Assembly: GCA_030386875.1 (NCBI GenBank)
Contig: CM059564.1
Span: 63,717,936-63,781,935, forward strand
Direction of reading: 5' to 3'
Length of the DNA: 64,000 bases
Origin: Morinoia aosen
Taxonomy: Eukaryota; Arthropoda; Malacostraca; Amphipoda; Talitridae
The translations under genes were made by a program, and so were the position numbers. Below are positions 1 through 64,000 of this stretch, piece after piece. Under the pieces are notes generated by a model. It searched no databases and was not told the origin of the DNA. It worked only from the letters and a program-made list of their open reading frames with translations. Numbering within the stretch: position 1 is the stretch's first letter; each line of letters starts with the position of its first letter.

Positions 1-2440
1 AGGTTTCTTTAAATTTGAACTGCTTTTCATTCACATAGTGCGGAATTTCACAGTTCTATGTTTCATTGTCTGTTTTTTCTTCTATGTCTTTTTGGTCTTT
101 ATCATTCTTTATCTTTATATCTTTATCTTTATCATTTTCATCTTTATCATTTTCAACTATTTTTTTTGTCACGTCAATTTCGCATTTATTTTTTGATCGA
201 CAACGTGCTACGTCACTTGCCTACCTGAATCGTATATAGAAACCCCTGTGTAATTGCGGGTTATTGTAATGATCGGAGGTTCTTGCATGCATCCCCTAGA
301 AGTTTTACTTATTCACGAATGTTTTACCTTTTCCTCCAATATCATATAGCATCTGAGGAGTTAGAAATACTTTCGTCTGCTCTGTGGTTGTAATCTTCGT
401 AACAGAAATTTTTGTTCTGATCTTTCTAAGCGTCCAAATCGATCCGGAAACATGTGCGTGCCTCAATATTTTAAAATCATTTTTAACTCGACCATACCAC
501 GAAATTGCTTCTGTAGTTTCACTGCCTAAAGAAATAATTGCTTTAAAAGTACTCGACAGATGTAAACGTGCCTTGAACTTCAAAACATGCAGAAGTGACG
601 CGTCCGGACCACCTTGCATCACTGTTCCCATGATTCTCTAGCTCTTGCTCCAGGCGCTGTCGCTGAAGAGTTGAGACAGGGCGGCGGCGAGTGAGATTTT
701 GACGCGGTTAGTTGCGGACCCTCGCTGGGGTTTGCGGGTAAATGGCTATCTCGTCCAGACGTGTCTCGTACTTCACAGTCTCGGTGCTGTCGCTATAAGA
801 TCGAAGCTCTGGTGGGCTTTGATGTGCGTGCTTAACCGAGGCCGTAAATAGAGGCCGTGTCAGATCAATGGGCCTAGATTTAGACACTATGAATGTAGCC
901 TAAAGTTTAGTTCACTTTTACTGCTCTCACTGCGACATATGTTCTCTGTTTACTGCCGGTCTGAGTGTGAGTAAATGAATGTTCCTATGAAGGCCTTGGA
1001 AAATTCGCTGGCGATTTTATCTCTCTCATTTGAAATACTGTCGCACGCTAGAGGTTTTATTTCGAAATGCGTTGGGAAATTATTTGCATCTGAAGTTTTT
1101 ATCTTCACCATATAAACCGGAATTTTTACTAGCGCTTTTAATGCCAAATAATTGCATCTGGTTTGAAAATTTTCAGGTCTCTTAGAACAGCTCGCCACTC
1201 CCCGATTATTAGTTGAAGGAATCGTTTTTTCTTGTAATAGCATGATAGACGCTATCTATACTCATTTAGTCGCTCGGATCTAGGCTTCAAAATATAACTG
1301 CTTGTTTTGCTGCGGTGCGTAGTTGCGTTTTTATAGTTTAATTCTTTTTTTGTGGGACGTGATGTGCGAAAATAAGTGAAACAATAATTCTATTTTCATG
1401 TGTCATCTACGCTGGAAAATGAGTGACATCGAATGAAGAAACCTAAACTTAGCAGCTCCTGTTTTCTTCCTTTCAAACGATTACGTACAATTCTGCTGCG
1501 CGTTCCTTGTATGAACATCTTCCACGTGGAGAGTTCATAGTTATGAACTTTTACAATTTTTTCGAGAACGACAACCGTAGCACAGATTTGATAGTTTAAA
1601 AGCGACGTGCACACAGATGAACGTAATTTCATACCCCAATCTTTAATTCTAGTACCCCGTTACTATTTCAGCTTGACTCTCGGTAGCTCTCTCTCATTTA
1701 GTTTACAAATAAACACTTTTTAGCAGTTTGCAGTTTAAATTTTTAAAACTGCGTTCACCAGTAACTCCAGGAAAATTAATTAGGAGTACAATAATTACGT
1801 ATAACCAGTGATTGTTTATAACCATTTTCACTGATAATAGTTTAAACATGTTTAAATCAAGATAGAAATATTGATTTCTTTGAAATCTACGTAAATATGT
1901 GTTCTCAATTTCATTTGTTTTAACCATGCATTGTGATACTGTCCACCGATTTTTTGTGACACTCATCTGTGCATAATATGAAGACGGTCTCATCCTCTCT
2001 TAATTCTACAATAAATTCGTGCGTAGTCCTCTTTATTCATGCGCTGCTCGCGCACAGCACGCATGTCCTGAACCGCACCTCACATGACGGCTCTCAGGTG
2101 AGCCTGATTGCTATCAGGATTTCCATAATATGAGTCATAACTTCTCCCTACAAGTAATATTGAGGCGCAAGAACACCATACCTTATGGCGACTTGTGAGA
2201 AAAGTTCCCATTGGATCTCCCTGAACTCTTGAGTTACTTACGATCACTTTTTTCCTGGGACTGTGCATGTGTTCCAGGCGCGGCCGGAGAAGTACTCCGA
2301 GAGCATTGGAATGGGAAGCCATGAAGATGATGGCGGTCTCAAGAAATGGCCGCGGTCAGCGGGCTACTTTTATTATGGGGCCTCTCTACCGGAGTCACGT
2401 TACTTCTGCTTGCAATGCGCCTGCTGGAATGTGCTCCGCG
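1..2440. other. Unassigned non-coding sequence, left end
   Basis: No open frame here is longer than about 110 codons and none resembles a protein I recognise. The left edge is T-rich. A GC- and CpG-rich patch lies at about 640-800, and another at about 2260-2400 just before the minisatellite. The second patch is open on both strands, but I see no convincing acceptor/donor pair or recognisable domain. It may simply be older unique sequence. Confidence 0.5.
105..172. repeat. Pyrimidine-rich TCTTTATCAT-like short tandem tract
   Basis: Imperfect repetition of TCTTTATC and TCATTTTC blocks forms a nearly pure pyrimidine/A tract that ends in a run of T. It is a degenerate microsatellite. It could act as a polypyrimidine tract, but no good CAG acceptor follows at once. 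Confidence 0.6.
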
Positions 2441-3507
2441 ATATTCTGGGTCGTATGTGGTGGTGCTGAGGTATTCTGGGTTGTGTGTTGCTGAGGTATT
2501 CTGGGTTGTGTGTTGCTGAGGTATTCTGGGATGTGTGTTGCTGAGGTATTCTGGGTTGTGTGTGGTGTGGTGGTGCTTAGGTATGCTGGGTTGTGTGTGG
2601 TGTGGTGGTGCTGACGTATTCTAGGTCGTGTGTGGCGTGGTGGTGCTGAGGTATTCTGGGTTGTGTGTGGTGTGGTGGTGCTGAGGTATTCTGGGTCGTG
2701 TGTGGTGTGGTGGTGCTGAGGTATTCTGGGTCGTGTGTGGTGTGGTGGTGCTGAGGTATTCTGGGTCGTGTGTGGTGTGGTGGTGCTGAGGTATTCTGGG
2801 TTGTGTGTGGTGCGGTGGTGCTGAGGTATTCTGGGTTGTGCGTGGTGTGGTGGTGCTGAGGTATTCTGGGTTGTGTGTGGTGCGGTGGTGCTGGGGTATT
2901 CTGGGTCGTGTGTGGTGCGGTGCTGCTGGGGTATTCTGGGTCGTGTGTGGTGCGGTGGTGCTGGGGTATTCTGGGTAGTGTGTGGTGTGGTGGTGCTGAG
3001 GTATTCTGGGTTGTGTGCGGCCTGGTGATGCTGAGGTATTCTGGGTTGTGTTGCTGAGGTATGCTGGGTTGTGTGTGGTGTGGTGATTGTGCTGCTGAGG
3101 TATTCTGGGTTGTTTGCAGCGTGGTGGTGCTGAGATATTCTGGATCGTGTGTGGCGTGGTGTTGCTGAGATATTCTGGGTCGTGTGTGGCGTGGTGGTAC
3201 TGAGGTATTCTGGGCTGCTTGTAGCGTGGTGGTGCTGAGATATGCTGGGTCGTGTGTGGTGTGGTGATTGTGCTGCTGAGGTATTCTGGGTTGTTTGCGG
3301 CGTGATGGTGCTGAGATATTCTGGGTCGTGTGTGGCGTGGTGGTATTGAGATATTCTGGGTCGTGTGTGGTGGTGCTGGGATATTCTGGGTTGTGTGTGG
3401 TGGTGCTGAGGTATTCTGGGTCCTGTGTGGCGTGGTGGTGCTGGGATATTTTGGGTTGTGTGTGGGGGTGCTGAGGTATTTTGGGTAGTGGTGCTGAGGC
3501 ATTCTGG
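2441..3507. repeat. 35-bp G/T-rich minisatellite, about 30 units
   Basis: Tandem units of about 35 bp contain GCTGAGGTATTCTGGG followed by a GTGTGTGGTGTGGTGGT block. Some are shortened to about 25 bp, mainly at the left end (2460-2560). A higher-order block with the variant GATTGTGCTGCTGAGG and TTGTTTGC(A/G)GCGTGG occurs twice, near 3085 and 3265, so segments of several units have been re-duplicated. The plus strand is strongly G/T-biased with many GG and GGG runs. Because 35 is not a multiple of 3 and the C/A-rich strand has no stop in any frame, the minus strand reads open for 387 codons as a His/Thr/Pro/Gln-rich string with a 35-residue period. I regard that ORF as a by-product of the repeat. 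Confidence 0.95.
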
Positions 3508-6500
3508 TTTTGCGTAGATCTTTGAACTTCTCTCTGAAATACGTTGCAAAATATGCACCTTCGTTCAGAACACTGGAATTACACGTATAGGTGATTCTAG
3601 TTCTCCCACTACGTATTCAGAATAATGTTTGAAGAACGCAGTTTAGTGTGGTCTACTTGGTTTAAGCGCTTCATTTTCGCTGCGTTTTCAGTCCACTGGG
3701 ATAGGAAAGGGTCCAAAAATGACGCTTGATGCTGTCAAGCTCTGAGCCAAAAATTACGCAGTTTAGATAATAATTATTACCTCTGAGAATGCTCCAGTTC
3801 ATTACATGAGGGAAAACGGAGTAAACTAAAAATAAAAAGTGAGAAAGTTTATAGAGTAATCTAATTCAGGATGAATTTCAGCCTTTTCAATTCTCACTCC
3901 TTAAGTAATTTTCAGAGACGACCTTCAGTAATTATCGAGATCAGCATCCTTTTGTGGAATTTTTGTGCCCGGGTGCGAAAAATAGACGAAACAATAATGT
4001 TAATTCCTGGCACAGTGCACGCAGCGAGCACATACCATTGCGCACGCCGGAGCTCGAGGCTTATAATGCATGAGAGGATGCCTGCACGTACCGCATTACG
4101 GGCGCGGCTGCAACTGTGCCCGTAATTCCAGGGGGCAGTGCGTCTTCATTTGGAGCAGTAATGGGCTGGCAAGAGATGTGTCTGCTGGAACGCCAAGCTC
4201 GTCCAGTTTATGTGGCCGCTCGCTCAAGTGCGCGCCTCACTTCCGCTTTATCTAGGCAACTGTTGCCAGCTTACGCAAATGTGAGATTCTAAGTGACCAA
4301 TATCTCCGTGGTTCTGAATTGTATCGTTTTCTCATGAACGACTGCGCTTCTCTTGTTCCAGTGAAGCTCGAGTCGCCGGAATGAGTACGGGAAAAATGAT
4401 GTTGGCTTCAGTCTGTACTTCATTGTGTTTCGTCTCGAATATCAGTCGAGCCAGTAATTAAGTTATTTTTGCTTAGTGACTAAATGTGCCTGATACCAAT
4501 ATACTCATTTTTCAAACTTTTTACGCTTATTTTACAATTTTGATTTAATGGCTACATACATCTTAGTTTCTGTAAAATGTTCTATATCTGACGGAAGTTT
4601 CCATTTCTAATATCCGTAAGTATTGTGATGAGCATTCACTACTTACGATAAGTATAAACAATTATATATTTTGTGCTGTCGCTCTTGCTTGGTTGCCGTG
4701 CTCGGAACGCATCTAATTACAGCACTTCACAAGGCGTGTTGTCAGTCATCGTAAAGCGCGAGAGTCAAGGTTGAACGAAACTCGTGCACATTATGGACCA
4801 GCGTGACTGTTCCATGTTAATGAGACCTGTTGCTGTGCGCCTCCAACTACCCTCTCCTAATTAGACGTTTATTCGCTTGCTAACGAGAAGCTGAAGCCTC
4901 CCACCGAGCTCTGCAAGTCTGCTCCTCCACCGATCAGGCCTCCTCTTCCTTCCCTGCTTCAAATTATTCCTGTGCAATTTTGCTCAAATTATTCTACGAG
5001 GCACTTCTGTTTTGAAATTATACGCAATCTTAGCTCGCTTTCTAGGCTCTAAGAAGCTAACAAAGAATCTCTTCTTCTTCTTCCTGCTGCGCTGAGAGGC
5101 GTCTTTGTTGCGTTTCAATGTTCTCCATTTCATTATATAAACTCGAGGTCTCTGAACTAGCCGATCTTTGATGACTGAGTGGTCTCGTGGATGTTATTTT
5201 GTAATAGGAGACTGATTAGACTATCTTTCGTTGCTGACATGGCCTTCGACTTCGCTTTTTTGTGCTAAAGAATTTATTTAGGTATTCTCTACAACAGATA
5301 CGGCCTTCTGTTTGCTCCAGTGCAGTGAAGTAGACATGATCATTTGCTGTTTTTGTTGAAAGTCGCTGAAATGGGTATTATGAGGCTGACGTCGGTCTTA
5401 TGGTTTGGCTATTCGGAATTTCTTTCCATATTGGTGAATGGTGAATGGTGAATGGCTGCCTTCTTCCCTTTCATGTCATTCATCGTAGTGTGTCTGTTCT
5501 AGCGTACTTCTCTCGTGATGTGTGACGTGTTGCATTTTGCCACCCATTTGAATAATTTCATAATTATTTTATCTAGCGGTAGTTGCAGATTCATCGTCGA
5601 AGTTGCTCGAGAGGCCTTTTCGCTCTCATGCGCGGTGTTTTAAGAATTTACGCGCGTCACGGTTCCTGAGATTTACTTTTAGTTAAGTTTGGGTTAGAAT
5701 CTCAAGGGGCCTGATGTGTTCAGACATCATAGAGTATCGCTATTTCATTCTTGTTCTTTATTTTTATCATTTTTGTTATTTTAGCCTTCAATTTGCACAT
5801 GAGCAGTACGATGCTCTTTCTCTTATAACAGAGTGAGAGAAATTCAGTCATACGTTATGAATGCTTTGAAAAACTGGTATACGAGCAGGTAAATGATGTT
5901 TTTGGCTTTCTTTGTCTTAGTATGGGAGAGTTTCTCGTAAATATGCATCGTATTTTTTGTGAGGTGAGGTAAGTTTTTAGTAGCTGGTGTATTGTGATCT
6001 TTGTGTCGAAGCTGGTTCATGAACTTCTGGTGCTGGTGTAGAGGTGATATTCATTCACTCTCAGCTTTAATGGAGCCGATCAGTAATTTGTGATCATTGG
6101 CTACACTTCCTTTGAAAACGTTCTTGCTCGACCGAGAGTTGTATTTGTGTAGTCAAGATGAATTGCCAGGGTTTCGATTATCGTCTGGTGATTCAGCATC
6201 AGTTTTGGCATCAGTTAGAATTTCTCCACACCTCCAACTGTCTTAGAAGATCAGAGCGCTGTGAAGTTCTCGGTAGAGAAAAACGTGCATTGTGTTGTCA
6301 TTTGTTAGTAGCATGCAGAATATCTACCATAAATGATGGAATGATTTCCTTTCGAGTCTAGGAAGAAAAATGTGTGGTTCTAATATTGTAACTGAGAGAA
6401 AAAGTTTCAGTCATGTATTATTGTTTGACTATTGGGCCTCGTAATGTAATAAAAATTAGTTTTTATGGAAGGTTTCCTCATGATTTCATAGATTTATTTT

Positions 6501-7690
6501 TTGTTGTTGTGAAACAGTAGAGATTTATTCGTTCTAGAATGTTCCCTGCATCGAAAAATGGTGCTGAAAACGTCAACGGACTTGTTTGCCCCCTCGAAAT
6601 TACCACACATTCAAACCCCCTCGCACTCGACGCGAGTAAAGTCAAGTTCCTCGTATTACACTTGGAGAATATCACCGAGCCGTGATCTCAGGACGCTTAA
6701 GTGCTGTGTCACGAGAAGTACTGATAGCAGAGGCAGCCAAGATGTGCCCTGGGCCCCCTACGACGCAACTGCTCATTACAGACTCCCCTCATTCGTAGCT
6801 GTCACTGGGCACGACACGCCTTCTTTCCTTCCATCGCGTATCTTCTGTCTTTACCTGCCGATAATAACTGCGGGAGCTTTGCATGATGCCTTGGACCAGT
6901 GCAGTGCGTCTGCCTCTGCTGCTAATGCACTTTTAGGAGTCTGTTTTGCAGCAAGAGAAGATAACTTAGACACCGCAGCTGTTTGGACATCACTCCCATG
7001 GCTTGACTCTCTGCTCAGGATTAGTAGACTGGCCTCTTAACTTCTGGCTTAGTGCAGTTCGTGTGGCTCCTTGTGACGCTACCATATACTTTTTACAAGC
7101 CGCTCAGACTGTTAATAACTTTGCTGTAGATTATAGCTCCTCGTTCCGTACTCGAGTAGAGCGAACTGAGTTTTGAAGTTCGTATTTTTAGCGTCTGAAA
7201 AGTGGTTGCTCGTACTTAGCTACCGCGCTTGAGTTGTGAGGTGTGCGCAAGTTATGTCTGCTTCATGTGTGGAGTTTCATTGTGATCAGGATGTATGTTA
7301 TCATGAATATTTTATGTTCTTCTCTCTGTACACATGTCTCGTGGGATTTGATTTAAGTGCTTGATGAACCAAGTTGTAGATGTAATTAGAGTTGAAGATT
7401 TGTTACTAATGATATATTGAAACTCAAAAATCTTTGATAAGTCTTTGACGCACAATTGTCTAAGAATTACTTGAATTCTACGTGATTAACGCAGAAAAAT
7501 ATTTATCAAAAACAATTTGACTAACAAACTTGTCAAATTTTTTATGTTTCACATTTCACACTATTTTGAACATAGTTAAATTCTGTGCTCGCCAAGTCGG
7601 GTCTACAATGGGTAAACGTAACATTTTACCCGTGTGTTGTGTTTGTTGCAATTAACTTCAACTTCTGTCTAATAAACCTTGACTGAAATT
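3508..7690. other. Unassigned sequence with a CpG-rich island
   Basis: Mostly AT-rich unique sequence. About 4010-4270 is clearly GC- and CpG-rich and could be a regulatory island. A short (GGTGAAT)3 tandem lies at 5433-5455. A 160-codon plus-strand frame at 6558-7040 is the longest non-repetitive ORF in the window, but its translation shows no domain and no convincing splice context, so I do not call it a gene. Confidence 0.4.
5433..5455. repeat. 7-bp tandem repeat (GGTGAAT)3
   Basis: Three consecutive GGTGAAT units. This is a short microsatellite with no other visible role. Confidence 0.8.
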
Positions 7691-7718
7691 TAACCTTGTT
7701 TATTTTTTTCTATCGCAG

Positions 7719-7747
7719 GTGCGTCATCCAGCCTGCCTCTGGAGGCC
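7719..7747 (+). other. Candidate 29-nt microexon or recursive-splice site
   Basis: A T-rich tract ending in TTTTTTTCTATCGCAG provides a near-consensus 3' splice site ending at 7718. The next bases are GTGCGT, so CAG|GTGCGT could itself serve as a 5' splice site. Such juxtaposed acceptor/donor sites are the hallmark of recursive (ratchet) splicing in very long introns. A second donor, GTGAGT, starts at 7748 and would define a GC-rich 29-nt exon. The three frames of this exon are all open. Only the splice-like sequences are seen; use of the site is inference. The -1 base of the downstream donor is C, not the preferred G, and single good sites arise by chance in a 64-kb window. Confidence 0.3.
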
Positions 7748-7759
7748 GTGAGTGTTACC

Positions 7760-10700
7760 TTAAGCTGTTTCTTGTAGAGTCATTCTTTATTTTACGCTCT
7801 TCTAGCGGTAGAACGTAGTGCAGAATCGGAATGTTTAGGTTTCAAAAGAGAAAAAGGTAAGCACATCAGTGGCCTGTTATCTTTGCTCCTTCCCATCATG
7901 CTTCTGTACTAAGACGTGTTGAGTGTGTATTTTATGAAAACATTTGGTAGTTCATAGTTCGTTTTGTGAAAAACTTTAAGTATAGATACGAATAGAAAAT
8001 TGTTCGTGCAATTTATTAACGATACCCGCATTACTTTTATGACAAGTGTATAGCGTTTCAATCATTATATCTTCAAAGTGTACGCTATATTTATTGTGCT
8101 TTGGATGATATGAATGACTTAAGTGGTAAATGACACGGTTTTTAATGCACATATTCGTTATATTTTGTGCATTGTTCAAGTTTGTCTTTCCCCAAGCTGC
8201 TTTTCTGTTCTCTTCCATCGTAAAAGCTCGTATATTTTACCCAGCATTGCATTTCTCGCAAATTTGTCAACATTTTCGACAATTTTCTGTCGCGTACATT
8301 TTTGAAGGCGACTCCTGTCCCTTCACTGCCGTCCTCCAATGGCGAGCCTATTCCGTGCACGCTTTCTTGACAATTTTTTGTCGAAAATTGGCCAAGTTTT
8401 TGGGCGTTACGTTGATTTCATCCTACATTGAACATGTCCACTCAAACTTCAATATCTGGCCTTGCACAAACTTTGTAGCGATTCCATTTACTCGGTATGA
8501 GTTAATCCGACAAAATTTCTTTCTAAATTTGACGGCTTAGGCCGCGTCGGGTGTAGGCTTAGGGTTTCTGCTGAGACCGGTGATGTTTAAGCCCAGGGGC
8601 TGGCAGCCCTCAACTTTAGCTCAAGTTTGTTTGATAAACTTGAGCTAAAAAGTGCCTATAATGGCCAAAGTTGAGCGAGTTTAGAAACAAGCCTTGCATT
8701 ACAGTTATCTTCAGTGTATGATGGTCGCAAGCGCGCGATGATGCTTTCTTTTCCCCGCTGTTCTCTCTAATATTATTGTTTTAGTTGATGAAAAATGGCC
8801 GACCTGTCCGCTGAAAGAATGATGGATCGCCGCCTGCCGCAAGCAATGGATTCTTGCTGAAATTGAGAACGTGGCGTTAATCTTTTCAGATTGTATCGAC
8901 TCGAGTTGCTCGACATCATAGATTTTGTTCCCCACGGCTCTTGAACCTTCGTAGTCCGTTGGTGTGCAATAGAATTGCTACGTAATAACAAATGTTTGTT
9001 ATCGTTGTTGCCCATTGAACGCTGTAAACTAATATCGCGGTACGTTTTATCTTCTTAAGAAATTTGCGTTTGTGACCTTCTTTGTTTTGGAAGCGTTGTT
9101 CTGTCGAGAAAGTTGAGCCTGTCATCTTGGTGTCATCTGGTGCGTGGGGAAAGTAAGCATAGACAGAAACATCGTTTGAGCGACTTTTTCTCAAACGCCA
9201 CCACTCCTTCTTTGCGGGATCTATTTTGAACCAGAATTTTTTATACGATAATTCAAGATTTGGCCCTAGCTTGTAACGAAAATGGGCTTGTATTGCACAT
9301 TTTTTTACATGCAGTGCCTAATATTAAATACTTATACGCGTTAGGTATGGTCGTCAAAAATCTTTTTATTCGTAACTTAACCTCTTTCACTGCTTGAATT
9401 TTATTTAGTCTTCTGGAGAGAAAGCATTTTTTTGTGCTTTCACTCGCCTTCTGAATGCTTTTCTGGGATGAGAAAATGCTAAAATTGACATGCTCCGTAC
9501 GTCGGCTGGCGATCTGCAAATAGCATTCTTATTGAATTGAACTACGCTAAGATAGTCCATCTTGATGCTCTTATTTGTATGCATTCGAGGCATCAAGTAA
9601 CCGCGTGCTCCATGACAACGCCGGCTTTGCTTGCTCGCGCTCGCTCACATCTCCCGAGTCTACTTTGCTGCTCACAGCTCCCGCCTGACAAATGAGATTC
9701 TTGTCTTTTATTGGGCTCTCTCGCTTGTCTCGACAGATCTGAGCTTGTCTAAGTTGTTGTTAATTCTGCGGTAGGCCTCATTAGACGTCTTCACTGCTGC
9801 GCGCAGACTCGCTGCTGTATGATGCCGCCCTACGGATTTATGCTTGCACTGGCTTTTAATTTTCGTTGACTGTATTTTTTTAGGAAAATTGTTATTGCAT
9901 GTGTACTGTAATCCCTGGGTCAAATCTGGCTCGTGATCATTTTGAGCTGCTGTGTGGCCTTGCGTGATGCTCTTTATGCAAGATGATAATTTCATGCACT
10001 ATGTTGTCAGTGTCATTTTCGAATATATTGAGCATCACTCTCTTACCTTATTTACGGCATAGGAAGTATAGTACGGTTATGCTGTGCATGTTTTGTGCTG
10101 AAATAAACTAGGTATTACTTTTTATGTCTCACGGAGGACCTTTGAGTGTGTCCGTTGCCTCAAATTTTGGTATAGCAAACTTTCTTTTGAATCTGGCCTA
10201 AAATTAACGAATGTCTTCGTCTGAGTCGAGGTGACGTTATCTAGTTGTTTTGAGATTCAAAGTGTCTTGGCAGGTTGATTTAACGTTCACATTGTCTTCA
10301 AAAACCTCACATCTTTGCGATGAAACAATTTTTGTTGTTGCAAATGCACTCGACGGCTAGAATATGTTGTTACGCTAAAATGCTTGCTTTGAGCAATGTT
10401 GGCTAAAAAGATATTTGCTTTGTTGGTTATTAGCGAAGGGTCAAATACCTGACATGAACAGCATCGACGATATAAAGAAGGGAATTACCAGCTCTAGAAT
10501 CCTTTTATTTCTGGAGTATTCATTATGCATTATGTTATGCAGAATTGATCTCGAGAATCCGAAACCTTTACCTTGCTTCCTTATGTTCGATCAAAACGCT
10601 ATATCTTTTACTAAAGGTTCTGTGATTGTTAACACTACTCATAACTTGATTAACCATGTATGCGATGTCCATTCGAGTCGTTCAATTTGAAATAACGCAT

Positions 10701-12569
10701 TTCAGGGTTTTGCTTATGATCATTTCCACCTTCTCTAGTCCTTCTCTTCGTGCACGTGATCAAAAGGTTCAACAGATTGTCCAGCTGCTGCGATATACTG
10801 GACATTTATTTCCTTCAAGGTTCGCACTCAGAGCTCGTGTCTAACCAATCATGGTAAATTCCATCCCAACGACTGCCGCCACTACGTGTTCTTGGGCGTA
10901 GATTTCTTGTCCTGCTTGGCCCACTCATCTTCAACTCCGGACTTTGTCTCTTTCTTCAAGACAACATCGGCGACTTGCGTGCTGTGCGACGGAGGCAAAA
11001 GTTTGCGAAGGGAAAATACCGCGATCACTTCCAAGGCTGCCCTTTTGTTTGCCAAAGGAAAACCGAGTGTTTGAACAATAACTTGCTCTTGAAATTTTTA
11101 CTCAAAAACATCGATGAAATGTTACCTTGGTAGCCCCGGGAGGGCCAAGGCTTGTTTCTGTTCAGGAAGCGTCGTCACGCAACTCCTGCTTATCCTTGAA
11201 TGATTTTCGTGGAAAGTTTCGTGGTACATTGGCCTCTAATGTTTCTTTTTGACGAGTTGAGCTTCATCGTTTTTCCACTAGGTGTTGTGCAGGTGTTGTT
11301 CCGTCTAACATGTTACGTAGACGCTGACCTGATCACATTTTATCCGAGTGAAGTTTACCTAATTGTTCACAAAACCTTAATGATGCTTCGCGAAAGAAGC
11401 TTCCTTTTTGTGTAGCCACTATTTACTGACGAAGTCAAAACTCTCCATGTGGATTTTGCATTCGCATCTGGAGCTTTGAAAAATAAGTTATTGTCTATAA
11501 AATCAGAAGTTAGGGAACTAGAAAGATGTTTTCGGAAATTCTTGAGGCCCACTAGTTAAACGCAATTGAGGCAGAGGTTTTCCAATCCTTGACAGTTTTC
11601 ATGAAATGAATTGTAATCGATTGTAATCATGCCAATCTTCTCAAAAACTTTATGAAGTTGAAAATTTAACGTGTACCCTTGAAGTTGTTTATTTCCGACA
11701 GTATTCGAAATAGACTTGCTAACATGATAACCTCATCCAACTGAAGCATGGCAACAATTTTAAAATCTGGTCGCCTCCAGCTATGCAAATAACTGTGCTG
11801 GTAGCGTGTACCTGAGGCAAGCGGATTTGTTTGAAACCTTGTATATTTGTGTTTAGAGCACGGTGGGCAGCGTTTGAACACGGGGTAGACGTAATGATGT
11901 CATTTGCGTAGTATATACTTAACCCGTCCTTGCATCTCACACAATCCAGCGTCCTGTGACTTCCTCCGTCCTCAGGGCGCTGATTATCTCAGCCGTGAAC
12001 CCGTGCAGCGAGAACGTAGAGATCCTGTCTTTTCTTCCATATCCTGCGACCTTGTGTCATCCTGCTATAGTTCCAGATCATGTGATCCCACGTGTGTTCC
12101 TACCGTAGTTGTGCTTTTGATGCTTCGTGAGAATATTAGCCTTATTGTATTCCTTGCTGGCGTTTTCATGTCCTTTACCTGATTGCATGGTTGGGCAAAT
12201 TAGAGATGTAATATTTTTTCTATTTTTTTTGCGTAGTAGTTAAAATTATAATAGGGCTCCGTAAATCATTGTATTCACCTGAAACCTCGAAGACGTATCA
12301 ATCTAAAACGCGAGCCAAGATATATTCATAACATTTTTAAAGTGCTTCTGTTATCGCTGATTCCAGGAACTTCAACTTGGATGGTTTCAGACGTAATTTC
12401 AAGGGTTTGATAACAGGTGAATAAACGATAACCAGGCGTCTCATGAACGATTGCAATGGCTCTGTGAAAGGCAGCTCGGACTGGAAGAAGAATCTAATAA
12501 TCCAAGGAAATGATCAAATTGTTAGACCGTGAGTGTATTTGAACGCCTGTCTACACCATTTGCATTTAA
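7760..12569. other. Unassigned AT-rich sequence
   Basis: Short overlapping frames on both strands, none with a recognisable product. It contains the hairpin at 8615-8649. A CpG-richer patch lies at about 9600-9690 and another near 10900-11050. No dispersed family A copy is seen here. Confidence 0.45.
8615..8649. repeat. Perfect 14-bp inverted repeat, 7-nt loop
   Basis: Left arm TTTAGCTCAAGTTT (8615-8628) and right arm AAACTTGAGCTAAA (8636-8649) are exact reverse complements separated by GTTTGAT. CTCAACTTT just upstream can also pair with AAAGTTGAG at about 8667, so alternative foldings exist. It may be a decayed fold-back element or a local hairpin. Confidence 0.75.
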
Positions 12570-12584
12570 AACTACCTCATATTA
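12570..12584 (+). repeat. Target-site duplication of copy 1, left arm
   Basis: AACTACCTCATATTA occurs here and again exactly at 12952-12966, directly bordering the retroposon on both sides. Confidence 0.9.
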
Positions 12585-12951
12585 GCCCCTCAGGGGGATA
12601 CAACTATTGTATCTATGGGAATTAGCGCTCCCAGGGGAAAAATGTGAGGGCCCGAGCTGAGAGTTAGGTAGGCCTTCTTTTTGTTGGAATGAAATGTTTT
12701 TTGTTATGTTACGGACCACCTTTTTTCGGTTCACTACTGTCCTGTTTTTCAGCACCTCTGACTTTCTTCTTCAACTTTTATCTTATTTCATGAACTTCTT
12801 TTCCATCTTACTGTTTCTATGCCTTTTCTGCATAGATTCCTCCTTTTCTTATCTCCATACTAAATGGTGCCTTCCTCCTTCCTCTCTTCGATACGCTCTA
12901 TTTTTGCAGCGGTTAGGGAGGCTTAAACTAACTTATAATCTAATCTAATCT
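12585..12951 (+). mobile_element. Family A retroposon, copy 1 (intact, short subfamily)
   Basis: This is the best-preserved copy. It starts with CCCCTCAGGGGGATACAACT, continues through AATTAGCGCTCCCAGGGG and CCGAGCTGAGAGTTAGGTAGG, and ends in GGTTAGGGAGGCTTAAACTAAC followed by a tail of ATAATCTAATCTAATCTAAC type. A 15-bp perfect direct repeat, AACTACCTCATATTA, flanks it at 12570-12584 and 12952-12966. A variable-length target-site duplication plus a short-repeat tail is typical of LINE-mobilised SINEs. I see no A/B box pair of tRNA type. The internal polypyrimidine tract CCTGTTTTTCAG ends at 12752 and resembles a 3' splice site. The 84-codon sense frame is hydrophobic and lacks any known domain. 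Confidence 0.9.
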
Positions 12952-12966
12952 AACTACCTCATATTA
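12952..12966 (+). repeat. Target-site duplication of copy 1, right arm
   Basis: Identical to 12570-12584 over 15 bp. It follows the (AATCT)n-like tail of copy 1. Confidence 0.9.
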
Positions 12967-14850
12967 TTACAGCGTTACACTAGATAAGACGAAGACCAAT
13001 CGACAGGACGGAGACACGAGACACAACTCGTGAATGCCTCCTGCACTTCATCATTCAATCTACTTAGTGACGTGGGCCGGGAAAATGAGGCGGTAGACAG
13101 GATAATAAGGAGGCCTGGAGCCGCGTACCCGGCGTGCACTTCCCTTGTGTCGCAGCGCCCGCCGCACGGACGCGAGCGTGCGAGTGCCGTCCCGAAGTGA
13201 GGCTCATTAGCAGGACTTGCGTGACGCTCTTGTCTCCACAAACTGGCGTCGACAGATTTACGGGCCTTCCATCGCCCTAACTTATTCCTAAAGTGTTCGT
13301 CTCCCGCGCCAGTGCACTGCCCTTTAATAGCTTAACTATGGAAATTTCGTCGAGGAATGCCATTTGTTTCCGCCGCGCATTTTTGTTAAGCTTTTATCCA
13401 AGCGCTATCCGAGCTGGCCTTTCCCTATGGATGGCGCTGACCGTTTTGGTCTCGCCTTTTGTTGCTTGACATTTTAAGCGAGCTGTTGAAATCTGCAAAC
13501 GTATTACTTACGGATTTCATCAGAATTATGATAGCCAAAAGCTAACCCTCGTTAATCTTAGCTAGTCTCTGTAATCAACCTTTTTTGTTATATGTTTAAA
13601 GCTCATTCACCTCGTTTCATGGCCATGAGGCTATCAAACGCCCTGCACTCGATCTCGTTATTGCTGCTCTTGTACACTCTTTGTTTTTCTCCTTGGAAGT
13701 GCTTTCTGCGCTTAGGCGGGTCAAGTTTGCATCTCATTCGTGCCGTTTTAAAGTGATTTAAATTATCTGCCTGGTCCATGTCATGCTAATTTTGAATATT
13801 GTTTGACTCAGTTTAAGAACTTCAAGAGATTTTACGGATTTCGCGGAATCAACGTTAACAGTCTTTTATTAACTGTGGAGTACATCAAGAATTTTTTTAT
13901 AAAGATGACATTATAGTCTTCTCGGACTTCAAAAAGTATATAGTTATAGTTTTCTCGGACTTTAAGTGAAAGTAAAAAGTAGTATGTTCCCATGCTTAAT
14001 ATTTTACGATGTAACTTTTATACCTTTCAGTTATATATTCCCAAACAAAAATGAAAATTCTTCTGCATCAAGAAAGAGCTACGCCAAATGCCGCTCATCA
14101 GATTCCACGTCGTCATTGTTGACCGAGGTATTTCTGCTGGTCTTGCTAATACGCTGGCATCTTCCTCAATGCCTGTATATTCATAGACCCTAACAGATCG
14201 CAAAGTAATTAAAAAATAAACTTTGATCACATATCGGTCGATAGAGATCATTTACCAACTCAATATGAACTTTGGACGTAAATCTTCTCTACCTGTTCAC
14301 CCATGATCACAATTCGTTATCAGCTATACTGATATTAAATACGAAACTTATCGTGTGGAGCAACCTTCTCTCGTTCACAGCTCGCTGCCTTGCGTCAGAG
14401 CATACATTCAAGCCTGGGATTCCTGTCCCTCCATATCGGTCGTCGTTTGTGGAACGGTTCATGGTTGTCCGTTTTATTCAGTGTCTTATTCCTTTAATAT
14501 GAGCTTTCTATTGAGCGACGTTCGGGTCTCCCAGAGGCCACGAAAGGACCTTTGAATGCCCGCACTGACAGCATCAGACGATAAAGTGTCGGGTGCACTG
14601 CGGCCGCCCGGTGCTGCGCCAGTACGGGATTGTGGCTGCCTGCCTGCAGCGCTGTGTGTGTGTATGTGTGCGTTGTATGTATATATTGCGTGTGTGCATG
14701 TCTGTGTGTGGGTGATGGGTGTTGTGGATGTGAGTGTGTCGCTTTCTGTTATGCTTATGAACCGCTCGTCCAGCATTCTAAGAAGTAGATTCAAATTTAC
14801 GTGGTTTGATTGACATGTGTTCATTACGATGTTTTGTTACAGAGATCTCT
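12967..14850. other. Unassigned sequence with CpG-rich patch and TG tract
   Basis: About 13060-13260 is GC- and CpG-rich, with an 88-codon frame on the minus strand that I cannot match to any family. A TG-rich low-complexity stretch follows at 14651-14740. Nothing else is recognisable. Confidence 0.4.
14651..14740. repeat. TG-rich imperfect microsatellite
   Basis: Interrupted TGTG/TATG dinucleotide repetition. On the complementary strand it reads CA-rich and creates a low-complexity frame. Confidence 0.75.
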
Positions 14851-14854
14851 TACA

Positions 14855-15205
14855 GTATTGTCTACAGTGTATTTTCTTCGGAATTAGCACTCCCAGGGGG
14901 AAACTGTGTGAGGGCCCGAGCTACAGGTTAGGTAGACCTTCTGTTTGTTGCAATAAAATGTTTTTTGTTAAAGGACCTCCTTTTTTCTGTTCACTGCTGT
15001 CCGGTTTTCAGCACGCTACTTTCTTCTTCAACTTTTATATCATGTTTCATGAACTTCTTTCTCATCTTACTGTTGCTATGCCCCTTCTGCATAGTTTCCG
15101 CGTTCCCTTATCTCCATACTAAATGGTGCCTTCCTCCTTCCTTTCTTTGGAACGCTTTTTTTTAGCGATTAGGGAGGCTTAAACTAACATCTAATGTAAT
15201 CTAAC
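14855..15205 (+). mobile_element. Family A retroposon, copy 2 (short subfamily)
   Basis: It contains GGAATTAGCACTCCCAGGGGG, GAGGGCCCGAGCT and GGTTAGGTAGACC in family order, then the TTTTCAGCACG acceptor-like motif, CTCCATACTAAATGGTGCC and TTAGGGAGGCTTAAACTAAC with a TCTAATGTAATCTAAC tail. The first 25 bp are degraded, so the exact 5' end is uncertain and no target-site duplication is evident. It lacks the ~28-bp internal block, which groups it with copies 1, 11 and 12. Confidence 0.85.
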
Positions 15206-16528
15206 TTCGCGAAAAGATGAACTCCACCATAACGTATAGAGTCGGAAATAACATTTTCATTAGACAAATAAATACTTCAGAAGTTAATTAACTCGAAGAC
15301 TTCCAGTTAATTATAGACTGAAGAGAATGATTATTTCTAAGCTGTTCACTAACGCTCAATTTCATCACGGCGACGGATAGCTATAGGTCACTGCTCGTAG
15401 AGTCCTTAAACTTCGAAAAATAAGCTACTGCTCGCCTAAGGAGTAAATTTCTTCTGTTTTGATATTTTCACTCACCTCAATTTGAAGTTAACTTCATTAT
15501 TTATAACGGACCTTCCAACATTCGCAGTAAAGAAGACCTATAGGCAAAACAAAACTTCAGCGCAGTTTGAGTCGTGCAAAATTCATAGTACATTATTATC
15601 GTCTCTGGTTTTTTATGAGCGAGGAGTTTTTTCAAGGAAGTTGCGTTGATGATGTTAGTCTTCGGTATCTTATCTCGGAGATTTGACGAACGTCAAGGAT
15701 ATCTCTTAATGCTCGCTACAAAATTAGCAGCACTTGTATCAAGAGACAATCGGCAATCTTGAGAGTGACTAAGGAGAGAGATTCGTTAAAGCGATCTTCT
15801 TTCTCTTACCATCGAGACGTCTGCCACCTCAGTTTTACCACCAATGGTGATGCACTTGCGAAGGCCCCCGAAATATCATATGCTCCCTGTGCGACTTTTG
15901 GTGCTGTCAACAGGTATAATGCGTCCAAAGCGCGTTATTTGAACACTGTGTTTTTGTTCATTAATGCTGCTGCTCTTGAGGCCGAGATCGCATGTCAGTC
16001 TGCATTATATTCATGTTATTTTGCCAAATTTCACTGACGGCTTTCTCGCTCATGTAAGGTTTTCTTACATTACGGGACTTGCGGCCTGCGACTCGAATAA
16101 GAGCGTGTGCATGAATGCACGGTCGCTCAGTTCTCGAGTCCTTTTTTCTGGAGGATTCAAAACCTTGACTATCCTACATCTCTTATTTTTTCCTTGCACG
16201 CAATTCACCGTTTAAAGAAGAGTACTTTTATAGCTGTGTTTGCTATATTATCTTCGATTTTATTCATCTCTTTTGAACGAACTATCATCCATTTTTTTCT
16301 GAAATAGCGGCCCTGTCTCAGCGTCATCTTTGCCTCAAGGTATCTCTCCTATGGAGATTCTGGCGTTGAATTCATCCTTCGTTATTGAAGATGCCGATAT
16401 GAGACCATTCGGAAAATATTTCATTTTTGTTCAATGTCTACACCCATTAGTTCATCCATTTTATATTTTACATCTGTACATGAACATGGTCTCTTGCACT
16501 TTTAGTTCATGCTGCTACATCCAAAAAA
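15206..16528. other. Unassigned sequence between retroposon copies
   Basis: Ordinary AT-rich sequence. Plus-strand frames of up to 92 codons near 15760-16040 and 16330-16540 show no domain. Confidence 0.4.
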
Positions 16529-16900
16529 CCCTCAAGAGATGAAAGTTCGTTATCTATGAGAATTAACGCTCACGGGAGGAATATGTGAGGTCTCTAGCTT
16601 GACCCCTTTCTTTAAAGCAAAATATATTTACAAATATTTATTTTTACAGATCGTCTTCTTTTTGTTCCACTGCTTTTTTTCAGCAGCTACTGTATTACTT
16701 TGTTCATCAACTTTTATCGTATTTCATTAATTCCTATCAATCATGCTGTTTCTTTCTAAACGCAGGATGTGGAGATACACGTTGTGCATAGATTCCTTGT
16801 TTCTTTAATTCCACACTAAATGATGCCTTCCTCCTTCCTCTCTCGGGAACACCTTTTTTTGGGGTTGAGTAAACTTAAACTAGCTCGTAACCCAATCTAC
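16529..16900 (+). mobile_element. Family A retroposon, copy 3 (long subfamily, diverged)
   Basis: It begins CCCTCAAGAGATGAAAGTTC, matching the family 5' end with substitutions, followed by TATCTATGAGAATTAACGCTC. It retains TTTTTTTCAGCAGC, the internal block with GCAGGATGTGGAGATACACG, and CACACTAAATGATGCCTTCC. It ends in a mutated AACTTAAACTAGCTCG. Divergence and the long internal block suggest an older insertion. No target-site duplication survives. Confidence 0.8.
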
Positions 16901-16924
16901 TCCTCTAAAAAGGCCCAACATTGC

Positions 16925-17280
16925 CACGATTATTTACGTGGCTTTTCGCGTCTTTCGCTCCGCTTCGGCATAATCCCGTCTTGAGAGGCCGCTACGCCCG
17001 AGCTGTTGACCCTCCCCTGTATCTGTCGGGTGGTTTCGTCGGAAATAATTAGTGCATTGTGCCTTTGTGCAAGTCATGCGATCATGACTGGCTGGAGGTC
17101 CAGGCGCGTCTGGGCCCGAGATTGATACGAGAGGAGTGATGGCCCGACGCTGCCTCGATTGCTGGAGCGCGGCGCCCGTCTCCCCGCCGTCCTCAATCTC
17201 ACCATCGCCACAAAACGGCATTTGGCTTCAAGCGACCGGAAACGAGCCGAATATCCGGCAGCTGCCTTGCCTTATGGCCT
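16925..17280. promoter_or_regulatory. CpG-rich island with homeodomain-type motif (candidate enhancer)
   Basis: About 350 bp is distinctly richer in G, C and CpG than its flanks and has no simple repeats. It includes AATAATTAGTGCATTGTGC (a TAATTA homeodomain core). Both strands have frames of 90-95 codons, as expected from GC-rich sequence without stops. I infer a possible cis-regulatory element; a lost exon or unmethylated island are alternatives. Confidence 0.2.
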
Positions 17281-20200
17281 CCTCCTTCGCTCATTTTGTA
17301 CTTAACCGTTCGCAAAACTGCCAGCATCCTAACCGCAGGCATTACCGTTACGTGTATTTCATTTTATCGCGTGAGCTTCGCGAATTTTTCTTACTCTATC
17401 AGGAATGAGTTCTATGTGACTACCGGTCTTAGTTTGTATCAAAATTAGGGAGATGGAGGCCTCTATTTTCGAGTCTGGAAGGCTGAATACATGCAAAATG
17501 TTGTTGATGTATGACTGTACACTTGAATTTACCTGTTGGGCAAATTTGTAGGTTACGTGTACTGTTGTCAGAAATCTATCTTTAATATCATGAGCTTCAG
17601 CACGCTTGTGAGCAGTACGATATCACGCACTTCCACGAGGTGAAACTTTGGGCCACTGTGGTAAAATTTTTGCTGACGTTCCATGAAAAATCGTTCCATT
17701 TCATCACTAAGCCTAAATTCGCACTCAAGTTATATCGAACATGGAAATACTTCACTTTCAAATCTGAGACCTGCTTCAAATGTGTAGTTCAATGCGCTGT
17801 TGATTCGCGGGTATGCGCTGTCACGTGCGATATGCTGCGTAGACTGCAGCCGAGGCCTACGCAATCCATGCCGGCCTGCGCACCGAACTCTTGATGGACA
17901 CTTCTTCTTGGAAGACCGTCCTCTGGTCTCTACACTATAAGGCCCTAATTTAGGTTAATTCAAGCTTCAGCGGACTCGTCTTCTTGCTCATCTGCCGATG
18001 TGTGATGGACACGTGGCCATTGAGGAGCATCCTCGAGTCCTGCGTGTGATGGAGAGGCGTGAACTTCTACAACGCCGCCCTGATGAGTTCTGACGCCCTC
18101 ATATTGATGGTTGTGCTCAGCCCGCTACTTAGCCCGCCGCCGTCCATCAATTCGAATTTCTCCTCGTCCCAAATAACGAGTTAGAAATTTTGACTTTTCA
18201 CCGGGCTTTCTGTGTTCCTGCTCGAGAGTGGCCCATCTGGTTTTGTTACGTAGCGATAGACGTGCCCGCAGCAACATCAGTCTCACTTGCCGTGTGTGAG
18301 AACTTATTGTTCTAATCATGAATGTATTTTTTTTAACGCTAGTTTTGTTTTTGTATAATTCATACGTATAGTTTTTCACTTGTTTGATTTGCTTAAGACT
18401 TCGAAATTACTGTTCACAGAAGCATTAAGTTCAAATGATGACACTGACTCGATAGAATAAAAAATTCCTTCACATGTCATCCAATGAAACGATTTCAATA
18501 CAACTAAACTTTATCCGTAGTGAAAGGTGCATTCTTAATCATGGGCTTAACATGTATTTTCTTTTTCCACATTCTTTAACAATTCTTTTTTTAAGCATCC
18601 TTTGGTTGAGCAGTGCCGGAGCAAGAAGGGTTCTTACTAAGCCCGTGAATTATTTTTTAGAACGCATTTGAATTGAATTTTCTAATTGAGTCCAGTCATT
18701 TTTTAAATCCTGATTACTTAAACTTCAATGTATTATTGTCTCCCAGAACTGTTCTCCCATTTTGAGATCGGTTTTTATTTGAACATTTTTTCTTCATTTT
18801 CACTACGTGCGCTGTAATTTTTAAAAATAAGGTTCATTTTTGAAAGGAAAGAGTTTGATGTAACGGACTTTGAAATATAAAAACGTGAGTGAGGTTCACA
18901 TATGATTTAGATTCGATGACATCTTCACCAAACCCCTTGGTAGGCCCAATATTGATCACTTTAGGATGGAGTTTGAAACCAAACCGAGCTTCAAAAGAAT
19001 TACATTTTGAGTGAAATGTTTCTTAATGATGTGGAATATATTATTTACTTTACAATTTGCCTTCAGGCCCTGCTTAAACATTGGCGAACGTTTAAAAATG
19101 TAACTTGACTAGTGTACATAAAACAATCTTGTCTTAGGGGCATCGAGTTGTAATTCAAATGCTATTTTTTTCAGTTTAAAGCATCGTTTTTCCTTTGATA
19201 AAAATTTCTGAATCACGATTGACTGATATTCAAAGTGTGAACAGATTTTTGGCGGCCACTGCATTTATAGTAACTGGCTTTATTGATGAGAGGTACTTGA
19301 CATCAGTCTGAAACTAGGAATTTTCCTAAACTATTTCTAATAAATTATTTACTCATTCTAACCTCACTTTAACTTTCTCTTAATTTTATGGGCAGTCAAT
19401 ATGCCTCGTATATGTGTATAATTCCTTGACTGTGTCCTTGAAAAAGTCCATAGCTTCTATATATTATTACCGTCGTGTGGTTAATAGCGAAGGTAAAATT
19501 TTGTTCTCTGTAATTAATGATTTTCGCTAATTATAAACATTTAGCTATAAATTATTTCGAGTCTCAGTTCCGGACCAGGAACGGTGGAATAGGAATTGAA
19601 AACGCCGGTTTTGATGCTCGGTGTCTGAAGTACTCGTTTTCAAGTTCTCTTTTGGCCCCGCTTACTGCTGACAAAAATGGCAACGCATGCATCTCTAATT
19701 AGGCAACTTGAAAAGAAGTGAGACAAATGGTACCGATCCGAAGGTACTCTCACAAAAGGTCGCGATACCGGCTGTTCCCATTAACGATGGGGAAAGAGGA
19801 GTAGAAAACAACATAGAAATGAGCAAGGTATTACCAAACTAAACCTCCTCACAACAGACTAAAGCAACACGTATTTTTCATTATCAGCGAGTAAGCCATG
19901 TGTGTAAGCGACGCTTATTTCCTGAGAGCTGAACGATTTAGGTTTCACAAAGAATAGTGTTATTTTGGACAGATGCCACTGTCACTAATGACTACGAAAT
20001 TTCCGAGCTGATTGTTTGTTTTTTGGAAAGCATAAGCATGCCTACAATTTTTCACCTTCGATTTAAAAAATTATGAGGCTCATGGGCCAATATCTGCTCT
20101 CTATCCAGCTATTGCAATGACGATGAAGGTATAAGCAGAAAACGATAGGCCAAGCATTAAAAAATGCACCAATCTAGCGAACCAGTGAAAGTTGCTTCCG

Positions 20201-21142
20201 AAGACGGGAAGGAAATTGTGCACATTCACGGTTTTATTATCTATCATTTCAGGATAAAAATGTTTCTCCCTGCTGTTGAATTATCACTTCGATGTATATT
20301 GTCAGACGTCATATTTATATAATGTAGCTGTTATGGTTTTCAACTTCTATCAATGCAGCACCACGAGATGAGTTCAGCCATGACTCGAAATCGGAGTTTT
20401 AGCTCTGCATGTGAAAAATGTTGCTTGCGATCTATTCATATATAAGTTGATTATTTTTAGTCGGTTTATTTGTTGGTGAAGCTGGAAGTGCCTCGGGCAA
20501 ATATGAATGGTTGCTGTTCTTCTATCATGCAGTATTTTGCTATATTCTCACTGTATGATAAATTCCATGCTCTATTCAGACGTTGGTTAAAGCCCCGGTT
20601 CGCCCTAACCCAACCCCTTATATTCAATCTCTCTCCCTGCTACAGTCTCGCGGCTGATTATGTCATTGGACGTACTTTGTCGAGGATTTTGGTTAATCCG
20701 ACACGATTTTTTTATTCAACATTCGAGCCATATTTCACGCGTTTTTGCACTGAGATATTTGTTATATTTTTGGCATTATTGTGGGGCTGTTTCGGAAGCC
20801 TGGATAATGAGGAGCCCAGTCGCACTGCTCTGTAGCCCTTCAAAGGGAAGCTTAGCGAAGGATTAGTTGGCAATTTTGAGAGCGAGCGCAGCGGCGGCGC
20901 TTGCAATATCGGGCGCGTCATGCATCGAATTTCCGAGAATCAAGAACTTGCTGGGATACTTACAAGATACTGTAGAGAAATTGATTACATGGCAGGCTTA
21001 GAGTTCCCAGAATAGCGTACGGGGTTTGATCCTCCCAGGATGTGGCAGGGATTAAATTTGTCACAAACAATGAGTTTACTTGGGTAGTGTTTGCGGTGTA
21101 TATTTTCAGTACACTATGAGAAATTTGAACGTGGTGTAAATT

Positions 21143-21215
21143 CAGGGTTTCCAGGATAATTTACGTGACGCAATTTCAGAGTTTCAAGAATATTTTACGA
21201 GGTCGGATATTGTAA
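21143..21215. repeat. Degenerate ~35-bp tandem repeat
   Basis: Two adjacent units share GTTTC(C/A)AG(G/A)ATA and TTTACG followed by an AT-rich end. A third, more diverged unit with GTTCCCAGAATAGCGTACG lies upstream at about 21003. This is old tandem duplication. Confidence 0.45.
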
Positions 21216-21729
21216 GAAATTCGAATATCTTTAGCATGACGAGTGTTCAAAGCAGTGATAGCAGGTTGGTATGTTCCGTTTGTTTAAAAAATTGTAGAAG
21301 AAGTGTACTAACTTCTATTGTCATTCCTCATAATAATTTTGCTCTGTTCTCTTATTTATTTTTACCATTCGTAATATGCTCTCATCATTAAAATATTGTT
21401 CTGTTACTCTCCAAGAAATGCAGGAAATATTCGCATTTCTTGACGTTTGAGCAGTGTTGCAGATTATAATCCTATTTCTAGTCGATGCAAACTCTGGTTT
21501 GTTACGAAACCAATTCAGTCGAAAATAGAGAATTGCTTTGGGAGACCTCACCGTCCGTGGAGCAATAAATTGGACAGCCCCTAAAACTGGACACGACAAG
21601 TTTAACGGCGAGTATTTCAACGCCAAGCGGAGGCGCCATCTCGGGTGTCAAGTCCGACGTTACCTTTTGTTTTGGGTCAAAATGTATTTATATCCAAGGG
21701 CGAAATTCATCGGCATCGAGGGTTGGGTA

Positions 21730-21774
21730 AGTATGGCGCTTGCCATACTCATCGAGGGATACTCATCGAGGAGC
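21730..21774. repeat. 8-bp hairpin and overlapping direct repeat
   Basis: AGTATGGC (21730-21737) and GCCATACT (21742-21749) form a stem with a GCTT loop. TACTCATCGAGG then occurs twice in tandem (21746-21774). This is local sequence rearrangement, perhaps from slippage at the hairpin. Confidence 0.55.
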
Positions 21775-22722
21775 TTACCGTGTTAAGTATCAAGTATGGC
21801 ACAACGTTACGCTGTTTGGGTTGCTTGTTTAGATGACGTCCCTGCGGTTAATTCTAATCGTTTAATTAGTCCCTTGTTTTGAGCAACGTTTCGTTTCTAG
21901 GAAAAGAGATGCTGTTCTTCGTGGCTCGCTAATTGTTCGTAGCTCACCTCGCTTTTTCCTACAACTCCTGGCGCGCTCATGACTATTTAATGTAGTTCCA
22001 GTTCTATGTATTGTTTATTTCCCCTCCATGCGTATTCGTGCCATATTCGCTATCAAACGATAAATCATTCATCTTACAATCATAGACCAAATAACAGAGA
22101 TCGAAATGTCGGAGATCATGAGGACACCTAAAACGACTGTGTGTAGCTAAGGAAAAAAAGGTCCTGCATATCAGGGTGTGAAATAAGAGCTTTAGCTCAA
22201 CATTCGATACGTGACTGCAGCTCTGCTATATTCTGTGCTCGAGCACACAAGAGGGAATAAAATGCCTGACATCTTAGTGCAACTCTCATCGTGCATGAAC
22301 CCTTACTTCAGCACTGCTCGGTGCTCGCTGCGTGCAAGACAGAGCCTGTTTATCGTGCTGCCTTCAGTGATTAGTGCTGTATTAAGTGGTCAGGCTTCTG
22401 TTATAGTATTGCCTTCATGGACTTGCCGTTCAAGGGGAAAAAAAAGTTGAACTCGAACTGAAAATATGACCAGCCCTCTGTGTGTAATTGACCTCCATTA
22501 AGAGCAATCAAGTTTCAGCGAATTATTTTTGGTATTTTGTACGTCATGAAACGCACACATTTTCCAAATCGGATAGCGCTTTTGAGCGTTATACTCTCTG
22601 GATCGTTTTTACATTTTCACTCGCTACCTGTTTCTTACTGGATGTTAGCGCTAAGTTTTACTGAAACTTAATTAAATCATGCACACATTTCGGTATTACT
22701 CACGGTTTCCTTTAAAATATAG

Positions 22723-23014
22723 AAAAACTACTGTATCTATGGGAATAAGTGCGTCTACGGGAAGATGTGCGATCTAGAACTGAAGGTTGGATAAGCCTTT
22801 TGTTGAAGTATAAATTTTTTAGTTGTGTTTCTCAACCGTATTTTTTTCGGACCATTGATGCTTTTCCAGCACCTATTCCTTTCTTCTTCAACACCCAATA
22901 ATTGTGCTTGGGTTTCCCGTCCCTTTAATTCCACACAGAATGATAGCTCCCTTCTTTTCTTTTAAGAACATCTCCGTTGGAGTATGGGAGGCTTAAACTA
23001 ACCTTTAATCTAAC
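22723..23014 (+). mobile_element. Family A retroposon, copy 4 (internally deleted)
   Basis: It starts within the family at ACTGTATCTATGGGAATAAG and continues through GATGTGCGATCTAGAACTGAAGG and TTTTCCAGCACC. A central segment is missing between the TTCTTCTTCAAC block and the CCACACAGAATGAT block. It ends GGGAGGCTTAAACTAAC plus a CTTTAATCTAAC tail. The first ~17 bp of the consensus are lost. No target-site duplication is visible. Confidence 0.8.
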
Positions 23015-23430
23015 TCAGCGAATGTTAGCAAAATCTGTTCTCTTATATACGTGGTGAGCGGGTTACAGGCATGATCTGACATCAGTTTGTGTTATTGGAC
23101 TCTTTCTAGGAAAAAATTCTTAAATTTTGCTGCATAAAGACCTATCTAGCAACCTTAAGTTCCACCAAAAGCTCAATTCTCTAAGGTAGATTCCTTCTTT
23201 TCGTGTGCACAATTCGATCTTTGTTGTTAATTGGAGACATGTTTATAAAAACATATGATTTTTGATGAAACTTTTCGAAGAATCTGACGAAAATTAAAAT
23301 TATCTTTGAAGAGTAAAATGCTCGATTAACTTGGCTATATCTCATCAAGGAACATAAAATAGGCATAGCCTATGTTCATGTGGTTAGTTAGGCTTCTATA
23401 TCCTTTAGTATGCTTAATTATAAAACTTGT
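23015..23430. other. Unassigned AT-rich spacer
   Basis: AT-rich sequence between two retroposon copies, with nothing recognisable in it. Confidence 0.5.
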
Positions 23431-23708
23431 ACCCCCAAGGTAGAGACTGTTAGGTTACTTCAGCTGTAGCTAAGCCTTCGGGACTCGCGTCATTCGCGCC
23501 TACTTTACTTCTTTTAGTTTTCATGCCTTCTTCGTTACCTTTCTATTCTATTTTGCTAACTTGTTACTTCTATCCGTAGGGTATCGTATGGGAGAACTCG
23601 CCTTATGCATAAATTCAAGTTTTCTCCAGCATACCAAGCGGCTCCTCTTCGCTCTCTTGCGATCGCCTTTGGTGTGTCTAGGGAAGTCTTCAACTATCTA
23701 ATGTTTAA
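23431..23708 (+). mobile_element. Family A retroposon, copy 5 (divergent subfamily II)
   Basis: The 5' end ACCCCCAAGGTAGAGACTGT and the motif CTTCAGCTGTAGCTAAGC differ from copies 1-4 but match the copy at 60064. It then follows the family plan: pyrimidine-rich middle, the long internal block with GTAGGGTATCGTATGGGAGA, TTATGCATAAATTC, and TAGGGAAGTCTTCAACTATC at the 3' end. This marks a second subfamily. No target-site duplication is seen. Confidence 0.65.
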
Positions 23709-26232
23709 TGGATAATAACGAAAGTTTGATAATTATTTAAGGCCATTAGTCTGTAACGTATCTGTGTTTACTTTGAGCCATGCCATGTTATATGCTCAAC
23801 GCATCAAATTTATCTATTACGAAACGTAAAGACTACATGAATATGTAAGAAATATACTGCAGCTTTGACCGTGATAACGGTAATATTTTAACTTATGCCT
23901 GTTTTCCTTCTGCCGTCCGCACTGTCTCAGATTTCACTCTCGCTTTCAACAGAATTTGATTTAATTATGCGTGAATGTTGTCTCGTCTCTTGAAATTTGA
24001 AAACTGTTCTTTGCTGATCAGCACGTTCGCACTACGATTGTAGTGAATGCATTCTCATCTCCGGAATGACTTCTTTTTTTTTTTTGCTCTGAAATGTATC
24101 AACTTGTAAAATTATAGTCACTGATCTTATTTTGGCACCTCAAATGTTTTCAAGTACTAGTAGTTATGGTCAGTGACTTTATTTTGGCTTTTCTTTAGAA
24201 AAGGACAACTAAACGCTCCCTCACATGTTCTCAACTGCCTATCCGCACCTCCTTTCAGAATCCGATGTGGGTCTTGTTTCCGATGCTTTCTCCACTCGTC
24301 CCTTCATTTTCCATTTCTTGTAGCCGATGTCCCCAGCAACCTCTTGCGTGAGGGCAATCATTGCTGTTTCTTTTATTTGTGTCGTTTGTATCCGAAGTTG
24401 TTCTTTTTCAAAAAACCATTTTCGACCGCGTGCTGTAAGAAGTTCAAAACAGGCTTCAATGATCACTTTCGAAAGTTATGTCATGTGTCGGAAATTTGAA
24501 GCATTTATTAAATGTAGCTGTACGTAGCCATGGTCACAAATAGAGCATCACATCCGTGGGCGTAAATCCCGTCTTTCCTCTCTGTCGCTTGGTTCCGTCG
24601 GTGCACGTATCTCTCCAGAGATCTTTATGTGAGCCTGTGTGCTGCAGACCCTTGCGTGGGACGTTATTACACTGCTCTGCTCCAGAGATCGATCAATGCT
24701 AAGTCTCACAATCCATTGTATTGCGGACTGCTCCCGCTTCCGCAGCTCCAAATAGCAACGAGGTCTTCTTGGTTGGGGCGAACTCTACAAACACAGCTAT
24801 TGTTGGGAACTGCTTCTGTTGGTTGCTTGTTCGACGTGTCTATTGGAGGATTCAGAGCCTCCTCGCCCTAATTATAAGAACCTTTCCATTCGCAAACGTT
24901 AAGATCCGTATGAACTGAGATGCTGATTCCAACGAATCTATCTTGTTACTCAATGTGTTTACTTCTGGTTCATAACAACGAAGTCTAAATTCAGAAGCGG
25001 TTTACTTCGAGTCGATGTTTTAGGGCACTTTAGGGCGATAATGTTATTTCAATGCTGCTGTTGTCGATCAATCGAGTCAAGAGATTGAGATCGTGTTCTT
25101 GAATACCAAGTCTTAAAGTAGCCTCACTAATTGAGGTCGTATTTGTGGTATCTTGAACTCCTCTGAGCTATTGTATTTTCACACTGCTGATTAAGAGCTG
25201 ATTTAGATTAATTTCGAACACAACTAATTCAATTGCTTCAGTTAGTTATTCAATTCTGATTAGCGTGTTACATTTCTGAACGTGTTACATGGCGTCAAAT
25301 ACACATGATATAAGCTCCATGTGGTTACTGAGAAGTGCCACTTAGCGTAAAAAATAAAAAAAATATATCATCCAGTAATGTCTTCTGTCAATCTTTGTAC
25401 ATTACTGAGTTCCTGGTAGCTGCAAATATTCCATTCCATGAGAATTACCACTCGAAAGTAAACTAATTACTGTAATATTTTTATACGAAATCATTAAATA
25501 AAATGTCTGTTGGAGCGTGTCTTATGATAATGGAAGAGATGACTTTCATTCGTTTGCTGGTGCACAGGACGTACTCTCTGTTTACTGATCTCGTAATTGT
25601 AGCATTTACTGAGCATAAATAGTACTGAATTTATTCCTAAACTTTTCATCAATCGATGTTTTACGGGTTTTGGACGGCTACAAACTATTGGACAAACATT
25701 TATCTCAGCCTGGTAAGGTATGACTCGTGCCTTAGATGCCTCAATTTGGCGGTTTTGTAGAACACGACGTTCTCGTCCAGTATTTTCTCCGATATGAGCA
25801 CCATCACGTTTCCAGGGTCTGTTGAGATTTCTTTACATAGTGTCGCACAAATTTCTTTGCCTTTTGAATATGCTTACGTGGAAGGAAAGAAGGGTCAAAT
25901 ATACTGTACATTGAACGGATTCCTTGGTTACAATTTGCGGAAGTATGAAAGCGTATAGCATCTTCAGTTTTTATTCGTGAAAATAGAGAATATCTCACGA
26001 ACTTTATACGGTGTAACTAATGAGTCAGTGAAAGAAAGTAAGAAATTGAGAAACTGAGACTAATGCGCATGGACAAGAACTAGAGGTTTCTCTTCCAACA
26101 GCGATGCCAACAACAGTTTGCTAGGATGGCTGAGATGTGTCTGCAGTCCTCAATGTATGGTGGAGTTCATCTGCTTTTCTGTCTGAAGAATGAAAAGTGA
26201 TCGGAGAAAGCGCTGGTGGTTTTTTTTAGTCG
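23709..26232. other. Unassigned AT-rich sequence
   Basis: Overlapping short frames on both strands at 24170-24530 and 24630-24870 have no recognisable product. Otherwise featureless. Confidence 0.4.
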
Positions 26233-26243
26233 AGGATGAATTT
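26233..26243 (+). repeat. Target-site duplication of copy 6, left arm
   Basis: AGGATGAATTT directly precedes the CCCCTCAGGGAG start of the retroposon and recurs at 26641-26651. Confidence 0.75.
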
Positions 26244-26640
26244 CCCCCTCAGGGAGATACAACTATTGTACCTATGGCAATGAGCACTCCTACAGGGAAT
26301 GTGTGAGGTCCCGAGCTGACAATTAGGTAGGCCTTCTTTTTGTTGAAATAAAATGTTTTTTGTTTGCTTTGTTAAGGACCATCCTTATTCGGTTCACTGC
26401 TGTCTTGTTTTTCAGCATCTCTAACTTTTTCTCAACTTTTATATCTTGTTTCTCTAACCTTCCTTCTCAACGTACTGTTTCTATGCGCAAGGGATCTTGT
26501 GCGATAACACACCTTGTGCACAGTTTCAGTGTTCATAATAAATGGTGCCTTCGTCCTTTCTCTCTTTGAACACATTGTTCGAGCTAAAAGAGACTGAACC
26601 TAACCAATCCTGTTATATGAATGTTGTTATATGAATAGGA
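26244..26640 (+). mobile_element. Family A retroposon, copy 6 (with extended tail)
   Basis: It begins CCCCCTCAGGGAGATACAAC and keeps AATGAGCACTCC, GTGAGGTCCCGAGCTGACAA, TTAGGTAGGCC and CTTGTTTTTCAGCATC. The long internal block is present as CGCAAGGGATCTTGTGCGAT. The 3' end is worn (GAGACTGAACCTAACC). It is followed by a tail containing two copies of TTATATGAAT, then the 11-bp target-site duplication AGGATGAATTT (26233-26243 and 26641-26651). The tail differs from the (AATCT)n of copy 1, so tails evolve freely or come from slippage during priming. Confidence 0.88.
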
Positions 26641-26651
26641 AGGATGAATTT
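26641..26651 (+). repeat. Target-site duplication of copy 6, right arm
   Basis: AGGATGAATTT, identical to 26233-26243. Confidence 0.75.
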
Positions 26652-28979
26652 TGAGATGTTCTTACTTTGACAGTGTTTGTATTTACTGCGTTTGTAAAGC
26701 GTACTATTTTATGAGAAATAACAGTGCATTCTTGAGTGTTGAGCTATATTTTCTCAACTCAAAATAAAGATCATAGACGGTAACGGAAATTTCCCCGATT
26801 CTTCTTTGGTGACGTATTTTTGTTGTGGTTCTCTAATAAAAAGTTTCATATTTTGTCTTCTGCTCAATTCCGGGTACATGAAGATATTCGAGGTAGAATT
26901 TGTATTCATGCTATTTTCTCGACATGTAACGGCTAAGGGTCGCAAAAAAATTTATGTAGTGCGTAAAGGTTTGAGTAATGCACGTGTACGCTTGGATGAT
27001 TTATGCTTCTTCGTAATTGAAATGTTCTGGTGCAAGTTTCAATCTTTTTTAATTTTGCTTTTGAGAGCATTTTTACTGAAGAAATTATCTGAACAGATAT
27101 CTTGGGTATGTGGGGAAAAATGGATTTGGAAATTTGTGTTTTTTTTTCACAGTATCATAGGTGTATTAATCTCGTGAGGTCCCTGAGCTTGTGGTTCTCA
27201 TGTACATTGCGTGCGTTGACCTTACCCAAAAATTTTTATTACTTCATCATGACTGTAATACTGTTAAGCATAGTCCATTCCGGCACCAGATTACGAAATT
27301 GTATAAATATTGCCTCCTTTGAAAGACGTAAAGGCGACTACGATGAAAGCTTTGTGTTGGATGCGAGACAAAACGGTCTGTAATTACAACTCATTCTTGC
27401 CGCGGTCTCCAATGAAAGGCCGACTTATTAGGACCTAAAAACTGGCATGACCGCACGCAGCTAAACCTTCGTTCCTTGCCCAATTTGATTGGATTTTTCG
27501 CACTGATCAAATGATACTGTTTAGCTCTTGAACTTCAAGCCTCTTGGAGATCATGTCCCTTTCCTAATGTCAGATAAGGTAATTAATGTATTTAAAAAGG
27601 AATCTCTATGCGGCCTTTTAGAGGATTGTGTCGCCTGTATTAATAATTGTGGCAACGTGTTTCAATGCAGTAAATAGAGTTCCAAGTCGGAAAAAAAACT
27701 TCATTTGTCATGTGTCGTTCAAATCCTAGCCTTCATCTACAACAAACGGCAATTGTCCCCTTTCCACTACAGCATATTATGCTGTTTGAGAGCAGCATCC
27801 AGTGGTTAACTCAATATAGTACGGGGACTGAAGCCGTATCAAAGGGAGATATTTAGCGTTTAAAGAAAGACGCTTTTTATCAAAATCTGATCCCATTCGA
27901 ACATGGATAATTCAATATTCCTACTGAAAATTCGTCGGAGTGTGTGTTTTTACCTGGATGGTATTGTATGGGCCATGATTCTTTTCTTAACTCATTTTGA
28001 CTCAATTTTCTTCACTACTGATATTTACTTCAGGTTGTGAACGCTGTTTTGCTGAGAGTGATGATATACACTGTTAATTTGAGTACAGGTTGTTTGTTCT
28101 TTTACTAATGTTTATCCTGTGTGAAAACCTCACGTATTGCAGTTGATTCTTAATCATTTATTTCGAGATCTTTGTAAAGTCGAAACTAGAATTAGTTATT
28201 ACAAGCTTGCTGTTCTGTTATTTCTTTGTTTTTTTAAGCACGTTTTTCTAATTGATCCTCGTTGATGTTGCTAAGAGACATTGAATTCCAGCTTGATAAC
28301 TTGGCGCTTCCCTCAGGTTGTCCTCACTCGACTCTTTTTGTTAATATATAGTGTCAGTCCTTCTCATTATTGTCCTAAAACTAGTTTTTGTTCTAAAACC
28401 CGGTGATCCCACAAAATAAAATCCGAAAATGCTAGGGATCAGAAAAGCAAATGCAGGAGACAGCTGTGGGCTTGGACTTGGGTAGCCTCTTCGCCATTAC
28501 GCGCACGTCCCTTCTAGGAGAGGCTGATGTGTCGCGCACCTGGCGACTACCATGAATATCGACCGTATTGTTGTGTTTTAATCTTTTTTGCGTGTAAAAG
28601 CTGCTTTTCTGTGCGCACTTTATCGAACGAGGTGCTGAAATTTTGAACCGCTTTATTTTAGCAAAACTGTCCTAATCTCGTTGTATTATTTTCATTGAGT
28701 TGAAAAGTCAAATTATAAACTTGGCTGATGGTATATTAAAATGCAAGTTGTTATGTGCGGCACCCAATTGCTGAAGATATATGACATCTTCAAGAAATGC
28801 GGGCACAGAGCAGTGAAGTACGATTTGTTCAAATTTACCTCACGACTGGTCTTTGTTTGACGCATTGGAAGTGCAAGCATTTTATGTACTGTGAGTGTTA
28901 GCTCTGCTGTATCTCTGGCGACTTCATCCCACTTAATTAAAGTAGCACTAAATTACAGAAAACAGAAAATTTTCACGCA

Positions 28980-29230
28980 GCTCCATATTTACAGTGTAAT
29001 TCGTTCAGCGCTGCACGGGGCGCTCCCTCAAAATCAACGCTCGCTGTTATGAGCGGCCTCAAATTGTGGCCCGTTGCGCTTCCCGGCGTTCGGAAATGCA
29101 GGCGTGAAATAAGTGTGAGCTGATTTATTTATTGGCGGTGTCACGGTGCTGTAACTCGCTATAATTTAACGCGTTCGGTTATCCATCCACGGCGGAGGAG
29201 GATCGCAACTTGTGTGCGAGCAGCTCTTCA
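28980..29230. promoter_or_regulatory. CpG-rich island, candidate promoter or enhancer
   Basis: GC- and CpG-rich stretch, surrounded by AT-rich DNA, containing CAGCGCTGCACGGGGCGC and CACGGCGGAGGAGGATCGC. Downstream, at 29367-29375, is GAG|GTGAGT, a consensus 5' splice site. An island followed within about 150 bp by a strong donor is the layout of a promoter with a first exon on the plus strand. No clear TATA box or initiator can be fixed by eye. Confidence 0.2.
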
Positions 29231-29369
29231 TGTCTCCCCGACGAGCTCAGACGCCGAGTTGCGTTTGGGCTTGTATATTGTGTTACACGGGTGCCAATGT
29301 TTATTGTTGGGCCGTGTGAGAGAGAGAGAGAGAGCTCTGACATTTTTTCATGGGATTCTCTACTAATCG
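29210..29369 (+). other. Candidate first exon ending in a strong donor
   Basis: An ATG frame opens at 29210 and runs to GAG|GTGAGT, where GT starts at 29370. It crosses a GA microsatellite, so the peptide contains an Arg-Glu repeat. There is no upstream acceptor and no recognisable domain. If real it is more likely a 5' UTR exon than coding. The support is the quality of the donor and the CpG-rich sequence upstream; chance is a serious alternative. Confidence 0.18.
29318..29334. repeat. GA dinucleotide microsatellite
   Basis: About eight uninterrupted GA units. Confidence 0.85.
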
Positions 29370-30780
29370 AGGTGAGTAGCTTTCTTTCATGGTGATATGT
29401 TAATAAAAAAGAATGTCAACTGCAGCTATAAGAAAATAATGATGACAACCGATCGACCAAAACGAAGGGGTACAATTCATCCGCAAAAATCCGACCGTCG
29501 GAGAAAGAAATAAAATTTATAAAATTCAAATTGAATCATTTACTCTTGACTAGATAGGCAAACTATCGAAACCTATAGTTTTAATTCACAACTTGCGTTG
29601 CCAGCCAAACCGAATGGCAGTAGAAACATAGCTCTAAGTATAAAACACTGACGTGCAAATAGATGCATAGGGTAGACATTTTTACTTCAAAATTCGCCCT
29701 GAACTTGAACCGGGGGAATCCTTCTCGCCTTCTCCCGTTGTGATGCTTCAAATAAAACCGCTGAATTTTCTTTCTACGCTGTATATATTCAAGTATCAGG
29801 ATGACTACCGAATATCCCCCTGTTGCATGGTTCGCTGGATGGCGAATCCGTAAAATGGTTCTAGGTAAACCTTTACATTTAAGAAGAATGATTCTCCTAC
29901 CCTGACTGGCTCTAGTCCTTGACGCTACTGAATACGTGATGTGGAGACAATCATTGTCAATCATGACTTGGAATCACTGCTACCTTCGGTGTTTCCATAT
30001 TTTTATGCAGCTTCCAGATTTGCGACAGATTATAGCCTTTACTGCCCGTACATGCTACGTAACTGTGATCTATTAATAATCCTTTAAAATTCTACACAAA
30101 CTACCGACTATATTTTATTTATTCGTTTTTACCTCTTTTTCTTCAATCATTGACATGGTAATTGTTATCTTTTGTGCCATCTAATGATTTTCCTGGTAAA
30201 ATATTTTCTAAACTTACTCTGTCGTAATACATGTTATGAATCAACCTTATTGGGAACAAACTTTTCCCTTCCCCCTTTTTTCTTTTCTTTCCTTCGTATA
30301 TTTTTGTAACTCTCCCTCGCCAGCGTCAAATCTCGCTGCTGTGATGCCATTATTGGGATCTCTCTAATTTGGTATGTTGTTATTTCAATGTCAAAGTTGC
30401 GGACGCAGTTTTTACATTCTTTTCTGCATCGGTCATATATTCCCTCTTTCCATGACTTGAACCACGATCGCATTACGAAAAACTTCATGGAGATATTTAG
30501 TTGAGCTGCCAGTAGTTAAAAAATTGGAAGAATATAATTATGTATGTTATTATGATTGTTTAATTTAACTAATGAGGGACATGACTGAATAATTCATTTC
30601 TGTAAGTGTGTCGATTATATTTCGATATTATCAAATTTTTAAAGCAATTATTTATTCGTTCGTGTTCAGTTTCGTCAATAATATTTGGTGATTAGCTCCT
30701 TCTTTCCATTTACTTGTTTTTCTTCGCCTAACTTACAACAGCAAATTAAAATGTAAGAATATACTTGTTTCACTATTAAA

Positions 30781-30837
30781 ATGGTGCCCGTTGGTACTCA
30801 ATAATGTATCACAGATCCTCTGTGAGAGAAGCACCAT
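30781..30837. repeat. Nested inverted repeats
   Basis: ATGGTGC (30781-30787) pairs with GCACCAT (30831-30837). Inside them TCACAGA (30809-30815) pairs with TCTGTGA (30819-30825) around a 3-nt loop. GTGCCCGTTGGT can alternatively pair with ACCATTGGGCAC. A two-stem fold is possible on either strand. It is not a tRNA: no anticodon arm or T arm fits. Confidence 0.45.
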
Positions 30838-32480
30838 TGGGCACAGCAATAAACTGGGTTACGCATATTAAGAACTCTAATATAGTTGCATCGCATCTAA
30901 AGAACTCCAACATGTGAAGGAAGGAGGTGATATTATTGAATAGGGGTCATTTGAGGTCGATCAAGATGAAATGAGTCCTCCCATCTTTGACACCTTTAAC
31001 ATACATTACACGATACAATTTAGTTTGAACCGAGCATGCTCAGTTTCACTGAACTGGAGCTACGTCTAAAAGAATACGGGACCACCACCCAAGTGGCAGC
31101 GATCTCTGAAAGGAACTCCTTGCTTGTTGACTTCTCAACAGCGCACGCGCGACATAAATGTTGTACCCCAAGCCAAGCTCTGCCATTCACGAGAATTTCG
31201 AGACGCGTTACGACGTAATATCGAGGCTAACAGTACAATTTGTCGAACTGAAAGAAAGTTCTACAATCTTGGAAAGATGTATAAAAAAGTAAATTATATG
31301 CTTAATGTTTATAATATGTATAAAATCCCAAATGATTTAACTTACACAAGCATGGAAATATTCAATGAAGTGATATGGCATTCCGACGACACAACTTCGT
31401 AGTTGCCTCGCAATAGTAGAGAGGGGAGGCGCGTGTAGGTGGAGAGCGAGGGTAGGTGCTGCGTAATCGGCATCGAAGATAGGGGGAATGTCGGCGTTCC
31501 TGCGATGAACGCAAGTTACATCACTGGTATTTTTCTCGTTGAATATTCATGATGTGGGAAATCTTTTGAAGGATTGTAGAGCAGATCACGGATACTTTGA
31601 TGTGTGAAGAGAACATGAATTTCACGAGTCACTGAGTATCTTGTCAACTCGTAAACGGGAGATCCACAAGCGGACCAGGACCAGACGTATTCTTCTTCCC
31701 GGAGCGTTGGTATTATTTATTTAATTAAAAAGGGAGTCGTGGGATGAACCAAACATCACGAGTGTACTTGTACCTGAAGCAACGCACCTTCATGGCTCCA
31801 AACCTCATCAACTTGTGCAAGAGTAGACACCTCGAGTGAAGCGTGACAACTCAAAAGTACCGCCACTCAGCAGAACTTGTCTCACGTGCGTCGGAGTGGC
31901 ATACCAACATCCCGATTCTGTATTTGTGTTGTTGACATTGCTCAATGTTGAAGTCATTGTTCCCCTTGATGTTTAGAGGTTATTACGATGTTATACTAAT
32001 TGTACGTTTTACATGTAAGTACGGGAATATTAAGATTTCGTCATGGGAAGTTATTGCTCGACTGGGTAATAGAGAGCAGTTACACTATTTGTGCGAAAAA
32101 CATGTTCTCGCTTACGGTAGGAAAACTTAACCTGAAATACAGATATTTGACTCATTTATATTCAGCAAATTTAATCCACTCCGTAGAGCAAAACCTGAGC
32201 AGAAATTTGAATTCATGAGGAGCGGTCAGTCTTAAATGAACTATCAATGAGATGTGATTTGCAGAGTATTCTTTCAACATACCTTCAGTGACTGATTTCC
32301 CATGTTTCACTTTCCCAAACGCGGAAAACAAATCTTTTTTCCTCGTATCCCTCATACCCAGATTTCAATATATCATGTTCCCGAAATTGCCAGGCATCAT
32401 CCCTCGCCACTTCACACACCCCACCAGCCAGTGAACGCATTTCCTTCTAATAAAACAAAAAATGAACAAAGTATCGAATG

Positions 32481-35400
32481 CCTCAGCATATAAATATATA
32501 TATATATATATGTATGTATATTACGTCCAGTTATAATTCACAAACCACTTGGTTATAATCTCGGTTTACATACATACGTGTCTGTGGAAATTTTAAAGTT
32601 AGGTTTCAATGAATAATAAAAACTTGGTTTAAACTTTCTTGGGGTACTAAAGGGTACTTGGGGTACTAAATTTTCTGCGGAAAAAAAATTAGTTAATTTT
32701 TTTTGTTTTCCCTTAAAGCTCTATTTAATTACTTATTTTTAAGCACAGCATGTTTCAGATAAAAAACAGGGCAAACTACATCGTGACATCATTTCTAAAC
32801 TAAATCAGATACCATTTAAGTGTATTACTCATCTTTTATCAAATGTTCTTCGTGCTAATTTTTGTATTTCTAACGAAGATTAGCTTTCGTTTCTGGTCAT
32901 ATTTGGCGTTGGTGATGTGAATTAGCCTAGTCCATGTGTTCCAAATTTTTTGAAACCACGCAGGATCCCTTTCTTAAATCTTACGCTAAACATTTGTTAT
33001 TACATCTGCATGGTGGTTGTGCTTCATTTTCTGTAATTCCTAGTTAGAAAGCCCCGAAATCCTCATTGCGGTCCCTCCTCCGGCTCTCGTTCTTTCTTAG
33101 TGGCAATAAATATGCGGTCTTACTTGCCGGCGACTCGACTTCAACGCTTCTCCTGCCTCTAAATTATCAACTTAAATATAACCCCCGAGGTCAGTCTCTT
33201 CAGTACGCTTCGTTTTGGCCCGTGTCGAGAGGTGGTCATCATTAAACTCGGACTAAGATGTTCCTTTTTTGTGTGTCTGTGTGTTTGAAACCCAACTTTC
33301 CTGGACTGATATAAATCTATGGCTGCTGATTTTCTGAGAGCCAGCGATTCTTTTACGGCCTGCCTTCTAAAACAAGGCAGCGGTCATTTGTTATCTTCGG
33401 ACTGCCTTGCATGGTTTCCAATTAAAACAGATGGCTCCTTCTGTACGTAATGTTTGCTCCGTTTCTACCCGCTGACGCCAAGGGTTAATTCTGCAACATA
33501 TGGCGCGATAATTGTCTTATATCTGCATGCAGCGTGCGTTGATGCTAATATTTGTAGAAGAATTTCATTAACATCCATATTTCTCTCAATTCAGAATTCA
33601 TCATATATGCCCGGTTGCGTTAAATCTTAAATTTAAACTTTTGTGAAGACCAGTTTTCGTGGAGAGAGTGGCCTGGGTGGCCGATGCTCCAGGACCTCGC
33701 GCTGTCCATTTCAAGTCGGCGTGTGTGATTTGAAACCGTCATCAAGTACTCGGTTTACGACTGCTCCGCGTGTCATTTTCTCCTATGGGTGTCTCGTGTA
33801 AATTGTTTTATGTCGTTGCTTCGACTTGTTCGAGTTACTATGTAATTACACGTAACGAATTACGGTCCTAAAGTTACAGACGTTATTGCCTAGAGTGTGT
33901 CGGGGCATCGAATGAATTTATAACTATGCGTTTAAATGAGCCTTTATGCCTCTGCTTGCATTATCTTCGAGTCTACAGAGCTTGAAGCCATGGCTGCTTG
34001 GCCTCTCCTCTGCACGAGGAATTAAATTATTTTTATCAAAGTACACTCATTTGGCGGTTCTATTTCGTCCAAACTATTGTCCATGTAAAACAAAATAAAT
34101 ATTTTTATTGTGGCCCGCTTAAAAATATGTATAATATATTTTGGGTCACAAAAATGCACATTTCTTCATGTTCCCATCGTTTACGTTAACTTGCTTCTGG
34201 GTATTATTCATTAAGCAGATTTACGGCACTCCTTAATTAACTATTGATGCTTGCGCTCGACATTAGGAGCAAATCATGTGCCACTTTAGCGATTGTTTTG
34301 TTTATGGCCATGTTATAGTTTATACATAGTACGACGTATCTTTACTGCTTCCAATTAATGGTAGTAAAACAGGTAAAATTGAGCTTATTTCTTATTTTAT
34401 TCTTAACAAATTAGCAGTGAAGGAATTAAGCTTCGCTACTGCTTGTTTACGGTCTACATGTGCGTCTGAAGCGACGTACCTAACTTTTTTCGTGGTACAA
34501 GATTCTCTCCGTGAGTTTTCACTCAATAAGCTATATGAGCTGTTGATTTTCTTTGAAGATTTGGGCTGCTCTAAAACTGTGATGCTGTTTACATTCGCCT
34601 CGACTTTGTGAAGCTCTCAATTTTGCAGCGGTGTTCATATTTTGATCTAAAGTGCATTTTTATGACCGATTTGAAAAGTTTATTGTCTGTCCATAAGCTC
34701 TATTGGAGGCATTTTTATAACTTTCCTGTGTGACGACGGTCGTCTATCTTCACTATTAACGTCTGTTGGTCGCTGTCTGGTTAGTGCCAGTTCACGAGTT
34801 CTCATCGCTGTTTTGTGTCTGTTAATGTGTTCATATCTCTAGCTATTTTAGTCCAGTTTGCGTTCGTATATGATCATGTCGACCTATTACCCTCCGTAAA
34901 ATCAACCTTCGGTGCAATAAGCTTGACCGTCTGTGAACAGAATTTGTGTCAAATTTCGTAGGCGAGCTAAAAGAGTGTGCTGAACTTATGACATAAATTA
35001 TAGCTTGGGAAACGATAGCCATTCTTGAGATGCGTAACCTACCTTCCAAATTGTTGTGCCTGACTACACGCCAAATGACGTCAATTTTTGACAAAACGCG
35101 TGAGATTTCAAATTGATGTGCAACGATCTCAACGCTGGATATATTGAATTAAAAAACTATTCTTATTCGTTCACAGTTGCCTTTTGCTTTGTGCCGCTGT
35201 AGAAAGTCTCCACTCTTTTACTATTATCCGAAAGTAAAGTTTCCGAAGGGCACCGGCGCCGAAGTTTCTGGGATGTCTCGCGCTGTCCACACCTTAGCAT
35301 GCACCCCCGGTCCCTGGCCACTGAAAAGTCGCAATTTTCTTCTGCTCCTTAAAATAGCCCTCGGAATGCACATGTGTCTCGTCCTACCCGCGTCGCGTCG

Positions 35401-36990
35401 TTGTTTTCATCTTTTTGAGAACTTTTTCTGCGTGTCTGACGGGTAGGGGAGGAGAGCATAGTGGAATATTTGCTGTCCTCGTGAAGTTACGCAACGAGTG
35501 ATGTGATGGAACTGGCTACTGGTGCACATCCTATACGTTAGGTGTGCGAAGAAATTCATTTTTTTATAGAGGTAATCATTATTGATTGTGTTTTTTTCTC
35601 ACATGAGTTTATTTTCGGGATCGTTCGCTTGAAAAACCTGTAAGAAACAACGAAGAATTTTTCTACGCTGCAAGAATTTTTGGAGCATCCTCCTCTAACG
35701 GGAGCTCGTCTTGCCTTGAATTCTAATGAGGCGGCAAACTATATCCGTTTTCAAGGACAGGAAATTCATGTCGTTATTCTCGGATCTTTCTTGCTCAAAT
35801 ACTGTAAATACCGGATATGTATTTCATCCAATATTTTATGGCGCTATTGCTATGATAATTACGACTCAATTATTTTCAGGTTTACATTTATAAAATTAAA
35901 AAAAAATCAAAATTTATTTCCTGCATTTTTCCTCAATAAATTAGCGTGTCTGTGACTCTCACTAACAGTGCGCAGGTTTACAGAGGAATGTCATCTTTTT
36001 TTTTGGACGCAAAATTAAAAAATAATTCTGTAAAATCCAGCCTTCAAGTTCCATTTGTACTCGGTATACGTAGTTTATGCGAACTGTTCTGGCGATCTGG
36101 CTGCTCTCGCGCTGTCGGAAATAGAGGGAGAATATCGGCTTTACTTCCCATTTTTCTCCCTTGAATTCTTTTCGTCAGCCTGTCTTTGATAAGGAGAAAT
36201 TTTTCGTGGTTCTCCCTTTGTGTTTGATGCTGACCATAAATTACTTCGATCGCGCCCTATAAATCCATATCGACTTGTACTCTTCCTGATGTATCCCGGC
36301 GCGCTGGCGCACCTGTAAAAGAGATCTATCACCGCCATGCGTCTCGGCTTCTATCGATCCCAGCACTCTTTCCTGAACACATACCTCTTCTGTTGCGCTC
36401 CTGCGCTTCTGTTCAAGTTTAGTCTAATGTTATTGCAACACTAATATCACGAGAATAATCCTTTGACTTGATGCCTGCTTTTTATTCGTGAAATCTCTGC
36501 CTTGTTTGTCTTGCATCCTTGATTTACGTCTCTACTAAAATTAAAATTTGCGGTTAATTTCAACTCAGCCCTTGTTTTTTGAAGCAAATGTGCCTGTTTC
36601 TGAGTGTTAACATTATCTTGTAATTTGTATGAGTAATTACCTGGATACCGATATGAAAAATTTCGGTTTATTTTCTCTAATTAAGACAACTATTCGAAAG
36701 TTACCATAGAACGAGACTCCCTATACTTCGTAATGTTATATAGATTATAATTTGATATACGTTGAAACGAAACTCGCTACTATAACTAAAATTAAGTAAA
36801 TGATAAATATTATTTCAAAACTATACTTAAACTCAAATTGATGGTTGACCGTAACTGAGAATGTACATATTGTGGCTGCAAAGCTGGCACGTGAATGCTT
36901 ACGGATATTACGCGCGGCTGCACTCAGGTTTAATGTCCGCACACAGATTTAGGTATAGATTGTGTGTTTATAAATATTTTACAAATGCGT
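32481..36990. other. Unassigned AT-rich sequence
   Basis: It contains a (TA)n tract at its left edge and a short GGGGTACT tandem near 32640-32670. A moderately GC-rich zone lies at 33060-33450 and another at about 33660-33740. No coding region is supported. Confidence 0.4.
32488..32520. repeat. TA dinucleotide microsatellite
   Basis: A run of TA units grading into TGTATGTATA. Confidence 0.85.
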
Positions 36991-37080
36991 AGGGATAGAT
37001 GAATAGTTGTATATTTATAGATGTATAGATGTATATTTTAGACGTATAGATGTATTTTTTAGATATATAGATGTATAATT
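36991..37080. repeat. Imperfect TATAGATGTAT tandem repeat
   Basis: Five or six units related to ATAGATGTATA separated by T-rich spacers of variable length. A degenerate minisatellite. Confidence 0.7.
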
Positions 37081-37567
37081 GCGTTTTAAGAAATGCCTTT
37101 TTCTAAAATACGGATTTTGAGTCATTATAAGAATATTTGAAATATTTCTATTGCGTATTATTAGAAAATTTGATTTTTGTTAGTAGACAGGGATAGTTTT
37201 TCATGAACAAGCTTGGAATAATGGGTGCTCACTGCTCAGCACATCATTCGATGAACAAGGGTGTAACATCTATTTGCAAAACGTCGTTATTTTGCACTAT
37301 CTCAAATAAAGAGCTAATGTGAGTTTCTAGGGCAATAGTTTAATTAAATATCCAAGAAAAGCATGAGTAAATTTGGGTAATCTATAATATTCCACCTAGC
37401 ACAACCGATGTATCCTCCAACACACCCGCTACCACGCCCCACACATCTAAAAGTCTGATGTCTCACTGCATGCGCTGCTTTTCTAACAACCAATAGTTTT
37501 TAATGCCTGTAACTCGTTTGCGATTCATTGACGTAGAATTTACTGCGATCAAGGTGGTGTTTTGTGG

Positions 37568-37636
37568 ACATGGTTCGTCGCATCACCCCACACCTAAAAT
37601 GTAGACATTGTTCTTCGCATCACCCCACACCTAAAA
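37568..37636. repeat. 32-bp direct duplication, 37-bp period
   Basis: Units at 37568-37599 and 37605-37636 share TTCGCATCACCCCACACCTA with two mismatches over 32 bp. A weaker related segment, CGCCCCACACATCTAAAA, lies about 140 bp upstream near 37435, so this may be a decayed longer array. Confidence 0.8.
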
Positions 37637-40055
37637 CCATGTAGCGTTAAATCTGGACTCCTTGTAAGGCCATTCAACATCATAATCCTAATGCATTAGT
37701 ATTTTACCACCGGCTGATCATATTTAGTTTTTAGAGTATGATACTTCTGTGTGCCTGTATTGAATCTAGGCTTATTGTTTCAGTGATAACATATTTTTAT
37801 GTTCACTAATTTCTTTCGGCGACACTAAAAGGAAAATATACTTTCCACAAGGTTTCTCATTCTTGATCATTTAACCATGTGCTGGACTTTCATTATTCAA
37901 CCTCTCCGCACTAATTTCTGTTGTTACTACGATCAAATTTTGCAGTAGTATGTTGTAACAGAACTAAAATCTAATTTAAATCAGAGATATGATTTGCAAA
38001 AAAGTGAAAAATATTCGAATGCCATGTATATGCATTCATCATAGTGTCTTGAGTTGTGTACTCTCGTTGGTGTTTCAGTTCATCATCGCGCACAGCTACT
38101 CCCAGCGATTGCTGTAACGCGCGTCGCAGAATTGTGCGAGGGGAAATCTCGCAGCATTTACTGGAGGGAGGCTCGCGTACCGTACAAATGACTGCTTGCC
38201 GCGTGTCATCTTTTTCATTTTCTTATTCTTCGCCTTTTTGCCTCGCCCCAACACGCTGGTGCACCGCCTCTTTTGGGCGGCTGTAGCGAGCGTTGTCGGC
38301 TGAGATGCTGGTGTTTTGAGGAATTGTGCTCGTAAAGCTAAATCTCAGTTGAATTTTACTTAGACGTTCTTAATCATTACGCTCTTATAACTGTAATTTT
38401 TAAATAGCGCCCAATTAATTAGCGCATATTTCAATTGTTTAATATTGGTAAAGTTCGTATGGAATTATTCTTTCGGTGGTCAGTTATGAGCACGGTAGTT
38501 ATGAGCAGTATAGGAAAAGGTATGATCCAACGTAGGATTTTTGCCCAAGCAGCATCGAATGTTACTTGTCTGGTTTCCAGTCACTACAACGAACAATTTT
38601 AATTTTTCTTACTACAGGTCGATTAAAATATGCATTGAAGCATTGCTTAGTGTGTCACATTTCTGCAGTTTTTTGTATCAGCACGTACACTGACCTAGAG
38701 CTTTTGACTTCAATTTTTGTGACAGCTAGGGAGCCTGAGTCCTCTAATATGCAGGTAGTCCAAAGTGCGTTATTGTGGTACGTAAAACATGCTTCCTGAA
38801 TTCTAACATTCTGTTGCTCATCAACATGAAGTCACGAATATTCTCGTTTAGCTTTGATCGGAATTTGTCATTATAATTATACTCTTGCAACCGTTGGTAG
38901 TCGCTCGTCCCCGACTGTATTTCTGCACTCCATGGCCGACAGTTTACCCTGCGGAAATGCTGCATGAGCCTCTGAGCAAGAAGCGAACGTCTTAGATTAA
39001 TGCTCTGGATGTTGCCGTCGTGTTGACATTCCCGCCAAAAGTTTTTGCTGCCTTCAGTATAGCGGGAAATTGTTCTCGAGGGACGTGATAAATTCTTCCT
39101 TGCCGAGGTCGTAATGTGATCAATTCAGCAGCCCAAACCTCTGGGAATGAAGTTCTATTCATTGTGCTGGCGCATCTTATGGTTGTGACGTAATTTTTCT
39201 CACTCCCGTCAAGACCTTCCCCAACCGCGTAATTTCTCAAGCCAAAATGATGTACGAGCGTTCCTTCCCTTGCATGCAAGAGCCGTTTACGGTATGGTTT
39301 ACCTGAACCTAATCACACGTGATTAGTCCTGTGTTGTTGCTCTCATGTTGATTGTAAGCTGGGCAAAAGAGGCTCTATGCGTTTTGATTACAGCTCATGT
39401 TGCCTGAATGGAGGAAAGTGCCTGAGCGAGGTGGGCCTGAATTACAGATGACGAGTGAACTAGACCTTATCAAGGCAGCCGAGTTCACAAAGCTGTGCAT
39501 GCATTAATTATTGAGCGAGGCTCGTAGAGCCCAACGTTCTGTCCTGCAGGATTACGAAAATTACTACACAATTAAATTCAGTAGCTCGTTCTTGTGTCTG
39601 CGTGTGCCGTGTGTTTGCTGGCTCTTCGTGCTTGTGCGCGTTAATGCATGATGCTTGCATCCCCTCTGCTTTGGATATAGGGTTTTCAACGCGCTCAGTA
39701 TGTTCCTGGAAAAAATATTTGTGATTTGTAGTGTTGGGTTCCAATTTATGATTCAAGAGTGATTAAATATGGTTATCGATTAATAACTTTTATTTTAAGA
39801 GAATGAAGTGCAGGTCTAACTTTTGCGTAATTTTATGAGCATTTTTGTAAGTTAAAAGTCATAAGTTTTTCGCTAATTGCAATTTTTTTGGCTGAAATTG
39901 TAACGATTGTCATTTTTTTTTACTTGAAATTTTGTTTTGATGTTTGAGAATTACTTGAACATTGTTCATCGTTCTGTCTTCCGGATACATTTTCTCTGAA
40001 GGAACGCACATGAGGAGCTGCCTCCCTTAAAATGAGAAATTATCCACATGTTCAA
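37637..40055. other. Unassigned sequence with one CpG-rich patch
   Basis: 38050-38300 is CpG-rich with a 76-codon plus frame, not recognised. Minus-strand frames at 38744-38965 and 38992-39279 (73 and 95 codons) are adjacent and fairly GC-rich but carry no domain I know. The palindromic motif at 39309-39326 is listed separately. Confidence 0.4.
39309..39326. promoter_or_regulatory. Inverted TAATC pair around a CACGTG E-box
   Basis: CTAATCACACGTGATTAG has two inverted TAATC/GATTA cores, the type bound by Otx/Pitx/Bicoid-class homeodomains. They are separated by ACACGT and overlap the palindromic E-box CACGTG. The arms CTAATCAC and GTGATTAG pair perfectly. This is a plausible composite binding site, but short palindromes of this kind also arise by chance. 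Confidence 0.25.
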
Positions 40056-40400
40056 CACCTCAGAAGAATAAAACTTTTGTGTCGATGGGAATTAATGTTC
40101 TCACGGGAAAATGTGAAGTCCTGAGATGAGAGTTAGACCGGATTTTTTTGTTGAAATATTTTGTTTGTTGTGAACCCTCTTTTTTCGGTTCACTGCTGCC
40201 ACGTTTTTCAAAGCCCCTAGCTTTCAACTCTTATCTTGTTTCATAGCCTTCCTCCTCAGTGTTTCTGTGTGCAGGGACAAGGGCGCACCTTGTCCATGGA
40301 TTCCGCGTTTCGTTAATCCCATACTAAATAGTGCCTTCATCCTTTCTCTTTTTGTAAAGCCTTTGTTGCGGTTAGGGAGGCAAAAACTAACTTGTCTAAT
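40056..40400 (+). mobile_element. Family A retroposon, copy 7 (long subfamily)
   Basis: Recognised by GATGGGAATTAATGTTC, GAGATGAGAGTTAGACC, TTTTTTCGGTTCACTGCTGCC and TTTTTCAAAGCCCC. The splice-acceptor CAG has decayed here to CAAAG. The long internal block GTGCAGGGACAAGGGCGCAC is present, then CATACTAAATAGTGCC and GGTTAGGGAGGCAAAAACTA at the 3' end. The 5' end is diverged. Target-site duplication is not clear. Confidence 0.85.
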
Positions 40401-43249
40401 AATGTTCCATCCATATGCTTAGTATGTTGATGCGCCGTCTGTGTTAAGGTGAGAGCTCTTCAACTTCAGATCATGCTGTCAGTCACAGCGACCATCTTAA
40501 ACCGGGGATACTCGGCAAATTCGTCGTCCCGGCGAATTATTTAGTACGTTCAGTGTAGACCAGCTTGAAAAACTACCATCTGTGATGATGTAATTATTAT
40601 CGAAACACTTCTATTATGAGCTATTTATTGAGTCACGTCTGTTTTGTCTCGAGCGATTGTTTTCTGTCTATATTATGTCGAACAAAACTATTTATTAATA
40701 TCAGTTTTCGTTCTCGGAAGTTGATGGTGACCGGAATGTTTCCCTCGACCACGTATCGGCATTTCCTTTACAATAGCTTCATTTCATATGCAAGTGAAAC
40801 CAATCATCGCTAAAATTCTGGTAAAATTGCCACGTATTTCACTTCAACTTCTACGCATGTGGTGTGCCATTTTGAGACTGGTAAGCGACGCACATGGCTC
40901 AAGACACACCTGTCCTGATCTGCACTTGGGAGCGCAAATATGCATGGCTCGCTGGCATGTACTGTTATGGGCGACAGTGGCTGGAGGGCTGTGCAGACCC
41001 TGCATAATAACGCCATTAGTATTCTGAAAGCTTTTGCTTCTAGTGGCAGACCTTTGAAATCTTGGCGCTTCTACGTGTCATTGAAACTTGGGGCGAGCTT
41101 GTCTTGGTGTTCAGTGGAGGTCCTGCCGTTACTTGCTCCTGCGCGTACCTGAGCATGGATATACTTATTTGTAGGAGTTTACTGTTATTGTACATTGTAC
41201 CGCTCCTGGATGTGGTCACTGTGGAAATGATGTGCGAGTTGAATACAAGCGGGTGCACTTGTGGCTTATGCATATGTGGTTCTAAATGAAAAAATTCTGC
41301 TGATTGCGTGCTTGTGGGGACTGACAGCAGTCTCTGTATGAACTGCCAGACGCGCGCTCATCTTTTTAATTAATCCTATGTTCGTCGAGCCAGATGTACT
41401 CGAATGTAACTTTTCGAACGCCGCTTAAACCAATACAAATTCTTCATATTTCACCTTTCTATTTGCTTGGCAAATATACCTTCAGTGAACTTCTTCGATT
41501 CTCAGCAGGGTCGTGTCTCGAGTCGCATTAACCCTGACTTGTGGCTCTCAATAACAATTCTTCGAATCGATTGGAAAAAACGTGAATTTTGCAAGTGTTG
41601 TTCCTGAACTCAAAGCAGATGGGGTAACTCATGTTTCTACCTCCATTGGTGCGGTTCTAATCGTCTTATAAATGAAGTAAGTACAAATGTATATCCAATA
41701 CCGTAACATTATTGGGAATCTGAATTGTGTCTTATGGCTCATTCTCTGCGTATTTTTACGGATGAATAGCGAAGCTTTTACATAACGAAGCTATGAGTGC
41801 TCAGCATTCTATGTGTATACGAGAAATTCTGCCGAATTTTCTCTACGCTGTTCATCAAAGCAAGAGAAAATGCTCATCATGGCTTTGGTTGATGGCATCG
41901 TGAGCTTCAGCTTCAATACATTGTTCTGGCCGTAAGCCCCTTAGTAATGGCTTGATTCATCTAAACGTAGCATCGGAATTAATTTCTCCTTTGATCATAA
42001 ACGAGACATTGTTTTGAATTCCCTCTACCGTTTAGTTTGGTGTTTCGTGAAGATACAGAGCAATTTACCAGTTTTCTGAAATATCCTCCATCTGATGAGC
42101 TTAGTGCAAGCAACTCGGTATATGAGGAATCGTTCTTAAAAGTAGCCAGGATGATGTGCGATTTTTTCAGCACTTTTCAAATTACCGATTTTTTTTTCAT
42201 AGACGTTTAAACTCTATTTGAGTCTGCTCACTTATAGAGCTGATCGAGTATTTGCGCGTGAGTGGCAAATTTACATAAAATTGGGTCCGGCCCGGCCCTT
42301 TGGTACGTTTTTTCGCGTTAGGTAAAATCATTGCTGTTATGGACGTGTTGCAACGGTATAGCATGCTTGGACGTCACGTTGTGTTGCTGCCTGACAATAT
42401 GTTTTATTCTGGCCTTTTCATATTGAGAATAAAATCAACTTTACCGATGGTATGACAAATGGCTTAATCCACTATTCCTGGCTTTATTGTATTGCTTCCT
42501 AATTATATTATCGCTCATAGCTCCGTCACGGGACATTCCATATGATTTTCCATTTCATTTACAAACGAATTTTTAGGTTTTTATTTCAAGACTTCGCGTG
42601 TCTCTCGGAACAAATTAGCTGGTCTTCAGCGCAGTACGGTAAGACTTTGAAATTCTTAACCGGTTTTAGGGAGCATCATTCATGTAACTGGGAAATTATT
42701 TGTTACTTGAATAGATTGTCTATTCTTTCTATCTGTATTTATTCATTTCTGTTAAACATGGCTATCAAAATTTCTCTCTGACGCAATTTTCCTCCAGTTT
42801 TATCGTTGTCACATACCGTCCTTGAGTGGAAAAGATTAATTCTCTCGTTACTAGGCCATGGGATTTTAAAGTGACTGGCATGAGTACGTGATATTCAAGC
42901 GCCTCAGTGGCTGACACAGCTTTTAGTGCGCCCTGCTCTTACATAAATACGAAATAAAGTTTATACATCGAATTTTTTGTTGCTATAACTCTTACAAGGA
43001 GAAGAAATTGCGTCAATTCCAACCAATTTGTAACGGTCTCGCTAGCGGACACAACTGTGTTAAATATCGGTGTGTGTTCGATAAATGATTTGTTTTTGTC
43101 TAAAGCAGTATACGGGAAGCTAAAATAATTTATCCATGGTAGACGAAATTATACGCATGCATCCTAATTAAAAACAATGCCTCGTATTGATCGCATCGCT
43201 TTGTACCCTTCCTGTTTCTGGTTTGCGTGCATTCGAGCTTGGATCCAAA
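40401..43249. other. Unassigned sequence
   Basis: Overlapping short frames of up to 79 codons on both strands at 40620-41290 have no recognisable product. The remainder is AT-rich and featureless. Confidence 0.4.
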
Positions 43250-44022
43250 CTTTAGTCCTACTTATCATTAGCGCATCCAGAGGAAAATGTGAGGTTCAGA
43301 GCTCAGAGTTAGATAGGTCATCTTTTTGTTCTGGGGTAACAGAACGTTTTTTTTTTATTGGTCAAGGACAATTTGTTTCTGTTCACTGTTGTGTCGTGAC
43401 TGCTGGGCCTTGGTCTTTATCTCGATAATAATACGACTATATTTTCTTTCGCTGCAATTATCGAATTGTGACCACTAATTTTTTTCTGTTTTCTGGTCAA
43501 TCATTGAATCATCGAGGCACGATTTCTCGTGTCGAATTATGAATCGAAACTGTAGCTGCAACCACCCAAAAGAGATCCTATTTGTGTCAACAAGAATCAA
43601 TACATTTAACTCAATGAACAATTCGTATGGACGATAATACTTTGTAAAGACGAGGCATGGGTAAACATGGTAAGCGATTGGTAAGCATGGCCTAATGATA
43701 TTAATTGTCATTCACGTCCATCTCTATTATTGATATTGATCGTCTTTTCAAACTTAATTATGGAATGATGCACTGGCTGGTCGTAACTCCATGTTCTTAG
43801 CGTCACTGTTTTGGTCGTGGATCATCGGTAGTTATAAGCAATTCTTCTAGAACTTTTATTTTATTTCATAAACTTCCTTCCTAACTCGCCGTTTTAATAC
43901 GCAGGGACTGTTGTGTGGAGACAGACGCTGTGAATAGATTCTGCATTCCCTTGACTCCTCATTTTTTGGAAGTTTAGCGCTTGTTGGGTTTAGGGAGGCT
44001 TAAACCAACTCATAATCTTATG
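43250..44022 (+). mobile_element. Family A retroposon, copy 8, interrupted
   Basis: The 5' part (about 43250-43398) has CATTAGCGCATCCAGAGGAA, GAGGTTCAGAGCTCAGAGTT and TTCTGTTCACTGTTGTG. The 3' part (43803-44022) resumes with TCACTGTTTTGGTCGTGG, ACTTTTATTTTATTTCATAA, the long internal block GCAGGGACTGTTGTGTGGAG and TTTAGGGAGGCTTAAACC. The two halves sit in the correct order and orientation. The ~400 bp between them has no family A similarity, so a later insertion split this copy. Confidence 0.8.
43399..43802. mobile_element. Insertion inside family A copy 8 (unidentified)
   Basis: About 404 bp lies between the two halves of copy 8. It is bracketed by TCACTGTTGTGTCGTG (43383-43398) and TCACTGTTTTGGTCGTG (43803-43819), which look like a target-site duplication with minor changes. 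There are no obvious terminal inverted repeats, no poly-A tail and no ORF with a recognisable product. It contains GGTAAACATGGTAAGCGATT and GGTAAGCATGG, a small internal duplication. It may be a different SINE or a truncated LINE end. Confidence 0.55.
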
Positions 44023-46189
44023 TATTCACCAAGAGGGACCTAAGTTTGATGTGCTGATTTATGTCGGATTTTCACGTTAGGTGACGAGAGCCTTACCCAA
44101 CTGCTCGTAGACTACGAGGACATCTTTGCTGCACATTCGCCTTCGGGAAATTGCTCTCCCTTCATAGGTAATCCCTATACGGATGAGATTTGTAGGCAAC
44201 ACTTTCTTAGGTTAGCATTGGTCTGTTCTCAATTGAAATTGAAATCTTTTGATGCGTGGAGATTGTTGAGAAATTCATGAATAGGTATCAACGGATGGGA
44301 ACGAAATTTTCTAGTTTCGTTAGAAATGAGCTCGTTCTTGCTTAGTGCTGACTAACGTCAGCCATTTAACTCTTTTCATTCTTCGTGACCAAGTATCCAC
44401 TCAAACAAATCCCCGCCTCACATGAAGTAACAATTCTTTCTAAATAAACAGACTCGAGACGTCCATGGAACTAGCCTTGTTTCTTGGGAGAAAGTCGTAA
44501 GCCTTAATACGAGTTTGTTTTAGGCAGTTGGGCCGAAAAGTTTAGTGCAGCGTCGGGAACCGGCGACCCCGTCCAAGTGCAGTCTTCTTGGCAGCTCAGC
44601 GTCGACCGAGTGGCGGTGCTTCAAGGAAATTTTCTTCCTCGGAAAGCATTGAAATCGTTGCAAATGAGATCGCCCGATGAAATTTAGCGACTGTTTATGA
44701 CTTGATACGATGAACGAAAGTCCCCATTGTATACGAATGCCTTCAAATGATCGCATCCATTTTTGGGTGGCTCCGCTCTGTATTGAGGAACAGAAAAGTC
44801 CAAAGCGAGTGGTCGTTTTGACGCTAAGCTTTCGAAACATCCTTCAGCTTTTAGCCCCTTGGTTTTTTTTCTCCAATACTTTTTTTCTGTTTTATATTTT
44901 TGCGTCAATGTTCGTCTTATTTACATAAGTAAACATAATTCAAGGTTTGTCGTGACTAGGATTTAAAGTTATTTCACTCTCAGCAAATTCTCTGTCCTCT
45001 AATTTTAGCCAGAATTTTTTTCTTTGTTTAATCAAACTTGGGCTTGGTCATAGTGCCAGTCCGTTTCAAGACTCTCTGGGCTTGACTGTTTACAGAATAC
45101 GGAAGATGGTTATGGTGAACTAGTAGTAGTAAATATCGCTGATAAGTTAGACGAAAATAATGAGTTATTTGCATGAAGTACATTTACGATTGTCTTTCAC
45201 GAACACCCAACGACAAAAGTGGGACATTTCGAATGGGAACTTAAATTTTTAGGTAATTTGTTTCGTTCGCATAACATCTTCTGAGAGGTCAAAGCGGCTT
45301 CATGAAGCAATGATTTAATCCAATGCGAGTATACTTCACGCGTGAGAACTTGGAAGTTCCCATAAATTGTGGCTTTCGTATCCCGGTTCACACCGCATAA
45401 CCTCGACTCCAGTCGCAAAAGTGAACTTGCTCGTTTTGTGGACTTGCTCGTTCCGTGGACTTGCCCCGAGTTCGTACTCCGCGTTCCCTCTTTTCCCCTC
45501 GTTTGAAGCTAAAAAGTGCGATTCATCACGCGCCCTCAGCCACGTGACCGCGCGCGTTTTATGGCACAGCTGCGGTCGTCCTCTTCGTTTTACTGCGGAA
45601 GTGCCGATTTTCAGTTTCATCGGTTTCTTTGTTTGCTCCTTGACTTGGTTCTTTCGATGTGAAGAACTCGTGGCCGATGCTGTTCTTTGTGCTCTTTTCC
45701 TCTGATCAATAGCGTTAACTGCGAGCGGGGTTGAGTTGTGGCGTGAGTGAACCGATTTGTTCCCAGTGTGTGATACCTCCGCTGCTTTCCTGGAATTTGG
45801 CTTATGCTACTTCGTCAGCTGGTGCTCAATTGCGTTTCAACGATCACGTTAAAAGAAAAATTAGGCAGCGGGTAATTGAGGCTGCGCAGACACTCCTCTA
45901 CCAAAAGCAGCAGATTTCTTGACTTAAGGTAATATATTGCTTCTTTATTTTTCAGTTTCTCCAAGATGTTTGTGCTTTTCACTCTGATGCTTTTTGACAT
46001 GTTCTTTTTTATTCTAAATTTCTAAACTTCTCAGATGTAAAGCATTCATATTCCTTCCAATTACTTTTTGGACCATCTCTACATATCTACAAGGAGCACT
46101 AAAATGCCTTGCAAAAGCTCATGATTTAAGGAACTAGCAATTTTAATGGTAAGCCAAGTATGCGAAGTCGTCTTTGTATTCATTCATTC
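44023..46189. other. Unassigned sequence
   Basis: A GC-rich patch at 44540-44640 and a longer one at 45400-45720 are open on both strands (up to 112 codons) with no domain. A short tandem lies at 45421-45470. No gene call is supported. Confidence 0.4.
45421..45470. repeat. 17-bp tandem repeat, about 2.7 units
   Basis: GTG(A/G)ACTTGCTCGTT plus two pyrimidines is repeated, the third unit breaking off after GTGGACTTGCC. Confidence 0.8.
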
Positions 46190-46524
46190 TTTGTAACTTT
46201 TGTATTCATGGGAACTCGTACTCCCAGGGGAAGATGCGAGATTCCGAGCTGAACGCTAGGTAGGGGTTCCTTTCTTTGAAATAGAATAGTTTTTCGGCGT
46301 TTATTACCCTTAAACTCTTAATTACTTTTTGTTACTCTTCTTCTATTTTTGTCTTGTCTTATAATTTCTCTAAATCTCGCTTTCTGTGCGTAGGGTGTGG
46401 GGACACTCTGTGCTCAGATTTCTGTACCTCAATTCCAGACTAAATCGAGCCTTCCTCCTTCGTCGCCCGCAAGCACCTTGGTTGTGGTTAGATGAATTAA
46501 ACTAACGTGTAATCTAATGTAATC
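46190..46524 (+). mobile_element. Family A retroposon, copy 9 (long subfamily)
   Basis: Family order is clear: TTGTATTCATGGGAACTCGT, ACTCCCAGGGGAAGATGCGA, CCGAGCTGAACGCTAGGTAG, then a shortened pyrimidine-rich middle, GCGTAGGGTGTGGGGACACT, CCAGACTAAATCGAGCCTTC and GTGGTTAGATGAATTAAACT with a GTAATCTAATGTAATC tail. The acceptor-like CAG segment is deleted. No clear target-site duplication. Confidence 0.82.
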
Positions 46525-47838
46525 CTGTGCACCGACAGCTTACTGAACGCGTTAAATTTAAATGAAATCAAACACCATTGTCGCGTTAAATTTCTGAACA
46601 CGGATTTCAGTCACAGTATAATTTGCCTCTTGAGTATAATTAATATTGTATAGACATTCAATTTTATCGCAAGTGCGAGCATGTGGGCTTAACGCATGGC
46701 TAAATTTGCTGTTTCTTCGGGCACACTGGTAAAAATGAACGAGATTACGAAACGATTGTTAGTTTGTTTCATTGATTGTTTAGCAGTTGTAATGAATATC
46801 TCGCCGTTGTATGATGCATATCTTGTATCCTGTTTGTTTCGTCGTATCCGTGTAAATTATCCAAACGATAATTTATCCAAATCAAATTACGGTCTTCAGT
46901 ACATCATTTTCTTTTTAGGTTTGCCTGTGCACGGATGCCTTGACGATTTTAGGTCTAATTTCGATTACATTTATATTTTTTTACATCACACCTGACACAT
47001 TTCATAATGCACGTCCAGTAAAAAACTATTCACCCGTTTTCCGATTTTTTATTTTGTTTTCCGTTGCTGTGCTACTGCGGTAGGATACAATATCGGTGAA
47101 CGTCATTTACGACATGACTAAGATTTGTGTGCCTGAGTTTGTTAGCATCATGCTCAGTAATGATTGCGTGACAGATTTTCAAACAACTTATGTCACCGTG
47201 TGAGTACATCAATCAGCGTAAGTTCGTTCAAATACACCTCGGTTACGATACTTGGTCTGAATCCTAAAATTTGTCAGGTCTAAGTGCTCAAATTTTATTT
47301 TGAAGGTACTCAAGCTTTGATATTTTATTCGAAAAACAGCTCTCGGCGGGGCTAAGTCGATATGCAAAAATCATGCCCCAGATTTCTGTTTTCCTTCCAA
47401 GCATTCCTTCGTAAAATCTTGTTCTTGAGCAAGAGCGGTGTCGCTGAGCGTGCCCCAATCAGAACCGTAATATTTGAGCGAGGTCCCAAGCAAATGGTTA
47501 AACACTTGGAACAACTTACTCACTGCATTAACATTCCCTCCTTTTCCAGCGTTCGCTCGAAATGAACTCATTATTTTCCGCGTTCATGCCTTCATTCGAA
47601 AGTTGCTGAAAATTGTCGGGTAGTACCCGAGTTCCATCGCTCCTGGCAAGGCCGGAAAATTTCACTTTTGATTTGATTGGCACCATCAAAGGCAAGCTCG
47701 TGCACGCCGTAATCTGACTTTGGCTTCCTGTAGTAAACTTTTGGAGTAACTCAAAGGACAAAGTTGCTGGGTTATGCTAACACGGATGCTTAAGCTGTAG
47801 CTTCCGTGTGCCCTCATTTGAACATGCGCTGCTGTGCT

Positions 47839-47874
47839 CTCCGTGTGCAGGCGCTGGCTTCAGTTCACACGGAG
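47839..47874. repeat. 9-bp inverted repeat with 18-nt loop
   Basis: CTCCGTGTG (47839-47847) pairs with CACACGGAG (47866-47874). A further CTTCCGTGTGCC lies about 30 bp upstream, so the motif is also directly repeated. Confidence 0.5.
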
Positions 47875-48289
47875 CGGGAATGTGTTCATGAATAAATTAA
47901 TTCTTGAGTGCAGGTATGCACAATCATCAACCTAGAATGAAGTAAATTAACCCACTAGGATTTTACGTCTGGGCTTTGCCGAGAGCTTGTTAGCTTTGAT
48001 TTTTATGGGAACTCAAGAAGCCCGCTAGCGTCGGCCGACGCTCCTTGCTTTTCCTTAGATAGAATCCCAAGCAACTTCATCGAGGCAATTTACGTGTGAC
48101 TTTGTATGCTCAACTCGAGAAATTAGTGAAGGAATTGCCTCCCAGTGACTTGATTAAATTGCTTCTTAGGGAAAATACCTGCCTGAAGAAAGAAGGTGAA
48201 CGGGTTCATGAATTCTCGCACTTGGCCTAAACCTGAAGAATTAATCGGCCGAGTGTTGTGGTAATTCTGTCGACAAAAATATGTGTTCG

Positions 48290-48510
48290 ATTTGGTGCGC
48301 TACGGCCCCTGTTCAGAAAAGATGCTCGGAGCACAGGCTTGATTTACGTCTGATTGGCTTCGTGCTGCCGAGCATTGGTACAAGCAATATTTTTTCTACT
48401 TTCAGGCCAGGATTTCTTTTCTCACAACGCCACTGCATTTGGAGGAAGTTCGAATTAGTATCTGCAGAGAAGTTTGTGACAGGAACGTCTGATCATTCTA
48501 TGCAAGCAAT
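48290..48510. repeat. Family B dispersed repeat, copy 1
   Basis: Shares with 50570-50730 an ordered set of blocks: GCCGAGCATTG, CAATATTTTT, GGA(T/C)TTCTTT, CTCAC, AGC/TGC-ATTTGG and GGAAGTTCGAAT. The similarity extends over about 150 bp with many substitutions. Only two copies are seen, so neither ends nor strand can be fixed. It could be an old SINE or a segment of a DNA transposon. Confidence 0.65.
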
Positions 48511-48759
48511 ATGCTCTAAGTTTTCAAGCATCAACATTTTATTTACTTTGTTGCATGTCCGGTTTCACGAACATAGATTATATATTTTTGGTATGGACCT
48601 CAGACACTATATGTTTTGGCTGCAGTTACAGCGGTAGAGTTTCATCTACATTTAGATTGCCTTGGGTAAGACAGCTAAACTTTTCCATGATTGTCATCAA
48701 TTTTCAGTAAATTGAAAATGTTTAGTGGCGCGACTGAAGGCTTGCATTTTCTTGGGCGT

Positions 48760-49025
48760 CATTAATTATAACGATACACGGGACGTTGGCTCGTCTCTTT
48801 CTAATGGCCTTTGGTTCGGCACGCCATTAAATATTCATGGCATCCGCATTATTATAAAATCTGGCGTGGCATCAGCCTGCTGTTCGCAGTTTCATTTGCA
48901 TGCTAATCTGGGAAGCATGAGGGCTCCATTATTGGCCATCAACAGTCGCTCCCGAACTGAAGTTTTGTCGTACGCGTACTCCCGGCGGTCCCGGCTGCTG
49001 GCCTCACTCATCCCTGTGATCCTGG
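48760..49025. promoter_or_regulatory. GC-richer segment with POU/homeodomain-like motifs
   Basis: It contains CATTTGCATGCTAATCTGG, in which ATTTGCAT is an octamer (POU) core directly followed by GCTAATC, plus CCATTAAATATTCATGG and CCATTATTGGCC. No repeats and no ORF of note. The density of homeodomain-like cores in a non-repetitive, GC-richer stretch suggests a conserved regulatory element. This is inference only. Confidence 0.2.
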
Positions 49026-49032
49026 GGGCGTG

Positions 49033-49320
49033 CGTGTAATTCTGGTTACTAGTTAGTGATAACGGTTGCTTATAAGTAATCATAATTACACCTAAGTGAT
49101 CCTGATTGCTTATGAGTAATCATGATTGCACCTAAATAATCCCGGTGACCTATAAGTATAATCCTGATTCCACTTGAGTGATCCTGATTGCCTATGAGTA
49201 ATCATGATCACTCGTAAGTGATCCTGGTTGCCATTGTGGTTACACCTAAGTGATCTCGGTTGCCTGTTAGTAATCCTGGCTACTCGTGCGTGATCTCAGC
49301 GGCCTGAAAGTAATATCCAG
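49033..49320. repeat. ~20-bp unit tandem array (GTGATCCTGATTGC type)
   Basis: Alternating half-units of the forms GTGATCCTGATTGCCTATGA and GTAATCATGATTGCACCTAA run for roughly 290 bp. The higher-order period is about 40 bp and divergence increases rightward. The unit core GATCCTG / AATCATG recurs more than ten times. Confidence 0.85.
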
Positions 49321-49373
49321 TAATCCTGACGCACTGCAAGCACCGTGTGCTCTGAGGGCGGTACCTCGCATGG

Positions 49374-49403
49374 TTCTACGCTCACTGGCTGGTGAGCGTA
49401 GAA
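49374..49403. repeat. Perfect 12-bp hairpin between two minisatellites
   Basis: TTCTACGCTCAC (49374-49385) and GTGAGCGTAGAA (49392-49403) are exact reverse complements with loop TGGCTG. It lies in a ~110-bp GC-rich spacer between the 20-bp and 47-bp arrays. Confidence 0.8.
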
Positions 49404-49429
49404 TCTCGTTGAAAATGCTGGAGATTCCT

Positions 49430-49860
49430 GTATTCGAACTGTACCTACGATTCCTGTATCTTTGCAAGAGATTCTTGAGCTCGAACTGCACTCCTGATTC
49501 CTGTATCTTTGCAAGAGATTCTTGTGCTCGAACTGCACTCCTGATTCCTGTATCTTTGCAAGAGATTCTTGTGCTCGAACTGCACTCCTGATTCCTGTAT
49601 CTTTGCAAGAGTCTCTTGTGCTCGAACTGCACTCCTGATTCCTGTATCTTTGCAAGAGATTCTTGTACTCAAACTGTACTCCTGATTCCTGTATCGTTGC
49701 AAGAGATTCTTGTGCTCGAACTGCACTCCTGATTCCTGTATCTTTGCAAGAGATTCTTGTACTCGAACTGCACTCCTGGTTCCTGTATCTTTGCAAGTGA
49801 TTCCTGTAATCGAACCATACTCTTGATCCCCGTATCATTGCAAGAGATTTTTGCATCGTG
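49430..49860. repeat. 47-bp minisatellite, about 9 units
   Basis: Unit: ACTCCTGATTCCTGTATCTT, then TGCAAGAGATTCTTGTGCTC, then GAACTGC (47 bp, shown in pieces). Units between 49490 and 49790 are nearly identical; edge units are diverged. Within the unit, CAAGAGATTCTTG is a near-palindrome. As 47 is not a multiple of 3 and the minus strand lacks stops in all frames, minus-strand frames of up to 203 codons with a 47-residue period appear here; they are not evidence of a gene. Confidence 0.95.
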
Positions 49861-52800
49861 CTTACGATTACCACATTGTAAACAGACCAGGCTTGCAAGG
49901 TCCACAATTTTACGAGTTTCTGATAGCGTTAACGGAACTTCTGATTTTTTATTGTAACTCAAATTCAAAATAAGAAAGGTTGATGAAAATATCTTGTGAG
50001 TGTTTAAGCCGTGGCATTTTGAGCTTATGTGCAATGTTTTCACGGTTTTAAAGTTTTTTTTTTCGAGGAGCCCATGATGAATATCGAAATCGAAAACTAC
50101 TTGTGTGAATCATGAAAGTTATATTAAGTTTGGATGCTAAATTTGAATTTCATGTTGGGTATTTGTGACTACTTCATTTTTAATCTGAGGTTTATGCTTC
50201 ATAAAATTGATTGAGGCTTATCAGATTAGATATTATTATGGAACTTAATTTACTGTCTTGTTCAACTCACGAGTTTGATTGTTATTTACGTTACTCTCAT
50301 AGAATTTATTAACTTTTACGTATTACATGCAGTGCTCAGGATGCTTGAGTGAACGTGTGCAACTATTGGATTTTTTACTATTTTTTGTCCGATCATTCTT
50401 GTTATCTTGATGTATTTTTTTTAATGTACGTAGCCTATAATCTGCTGCTCCGTGAACCGTGCATCTATTTTTAAGTACTTTGTTGTGCGTCATGAAAATT
50501 TCCTATAGCAGCACTAAAACTATTCTTCAAAATATTACTTGTCGCGGATTTCGTGACAACAACCAATCGTGCCCCCGAGTTTCGTGCAGCCGAGCATTGC
50601 TACATGCAATATTTTTCTATCTCGGATCCGGACTTCTTTCCTCACCAAGCCCCAGCATTTGGTGGAAGTTCGAATCGCCATCTATTGTGGAGTTTGTCGC
50701 AGAAGGGCTATTAAATTTTCTACTATATACTAAAGAGCTGCTCACTCTTTGCTGTAACTATACATGCATTCAAAATCGCGCGGAATGCTTGCGTTTTTCC
50801 TCGCTTATAAAGGACTTTGAAGCCAATTTGTATGTTGTATCTCCTCTAAGAAGCTTATGAGAATTATGTCTATTTTTACTATCTATAGGAGAGTATTGGA
50901 ACGTTTTTCTTAAGATTCTGTGAGGGTGAAATTTGCTTCTTTACTTTTCTTTGCAAGCACAAATCTAGTTTGAATTCTTAAGCTTCTGCATCCTTTACAG
51001 ATTCGAATTAAACCGCCAAGTACTTCGATTGACTGATTAGATGTCTGACAGAGCTAAGCTATTGTTTTTATTTTCCGGATACCTATACCTGTGTTCATGT
51101 GCTCCGTTTAAAACTTATTTATTCAGCTGAGTAATTTTCGAAAAAACTTTCTTTTATTTCACGAAATATATATAATTTCGTGTAAAATGATCAATAAGAT
51201 ACAAAATCCCGTAATTTTTTATCAGACTTTGAATGTGACTTACAGTCTTGGGATATTACAAGCCCCGGAACATAATTTGATCTCGTTTGATGCTGCTCAT
51301 TCAAACACCTGCGGCGTTTGTGTCACGTTGTAGTTACGACGTGATACTAAATTAATCGGTCTTTATGCTGTAAAAGTTGATTCACATGCATGTGTTTATT
51401 TGGTTCGATTTATTCGGTCTCTCTACCCAAGCGATGAGTTGAATGCCATTGAAGCGAAAGCGAGAGTCAAACCCTGCTTACGTCATGGCTAACCCTCTGT
51501 TAATCTCGACGCTAGAATGGTCACAGGATAGGATAGCATTGACCTCGAGATCTGTGTTGGATCAAGAGCTCGTATTTGGTTAATTCATTCCGCTGTGTTT
51601 ACTGAAGGGTTGTGGCTCTCGTTCTGGTGTGTTGTGGAGATCCTAAACGGAGGGTGTGTGCAGCTCTGAGGTTCCGACTGCATTTCAGGGGGTCTCTTCA
51701 TCTCTGTATTTGTAAGGGAATTCATTATCAGCGGTTCTTGAACATCCTGCTTTTCGTGCTCGATAGGCAGGATAGAATATCAACTTCCACTGTTTACTGC
51801 CGACGGTACACTGGGTGGGTGTTTGCAGAGCCTACAGCTAGAGTACGTGGGGTCAGGTATGCGTTCTTGAGAACGCTCATTTCACCGCGCTGTTGTTGAC
51901 GTAATGACGAGCAAAACATTTAAACATTGAATGGTCGTTCTTGTTATGCTGTTTGAGGGTAAAAGTGATCTATTATAGTAAAGTATCGAGGTATAGAGTA
52001 TCTTGCTTTATTCAGTTAAGGGTTTTTATAGGAGTGAGAGTTGTACTTGCATTTTTCGTTCGTTATGCGTGATGTAGGATGTGAAAAAAATACTATTAAA
52101 TACCTCTTCGGAACTCATCAGAGTGACATAGAACTCTTGTCCGGATGCGCGTGGTGTTCAATGGCCTACTTTAATTACAATTCACAAAATAATGCATCTT
52201 TTGTTAATAATGCCATCAATCGTGCTCTGAGCCGTACTCAAGTTTAAAGAGCTTTGATTTGAAGAGCGTCGAAGGATACAATTCGAATAGTTTCTCCCAT
52301 TTAACATAATACACCGTCAAAGTTTTTGAGTATGCATAGTTGAACCTCATGACAGCGTATGAACAATTTTCAAACTCTCTAACTTTTTTTTAAATCATTC
52401 TAGATAGAGCCATTGGATTACTGGTCAAGTGGAGTGCAATGTCCCATGTGGTTTTCGATGTTAAATTCTGCAGTGATTTTTGTTAATTGATCGCAGACAC
52501 GTGTTGTTGTTTTTCAGTCGCGGCGACTTAAGCGCTCACATTTACTCCCTCATTTGTCAACAGAATGTGAACATCATTTCGTATTGATTTAGCCGTTAGG
52601 GAGTGTTTTTTTACTGCAGTTATTATGACCGTGACGCAGTTAGAGTACACAGATAATTTCCTAGCTCTGTAGGGGATAATAATAAAATTGACTACTTCGC
52701 GTTTGCTTAAACAATAGAAAAATCTCGAGATGTGCTGTGACCGATGCAGAAAAATAGCAGTAAAATGAAAGGTACCCGATATCTCCTGTTCACCCTAAAC

Positions 52801-54194
52801 CTATTTTAGTTATAGCTCTTTGTTTTTCGACGATTTATAAAGTTTTATTCCTCAATGTGCTCGATTCGACAGAAAAAAGGAAAGCTTGAGCGTTGCATGA
52901 GAGAAATTAAGTTGATGCATTCTTCCAGTCTTGAATTTTTACTGGAAAAAATAGGATTTCAATACGTTACATTTACAGTTTTTTTACCTACATCAACCAC
53001 ATACGTTTTAATAGTAATTTTGTCTTCTACCACGTGGTAAAACAGATCTTTTGTACGAAAATCGTGGCCAGTTTATCACCGCTAAGAGATCTGGAGAAGC
53101 TCCTTCCTTGGTTGAACTTGGCTCTGCTGTCATGCCAAGCTCGTCATTTGCGCGATATCTCCTGGTGGAAGCAAAAGGCTCAAGTCTATCAAGGGCATTC
53201 CATGTATATCTTTCTATGTACATAAAATTGATTCGAATGGAGTTAAATGCCATCGATGTCTCTAGTGCCGATACTGGTATCGGTCGATGAATGTCAGCGC
53301 TAGGTAACAGGGGGTTATCACCTCAACATGAAAATCGTGGTAACTGAAAGTTGAGTAATTTAAAAGAATGGTACGAATAGTAGAATTTATTTAATTTATT
53401 TGGTTTATTTTTTCACGAATTTTGCGTTGAGAGATTAGTTTTTGAATTCAATGGGCCAAAATGTGCGTGCACTTTTATCACATGCTTGCTCTCAATTAAA
53501 CATTAATTTTGACTGCCGAGCTTTTAAGTTCATTTTGCACAAGACTCGCAAATCAAAAGTCTATCACAAATAATTTATTCCGTTATTTCATGCACCCAGC
53601 ACAGTTTGCTAAATTATCCCTAGACAATAAACACTATTTTTAACTTTTCTACTGATATCTCGTTATTTTTAGATATTTTATACTGGGAATTACCTTTTTG
53701 AGTATTTTCTTAGCGTTCGGTCATTGCGTGACCTCCCGTAAAAATTCTACTAATTTCTGGCCGTTGAATCATGCACGAAAATAAAGTCTCTGGAATAGCT
53801 CATCTCCCTTCGTTTAGTCGTGGAACATTTTAAGTTCAACATTTTTACTTAAAAGGGCTTAGTTATTTTCAACATTAATTGCTATCGTTAACTCTTGATT
53901 TGATGTTCCGTGTTGTCTGTTGTTTAATATTTTACTAACTCTAACTCATATACACATTAATCAATTTGGTTACAATGTAGATTAAGTTTCAGGACCATTA
54001 TCATTAGACTCAATCTTGACGCTTTAATTTTGTGTGTTTTCCTCGGCGGAAACGTAACGTTGCATTTGTAACTGGCTGCATTTTACGTCGTACACAAGCC
54101 ATCCAATTCTACCTACTTTTTATGGTAGTTGTTGTATAGTGGTTGCTTCATACTAATGAAGGTTACTTTTGGTTGTGTCATAATAAACGTTACG
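49861..54194. other. Unassigned AT-rich sequence
   Basis: Apart from the second family B copy at 50570-50730, this holds only short frames (longest 133 codons, 50459-50860, which overlaps that repeat). A 19-bp segment at 52214-52232 is repeated at 58924-58942. No gene is supported. Confidence 0.4.
50570..50730. repeat. Family B dispersed repeat, copy 2
   Basis: Aligned by eye to 48350-48500 through CGTGCAGCCGAGCATTGCTA, CATGCAATATTTTTCTA, CTTCTTTCCTCACC and CATTTGGTGGAAGTTCGAAT. Substitutions and small indels are spread evenly, suggesting an old family rather than a recent duplication. Confidence 0.65.
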
Positions 54195-54205
54195 ATTAAA
54201 GAAAT
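54195..54205 (+). repeat. Target-site duplication of copy 10, left arm
   Basis: ATTAAAGAAAT, repeated at 54316-54326 immediately after the family A 3' end. Confidence 0.6.
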
Positions 54206-54315
54206 TTGTGCGGAAATAAAATTTCGAGCAGAGCTTCACGAGGAACCATGCCCTTAATTATTTTCTCTCTTTGGAACATGTCTTGTAATTATGGCAAGGA
54301 ATGCTTAAACTAACC
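54206..54315 (+). mobile_element. Family A retroposon, copy 10 (5'-truncated, ~110 bp)
   Basis: Only the 3' third is present. It starts at TTGTGC, the position of TTGTGCATAGATTCCG in full copies. It continues through a worn CCATGCCCTTAATT and TTTTCTCTCTTTGGAACATG and ends GGAATGCTTAAACTAACC. The direct repeat ATTAAAGAAAT at 54195-54205 and 54316-54326 brackets exactly this segment. A 5' truncation with a flanking duplication is what incomplete target-primed reverse transcription leaves. Confidence 0.7.
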
Positions 54316-54326
54316 ATTAAAGAAAT
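54316..54326 (+). repeat. Target-site duplication of copy 10, right arm
   Basis: ATTAAAGAAAT, identical to 54195-54205. Confidence 0.6.
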
Positions 54327-55312
54327 ATAATATAGCCTTTCTTCAGTTGAGTAGTTAAAATTAAACTTTGTGCGGTAAAATTCTGCACAATATGAAAAAG
54401 TCAAGGAACTCCATCTAATCCTAGTCTGTCAAAGTAACTATGATCTCTGTCTAACGTTGAGTGTACACTGTACGTGCAACTAAAATTAACAAAGCTATGC
54501 TGACATTTCCTTGAGGTAAACCATTTAGCTCGACTGAGAATTACTTCCCTCGAAACCTCTTTGTGGCTTCAAGATGCGTGTCCAGCTTATGAGATAAAGT
54601 CTCCTGCACTATCTCCACTTCTGTGAGAGTCTCAGGTTCGTTAACCTGGATTGTCCAATTTTGCGTTCGAAACTCTCCTAAACAGAGTTTCGCTCTTAAG
54701 TGCCGCTGAGAGGCGCAAATCTTTCCTTTGCTCCCTCACTTCTATTCTCGAACTGTCTATTGGCTTAAGAAATTTTTCCTGCCAAGAACGCTGGGTCTTT
54801 GAAGTGAGCACTTTTATTACGAGCAACGGGAACTGCACTAAGTCTAATCGGGTCCCCGTTTTCTTAGAGATTTTGAGCGCTATTCCAAGTTTCCTAGACG
54901 TGTCCAAAAATTAAATGCTTTCCCGAAGAGTTGCTCAATTGGAAGTGTCCGTGAGACGACAGCTTTCCAAGCAGCGGCGCCACAGTTGCTAAGGCGACGC
55001 AAGCCTCATTGTCTCCGATACGTATATAGTTGATTTATTTCTCGCACTACTGATTACGCTCGTGTTATGAACAGGAAAATGCTTCAGAACATTTTCGAGC
55101 GTACTTTTCGAATGATGAGGATGGCTCATCCCCCTCAGCATTTTTCATAATTTCCCCTCATGGAGCACGGAATCGCTTGGGCAGTTCTGATTTGCACTCC
55201 TTCCCTTTTAGTACACGAGTTGAGCATCCGTGTTCTCTCTTCACGGTTCCTGAGAGTATGTTTTCGGACACCGTATGCTTGTCACCAACCCACGGTAAAT
55301 TACTTCACAATG
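54327..55312. other. Unassigned sequence
   Basis: Opposing frames of 87-88 codons at 54641-54914 share the same DNA and carry no domain. Nothing else is visible. Confidence 0.45.
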
Positions 55313-55334
55313 CTCTGTGATATCTAGCTTAGCG
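55313..55334 (+). repeat. Target-site duplication of copy 11, left arm
   Basis: A 22-bp segment beginning CTCTGTGATATCTAGCT is repeated at 55696-55717 with two mismatches. Confidence 0.85.
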
Positions 55335-55695
55335 GACTATATAGTACATGTGGAATTAGGACTCCCAATGGAAAATGTGAGGTCCCAAACTGAGAGTAAG
55401 GGTTAGGCCTGCTTCTTTTAAAACAAGTTGTTCATTAGTTACGGTCCATCTATTTTCGGCTCACAGCTGTTTTGTTTTTCAGCGCCTACAACTTTCTTCT
55501 TCAATTTTTATCTTGTTCCATGAACTTCCTTCTCAATGTACTGTTTCTATGTGTAGGGTATCTTGAACACACCGTGTGAATAGATTCCGAGTTCCCTCAC
55601 CTCCATGTTAAATGATGCCTTCTTCCTTCCTCTCTTTGGAATACCTTTGTTGAGGTTAGGGAGGCTTAAATTAACATAATCTAATGTTAGGAATA
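55335..55695 (+). mobile_element. Family A retroposon, copy 11 (long subfamily)
   Basis: The 5' end is short: it enters the family near GTGGAATTAGGACTCCCAAT. GTGAGGTCCCAAACTGAGAG, CGGCTCACAGCTGTTTTG and TTTTTCAGCGCCTACAAC follow. The long internal block GTGTAGGGTATCTTGAACAC is present, then CATGTTAAATGATGCCTTC and GGTTAGGGAGGCTTAAATTA. The flanking duplication (55313-55334 and 55696-55717, 22 bp, two mismatches) is the longest in the window and its mismatches give a relative age. Confidence 0.9.
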
Positions 55696-55717
55696 CTCTG
55701 TGATATCTAGCTCAACG
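55696..55717 (+). repeat. Target-site duplication of copy 11, right arm
   Basis: Begins CTCTGTGATATCTAGCTC and differs from 55313-55334 at two positions. Confidence 0.85.
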
Positions 55718-56044
55718 AAATAATTTATTCAAAATACACGCTTCTCTTCAGGCCGCGTACTCTACTTGTTTGGATTCGCTGCAAACCGTTGTCTTCGCGG
55801 TTCCAACAAAGTGTTCGTCAGTCTGTTTGGTGTTGCTGTACTTAGTTTTGATGTTCAGACCGTAAAAATCAATGTTGTACTAGAAAATTCATCATTCATA
55901 GTCGCTAGCAATTTGGCTAATATGATTCATGTTGTATTTTTATATACTTTAATTGTTGATCGATGGTCGAACTCTATTCTATTTCTACCTATTTTTCTGT
56001 GCTTGAATTTTTTCCGTGGGCTCGTATTGTTTTTTTTTTTCAAG

Positions 56045-56215
56045 TACATATCTCGTTGAAGTGATACGTCTTCAACCCGTGCTGAAGGCGCCGCAAAAGT
56101 TGCGCTGCGGCTGCTTGCGACCTGTGGGAGTACGGCTGACTGCCATCAATTTCTGCGCGCGTCAGGCCAGCAAACAGCGCTGGTGCAACGAGCATTTCGG
56201 GCTGCCTTCCAAGCG
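56045..56215 (+). other. Candidate 171-nt internal exon
   Basis: A strong 3' splice site (over ten T followed by CAAG) ends at 56044. A moderate donor GTGAAG starts at 56216. The segment between is sharply GC-richer than its flanks and is 171 nt, so it could be included without changing frame. One plus frame is open throughout: it reads TYLVEVIRLQPV at the start and NEHFGLPSK at the end, with GC-ending codons predominating. The segment LTAINFCARQ...QRWCNEHF loosely recalls the C-terminal region of DEAH-box RNA helicases, but I consider the match too weak to name. A second plus frame and one minus frame are also largely open, so GC-rich chance openness is a real alternative. Confidence 0.28.
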
Positions 56216-58739
56216 GTGAAGTTTGCGCATAATGTCTCTACTTGATATTTTAACGTCTTGATTGCTGGTGGCTCTTTACCAACAGCTGTGTACGTGATCG
56301 AAGTAGTTTTGTTTTGTATGGAGTTTTGACAAATTCAAAAGCTTAATTAAGCATAAAATTGTATATTGTTCAAGGCTTTGAAGCTTGCACAGTGCCCCAT
56401 AGCTCGAAGTCAACCCTTCTGTGCTAAAAGAGCATCAGTAATCATGCGTAATAATAAATAAAGCATGCTAATATTTTCATCATTCAAATCAAAGAATGAG
56501 CTGCGGCCACAAATCGGTGTGTGATATTCTCAGTTTTAGTTTGTTCATATATATTTTGATTGAAATGTTTTGAGATAAGCGCCTTGTTATAAGTTGGTCA
56601 TTTACAATAGCTGGGAAAATAAAACCAATATTAAATCGGCCTCAATTTTGACGCATTGAAAAGTTCATGGTTGCGCTGAGCATAAATATCAAATAAAATG
56701 AAAGCATTGATATATGTAATAAAGGACTAACCAGTTTAGTACAAGCAGCTACCTACAGCTGTAACATTGAAACGTCTGAGATTCGCATTAAAATGTTCAT
56801 ACTGTTCAGTTACGGTCAATCAGATACATCCTTTTTCCATTTCACGAGCTTCGTTATGATTTTATTCCATAAAAATACCGCTCTCATCACCTCGCAAATT
56901 AAGCCTTTATGATTCAGAAGCACTCTTTGAATTTTTTATGCAAGGAAGACATATAAATAATAGGAACATAAACACTCCGATTGTTTATTATTATAGTGTA
57001 GAAATGACATCTGCAGTTACAGCTTGAATTGCACGCAGAGCAACGCAGAATGTGAGGAGAGTTTCAGGGAATATATTACCTATTCAATTTTTGTTTTAAA
57101 TTTTTCGTCAATTCCTTCAGCTCTAGTTATGGTGGGTACATGCTTCTTAATTTGTACCTAACACTCTTAGAAATGGTTAATTTATGCTAGAATAGAACGC
57201 GTTGATATTGCAACCCTACTATGAAGAGTCGGTGCTGTCGCTACTGCCGTAGTGTGCGTGTTGGCACAGTTGGGCTCTCGTGAACATAATGAGCTTCGAG
57301 GTCGCCATTTCCATAGCTGGCTAGAGCATTCGTTCTCAGCGTCTATGATATGACTGTCGTAGTCGGTTAACTTAGTAATGTGCCTACTGATTTTTTTATC
57401 CAACATTTATGCTATATGAACTTCCATTACTGTAGGGACAGTCTCCGGTTATGTACTTATGATCGCAATTGTACTTAAATCTAACGTTGTATTCTCAGGC
57501 TGACAATGTTGCCAATATCTTACTCTATTTCGAAACATATTTCGCTTTTGACACCCTCTTCAACTCTATTCCTTTTTTTGAGCTTTTTCTCATTTGTGTT
57601 GCTACACATCTCAAATGCTACTTCCAGTTTTTAAAAGCAATAAACAGAAAATAAGTCAGCGTCCGAACTTCTGTCGGAATAAAAAATATCTGAAGTGCAA
57701 ATTGAGTTTTCCCTGACGATAAGTAAGTTAACGAACAAACAGTCAAAAAAAAAATCCAACGATCCCCTTTGGCATGATTTTCTTACTTTGCGTCTGATCA
57801 TCGCAGCACTCGCCACTTCACTTGCTTGAGAGGATCATTAGTGACCGCGCGACAATACGTGAGGGTTTTATGTGCTTGCGCGTCTCCCTCGCTGCTGTTA
57901 GCGTTTTAATTGACCTTCACTGGAGGATAATTCCCAGCAATCCATGATGGTCTGTTCCATGAATTTATGAGTTTTTAGAAGGCTCAATTTCCATCCCTAG
58001 CCAGAATTTACTAAAAATGCAACACTTCAATATGATTGACTCTCAAAGCATGCACTTGCGTAGTCACTCCTGTTGTGTGGTTACAAGTTGGATTAAGATT
58101 TATCACAAAGTTTTACTTCATTATATATGCGTACTCTTAGCTATAATGAATTAGAGGGCTACTACACGAGTGCTCATTAGGTGAGGGTTTGCAGTACGTC
58201 TCGGGGATGTTTCCCGAATTCTTGCTCGTCGTCTAGTTTTTCCTCTCGACTTCTCATTGCAATCTCTTCCTTTGACATGGCACTTGTGGTCTCCCTTGGT
58301 GCACTTCACGTCTCTCGGGGCTTATTTTTGTCTCAGAACTGCAGTCCGAGCTACGCTGTTGAAAGAAACTTTTCGTTTCGTATCGGAGAAATATCATTTT
58401 TGCAAAGGTGAAACAAACCGAGTGTTCCACTTCAATCTTTTAGCATCGATATAGTTCAGGGTTTCCTATCTGAATTCATTCGTAAAACTTTTGCCACTCT
58501 TTTTTTCGTCCTTCAGGGTAGTCACGAAATGTAAAAATTGTAAGACTGTTCGAGCGTGTTATTTTCAATACTCGAATATTTCGTACATAGTACTGTATTC
58601 AAACGCCCATGGAGACTGTTTCCATCTTATGGTTATGAAAGTTTCTGATTATAGTAATAAAGTTGACTACTCTCGTACAACTAATCCCTGATATGTGGCG
58701 AAGTGGTCATTTTCCAAATGCCGAGCTGAGACTTCTCGC

Positions 58740-59060
58740 AACAATAGGTGCCCGACTGCGCTAAATCCATTGCGTAGCTCCTCGCGGTTTAGGTTGAGCG
58801 CGTCCGTGTCGCCTTCAGCTATCAATTAACGGAGGTGAGCGGTGCCGTGAGGCTGGTGGCATATCGTCTCATTGTAGAGCCCACTTCTCTCAATCTCAAG
58901 CCATCAATTTTGCAGCGCGTACTCATCAATCGTGCTCTGAGCTGACGACCCACCGAGTTCATTGCTCTAATTAGAGGCCTGAAGTGCGCGTTTGCTCGAC
59001 CGCGCCACACAGCCCGCCACTTACACCAGCACTGATGTCGCCAGCCAATCCGCCCTGCAC
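58740..59060. promoter_or_regulatory. CpG-rich island with TAATTA palindrome (candidate enhancer)
   Basis: GC- and CpG-rich, non-repetitive, about 320 bp. It contains the perfect palindrome CTCTAATTAGAG (a homeodomain TAATTA core) and TATCAATTAACGGAGG. A GGAG|GTGAGC donor-like site is near 58832. It also holds one copy of the 19-bp CATCAATCGTGCTCTGAGC shared with 52214. Regulatory function is inferred from composition only. Confidence 0.22.
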
Positions 59061-59076
59061 AATAGCTCTCTGAGGA

Positions 59077-59320
59077 GCCTCGTTAATTGTGACCTGGTGT
59101 GCGATATCTTAGTGTAACCTCGTAAACTAGAACTTCTTGCGTCATCTTAGTGTGACCTCGTTGATTAGAACCTGGTACACAATATCTTACCGACCTTCGG
59201 CTATAAGGCTTCTCTACTGAAGGCTTCCAGCGACTTACAACCCCGCTGTGCTTGGTAAGGGTCTCGTGCACGGTCTGTGTGACCTCGAAAGTTAGAGCTT
59301 CCCTCGGGATCTTTCTTCAA
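59077..59320. repeat. 38-bp tandem array, three clear units plus one outlier
   Basis: Units start at about 59077, 59117 and 59155 and share (G/A)CCTCGT, a TAGAAC or equivalent block, and ATCTTA(G)TGTG. A diverged fourth unit, TGTGACCTCGAAAGTTAGAG, starts near 59277. The spacer 59190-59275 has no obvious unit. Confidence 0.75.
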
Positions 59321-59668
59321 CTCGACTTGGACACGGCATCTGTGGCCTTGATTTCTAACCTTGCTCGTTGAAATTTGTGAACACCACGCCCTAAAGTGAT
59401 GTCAAGGAACCTCCTCACCAAATTTGTGTCTTTAATAATATCTTCTTGATTTTAGCAAAAATTTAAAATAATTGACGAAATTTATACGAATTATTATTAG
59501 TCGTTGTTTAAAAATAATGAAGATAGTTCACAACCTCTTCAATGCAGAAATATATTACCTACTATTCTCGGAAAAGTTTCGCTGCATTGGATAGCCATCA
59601 GTTCATCTTAAGACTTGGTGCTCGTCATTGGCTGGGGAGCGTAGGTGCAGGATTTACCACCTATTTAC

Positions 59669-59742
59669 GTCGTCGTTCCGTACAGCTGGCAGCGTAAGTT
59701 CACCAGCATGAACTTACGCTGCCAGCTGCGCCCTTCGACGAC
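59669..59742. ncRNA. Pre-miRNA-like hairpin (or fold-back element)
   Basis: A perfect 20-bp stem (59683-59702 with 59709-59728) closes on the 6-nt loop CCAGCA. Below it is a 7 x 7 internal region in which one G-C and one G-U pair can form, and then a second 7-bp stem, GTCGTCG (59669-59675) with CGACGAC (59736-59742). Total length of 74 nt resembles a miRNA precursor. The inner stem is more perfect and the loop smaller than usual, so a recent palindromic insertion is an equally good reading. No known miRNA seed is recognised. Either strand could be transcribed. Confidence 0.35.
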
Positions 59743-60063
59743 ATGCCTCGTTGAAATAACCTGTTCCTGAACTCGACTAGCTCGAAAGAATGATGACGCT
59801 GGCATGGTCAAAAGTTAACGAAGCTTCATTTTCTACTTTAATTTAACATGATAAAAGTGGCAGGAATAGCACTGTTATTATTTGAAATATAATTGAATAA
59901 GAATAAAATAATGGAAGCCCATGGAAGTATGCGCCCGTGAATGGGCTCAAGTTCTTGGCCGTTTCTGACTTTTTTTAATATTCTCAGTTAGCTTTTCCAT
60001 TGTGCTCATATTAAATTTCTGGTTCTCTTGTTGCGGTCGAGGCATTTCTATCCAGACATATCG

Positions 60064-60352
60064 CCCCCACAAGAGGAGATACTGTTCAGCTACCTCAGCT
60101 GTAGATTAGCGTTCAGGACTTTTATCTTCTGTGCCCACTAAGCTTCTATTTGTTATCATACGTTTTTTGCTACCTCTTCTTTCTGTTTTCTTCCATTTCC
60201 TTCCTAATATGCTGTTTCTAAGCGCAGAGTTTCCCATGTGAGGACTCGCCGTGTGCATAAATTCCTCGTTTTCTACAGTCCGTAGTAAATGATCCCTTCT
60301 CTTTGCGCCCTTAAGATCGTCTTTTTTTGCTAGGGTTTCTTAAACTAACTGT
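60064..60352 (+). mobile_element. Family A retroposon, copy 12 (subfamily II)
   Basis: Starts CCCCCACAAGAGGAGATACT and shares CCTCAGCTGTAGATTAGCGT with the copy at 23431 rather than with the main family. The long internal block GCGCAGAGTTTCCCATGTGA, GTGCATAAATTCC, AGTAAATGATCCCTTC and GGGTTTCTTAAACTAACTG follow. The acceptor-like motif is not preserved. No target-site duplication is found. Confidence 0.75.
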
Positions 60353-61009
60353 TGTAATATTTATACTCGTGATATTTGTGGGCATATTTTCTTCAACTAT
60401 CGTGGTCAGCTTTTTCTCTTGCTATGTGGAGAACATTAGAAAATGGTGAGCATTTATTTAAATCTAACAGGCATTTTTGAGTGATGTTTTGTACATTGTT
60501 TGTTCTCTACACATTGTCTTTCCTCTTGGATTCTTTGTCTTTCATTTCCAGCTCTACCTCGTTGCCTCTGAATCGCACACTCCCGCGCTCACATAATCCC
60601 TGTTTATGGGCAGTGTGACTTTGACTCGTCTTCCACTCCCCTTGCGTTGCTCACACTTCGTTAGATTTATTCGAGGTCCCTCCGTCCACGCCCCATGCAC
60701 TCACAAGATTTATTCTCCTGTCGACGGTTTTTGCTCGCAACCGTGGACGATGTCGCTGTCATTTCAAGCGTGTTAGGAAGACGTAACCGTCTTGCAAACT
60801 TGCTACTCCTTGTGTTTGGCACTTTTTTTTGCTTATCGCTTACAAATCGGTCGTTCTCGCAGATCACTTTCGAGTTTTGCCCCGGCACGATGTTTGATCA
60901 CAACTGAAGAGACGGGATGGAGTGGCTGGTGCTTGCGTGCGAACAAAGTTCATTGAGTTTTTTTAAAGACAAGTTTCTGGGTTGCCATGAATTACTGAAT
61001 TGTTTGAGA
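60353..61009. other. Unassigned spacer
   Basis: Opposing frames of 70-73 codons at 60667-60907 share the same DNA and match nothing known. No other feature is seen. Confidence 0.45.
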
Positions 61010-61017
61010 CAATGAAA

Positions 61018-61379
61018 TCCCTCAGGGGGAAACAGCTATTGTACCCATGGAATAAATGCTCGCAAGGGGAATATGTGAGGTCCCGAGCGATAGCTTAGGT
61101 AGGCCTTTTTTCTGTTGCAATATAATATATTTTTTGATACATTACGGACCATCTTTTTTCGCTTCCCTGCTGTCCTGTTTTTCAGCGCCTACTACTTTCT
61201 TCGCCAACTTCCATCTTGTTTCATGAACTTATTTCTCAACTTACTGTTTCTATCTATGCACCTTGTGCACAGAATCCGCGTTCCCTTTAGTCCATAATAA
61301 ATGATATGTCTGCCTCCTTCCTCGCTTTTGAACGCCTTTGTTGCGGTTAGAGAGACGTAAACTAACATCTAATATATTG
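61018..61379 (+). mobile_element. Family A retroposon, copy 13 (short subfamily)
   Basis: Starts TCCCTCAGGGGGAAACAGCT and carries GTGAGGTCCCGAGCGATAG, TTAGGTAGGCC, TCCTGTTTTTCAGCGCCTAC, the short internal form CTATGCACCTTGTGCACAG, AATAAATGATATG and GGTTAGAGAGACGTAAACTA. CAATGAAA at 61010-61017 and 61380-61387 borders it and is probably the target-site duplication, though 8 bp is short. Confidence 0.88.
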
Positions 61380-61673
61380 CAATGAAAACTCGCGTTAATA
61401 TACACTACTAATCGTGCATTTCTCTTCGAAATGATAAATTTAAAGATGTAGTTTACACGTCCTACAGCACTCGACACAAATTATGTTACATACGTAGGTG
61501 CTAGTGGGTAGGTGTTGGCCTAGCCGTTCATTTTGAGCATTGGCGTCCTATTTTCTTCTTCTTTTTGAAAATTTTCAGGTTGTCTCTACTTAGACCTTTC
61601 ATTTTCTTTATTTTGCATTTTATTTCAGTCGATCTAAATCTACGACATATCACTTGAACGCATGCTATTTAAA
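61380..61673. other. Unassigned spacer between two retroposons
   Basis: About 290 bp of AT-rich sequence with a TTTTCTTCTTC pyrimidine stretch near 61550. Nothing further is recognised. Confidence 0.45.
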
Positions 61674-61687
61674 AAGACCCACAGAAC
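61674..61687 (+). repeat. Target-site duplication of copy 14, left arm
   Basis: AAGACCCACAGAAC, repeated exactly at 62048-62061. Confidence 0.9.
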
Positions 61688-62047
61688 CCCCTCAGGGAGA
61701 TACAACTATTGTATCTATGGGAATTAGCGCTCCCAGGGGAACCATGTGAGGGCCCGAGCTAAAGGTTAGGTAGGCTTCCTTTTTGTTGTAATAAAATAGG
61801 TTTTTGTTTTGTTACGGACCATCTTTTTTCGGTTCACTGCTGTCCTGTTTTTCAGCACCTACTACTTTCTTCTTCAACTTTTTTCTTGTTTCATGAACTT
61901 CTTTCCTAGCTTACTGTTTCTGTGCACTTTGTGCATAGATTCCGCGTTCCCTCAACTCCATACTAAATGGTGCCTTCCTCTTTCCTCTCTTGGAACATCT
62001 TTGTCGTGGTTAAGGGAGGCTAAAACTTTCTTACATAATAATAACAT
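61688..62047 (+). mobile_element. Family A retroposon, copy 14 (intact, short subfamily)
   Basis: A second nearly complete copy, very close by eye to copy 1: CCCCTCAGGGAGATACAACT, GAATTAGCGCTCCCAGGGG, GAGGGCCCGAGCTAAAGGTT, CCTGTTTTTCAGCACCTACT, ATACTAAATGGTGCCTTCC and GGGAGGCTAAAACT, with an ATAATAATAAC-type tail. The 14-bp perfect duplication AAGACCCACAGAAC (61674-61687, 62048-62061) and low divergence mark a recent insertion. The frame from 61809 encodes the same kind of hydrophobic string as copy 1, which follows from shared sequence. Confidence 0.92.
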
Positions 62048-62061
62048 AAGACCCACAGAAC
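62048..62061 (+). repeat. Target-site duplication of copy 14, right arm
   Basis: AAGACCCACAGAAC, identical to 61674-61687. Confidence 0.9.
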
Positions 62062-62382
62062 TTTGGGATAATTTTTTGTAGAACTATTTTTAATATAATT
62101 TGAAAATTTAGAGCTTTAGCTCAGATTAAAAATCACAGGTAGTTTAGAAAACTTGAATTTACCACAACATTCAAACACAGCAGAGCAGAATTTATTTACG
62201 GCCAGAAAATAAACGAAAGATAATAATGTACATGAAATGATTTCACTAAAACCAAGAATGAGTCTTTGATGTTTAGGAGCGTTACTTTTTTTAAGTAAAG
62301 CATTGAGAAAATTATTGTAACCTGTAACTTACTTTTTACACCCTCTTTATGATATCTTGTTACTTGCATGCACACGATATAA
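62062..62382. other. Unassigned AT-rich spacer
   Basis: About 320 bp between family A copy 14 and the piggyBac-like element. It is AT-rich and I see no feature in it. Confidence 0.45.
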
Positions 62383-62430
62383 CCCTTTGGGTACGACGAT
62401 TCAAATGGTTTAACACATTCATTGCGGTAT

Positions 62431-62446
62431 GACCCACCGGTGGGTC
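62431..62446. repeat. 16-bp palindrome inside the piggyBac-like element
   Basis: GACCCACCGGTGGGTC is its own reverse complement and extends imperfectly to TATGACC...GGTCGTA. It sits about 50 bp from the left terminus, a position where a transposase-binding subterminal palindrome would be expected. Confidence 0.85.
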
Positions 62447-62468
62447 GTAGTTAGGGTTTTCCTGCTTC

Positions 62469-62494
62469 AAAACGACCCATCGATGGGTCGTTTT
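62469..62494. repeat. 26-bp perfect palindrome inside the piggyBac-like element
   Basis: Centred on ACGACCCATCGATGGGTCGT, with three further A/T pairs on each side. Its core (GACCCA-TCGA-TGGGTC type) repeats the motif of the 62431-62446 palindrome 25 bp upstream with a different centre, so the two are paralogous sites. Confidence 0.9.
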
Positions 62495-63129
62495 TAAAAA
62501 TTCTAACAACCTTTCTTAATTAATGGTATTTGACAGGCCCAGTTAATATTTGGTATTTACAAACTTGCTTATCACTTTTGACTTTAAATTTAGGTTGAAT
62601 ATTGAACTTCAGTTTAACCTATCGCAACTAACTTGTTAAGGAAAAAATTTGTCATTATCCTGAATTTTCTGTGGAATTGTCTTAGTGTGGGTGCTTTTAG
62701 CTTACGCAAGTGCTTACTTCTTTCTTTTAATTTTAAACAAATTTGAAGCTCTGAAGCTCTATGCTTGGCGACAGAAATTTTCAACATAAATAAAGTTTTT
62801 TGAATTTACGAAGAAATTATTTATAAGTTTTTGTTCAAATTTATCAAAATTGAACAGATTTCAGGAAAAAATTTCTTTCAAATTAAATAGAAAAGTTATT
62901 GAATATGTTGCATGGACTCGGTAGCATGTACTTGAGGTGACCAATGGTAATTTACGCAAGCAGGCGGAAAGTCTAAAAACTAGTTTCATGAATTCTTGTA
63001 ATTTCCCTAATTTTGTTATTTACTCCAAAATATTCTCTCACGAGTTAAATTACTTTAAAATAAGGTTAGATTCCCTAAACTAGAAGCACCAGCCATCTGG
63101 CACTGGAGTAGCCGTCAGTACCCAAAGGG

Positions 63130-64000
63130 TTTAGTCAATAAGGTTTTTCGGACTCCTTTTGTGCCCAGCAGTTCTAAACATTCGCCCCTAATTTCCAAAA
63201 GGATGGAGGTTTCCTTGGTTGCATCATCTTTTCGTAATTTATGCTACAATTATGTTACAACATTTTAAATTGTCAGTCTAATTACATAGCGCAATTAATT
63301 TCAAGTGTGTGTTTCAGATTCGTTTCGTTTGAGGCAAAACACTGAATCCAAATCCTTTTTTTATAGTTCTGTGCATTGCAAGTTCATAGCCAGAGTACGA
63401 ATAATAGGATGAGTTCATACTTAAAAGCAAAAATTATCGAAGCAATGATACGAGACTTATACAGGTATACAGCCTCGGTTGCCATCTTTTATTCCATTTG
63501 TTCTAGGAGCGTATCTCTTACAAATACTTGAGAAATGTCATCTCCTGGTTCCAATTTCAAGTTTCATCTCGCGCTGAATTTTTTTGAAGGCACAGCCAAT
63601 CAAAAGAAGGGAAAAGTTCTGACGCTCATCCTGAAATGTTGACAAAAATGTTTTCGAAGTCTGTGATCTTGCAACGTTGCAGCTGCCGTGGCCTTTGTTC
63701 GCTTTATAAAAATAAGCTTCACTTCAGTGGTGTCTAGTGTATCATATTAAGTTATATCTTACTTTTTACCGATATAAATTGTATCGTACTTCTTTGCTGT
63801 ATACTAAAGAAGTGCTCAAGACAACCTTCACAGATGCGTCATGGAAACCTTCCGAGCTTCGTTTTTGAAAAATACTCAACCGCGAATTCGTTTCCACTAT
63901 AAAACAGTGTCTTTCACGTTTGATTCAAGTTGATGTGTTTATGTTGATGTTAACAAAAAAATGGGGAACTTTCTAAAGCTCACCCTGATACTTGTGTTTA
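63130..64000. other. Unassigned AT-rich sequence, right end
   Basis: No ORF of interest. TACTAAAGAAGTGCTCA near 63800 resembles TACTAAAGAGCTGCTCA near 50730, a possible remnant of family B, but the match is too short to claim. Confidence 0.4.

Follow-up and report, generated by a model that had tools for sequence, protein, structure and literature searches.

Why should every copy of a dispersed repeat lie on the same strand, when retroposons insert in either direction? The question is raised by the window analyzed here, the whole stretch of 64,000 nucleotides, in which all recognizable copies of one repeat family read on the + strand. The preliminary description of this DNA made no mention of this single-strand placement, which is the more surprising feature.

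A search of the window with the 17-base 3′ end of the unit, allowing at most three mismatches, found 10 occurrences against 0.15 expected from shuffles. A profile built from ten of the copies gave 14 matches (E-values 7e-108 to 1e-8), all 14 on the + strand, as is one isolated 17-base 3′ fragment. The family is therefore confirmed as real, far beyond chance. Two of the matches (43247-43392 and 43842-44024) are probably halves of one interrupted copy, which leaves 13 elements. The window copies are old. The features are listed below; apart from the 17-base fragment, every copy or part of a copy is a profile match.

12570..12584, + strand, 5′ target-site duplication AACTACCTCATATTA of the copy at 12585 (flank comparison)
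12585..12951, + strand, full-length copy with a TAATC-type tail
12952..12966, + strand, 3′ target-site duplication of the copy at 12585
14846..15204, + strand, copy with a decayed 5′ end
16528..16900, + strand, old copy, about 66% identical to the consensus
22715..23013, + strand, old copy with an internal deletion
23551..23701, + strand, 3′ part of an old copy
26242..26606, + strand, copy with an 11-bp duplication, AGGATGAATTT
40053..40403, + strand, copy
43247..43392, + strand, 5′ part of a copy, probably one with 43842..44024
43842..44024, + strand, 3′ part of a copy that the intervening DNA probably interrupts
46186..46522, + strand, old copy
54298..54314, + strand, 3′-end fragment alone, two mismatches to the 17-mer (17-mer search)
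55322..55687, + strand, copy with a 21-bp duplication containing one mismatch
60187..60352, + strand, 3′ part of a copy
61015..61382, + strand, copy
61674..61687, + strand, 5′ target-site duplication AAGACCCACAGAAC of the copy at 61688
61688..62047, + strand, full-length copy of the subtype with an ACTTTCTTA...AATAAT tail
62048..62061, + strand, 3′ target-site duplication of the copy at 61688

The unit has a core of about 343 bp plus a tail. It begins with CCCCTCAGGGG and ends in GGGAGGCTTAAACTAAC, followed by TAATC-like tails; the fixed 5′ start described before is exact in the better-preserved window copies. Six copies had been credited with flanking duplications of 8–22 bp. Such duplications exist, but four or five are convincing, not six: they are clear at the copies at 12585 (15 bp), 61688 (14 bp), 26245 (11 bp) and 55328 (21 bp, one mismatch), and a weak 8-bp one can be seen by eye at 61015. 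Among 57 near-full copies, 28 (one of them a tandem duplicate) had target-site duplications, of 12–15 bp in 26 cases, and only 4 of 400 mismatched flank pairs scored in the control. The target sites showed a weak T|T preference. Where present, the duplications directly adjoin the unit ends, so the unit stops there rather than running on into a larger element with an ORF, the outcome that would have spoken against a SINE. Pfam searches of the three + frames of the window, up to about position 59,990, gave nothing over the cut-off (one sub-threshold match, to DUF4780, E 0.057).

High copy number was demonstrated in the 2.0 Gb host genome, which holds 19,191 exact 17-base 3′ ends (9,548 forward and 9,643 reverse; none for the reversed sequence used as a control) and 5,246 exact 47-base heads. 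Viral contigs contained no match to the 17-mer. Four bacterial stretches with it (L001–L004) were dropped, four being below the about 30 matches that chance would give in 257 Gb.

The short non-coding unit with exact ends, its many dispersed copies, the simple-repeat tail and the duplications are shared with SINEs such as Alu, B1 and the insect families, and support a LINE-mobilised, SINE-like retroposon, as first proposed. Unlike those SINEs, it has no recognizable tRNA, 7SL or 5S head. The reported lack of tRNA-type A and B boxes also held: A-box matches numbered 11 against 12.8 expected and B-box matches 6 against 4.3, and T stretches at least four long occur seven times within the 343-nt core, although the body of a SINE should be free of such Pol III terminators. 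ARAGORN (bacterial settings) found no tRNA gene in the window, and Rfam gave no match at gathering score there and nothing above chance-level matches in two copies tested alone. On these grounds a Pol III head was rejected. A self-cleaving ribozyme at the 5′ end was also considered; Rfam, whose models include the HDV-like and hammerhead classes, reported no such ribozyme for the two copies. The 3′ end was compared by eye with four sampled loci carrying reverse transcriptase-like frames: L013 had a 10-base match and L015 none, while L010 and L032 carry copies of the element, with which their 3′-end matches are mixed. This small comparison revealed no LINE sharing the 3′ end. A literature text search with short element strings returned no repeat-related title among the matches listed.

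The uniform strand of the window copies recurs along contig C1, from which the first 100 of the 19,191 17-mers all come. Pairs of these copies had the same orientation in 28/28 cases at less than 10 kb, 46/47 at 10–30 kb, 70/80 at 30–100 kb and 124/175 at 200–400 kb; at 400–800 kb the figure was 123/251, coherence fading by about 400 kb. Exact 47-mers alone agreed in just 16 of 26 pairs at 30–100 kb. When 17-mers and 47-mers of the same C1 stretch (0–13.6 Mb; 120 copies) were combined, adjacent copies no more than 30 kb apart agreed in 63 of 66 cases. Leave-one-out prediction of orientation over the sampled loci was right for 90 of 92 copies, and equally so for those at least 90% identical to the consensus (25/25) and those below 80% (39/39). 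Other repeats in the same loci showed no coherence: of their 82 alignment pairs, 38 were concordant and 44 discordant. On these samples, copies are overwhelmingly of one orientation within domains of 100–400 kb. Ordinary jumping elements apparently do not behave in this way, and it is the coherence that is new. In literature searches on such an orientation bias or SINE, none of the matches listed described a sense bias close to complete, nor did the excerpts of PMC3088655, PMC2323293, PMC3446317 and PMC2911107.

Such coherence could be inherited if the copies were pieces of a larger, autonomous element or had multiplied by duplication of a whole segment. The common strand of the window copies would suit this, and one block of L028 was indeed duplicated together with its copy. 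The flanks differ, however, other repeats are not co-oriented, and identities to the consensus run from 63% to 93%; we regard this origin as scarcely credible, and the private duplications adjoining the unit contradict it.

What, then, sets the orientation of a domain? With the copies masked, T exceeded A on the copies' strand in all 24 loci with unanimous copies, a count that omits the bacterial stretches L001–L004, L014 (all N), L013 and L015 (no copies) and L006 and L008 (mixed orientation). Of 17 distinct bromodomain loci, 16 had their exons on the strand that the sign of this skew indicated. The 17 loci represent about 14 genes, L033 and L035 being close neighbours, as are L045, L047 and L049; the duplicated blocks L046, L048 and L050 were omitted, L051 was merged with L053, and four loci were enlarged to 7 kb, among them L056, which has no copy. 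Near identified exons, 15 of the 17 copies scoring at least 50 bits were sense, six of the 15 coming from one locus (L032); by gene this is 8 of 10, which taken alone is not significant (p 0.11). The two antisense copies are a full-length one in L053 (343.7 bits; the same copy as in L051) and a 104-bp fragment in L054 (64 bits). Matches below 50 bits, left out of the count, were antisense twice in L043 and sense once in L045, twice in L047 and once in L055. Exons predicted in L022 from splice sites and G+C-rich third positions were not counted, having no Pfam support. Read from the exon strand, and for these samples rather than genome-wide, copy orientation usually appears to be the direction in which the local gene is transcribed.

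Base composition might by itself produce the bias, because the target preference is T|T and T-rich sites are commoner on the T-rich sense strand. The modelled sense advantage ranged from 1.2-fold for the core to 1.9-fold for the wide version, which is partly circular; this is too small beside the 15 to 2 observed near exons and the very roughly 40 to 1 imbalance per domain that 63/66 agreement needs. Composition alone was thus rejected as a most improbable cause. Orientation could instead track the replication fork, with gene direction merely correlated to it; domains of 100–400 kb suit replicons as well as genes, and replication and transcription can both yield a T/A skew. The exon strand nevertheless matches the skew sign in 16/17 loci, and so close an alignment of forks with genes would be unusual in animals, which makes this account unlikely.

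A more serious contender, though one we still doubt, is that insertion occurs both ways and that selection purges from genes the antisense copies that disturb splicing. The antisense strand of the consensus carries ACA|GTAAGT, a possible splice donor that could render antisense copies harmful, and large populations could purge weak effects. The youngest copies found are still about 7–8% from the consensus, so selection after insertion has to be kept in view. The sense strand, however, bears a poly(A) signal, AATAAA, with T-rich sequence after it, so that sense copies are the ones ordinary selection would tend to remove, and the acceptor-like TTTTTCAG lies on that strand too. Over long stretches the bias has few exceptions, and it is equal in the youngest and oldest copies found, whereas other repeats at these loci show none. 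The excerpt of PMC3446317 ascribes the known orientation biases within mouse introns to selection, but those it gives are mild, and for SINEs opposite: fixed intronic SINEs number 282,011 sense and 343,528 antisense, or 45.1% sense, against near-uniform local orientation here.

We consider a LINE-driven retroposon with transcription-dependent sense insertion the best explanation, with a probability of about 45%. The exact ends, simple-repeat tail and 12–15 bp duplications point to a non-autonomous unit that moves through an RNA copy and inserts by target-primed reverse transcription, with enzymes presumably supplied by a LINE. Since the sequence does not look like a Pol III gene, the RNA would probably be made by Pol II. 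Insertion itself would depend on transcription, the first, priming nick being made nearly always in the template strand of the transcribed region and so giving sense insertions. More tentatively, the coupling may be so tight that tens of thousands or more copies record the direction of germline transcription. If a family is locked to transcription direction in this way, it implies either transcription-coupled target-primed reverse transcription or unusually strong one-sided selection, and germline transcription units could be read simply from bare genome sequence.

Introner elements are also repeated units that keep a constant direction with respect to genes. Unlike them, the family described here has many copies per gene-sized stretch and LINE-type duplications and tails, and the unit gives no sign of being itself an intron. 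The copies of trypanosomatid SIDER/RIME retroposons, a group marked by a shared 79-bp signature, have a uniform strand; these too are short, degenerate and located inside transcribed units, a likeness of position alone, but the genome studied here probably belongs to an animal whose genes are spliced. According to the excerpt of PMC2323293, SIDER/RIME elements act in 3′ untranslated regions. A sense excess is reported for human SINEs 20–200 bp from exons in the part of PMC3088655 consulted; that of Alu is confined to exon edges, whereas the coherence found here spans 100–400 kb.

Two minor observations concern the contig ends and the 5′ end of the unit. The starts of C1 and C5 have no telomere-type repeats, and that of C2 reads N. 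The strings formerly named for small hairpins in the first 55 bp are exact in few window copies (CCCCTCAGGGG in one, the others in two), and the consensus, over its first 92 nt, has only a slight folding advantage over shuffled sequences (z -1.38), 20 of 200 of which did as well.

The window was searched with a profile made from ten of its own retroposon copies, and 14 matches were obtained, all on the + strand (E 7e-108 to 1e-8). Two of them are probably the halves of a single interrupted copy, so the matches amount to 13 elements, plus a 3'-end fragment at 54298 recovered by the 17-base end search. That end occurred 10 times in the window with at most three mismatches (0.15 expected), and no inverted copy was found at the threshold used when the window was compared with itself. 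T exceeded A on the + strand in 32 of 32 consecutive 2-kb bins (1-64000), and CpG was not depleted (observed/expected 0.98). The window (C9:63717936-63781935) may lie within a 5' intron of a downstream plexin gene, or upstream of that gene; its end is about 66 kb from the sema exon.

C9:63847538-63847990, + strand: plexin sema exon, within a 501-residue open frame, downstream of the window
C9:63909234-63949810, + strand: plexin cytoplasmic exons of the same downstream gene
Ending at C9:63262161, + strand: another plexin gene, upstream of the window

The consensus of 54 near-full copies (window and sampled loci) has a core of 343 nt, from CCCCTCAGGGG to GGCTTAAACTAAC. The tails after it include TTATAATCTAATCTAATC and TAATAAACTAAAC, and copies with the variant end ACTTTCTTA carry the tail AATAATAAT. 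A slightly looser rule gave 57 near-full copies for counting duplications. Flanking duplications were present in 28 of these, were 12-15 bp long in 26 of the 28, and stopped exactly at the first C of the unit in 16 of 27 distinct cases; a duplication score of at least 10 was reached by 28/57 true flank pairs versus 4/400 mismatched pairs. Insertion sites favoured T on either side of the first nick (17/27 and 19/27), a weak motif. The defined unit with SINE-type duplications proposed earlier was thereby recovered, and the element is very probably a SINE-like retroposon. A small look at four loci with RT-like frames found no partner LINE. The family may already carry a name. Locus L028 contains a tandem repetition (837-7707) whose unit, some 4.8 kb long, includes a SINE copy with its flanking duplication.

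The lack of tRNA-type boxes or a known head was borne out: A-box and B-box matches lay around the chance level, ARAGORN found no tRNA, and Rfam gave no match in the window at gathering score; with E values up to 5 allowed, two copies yielded matches, all of them well short of that score. T stretches of at least four bases occur seven times in the core and, judged by sequence, should terminate Pol III transcription. The fold of the head was unremarkable (z -1.38).

High copy number, named in the preliminary description together with a LINE-shared 3' end as support for a SINE, was found across the genome (1.99 Gb, 29 contigs), with 19,191 exact 17-base 3' ends (9,548 and 9,643 by strand; reversed control 0) and 5,246 exact 47-base heads. 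The window and five stretches of C9 picked at round coordinates (114 kb) gave 28 BLAST matches, at most about 26 elements; if this sample is typical, the genome would by extrapolation contain several hundred thousand copies. The BRD4-like, plexin and bromodomain exons encountered point to an animal host.

Orientation data cover one contig (C1) and the sampled loci. The first 100 of the 19,191 17-mers, all on C1 (0-13.6 Mb; 55 on +), formed 25 runs of equal orientation, against a shuffle mean of 50.5 (minimum 29; 20,000 shuffles). Pairs among them agreed in 28/28 cases below 10 kb, 46/47 at 10-30 kb, 70/80 at 30-100 kb, 95/121 at 100-200 kb, 124/175 at 200-400 kb, 123/251 at 400-800 kb and 200/450 at 0.8-1.6 Mb. 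With 17-mers and 47-mers pooled (120 separate copies, same region), 63 of 66 adjacent pairs at most 30 kb apart agreed, and the three others could be domain borders. Among the 47-mer matches listed (C1, 0-38 Mb), 12/13 agreed below 30 kb and just 16/26 at 30-100 kb. When each copy in the sampled loci was left out in turn, 90 of 92 matched the direction of the remaining copies, whatever their age. That orientation follows the direction of replication seems to us very unlikely.

With the copies masked, the T excess lay on the copies' strand in 24/24 loci with unanimous copies, 18 of them chosen because they are situated at retroposon copies. Composition alone could act through T-rich target sites being commoner on the T-rich strand, but in this simple form the target motif predicts merely a 1.2 to 1.9-fold excess.

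Other repeats common to the loci were concordant in 38 and discordant in 44 of 82 alignment pairs, which are not independent and include palindromic, hence uninformative, ones. A repeat of about 230 bp at 62400-62648 of the window, partly self-complementary and probably a foldback or MITE-like family, also occurs in L016, L019, L022, L023, L024 and L030, in several both ways. Another dispersed pair (48359-48455 and 50581-50675) has one direction and 82% likeness. The window also holds a long minisatellite at 2460-3490 (25-35 bp unit, TGCTGAGGTATTCTGGGTTG...), whose repetition leaves three minus-strand frames open, and a tandem repeat at 49421-49853 (47-bp unit, 9.2 copies, 90% matches) adjoining a 20/40-bp repeat at 49055-49232.

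Gene direction was compared in twenty loci around bromodomain exons of known strand (of 33 matches). Removal of three duplicates left a small sample of 17 loci, about 14 genes, in which the sign of the skew equalled the exon strand in 16, locus L035 being the exception. Copies of at least 50 bits near exons of known strand were sense in 15 of 17 cases (six of the 15 from locus L032) and in 8/10 genes. The exon-strand set includes a zinc-finger frame; BRD4 C-terminal exons on the minus strand of C1 at 13.04 Mb (BRD4_CDT, E 3.9e-8), which sit in a minus-oriented copy domain; and a plexin-like exon at L020 with splice sites on both sides, whose top phmmer match, Plexin A (E 0.4), is weak alone. 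Two genes, at L053 and L054, have an antisense copy near an exon, and there the skew disagrees with copy direction; L054 and the exon-centred L051 show the T excess on the exon strand, and the 7-kb L053 taken whole has almost no skew, an effect of its last kilobase. We consider that retroposon orientation is tied to transcription, with a probability of about 0.8.

As a tentative explanation of the bias, the first nick would depend on transcription and fall on the template strand, giving sense insertions. Removal of antisense copies by selection is a somewhat less likely alternative; simple selection is countered by the sense strand itself, in which AATAAA precedes a T-rich stretch and an acceptor-like tract also occurs. 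In the parts of the literature consulted (PMC3446317, PMC2911107), intron biases are mild and mostly antisense: mouse intronic ERVs are 32.5% sense (PMC3446317), and the LTR elements of chicken, zebrafish and fly are described as antisense-biased (PMC2911107). Fixed mouse SINEs in introns are 45.1% sense (PMC3446317).

On C1, a group of bromodomain exon matches (47.47-47.50 Mb) recurs almost unchanged about 350 kb away (47.82-47.85 Mb), either as a recent duplication or as an assembly duplicate. BRD4-type C-terminal exons occur on opposite strands 3 Mb apart, at L023 (C1:13.04 Mb, minus) and at C1:16.08-16.15 Mb (plus), and may represent two separate genes or an assembly block placed in the wrong orientation; of the three bromodomain exons with the best scores, two lie at these sites.
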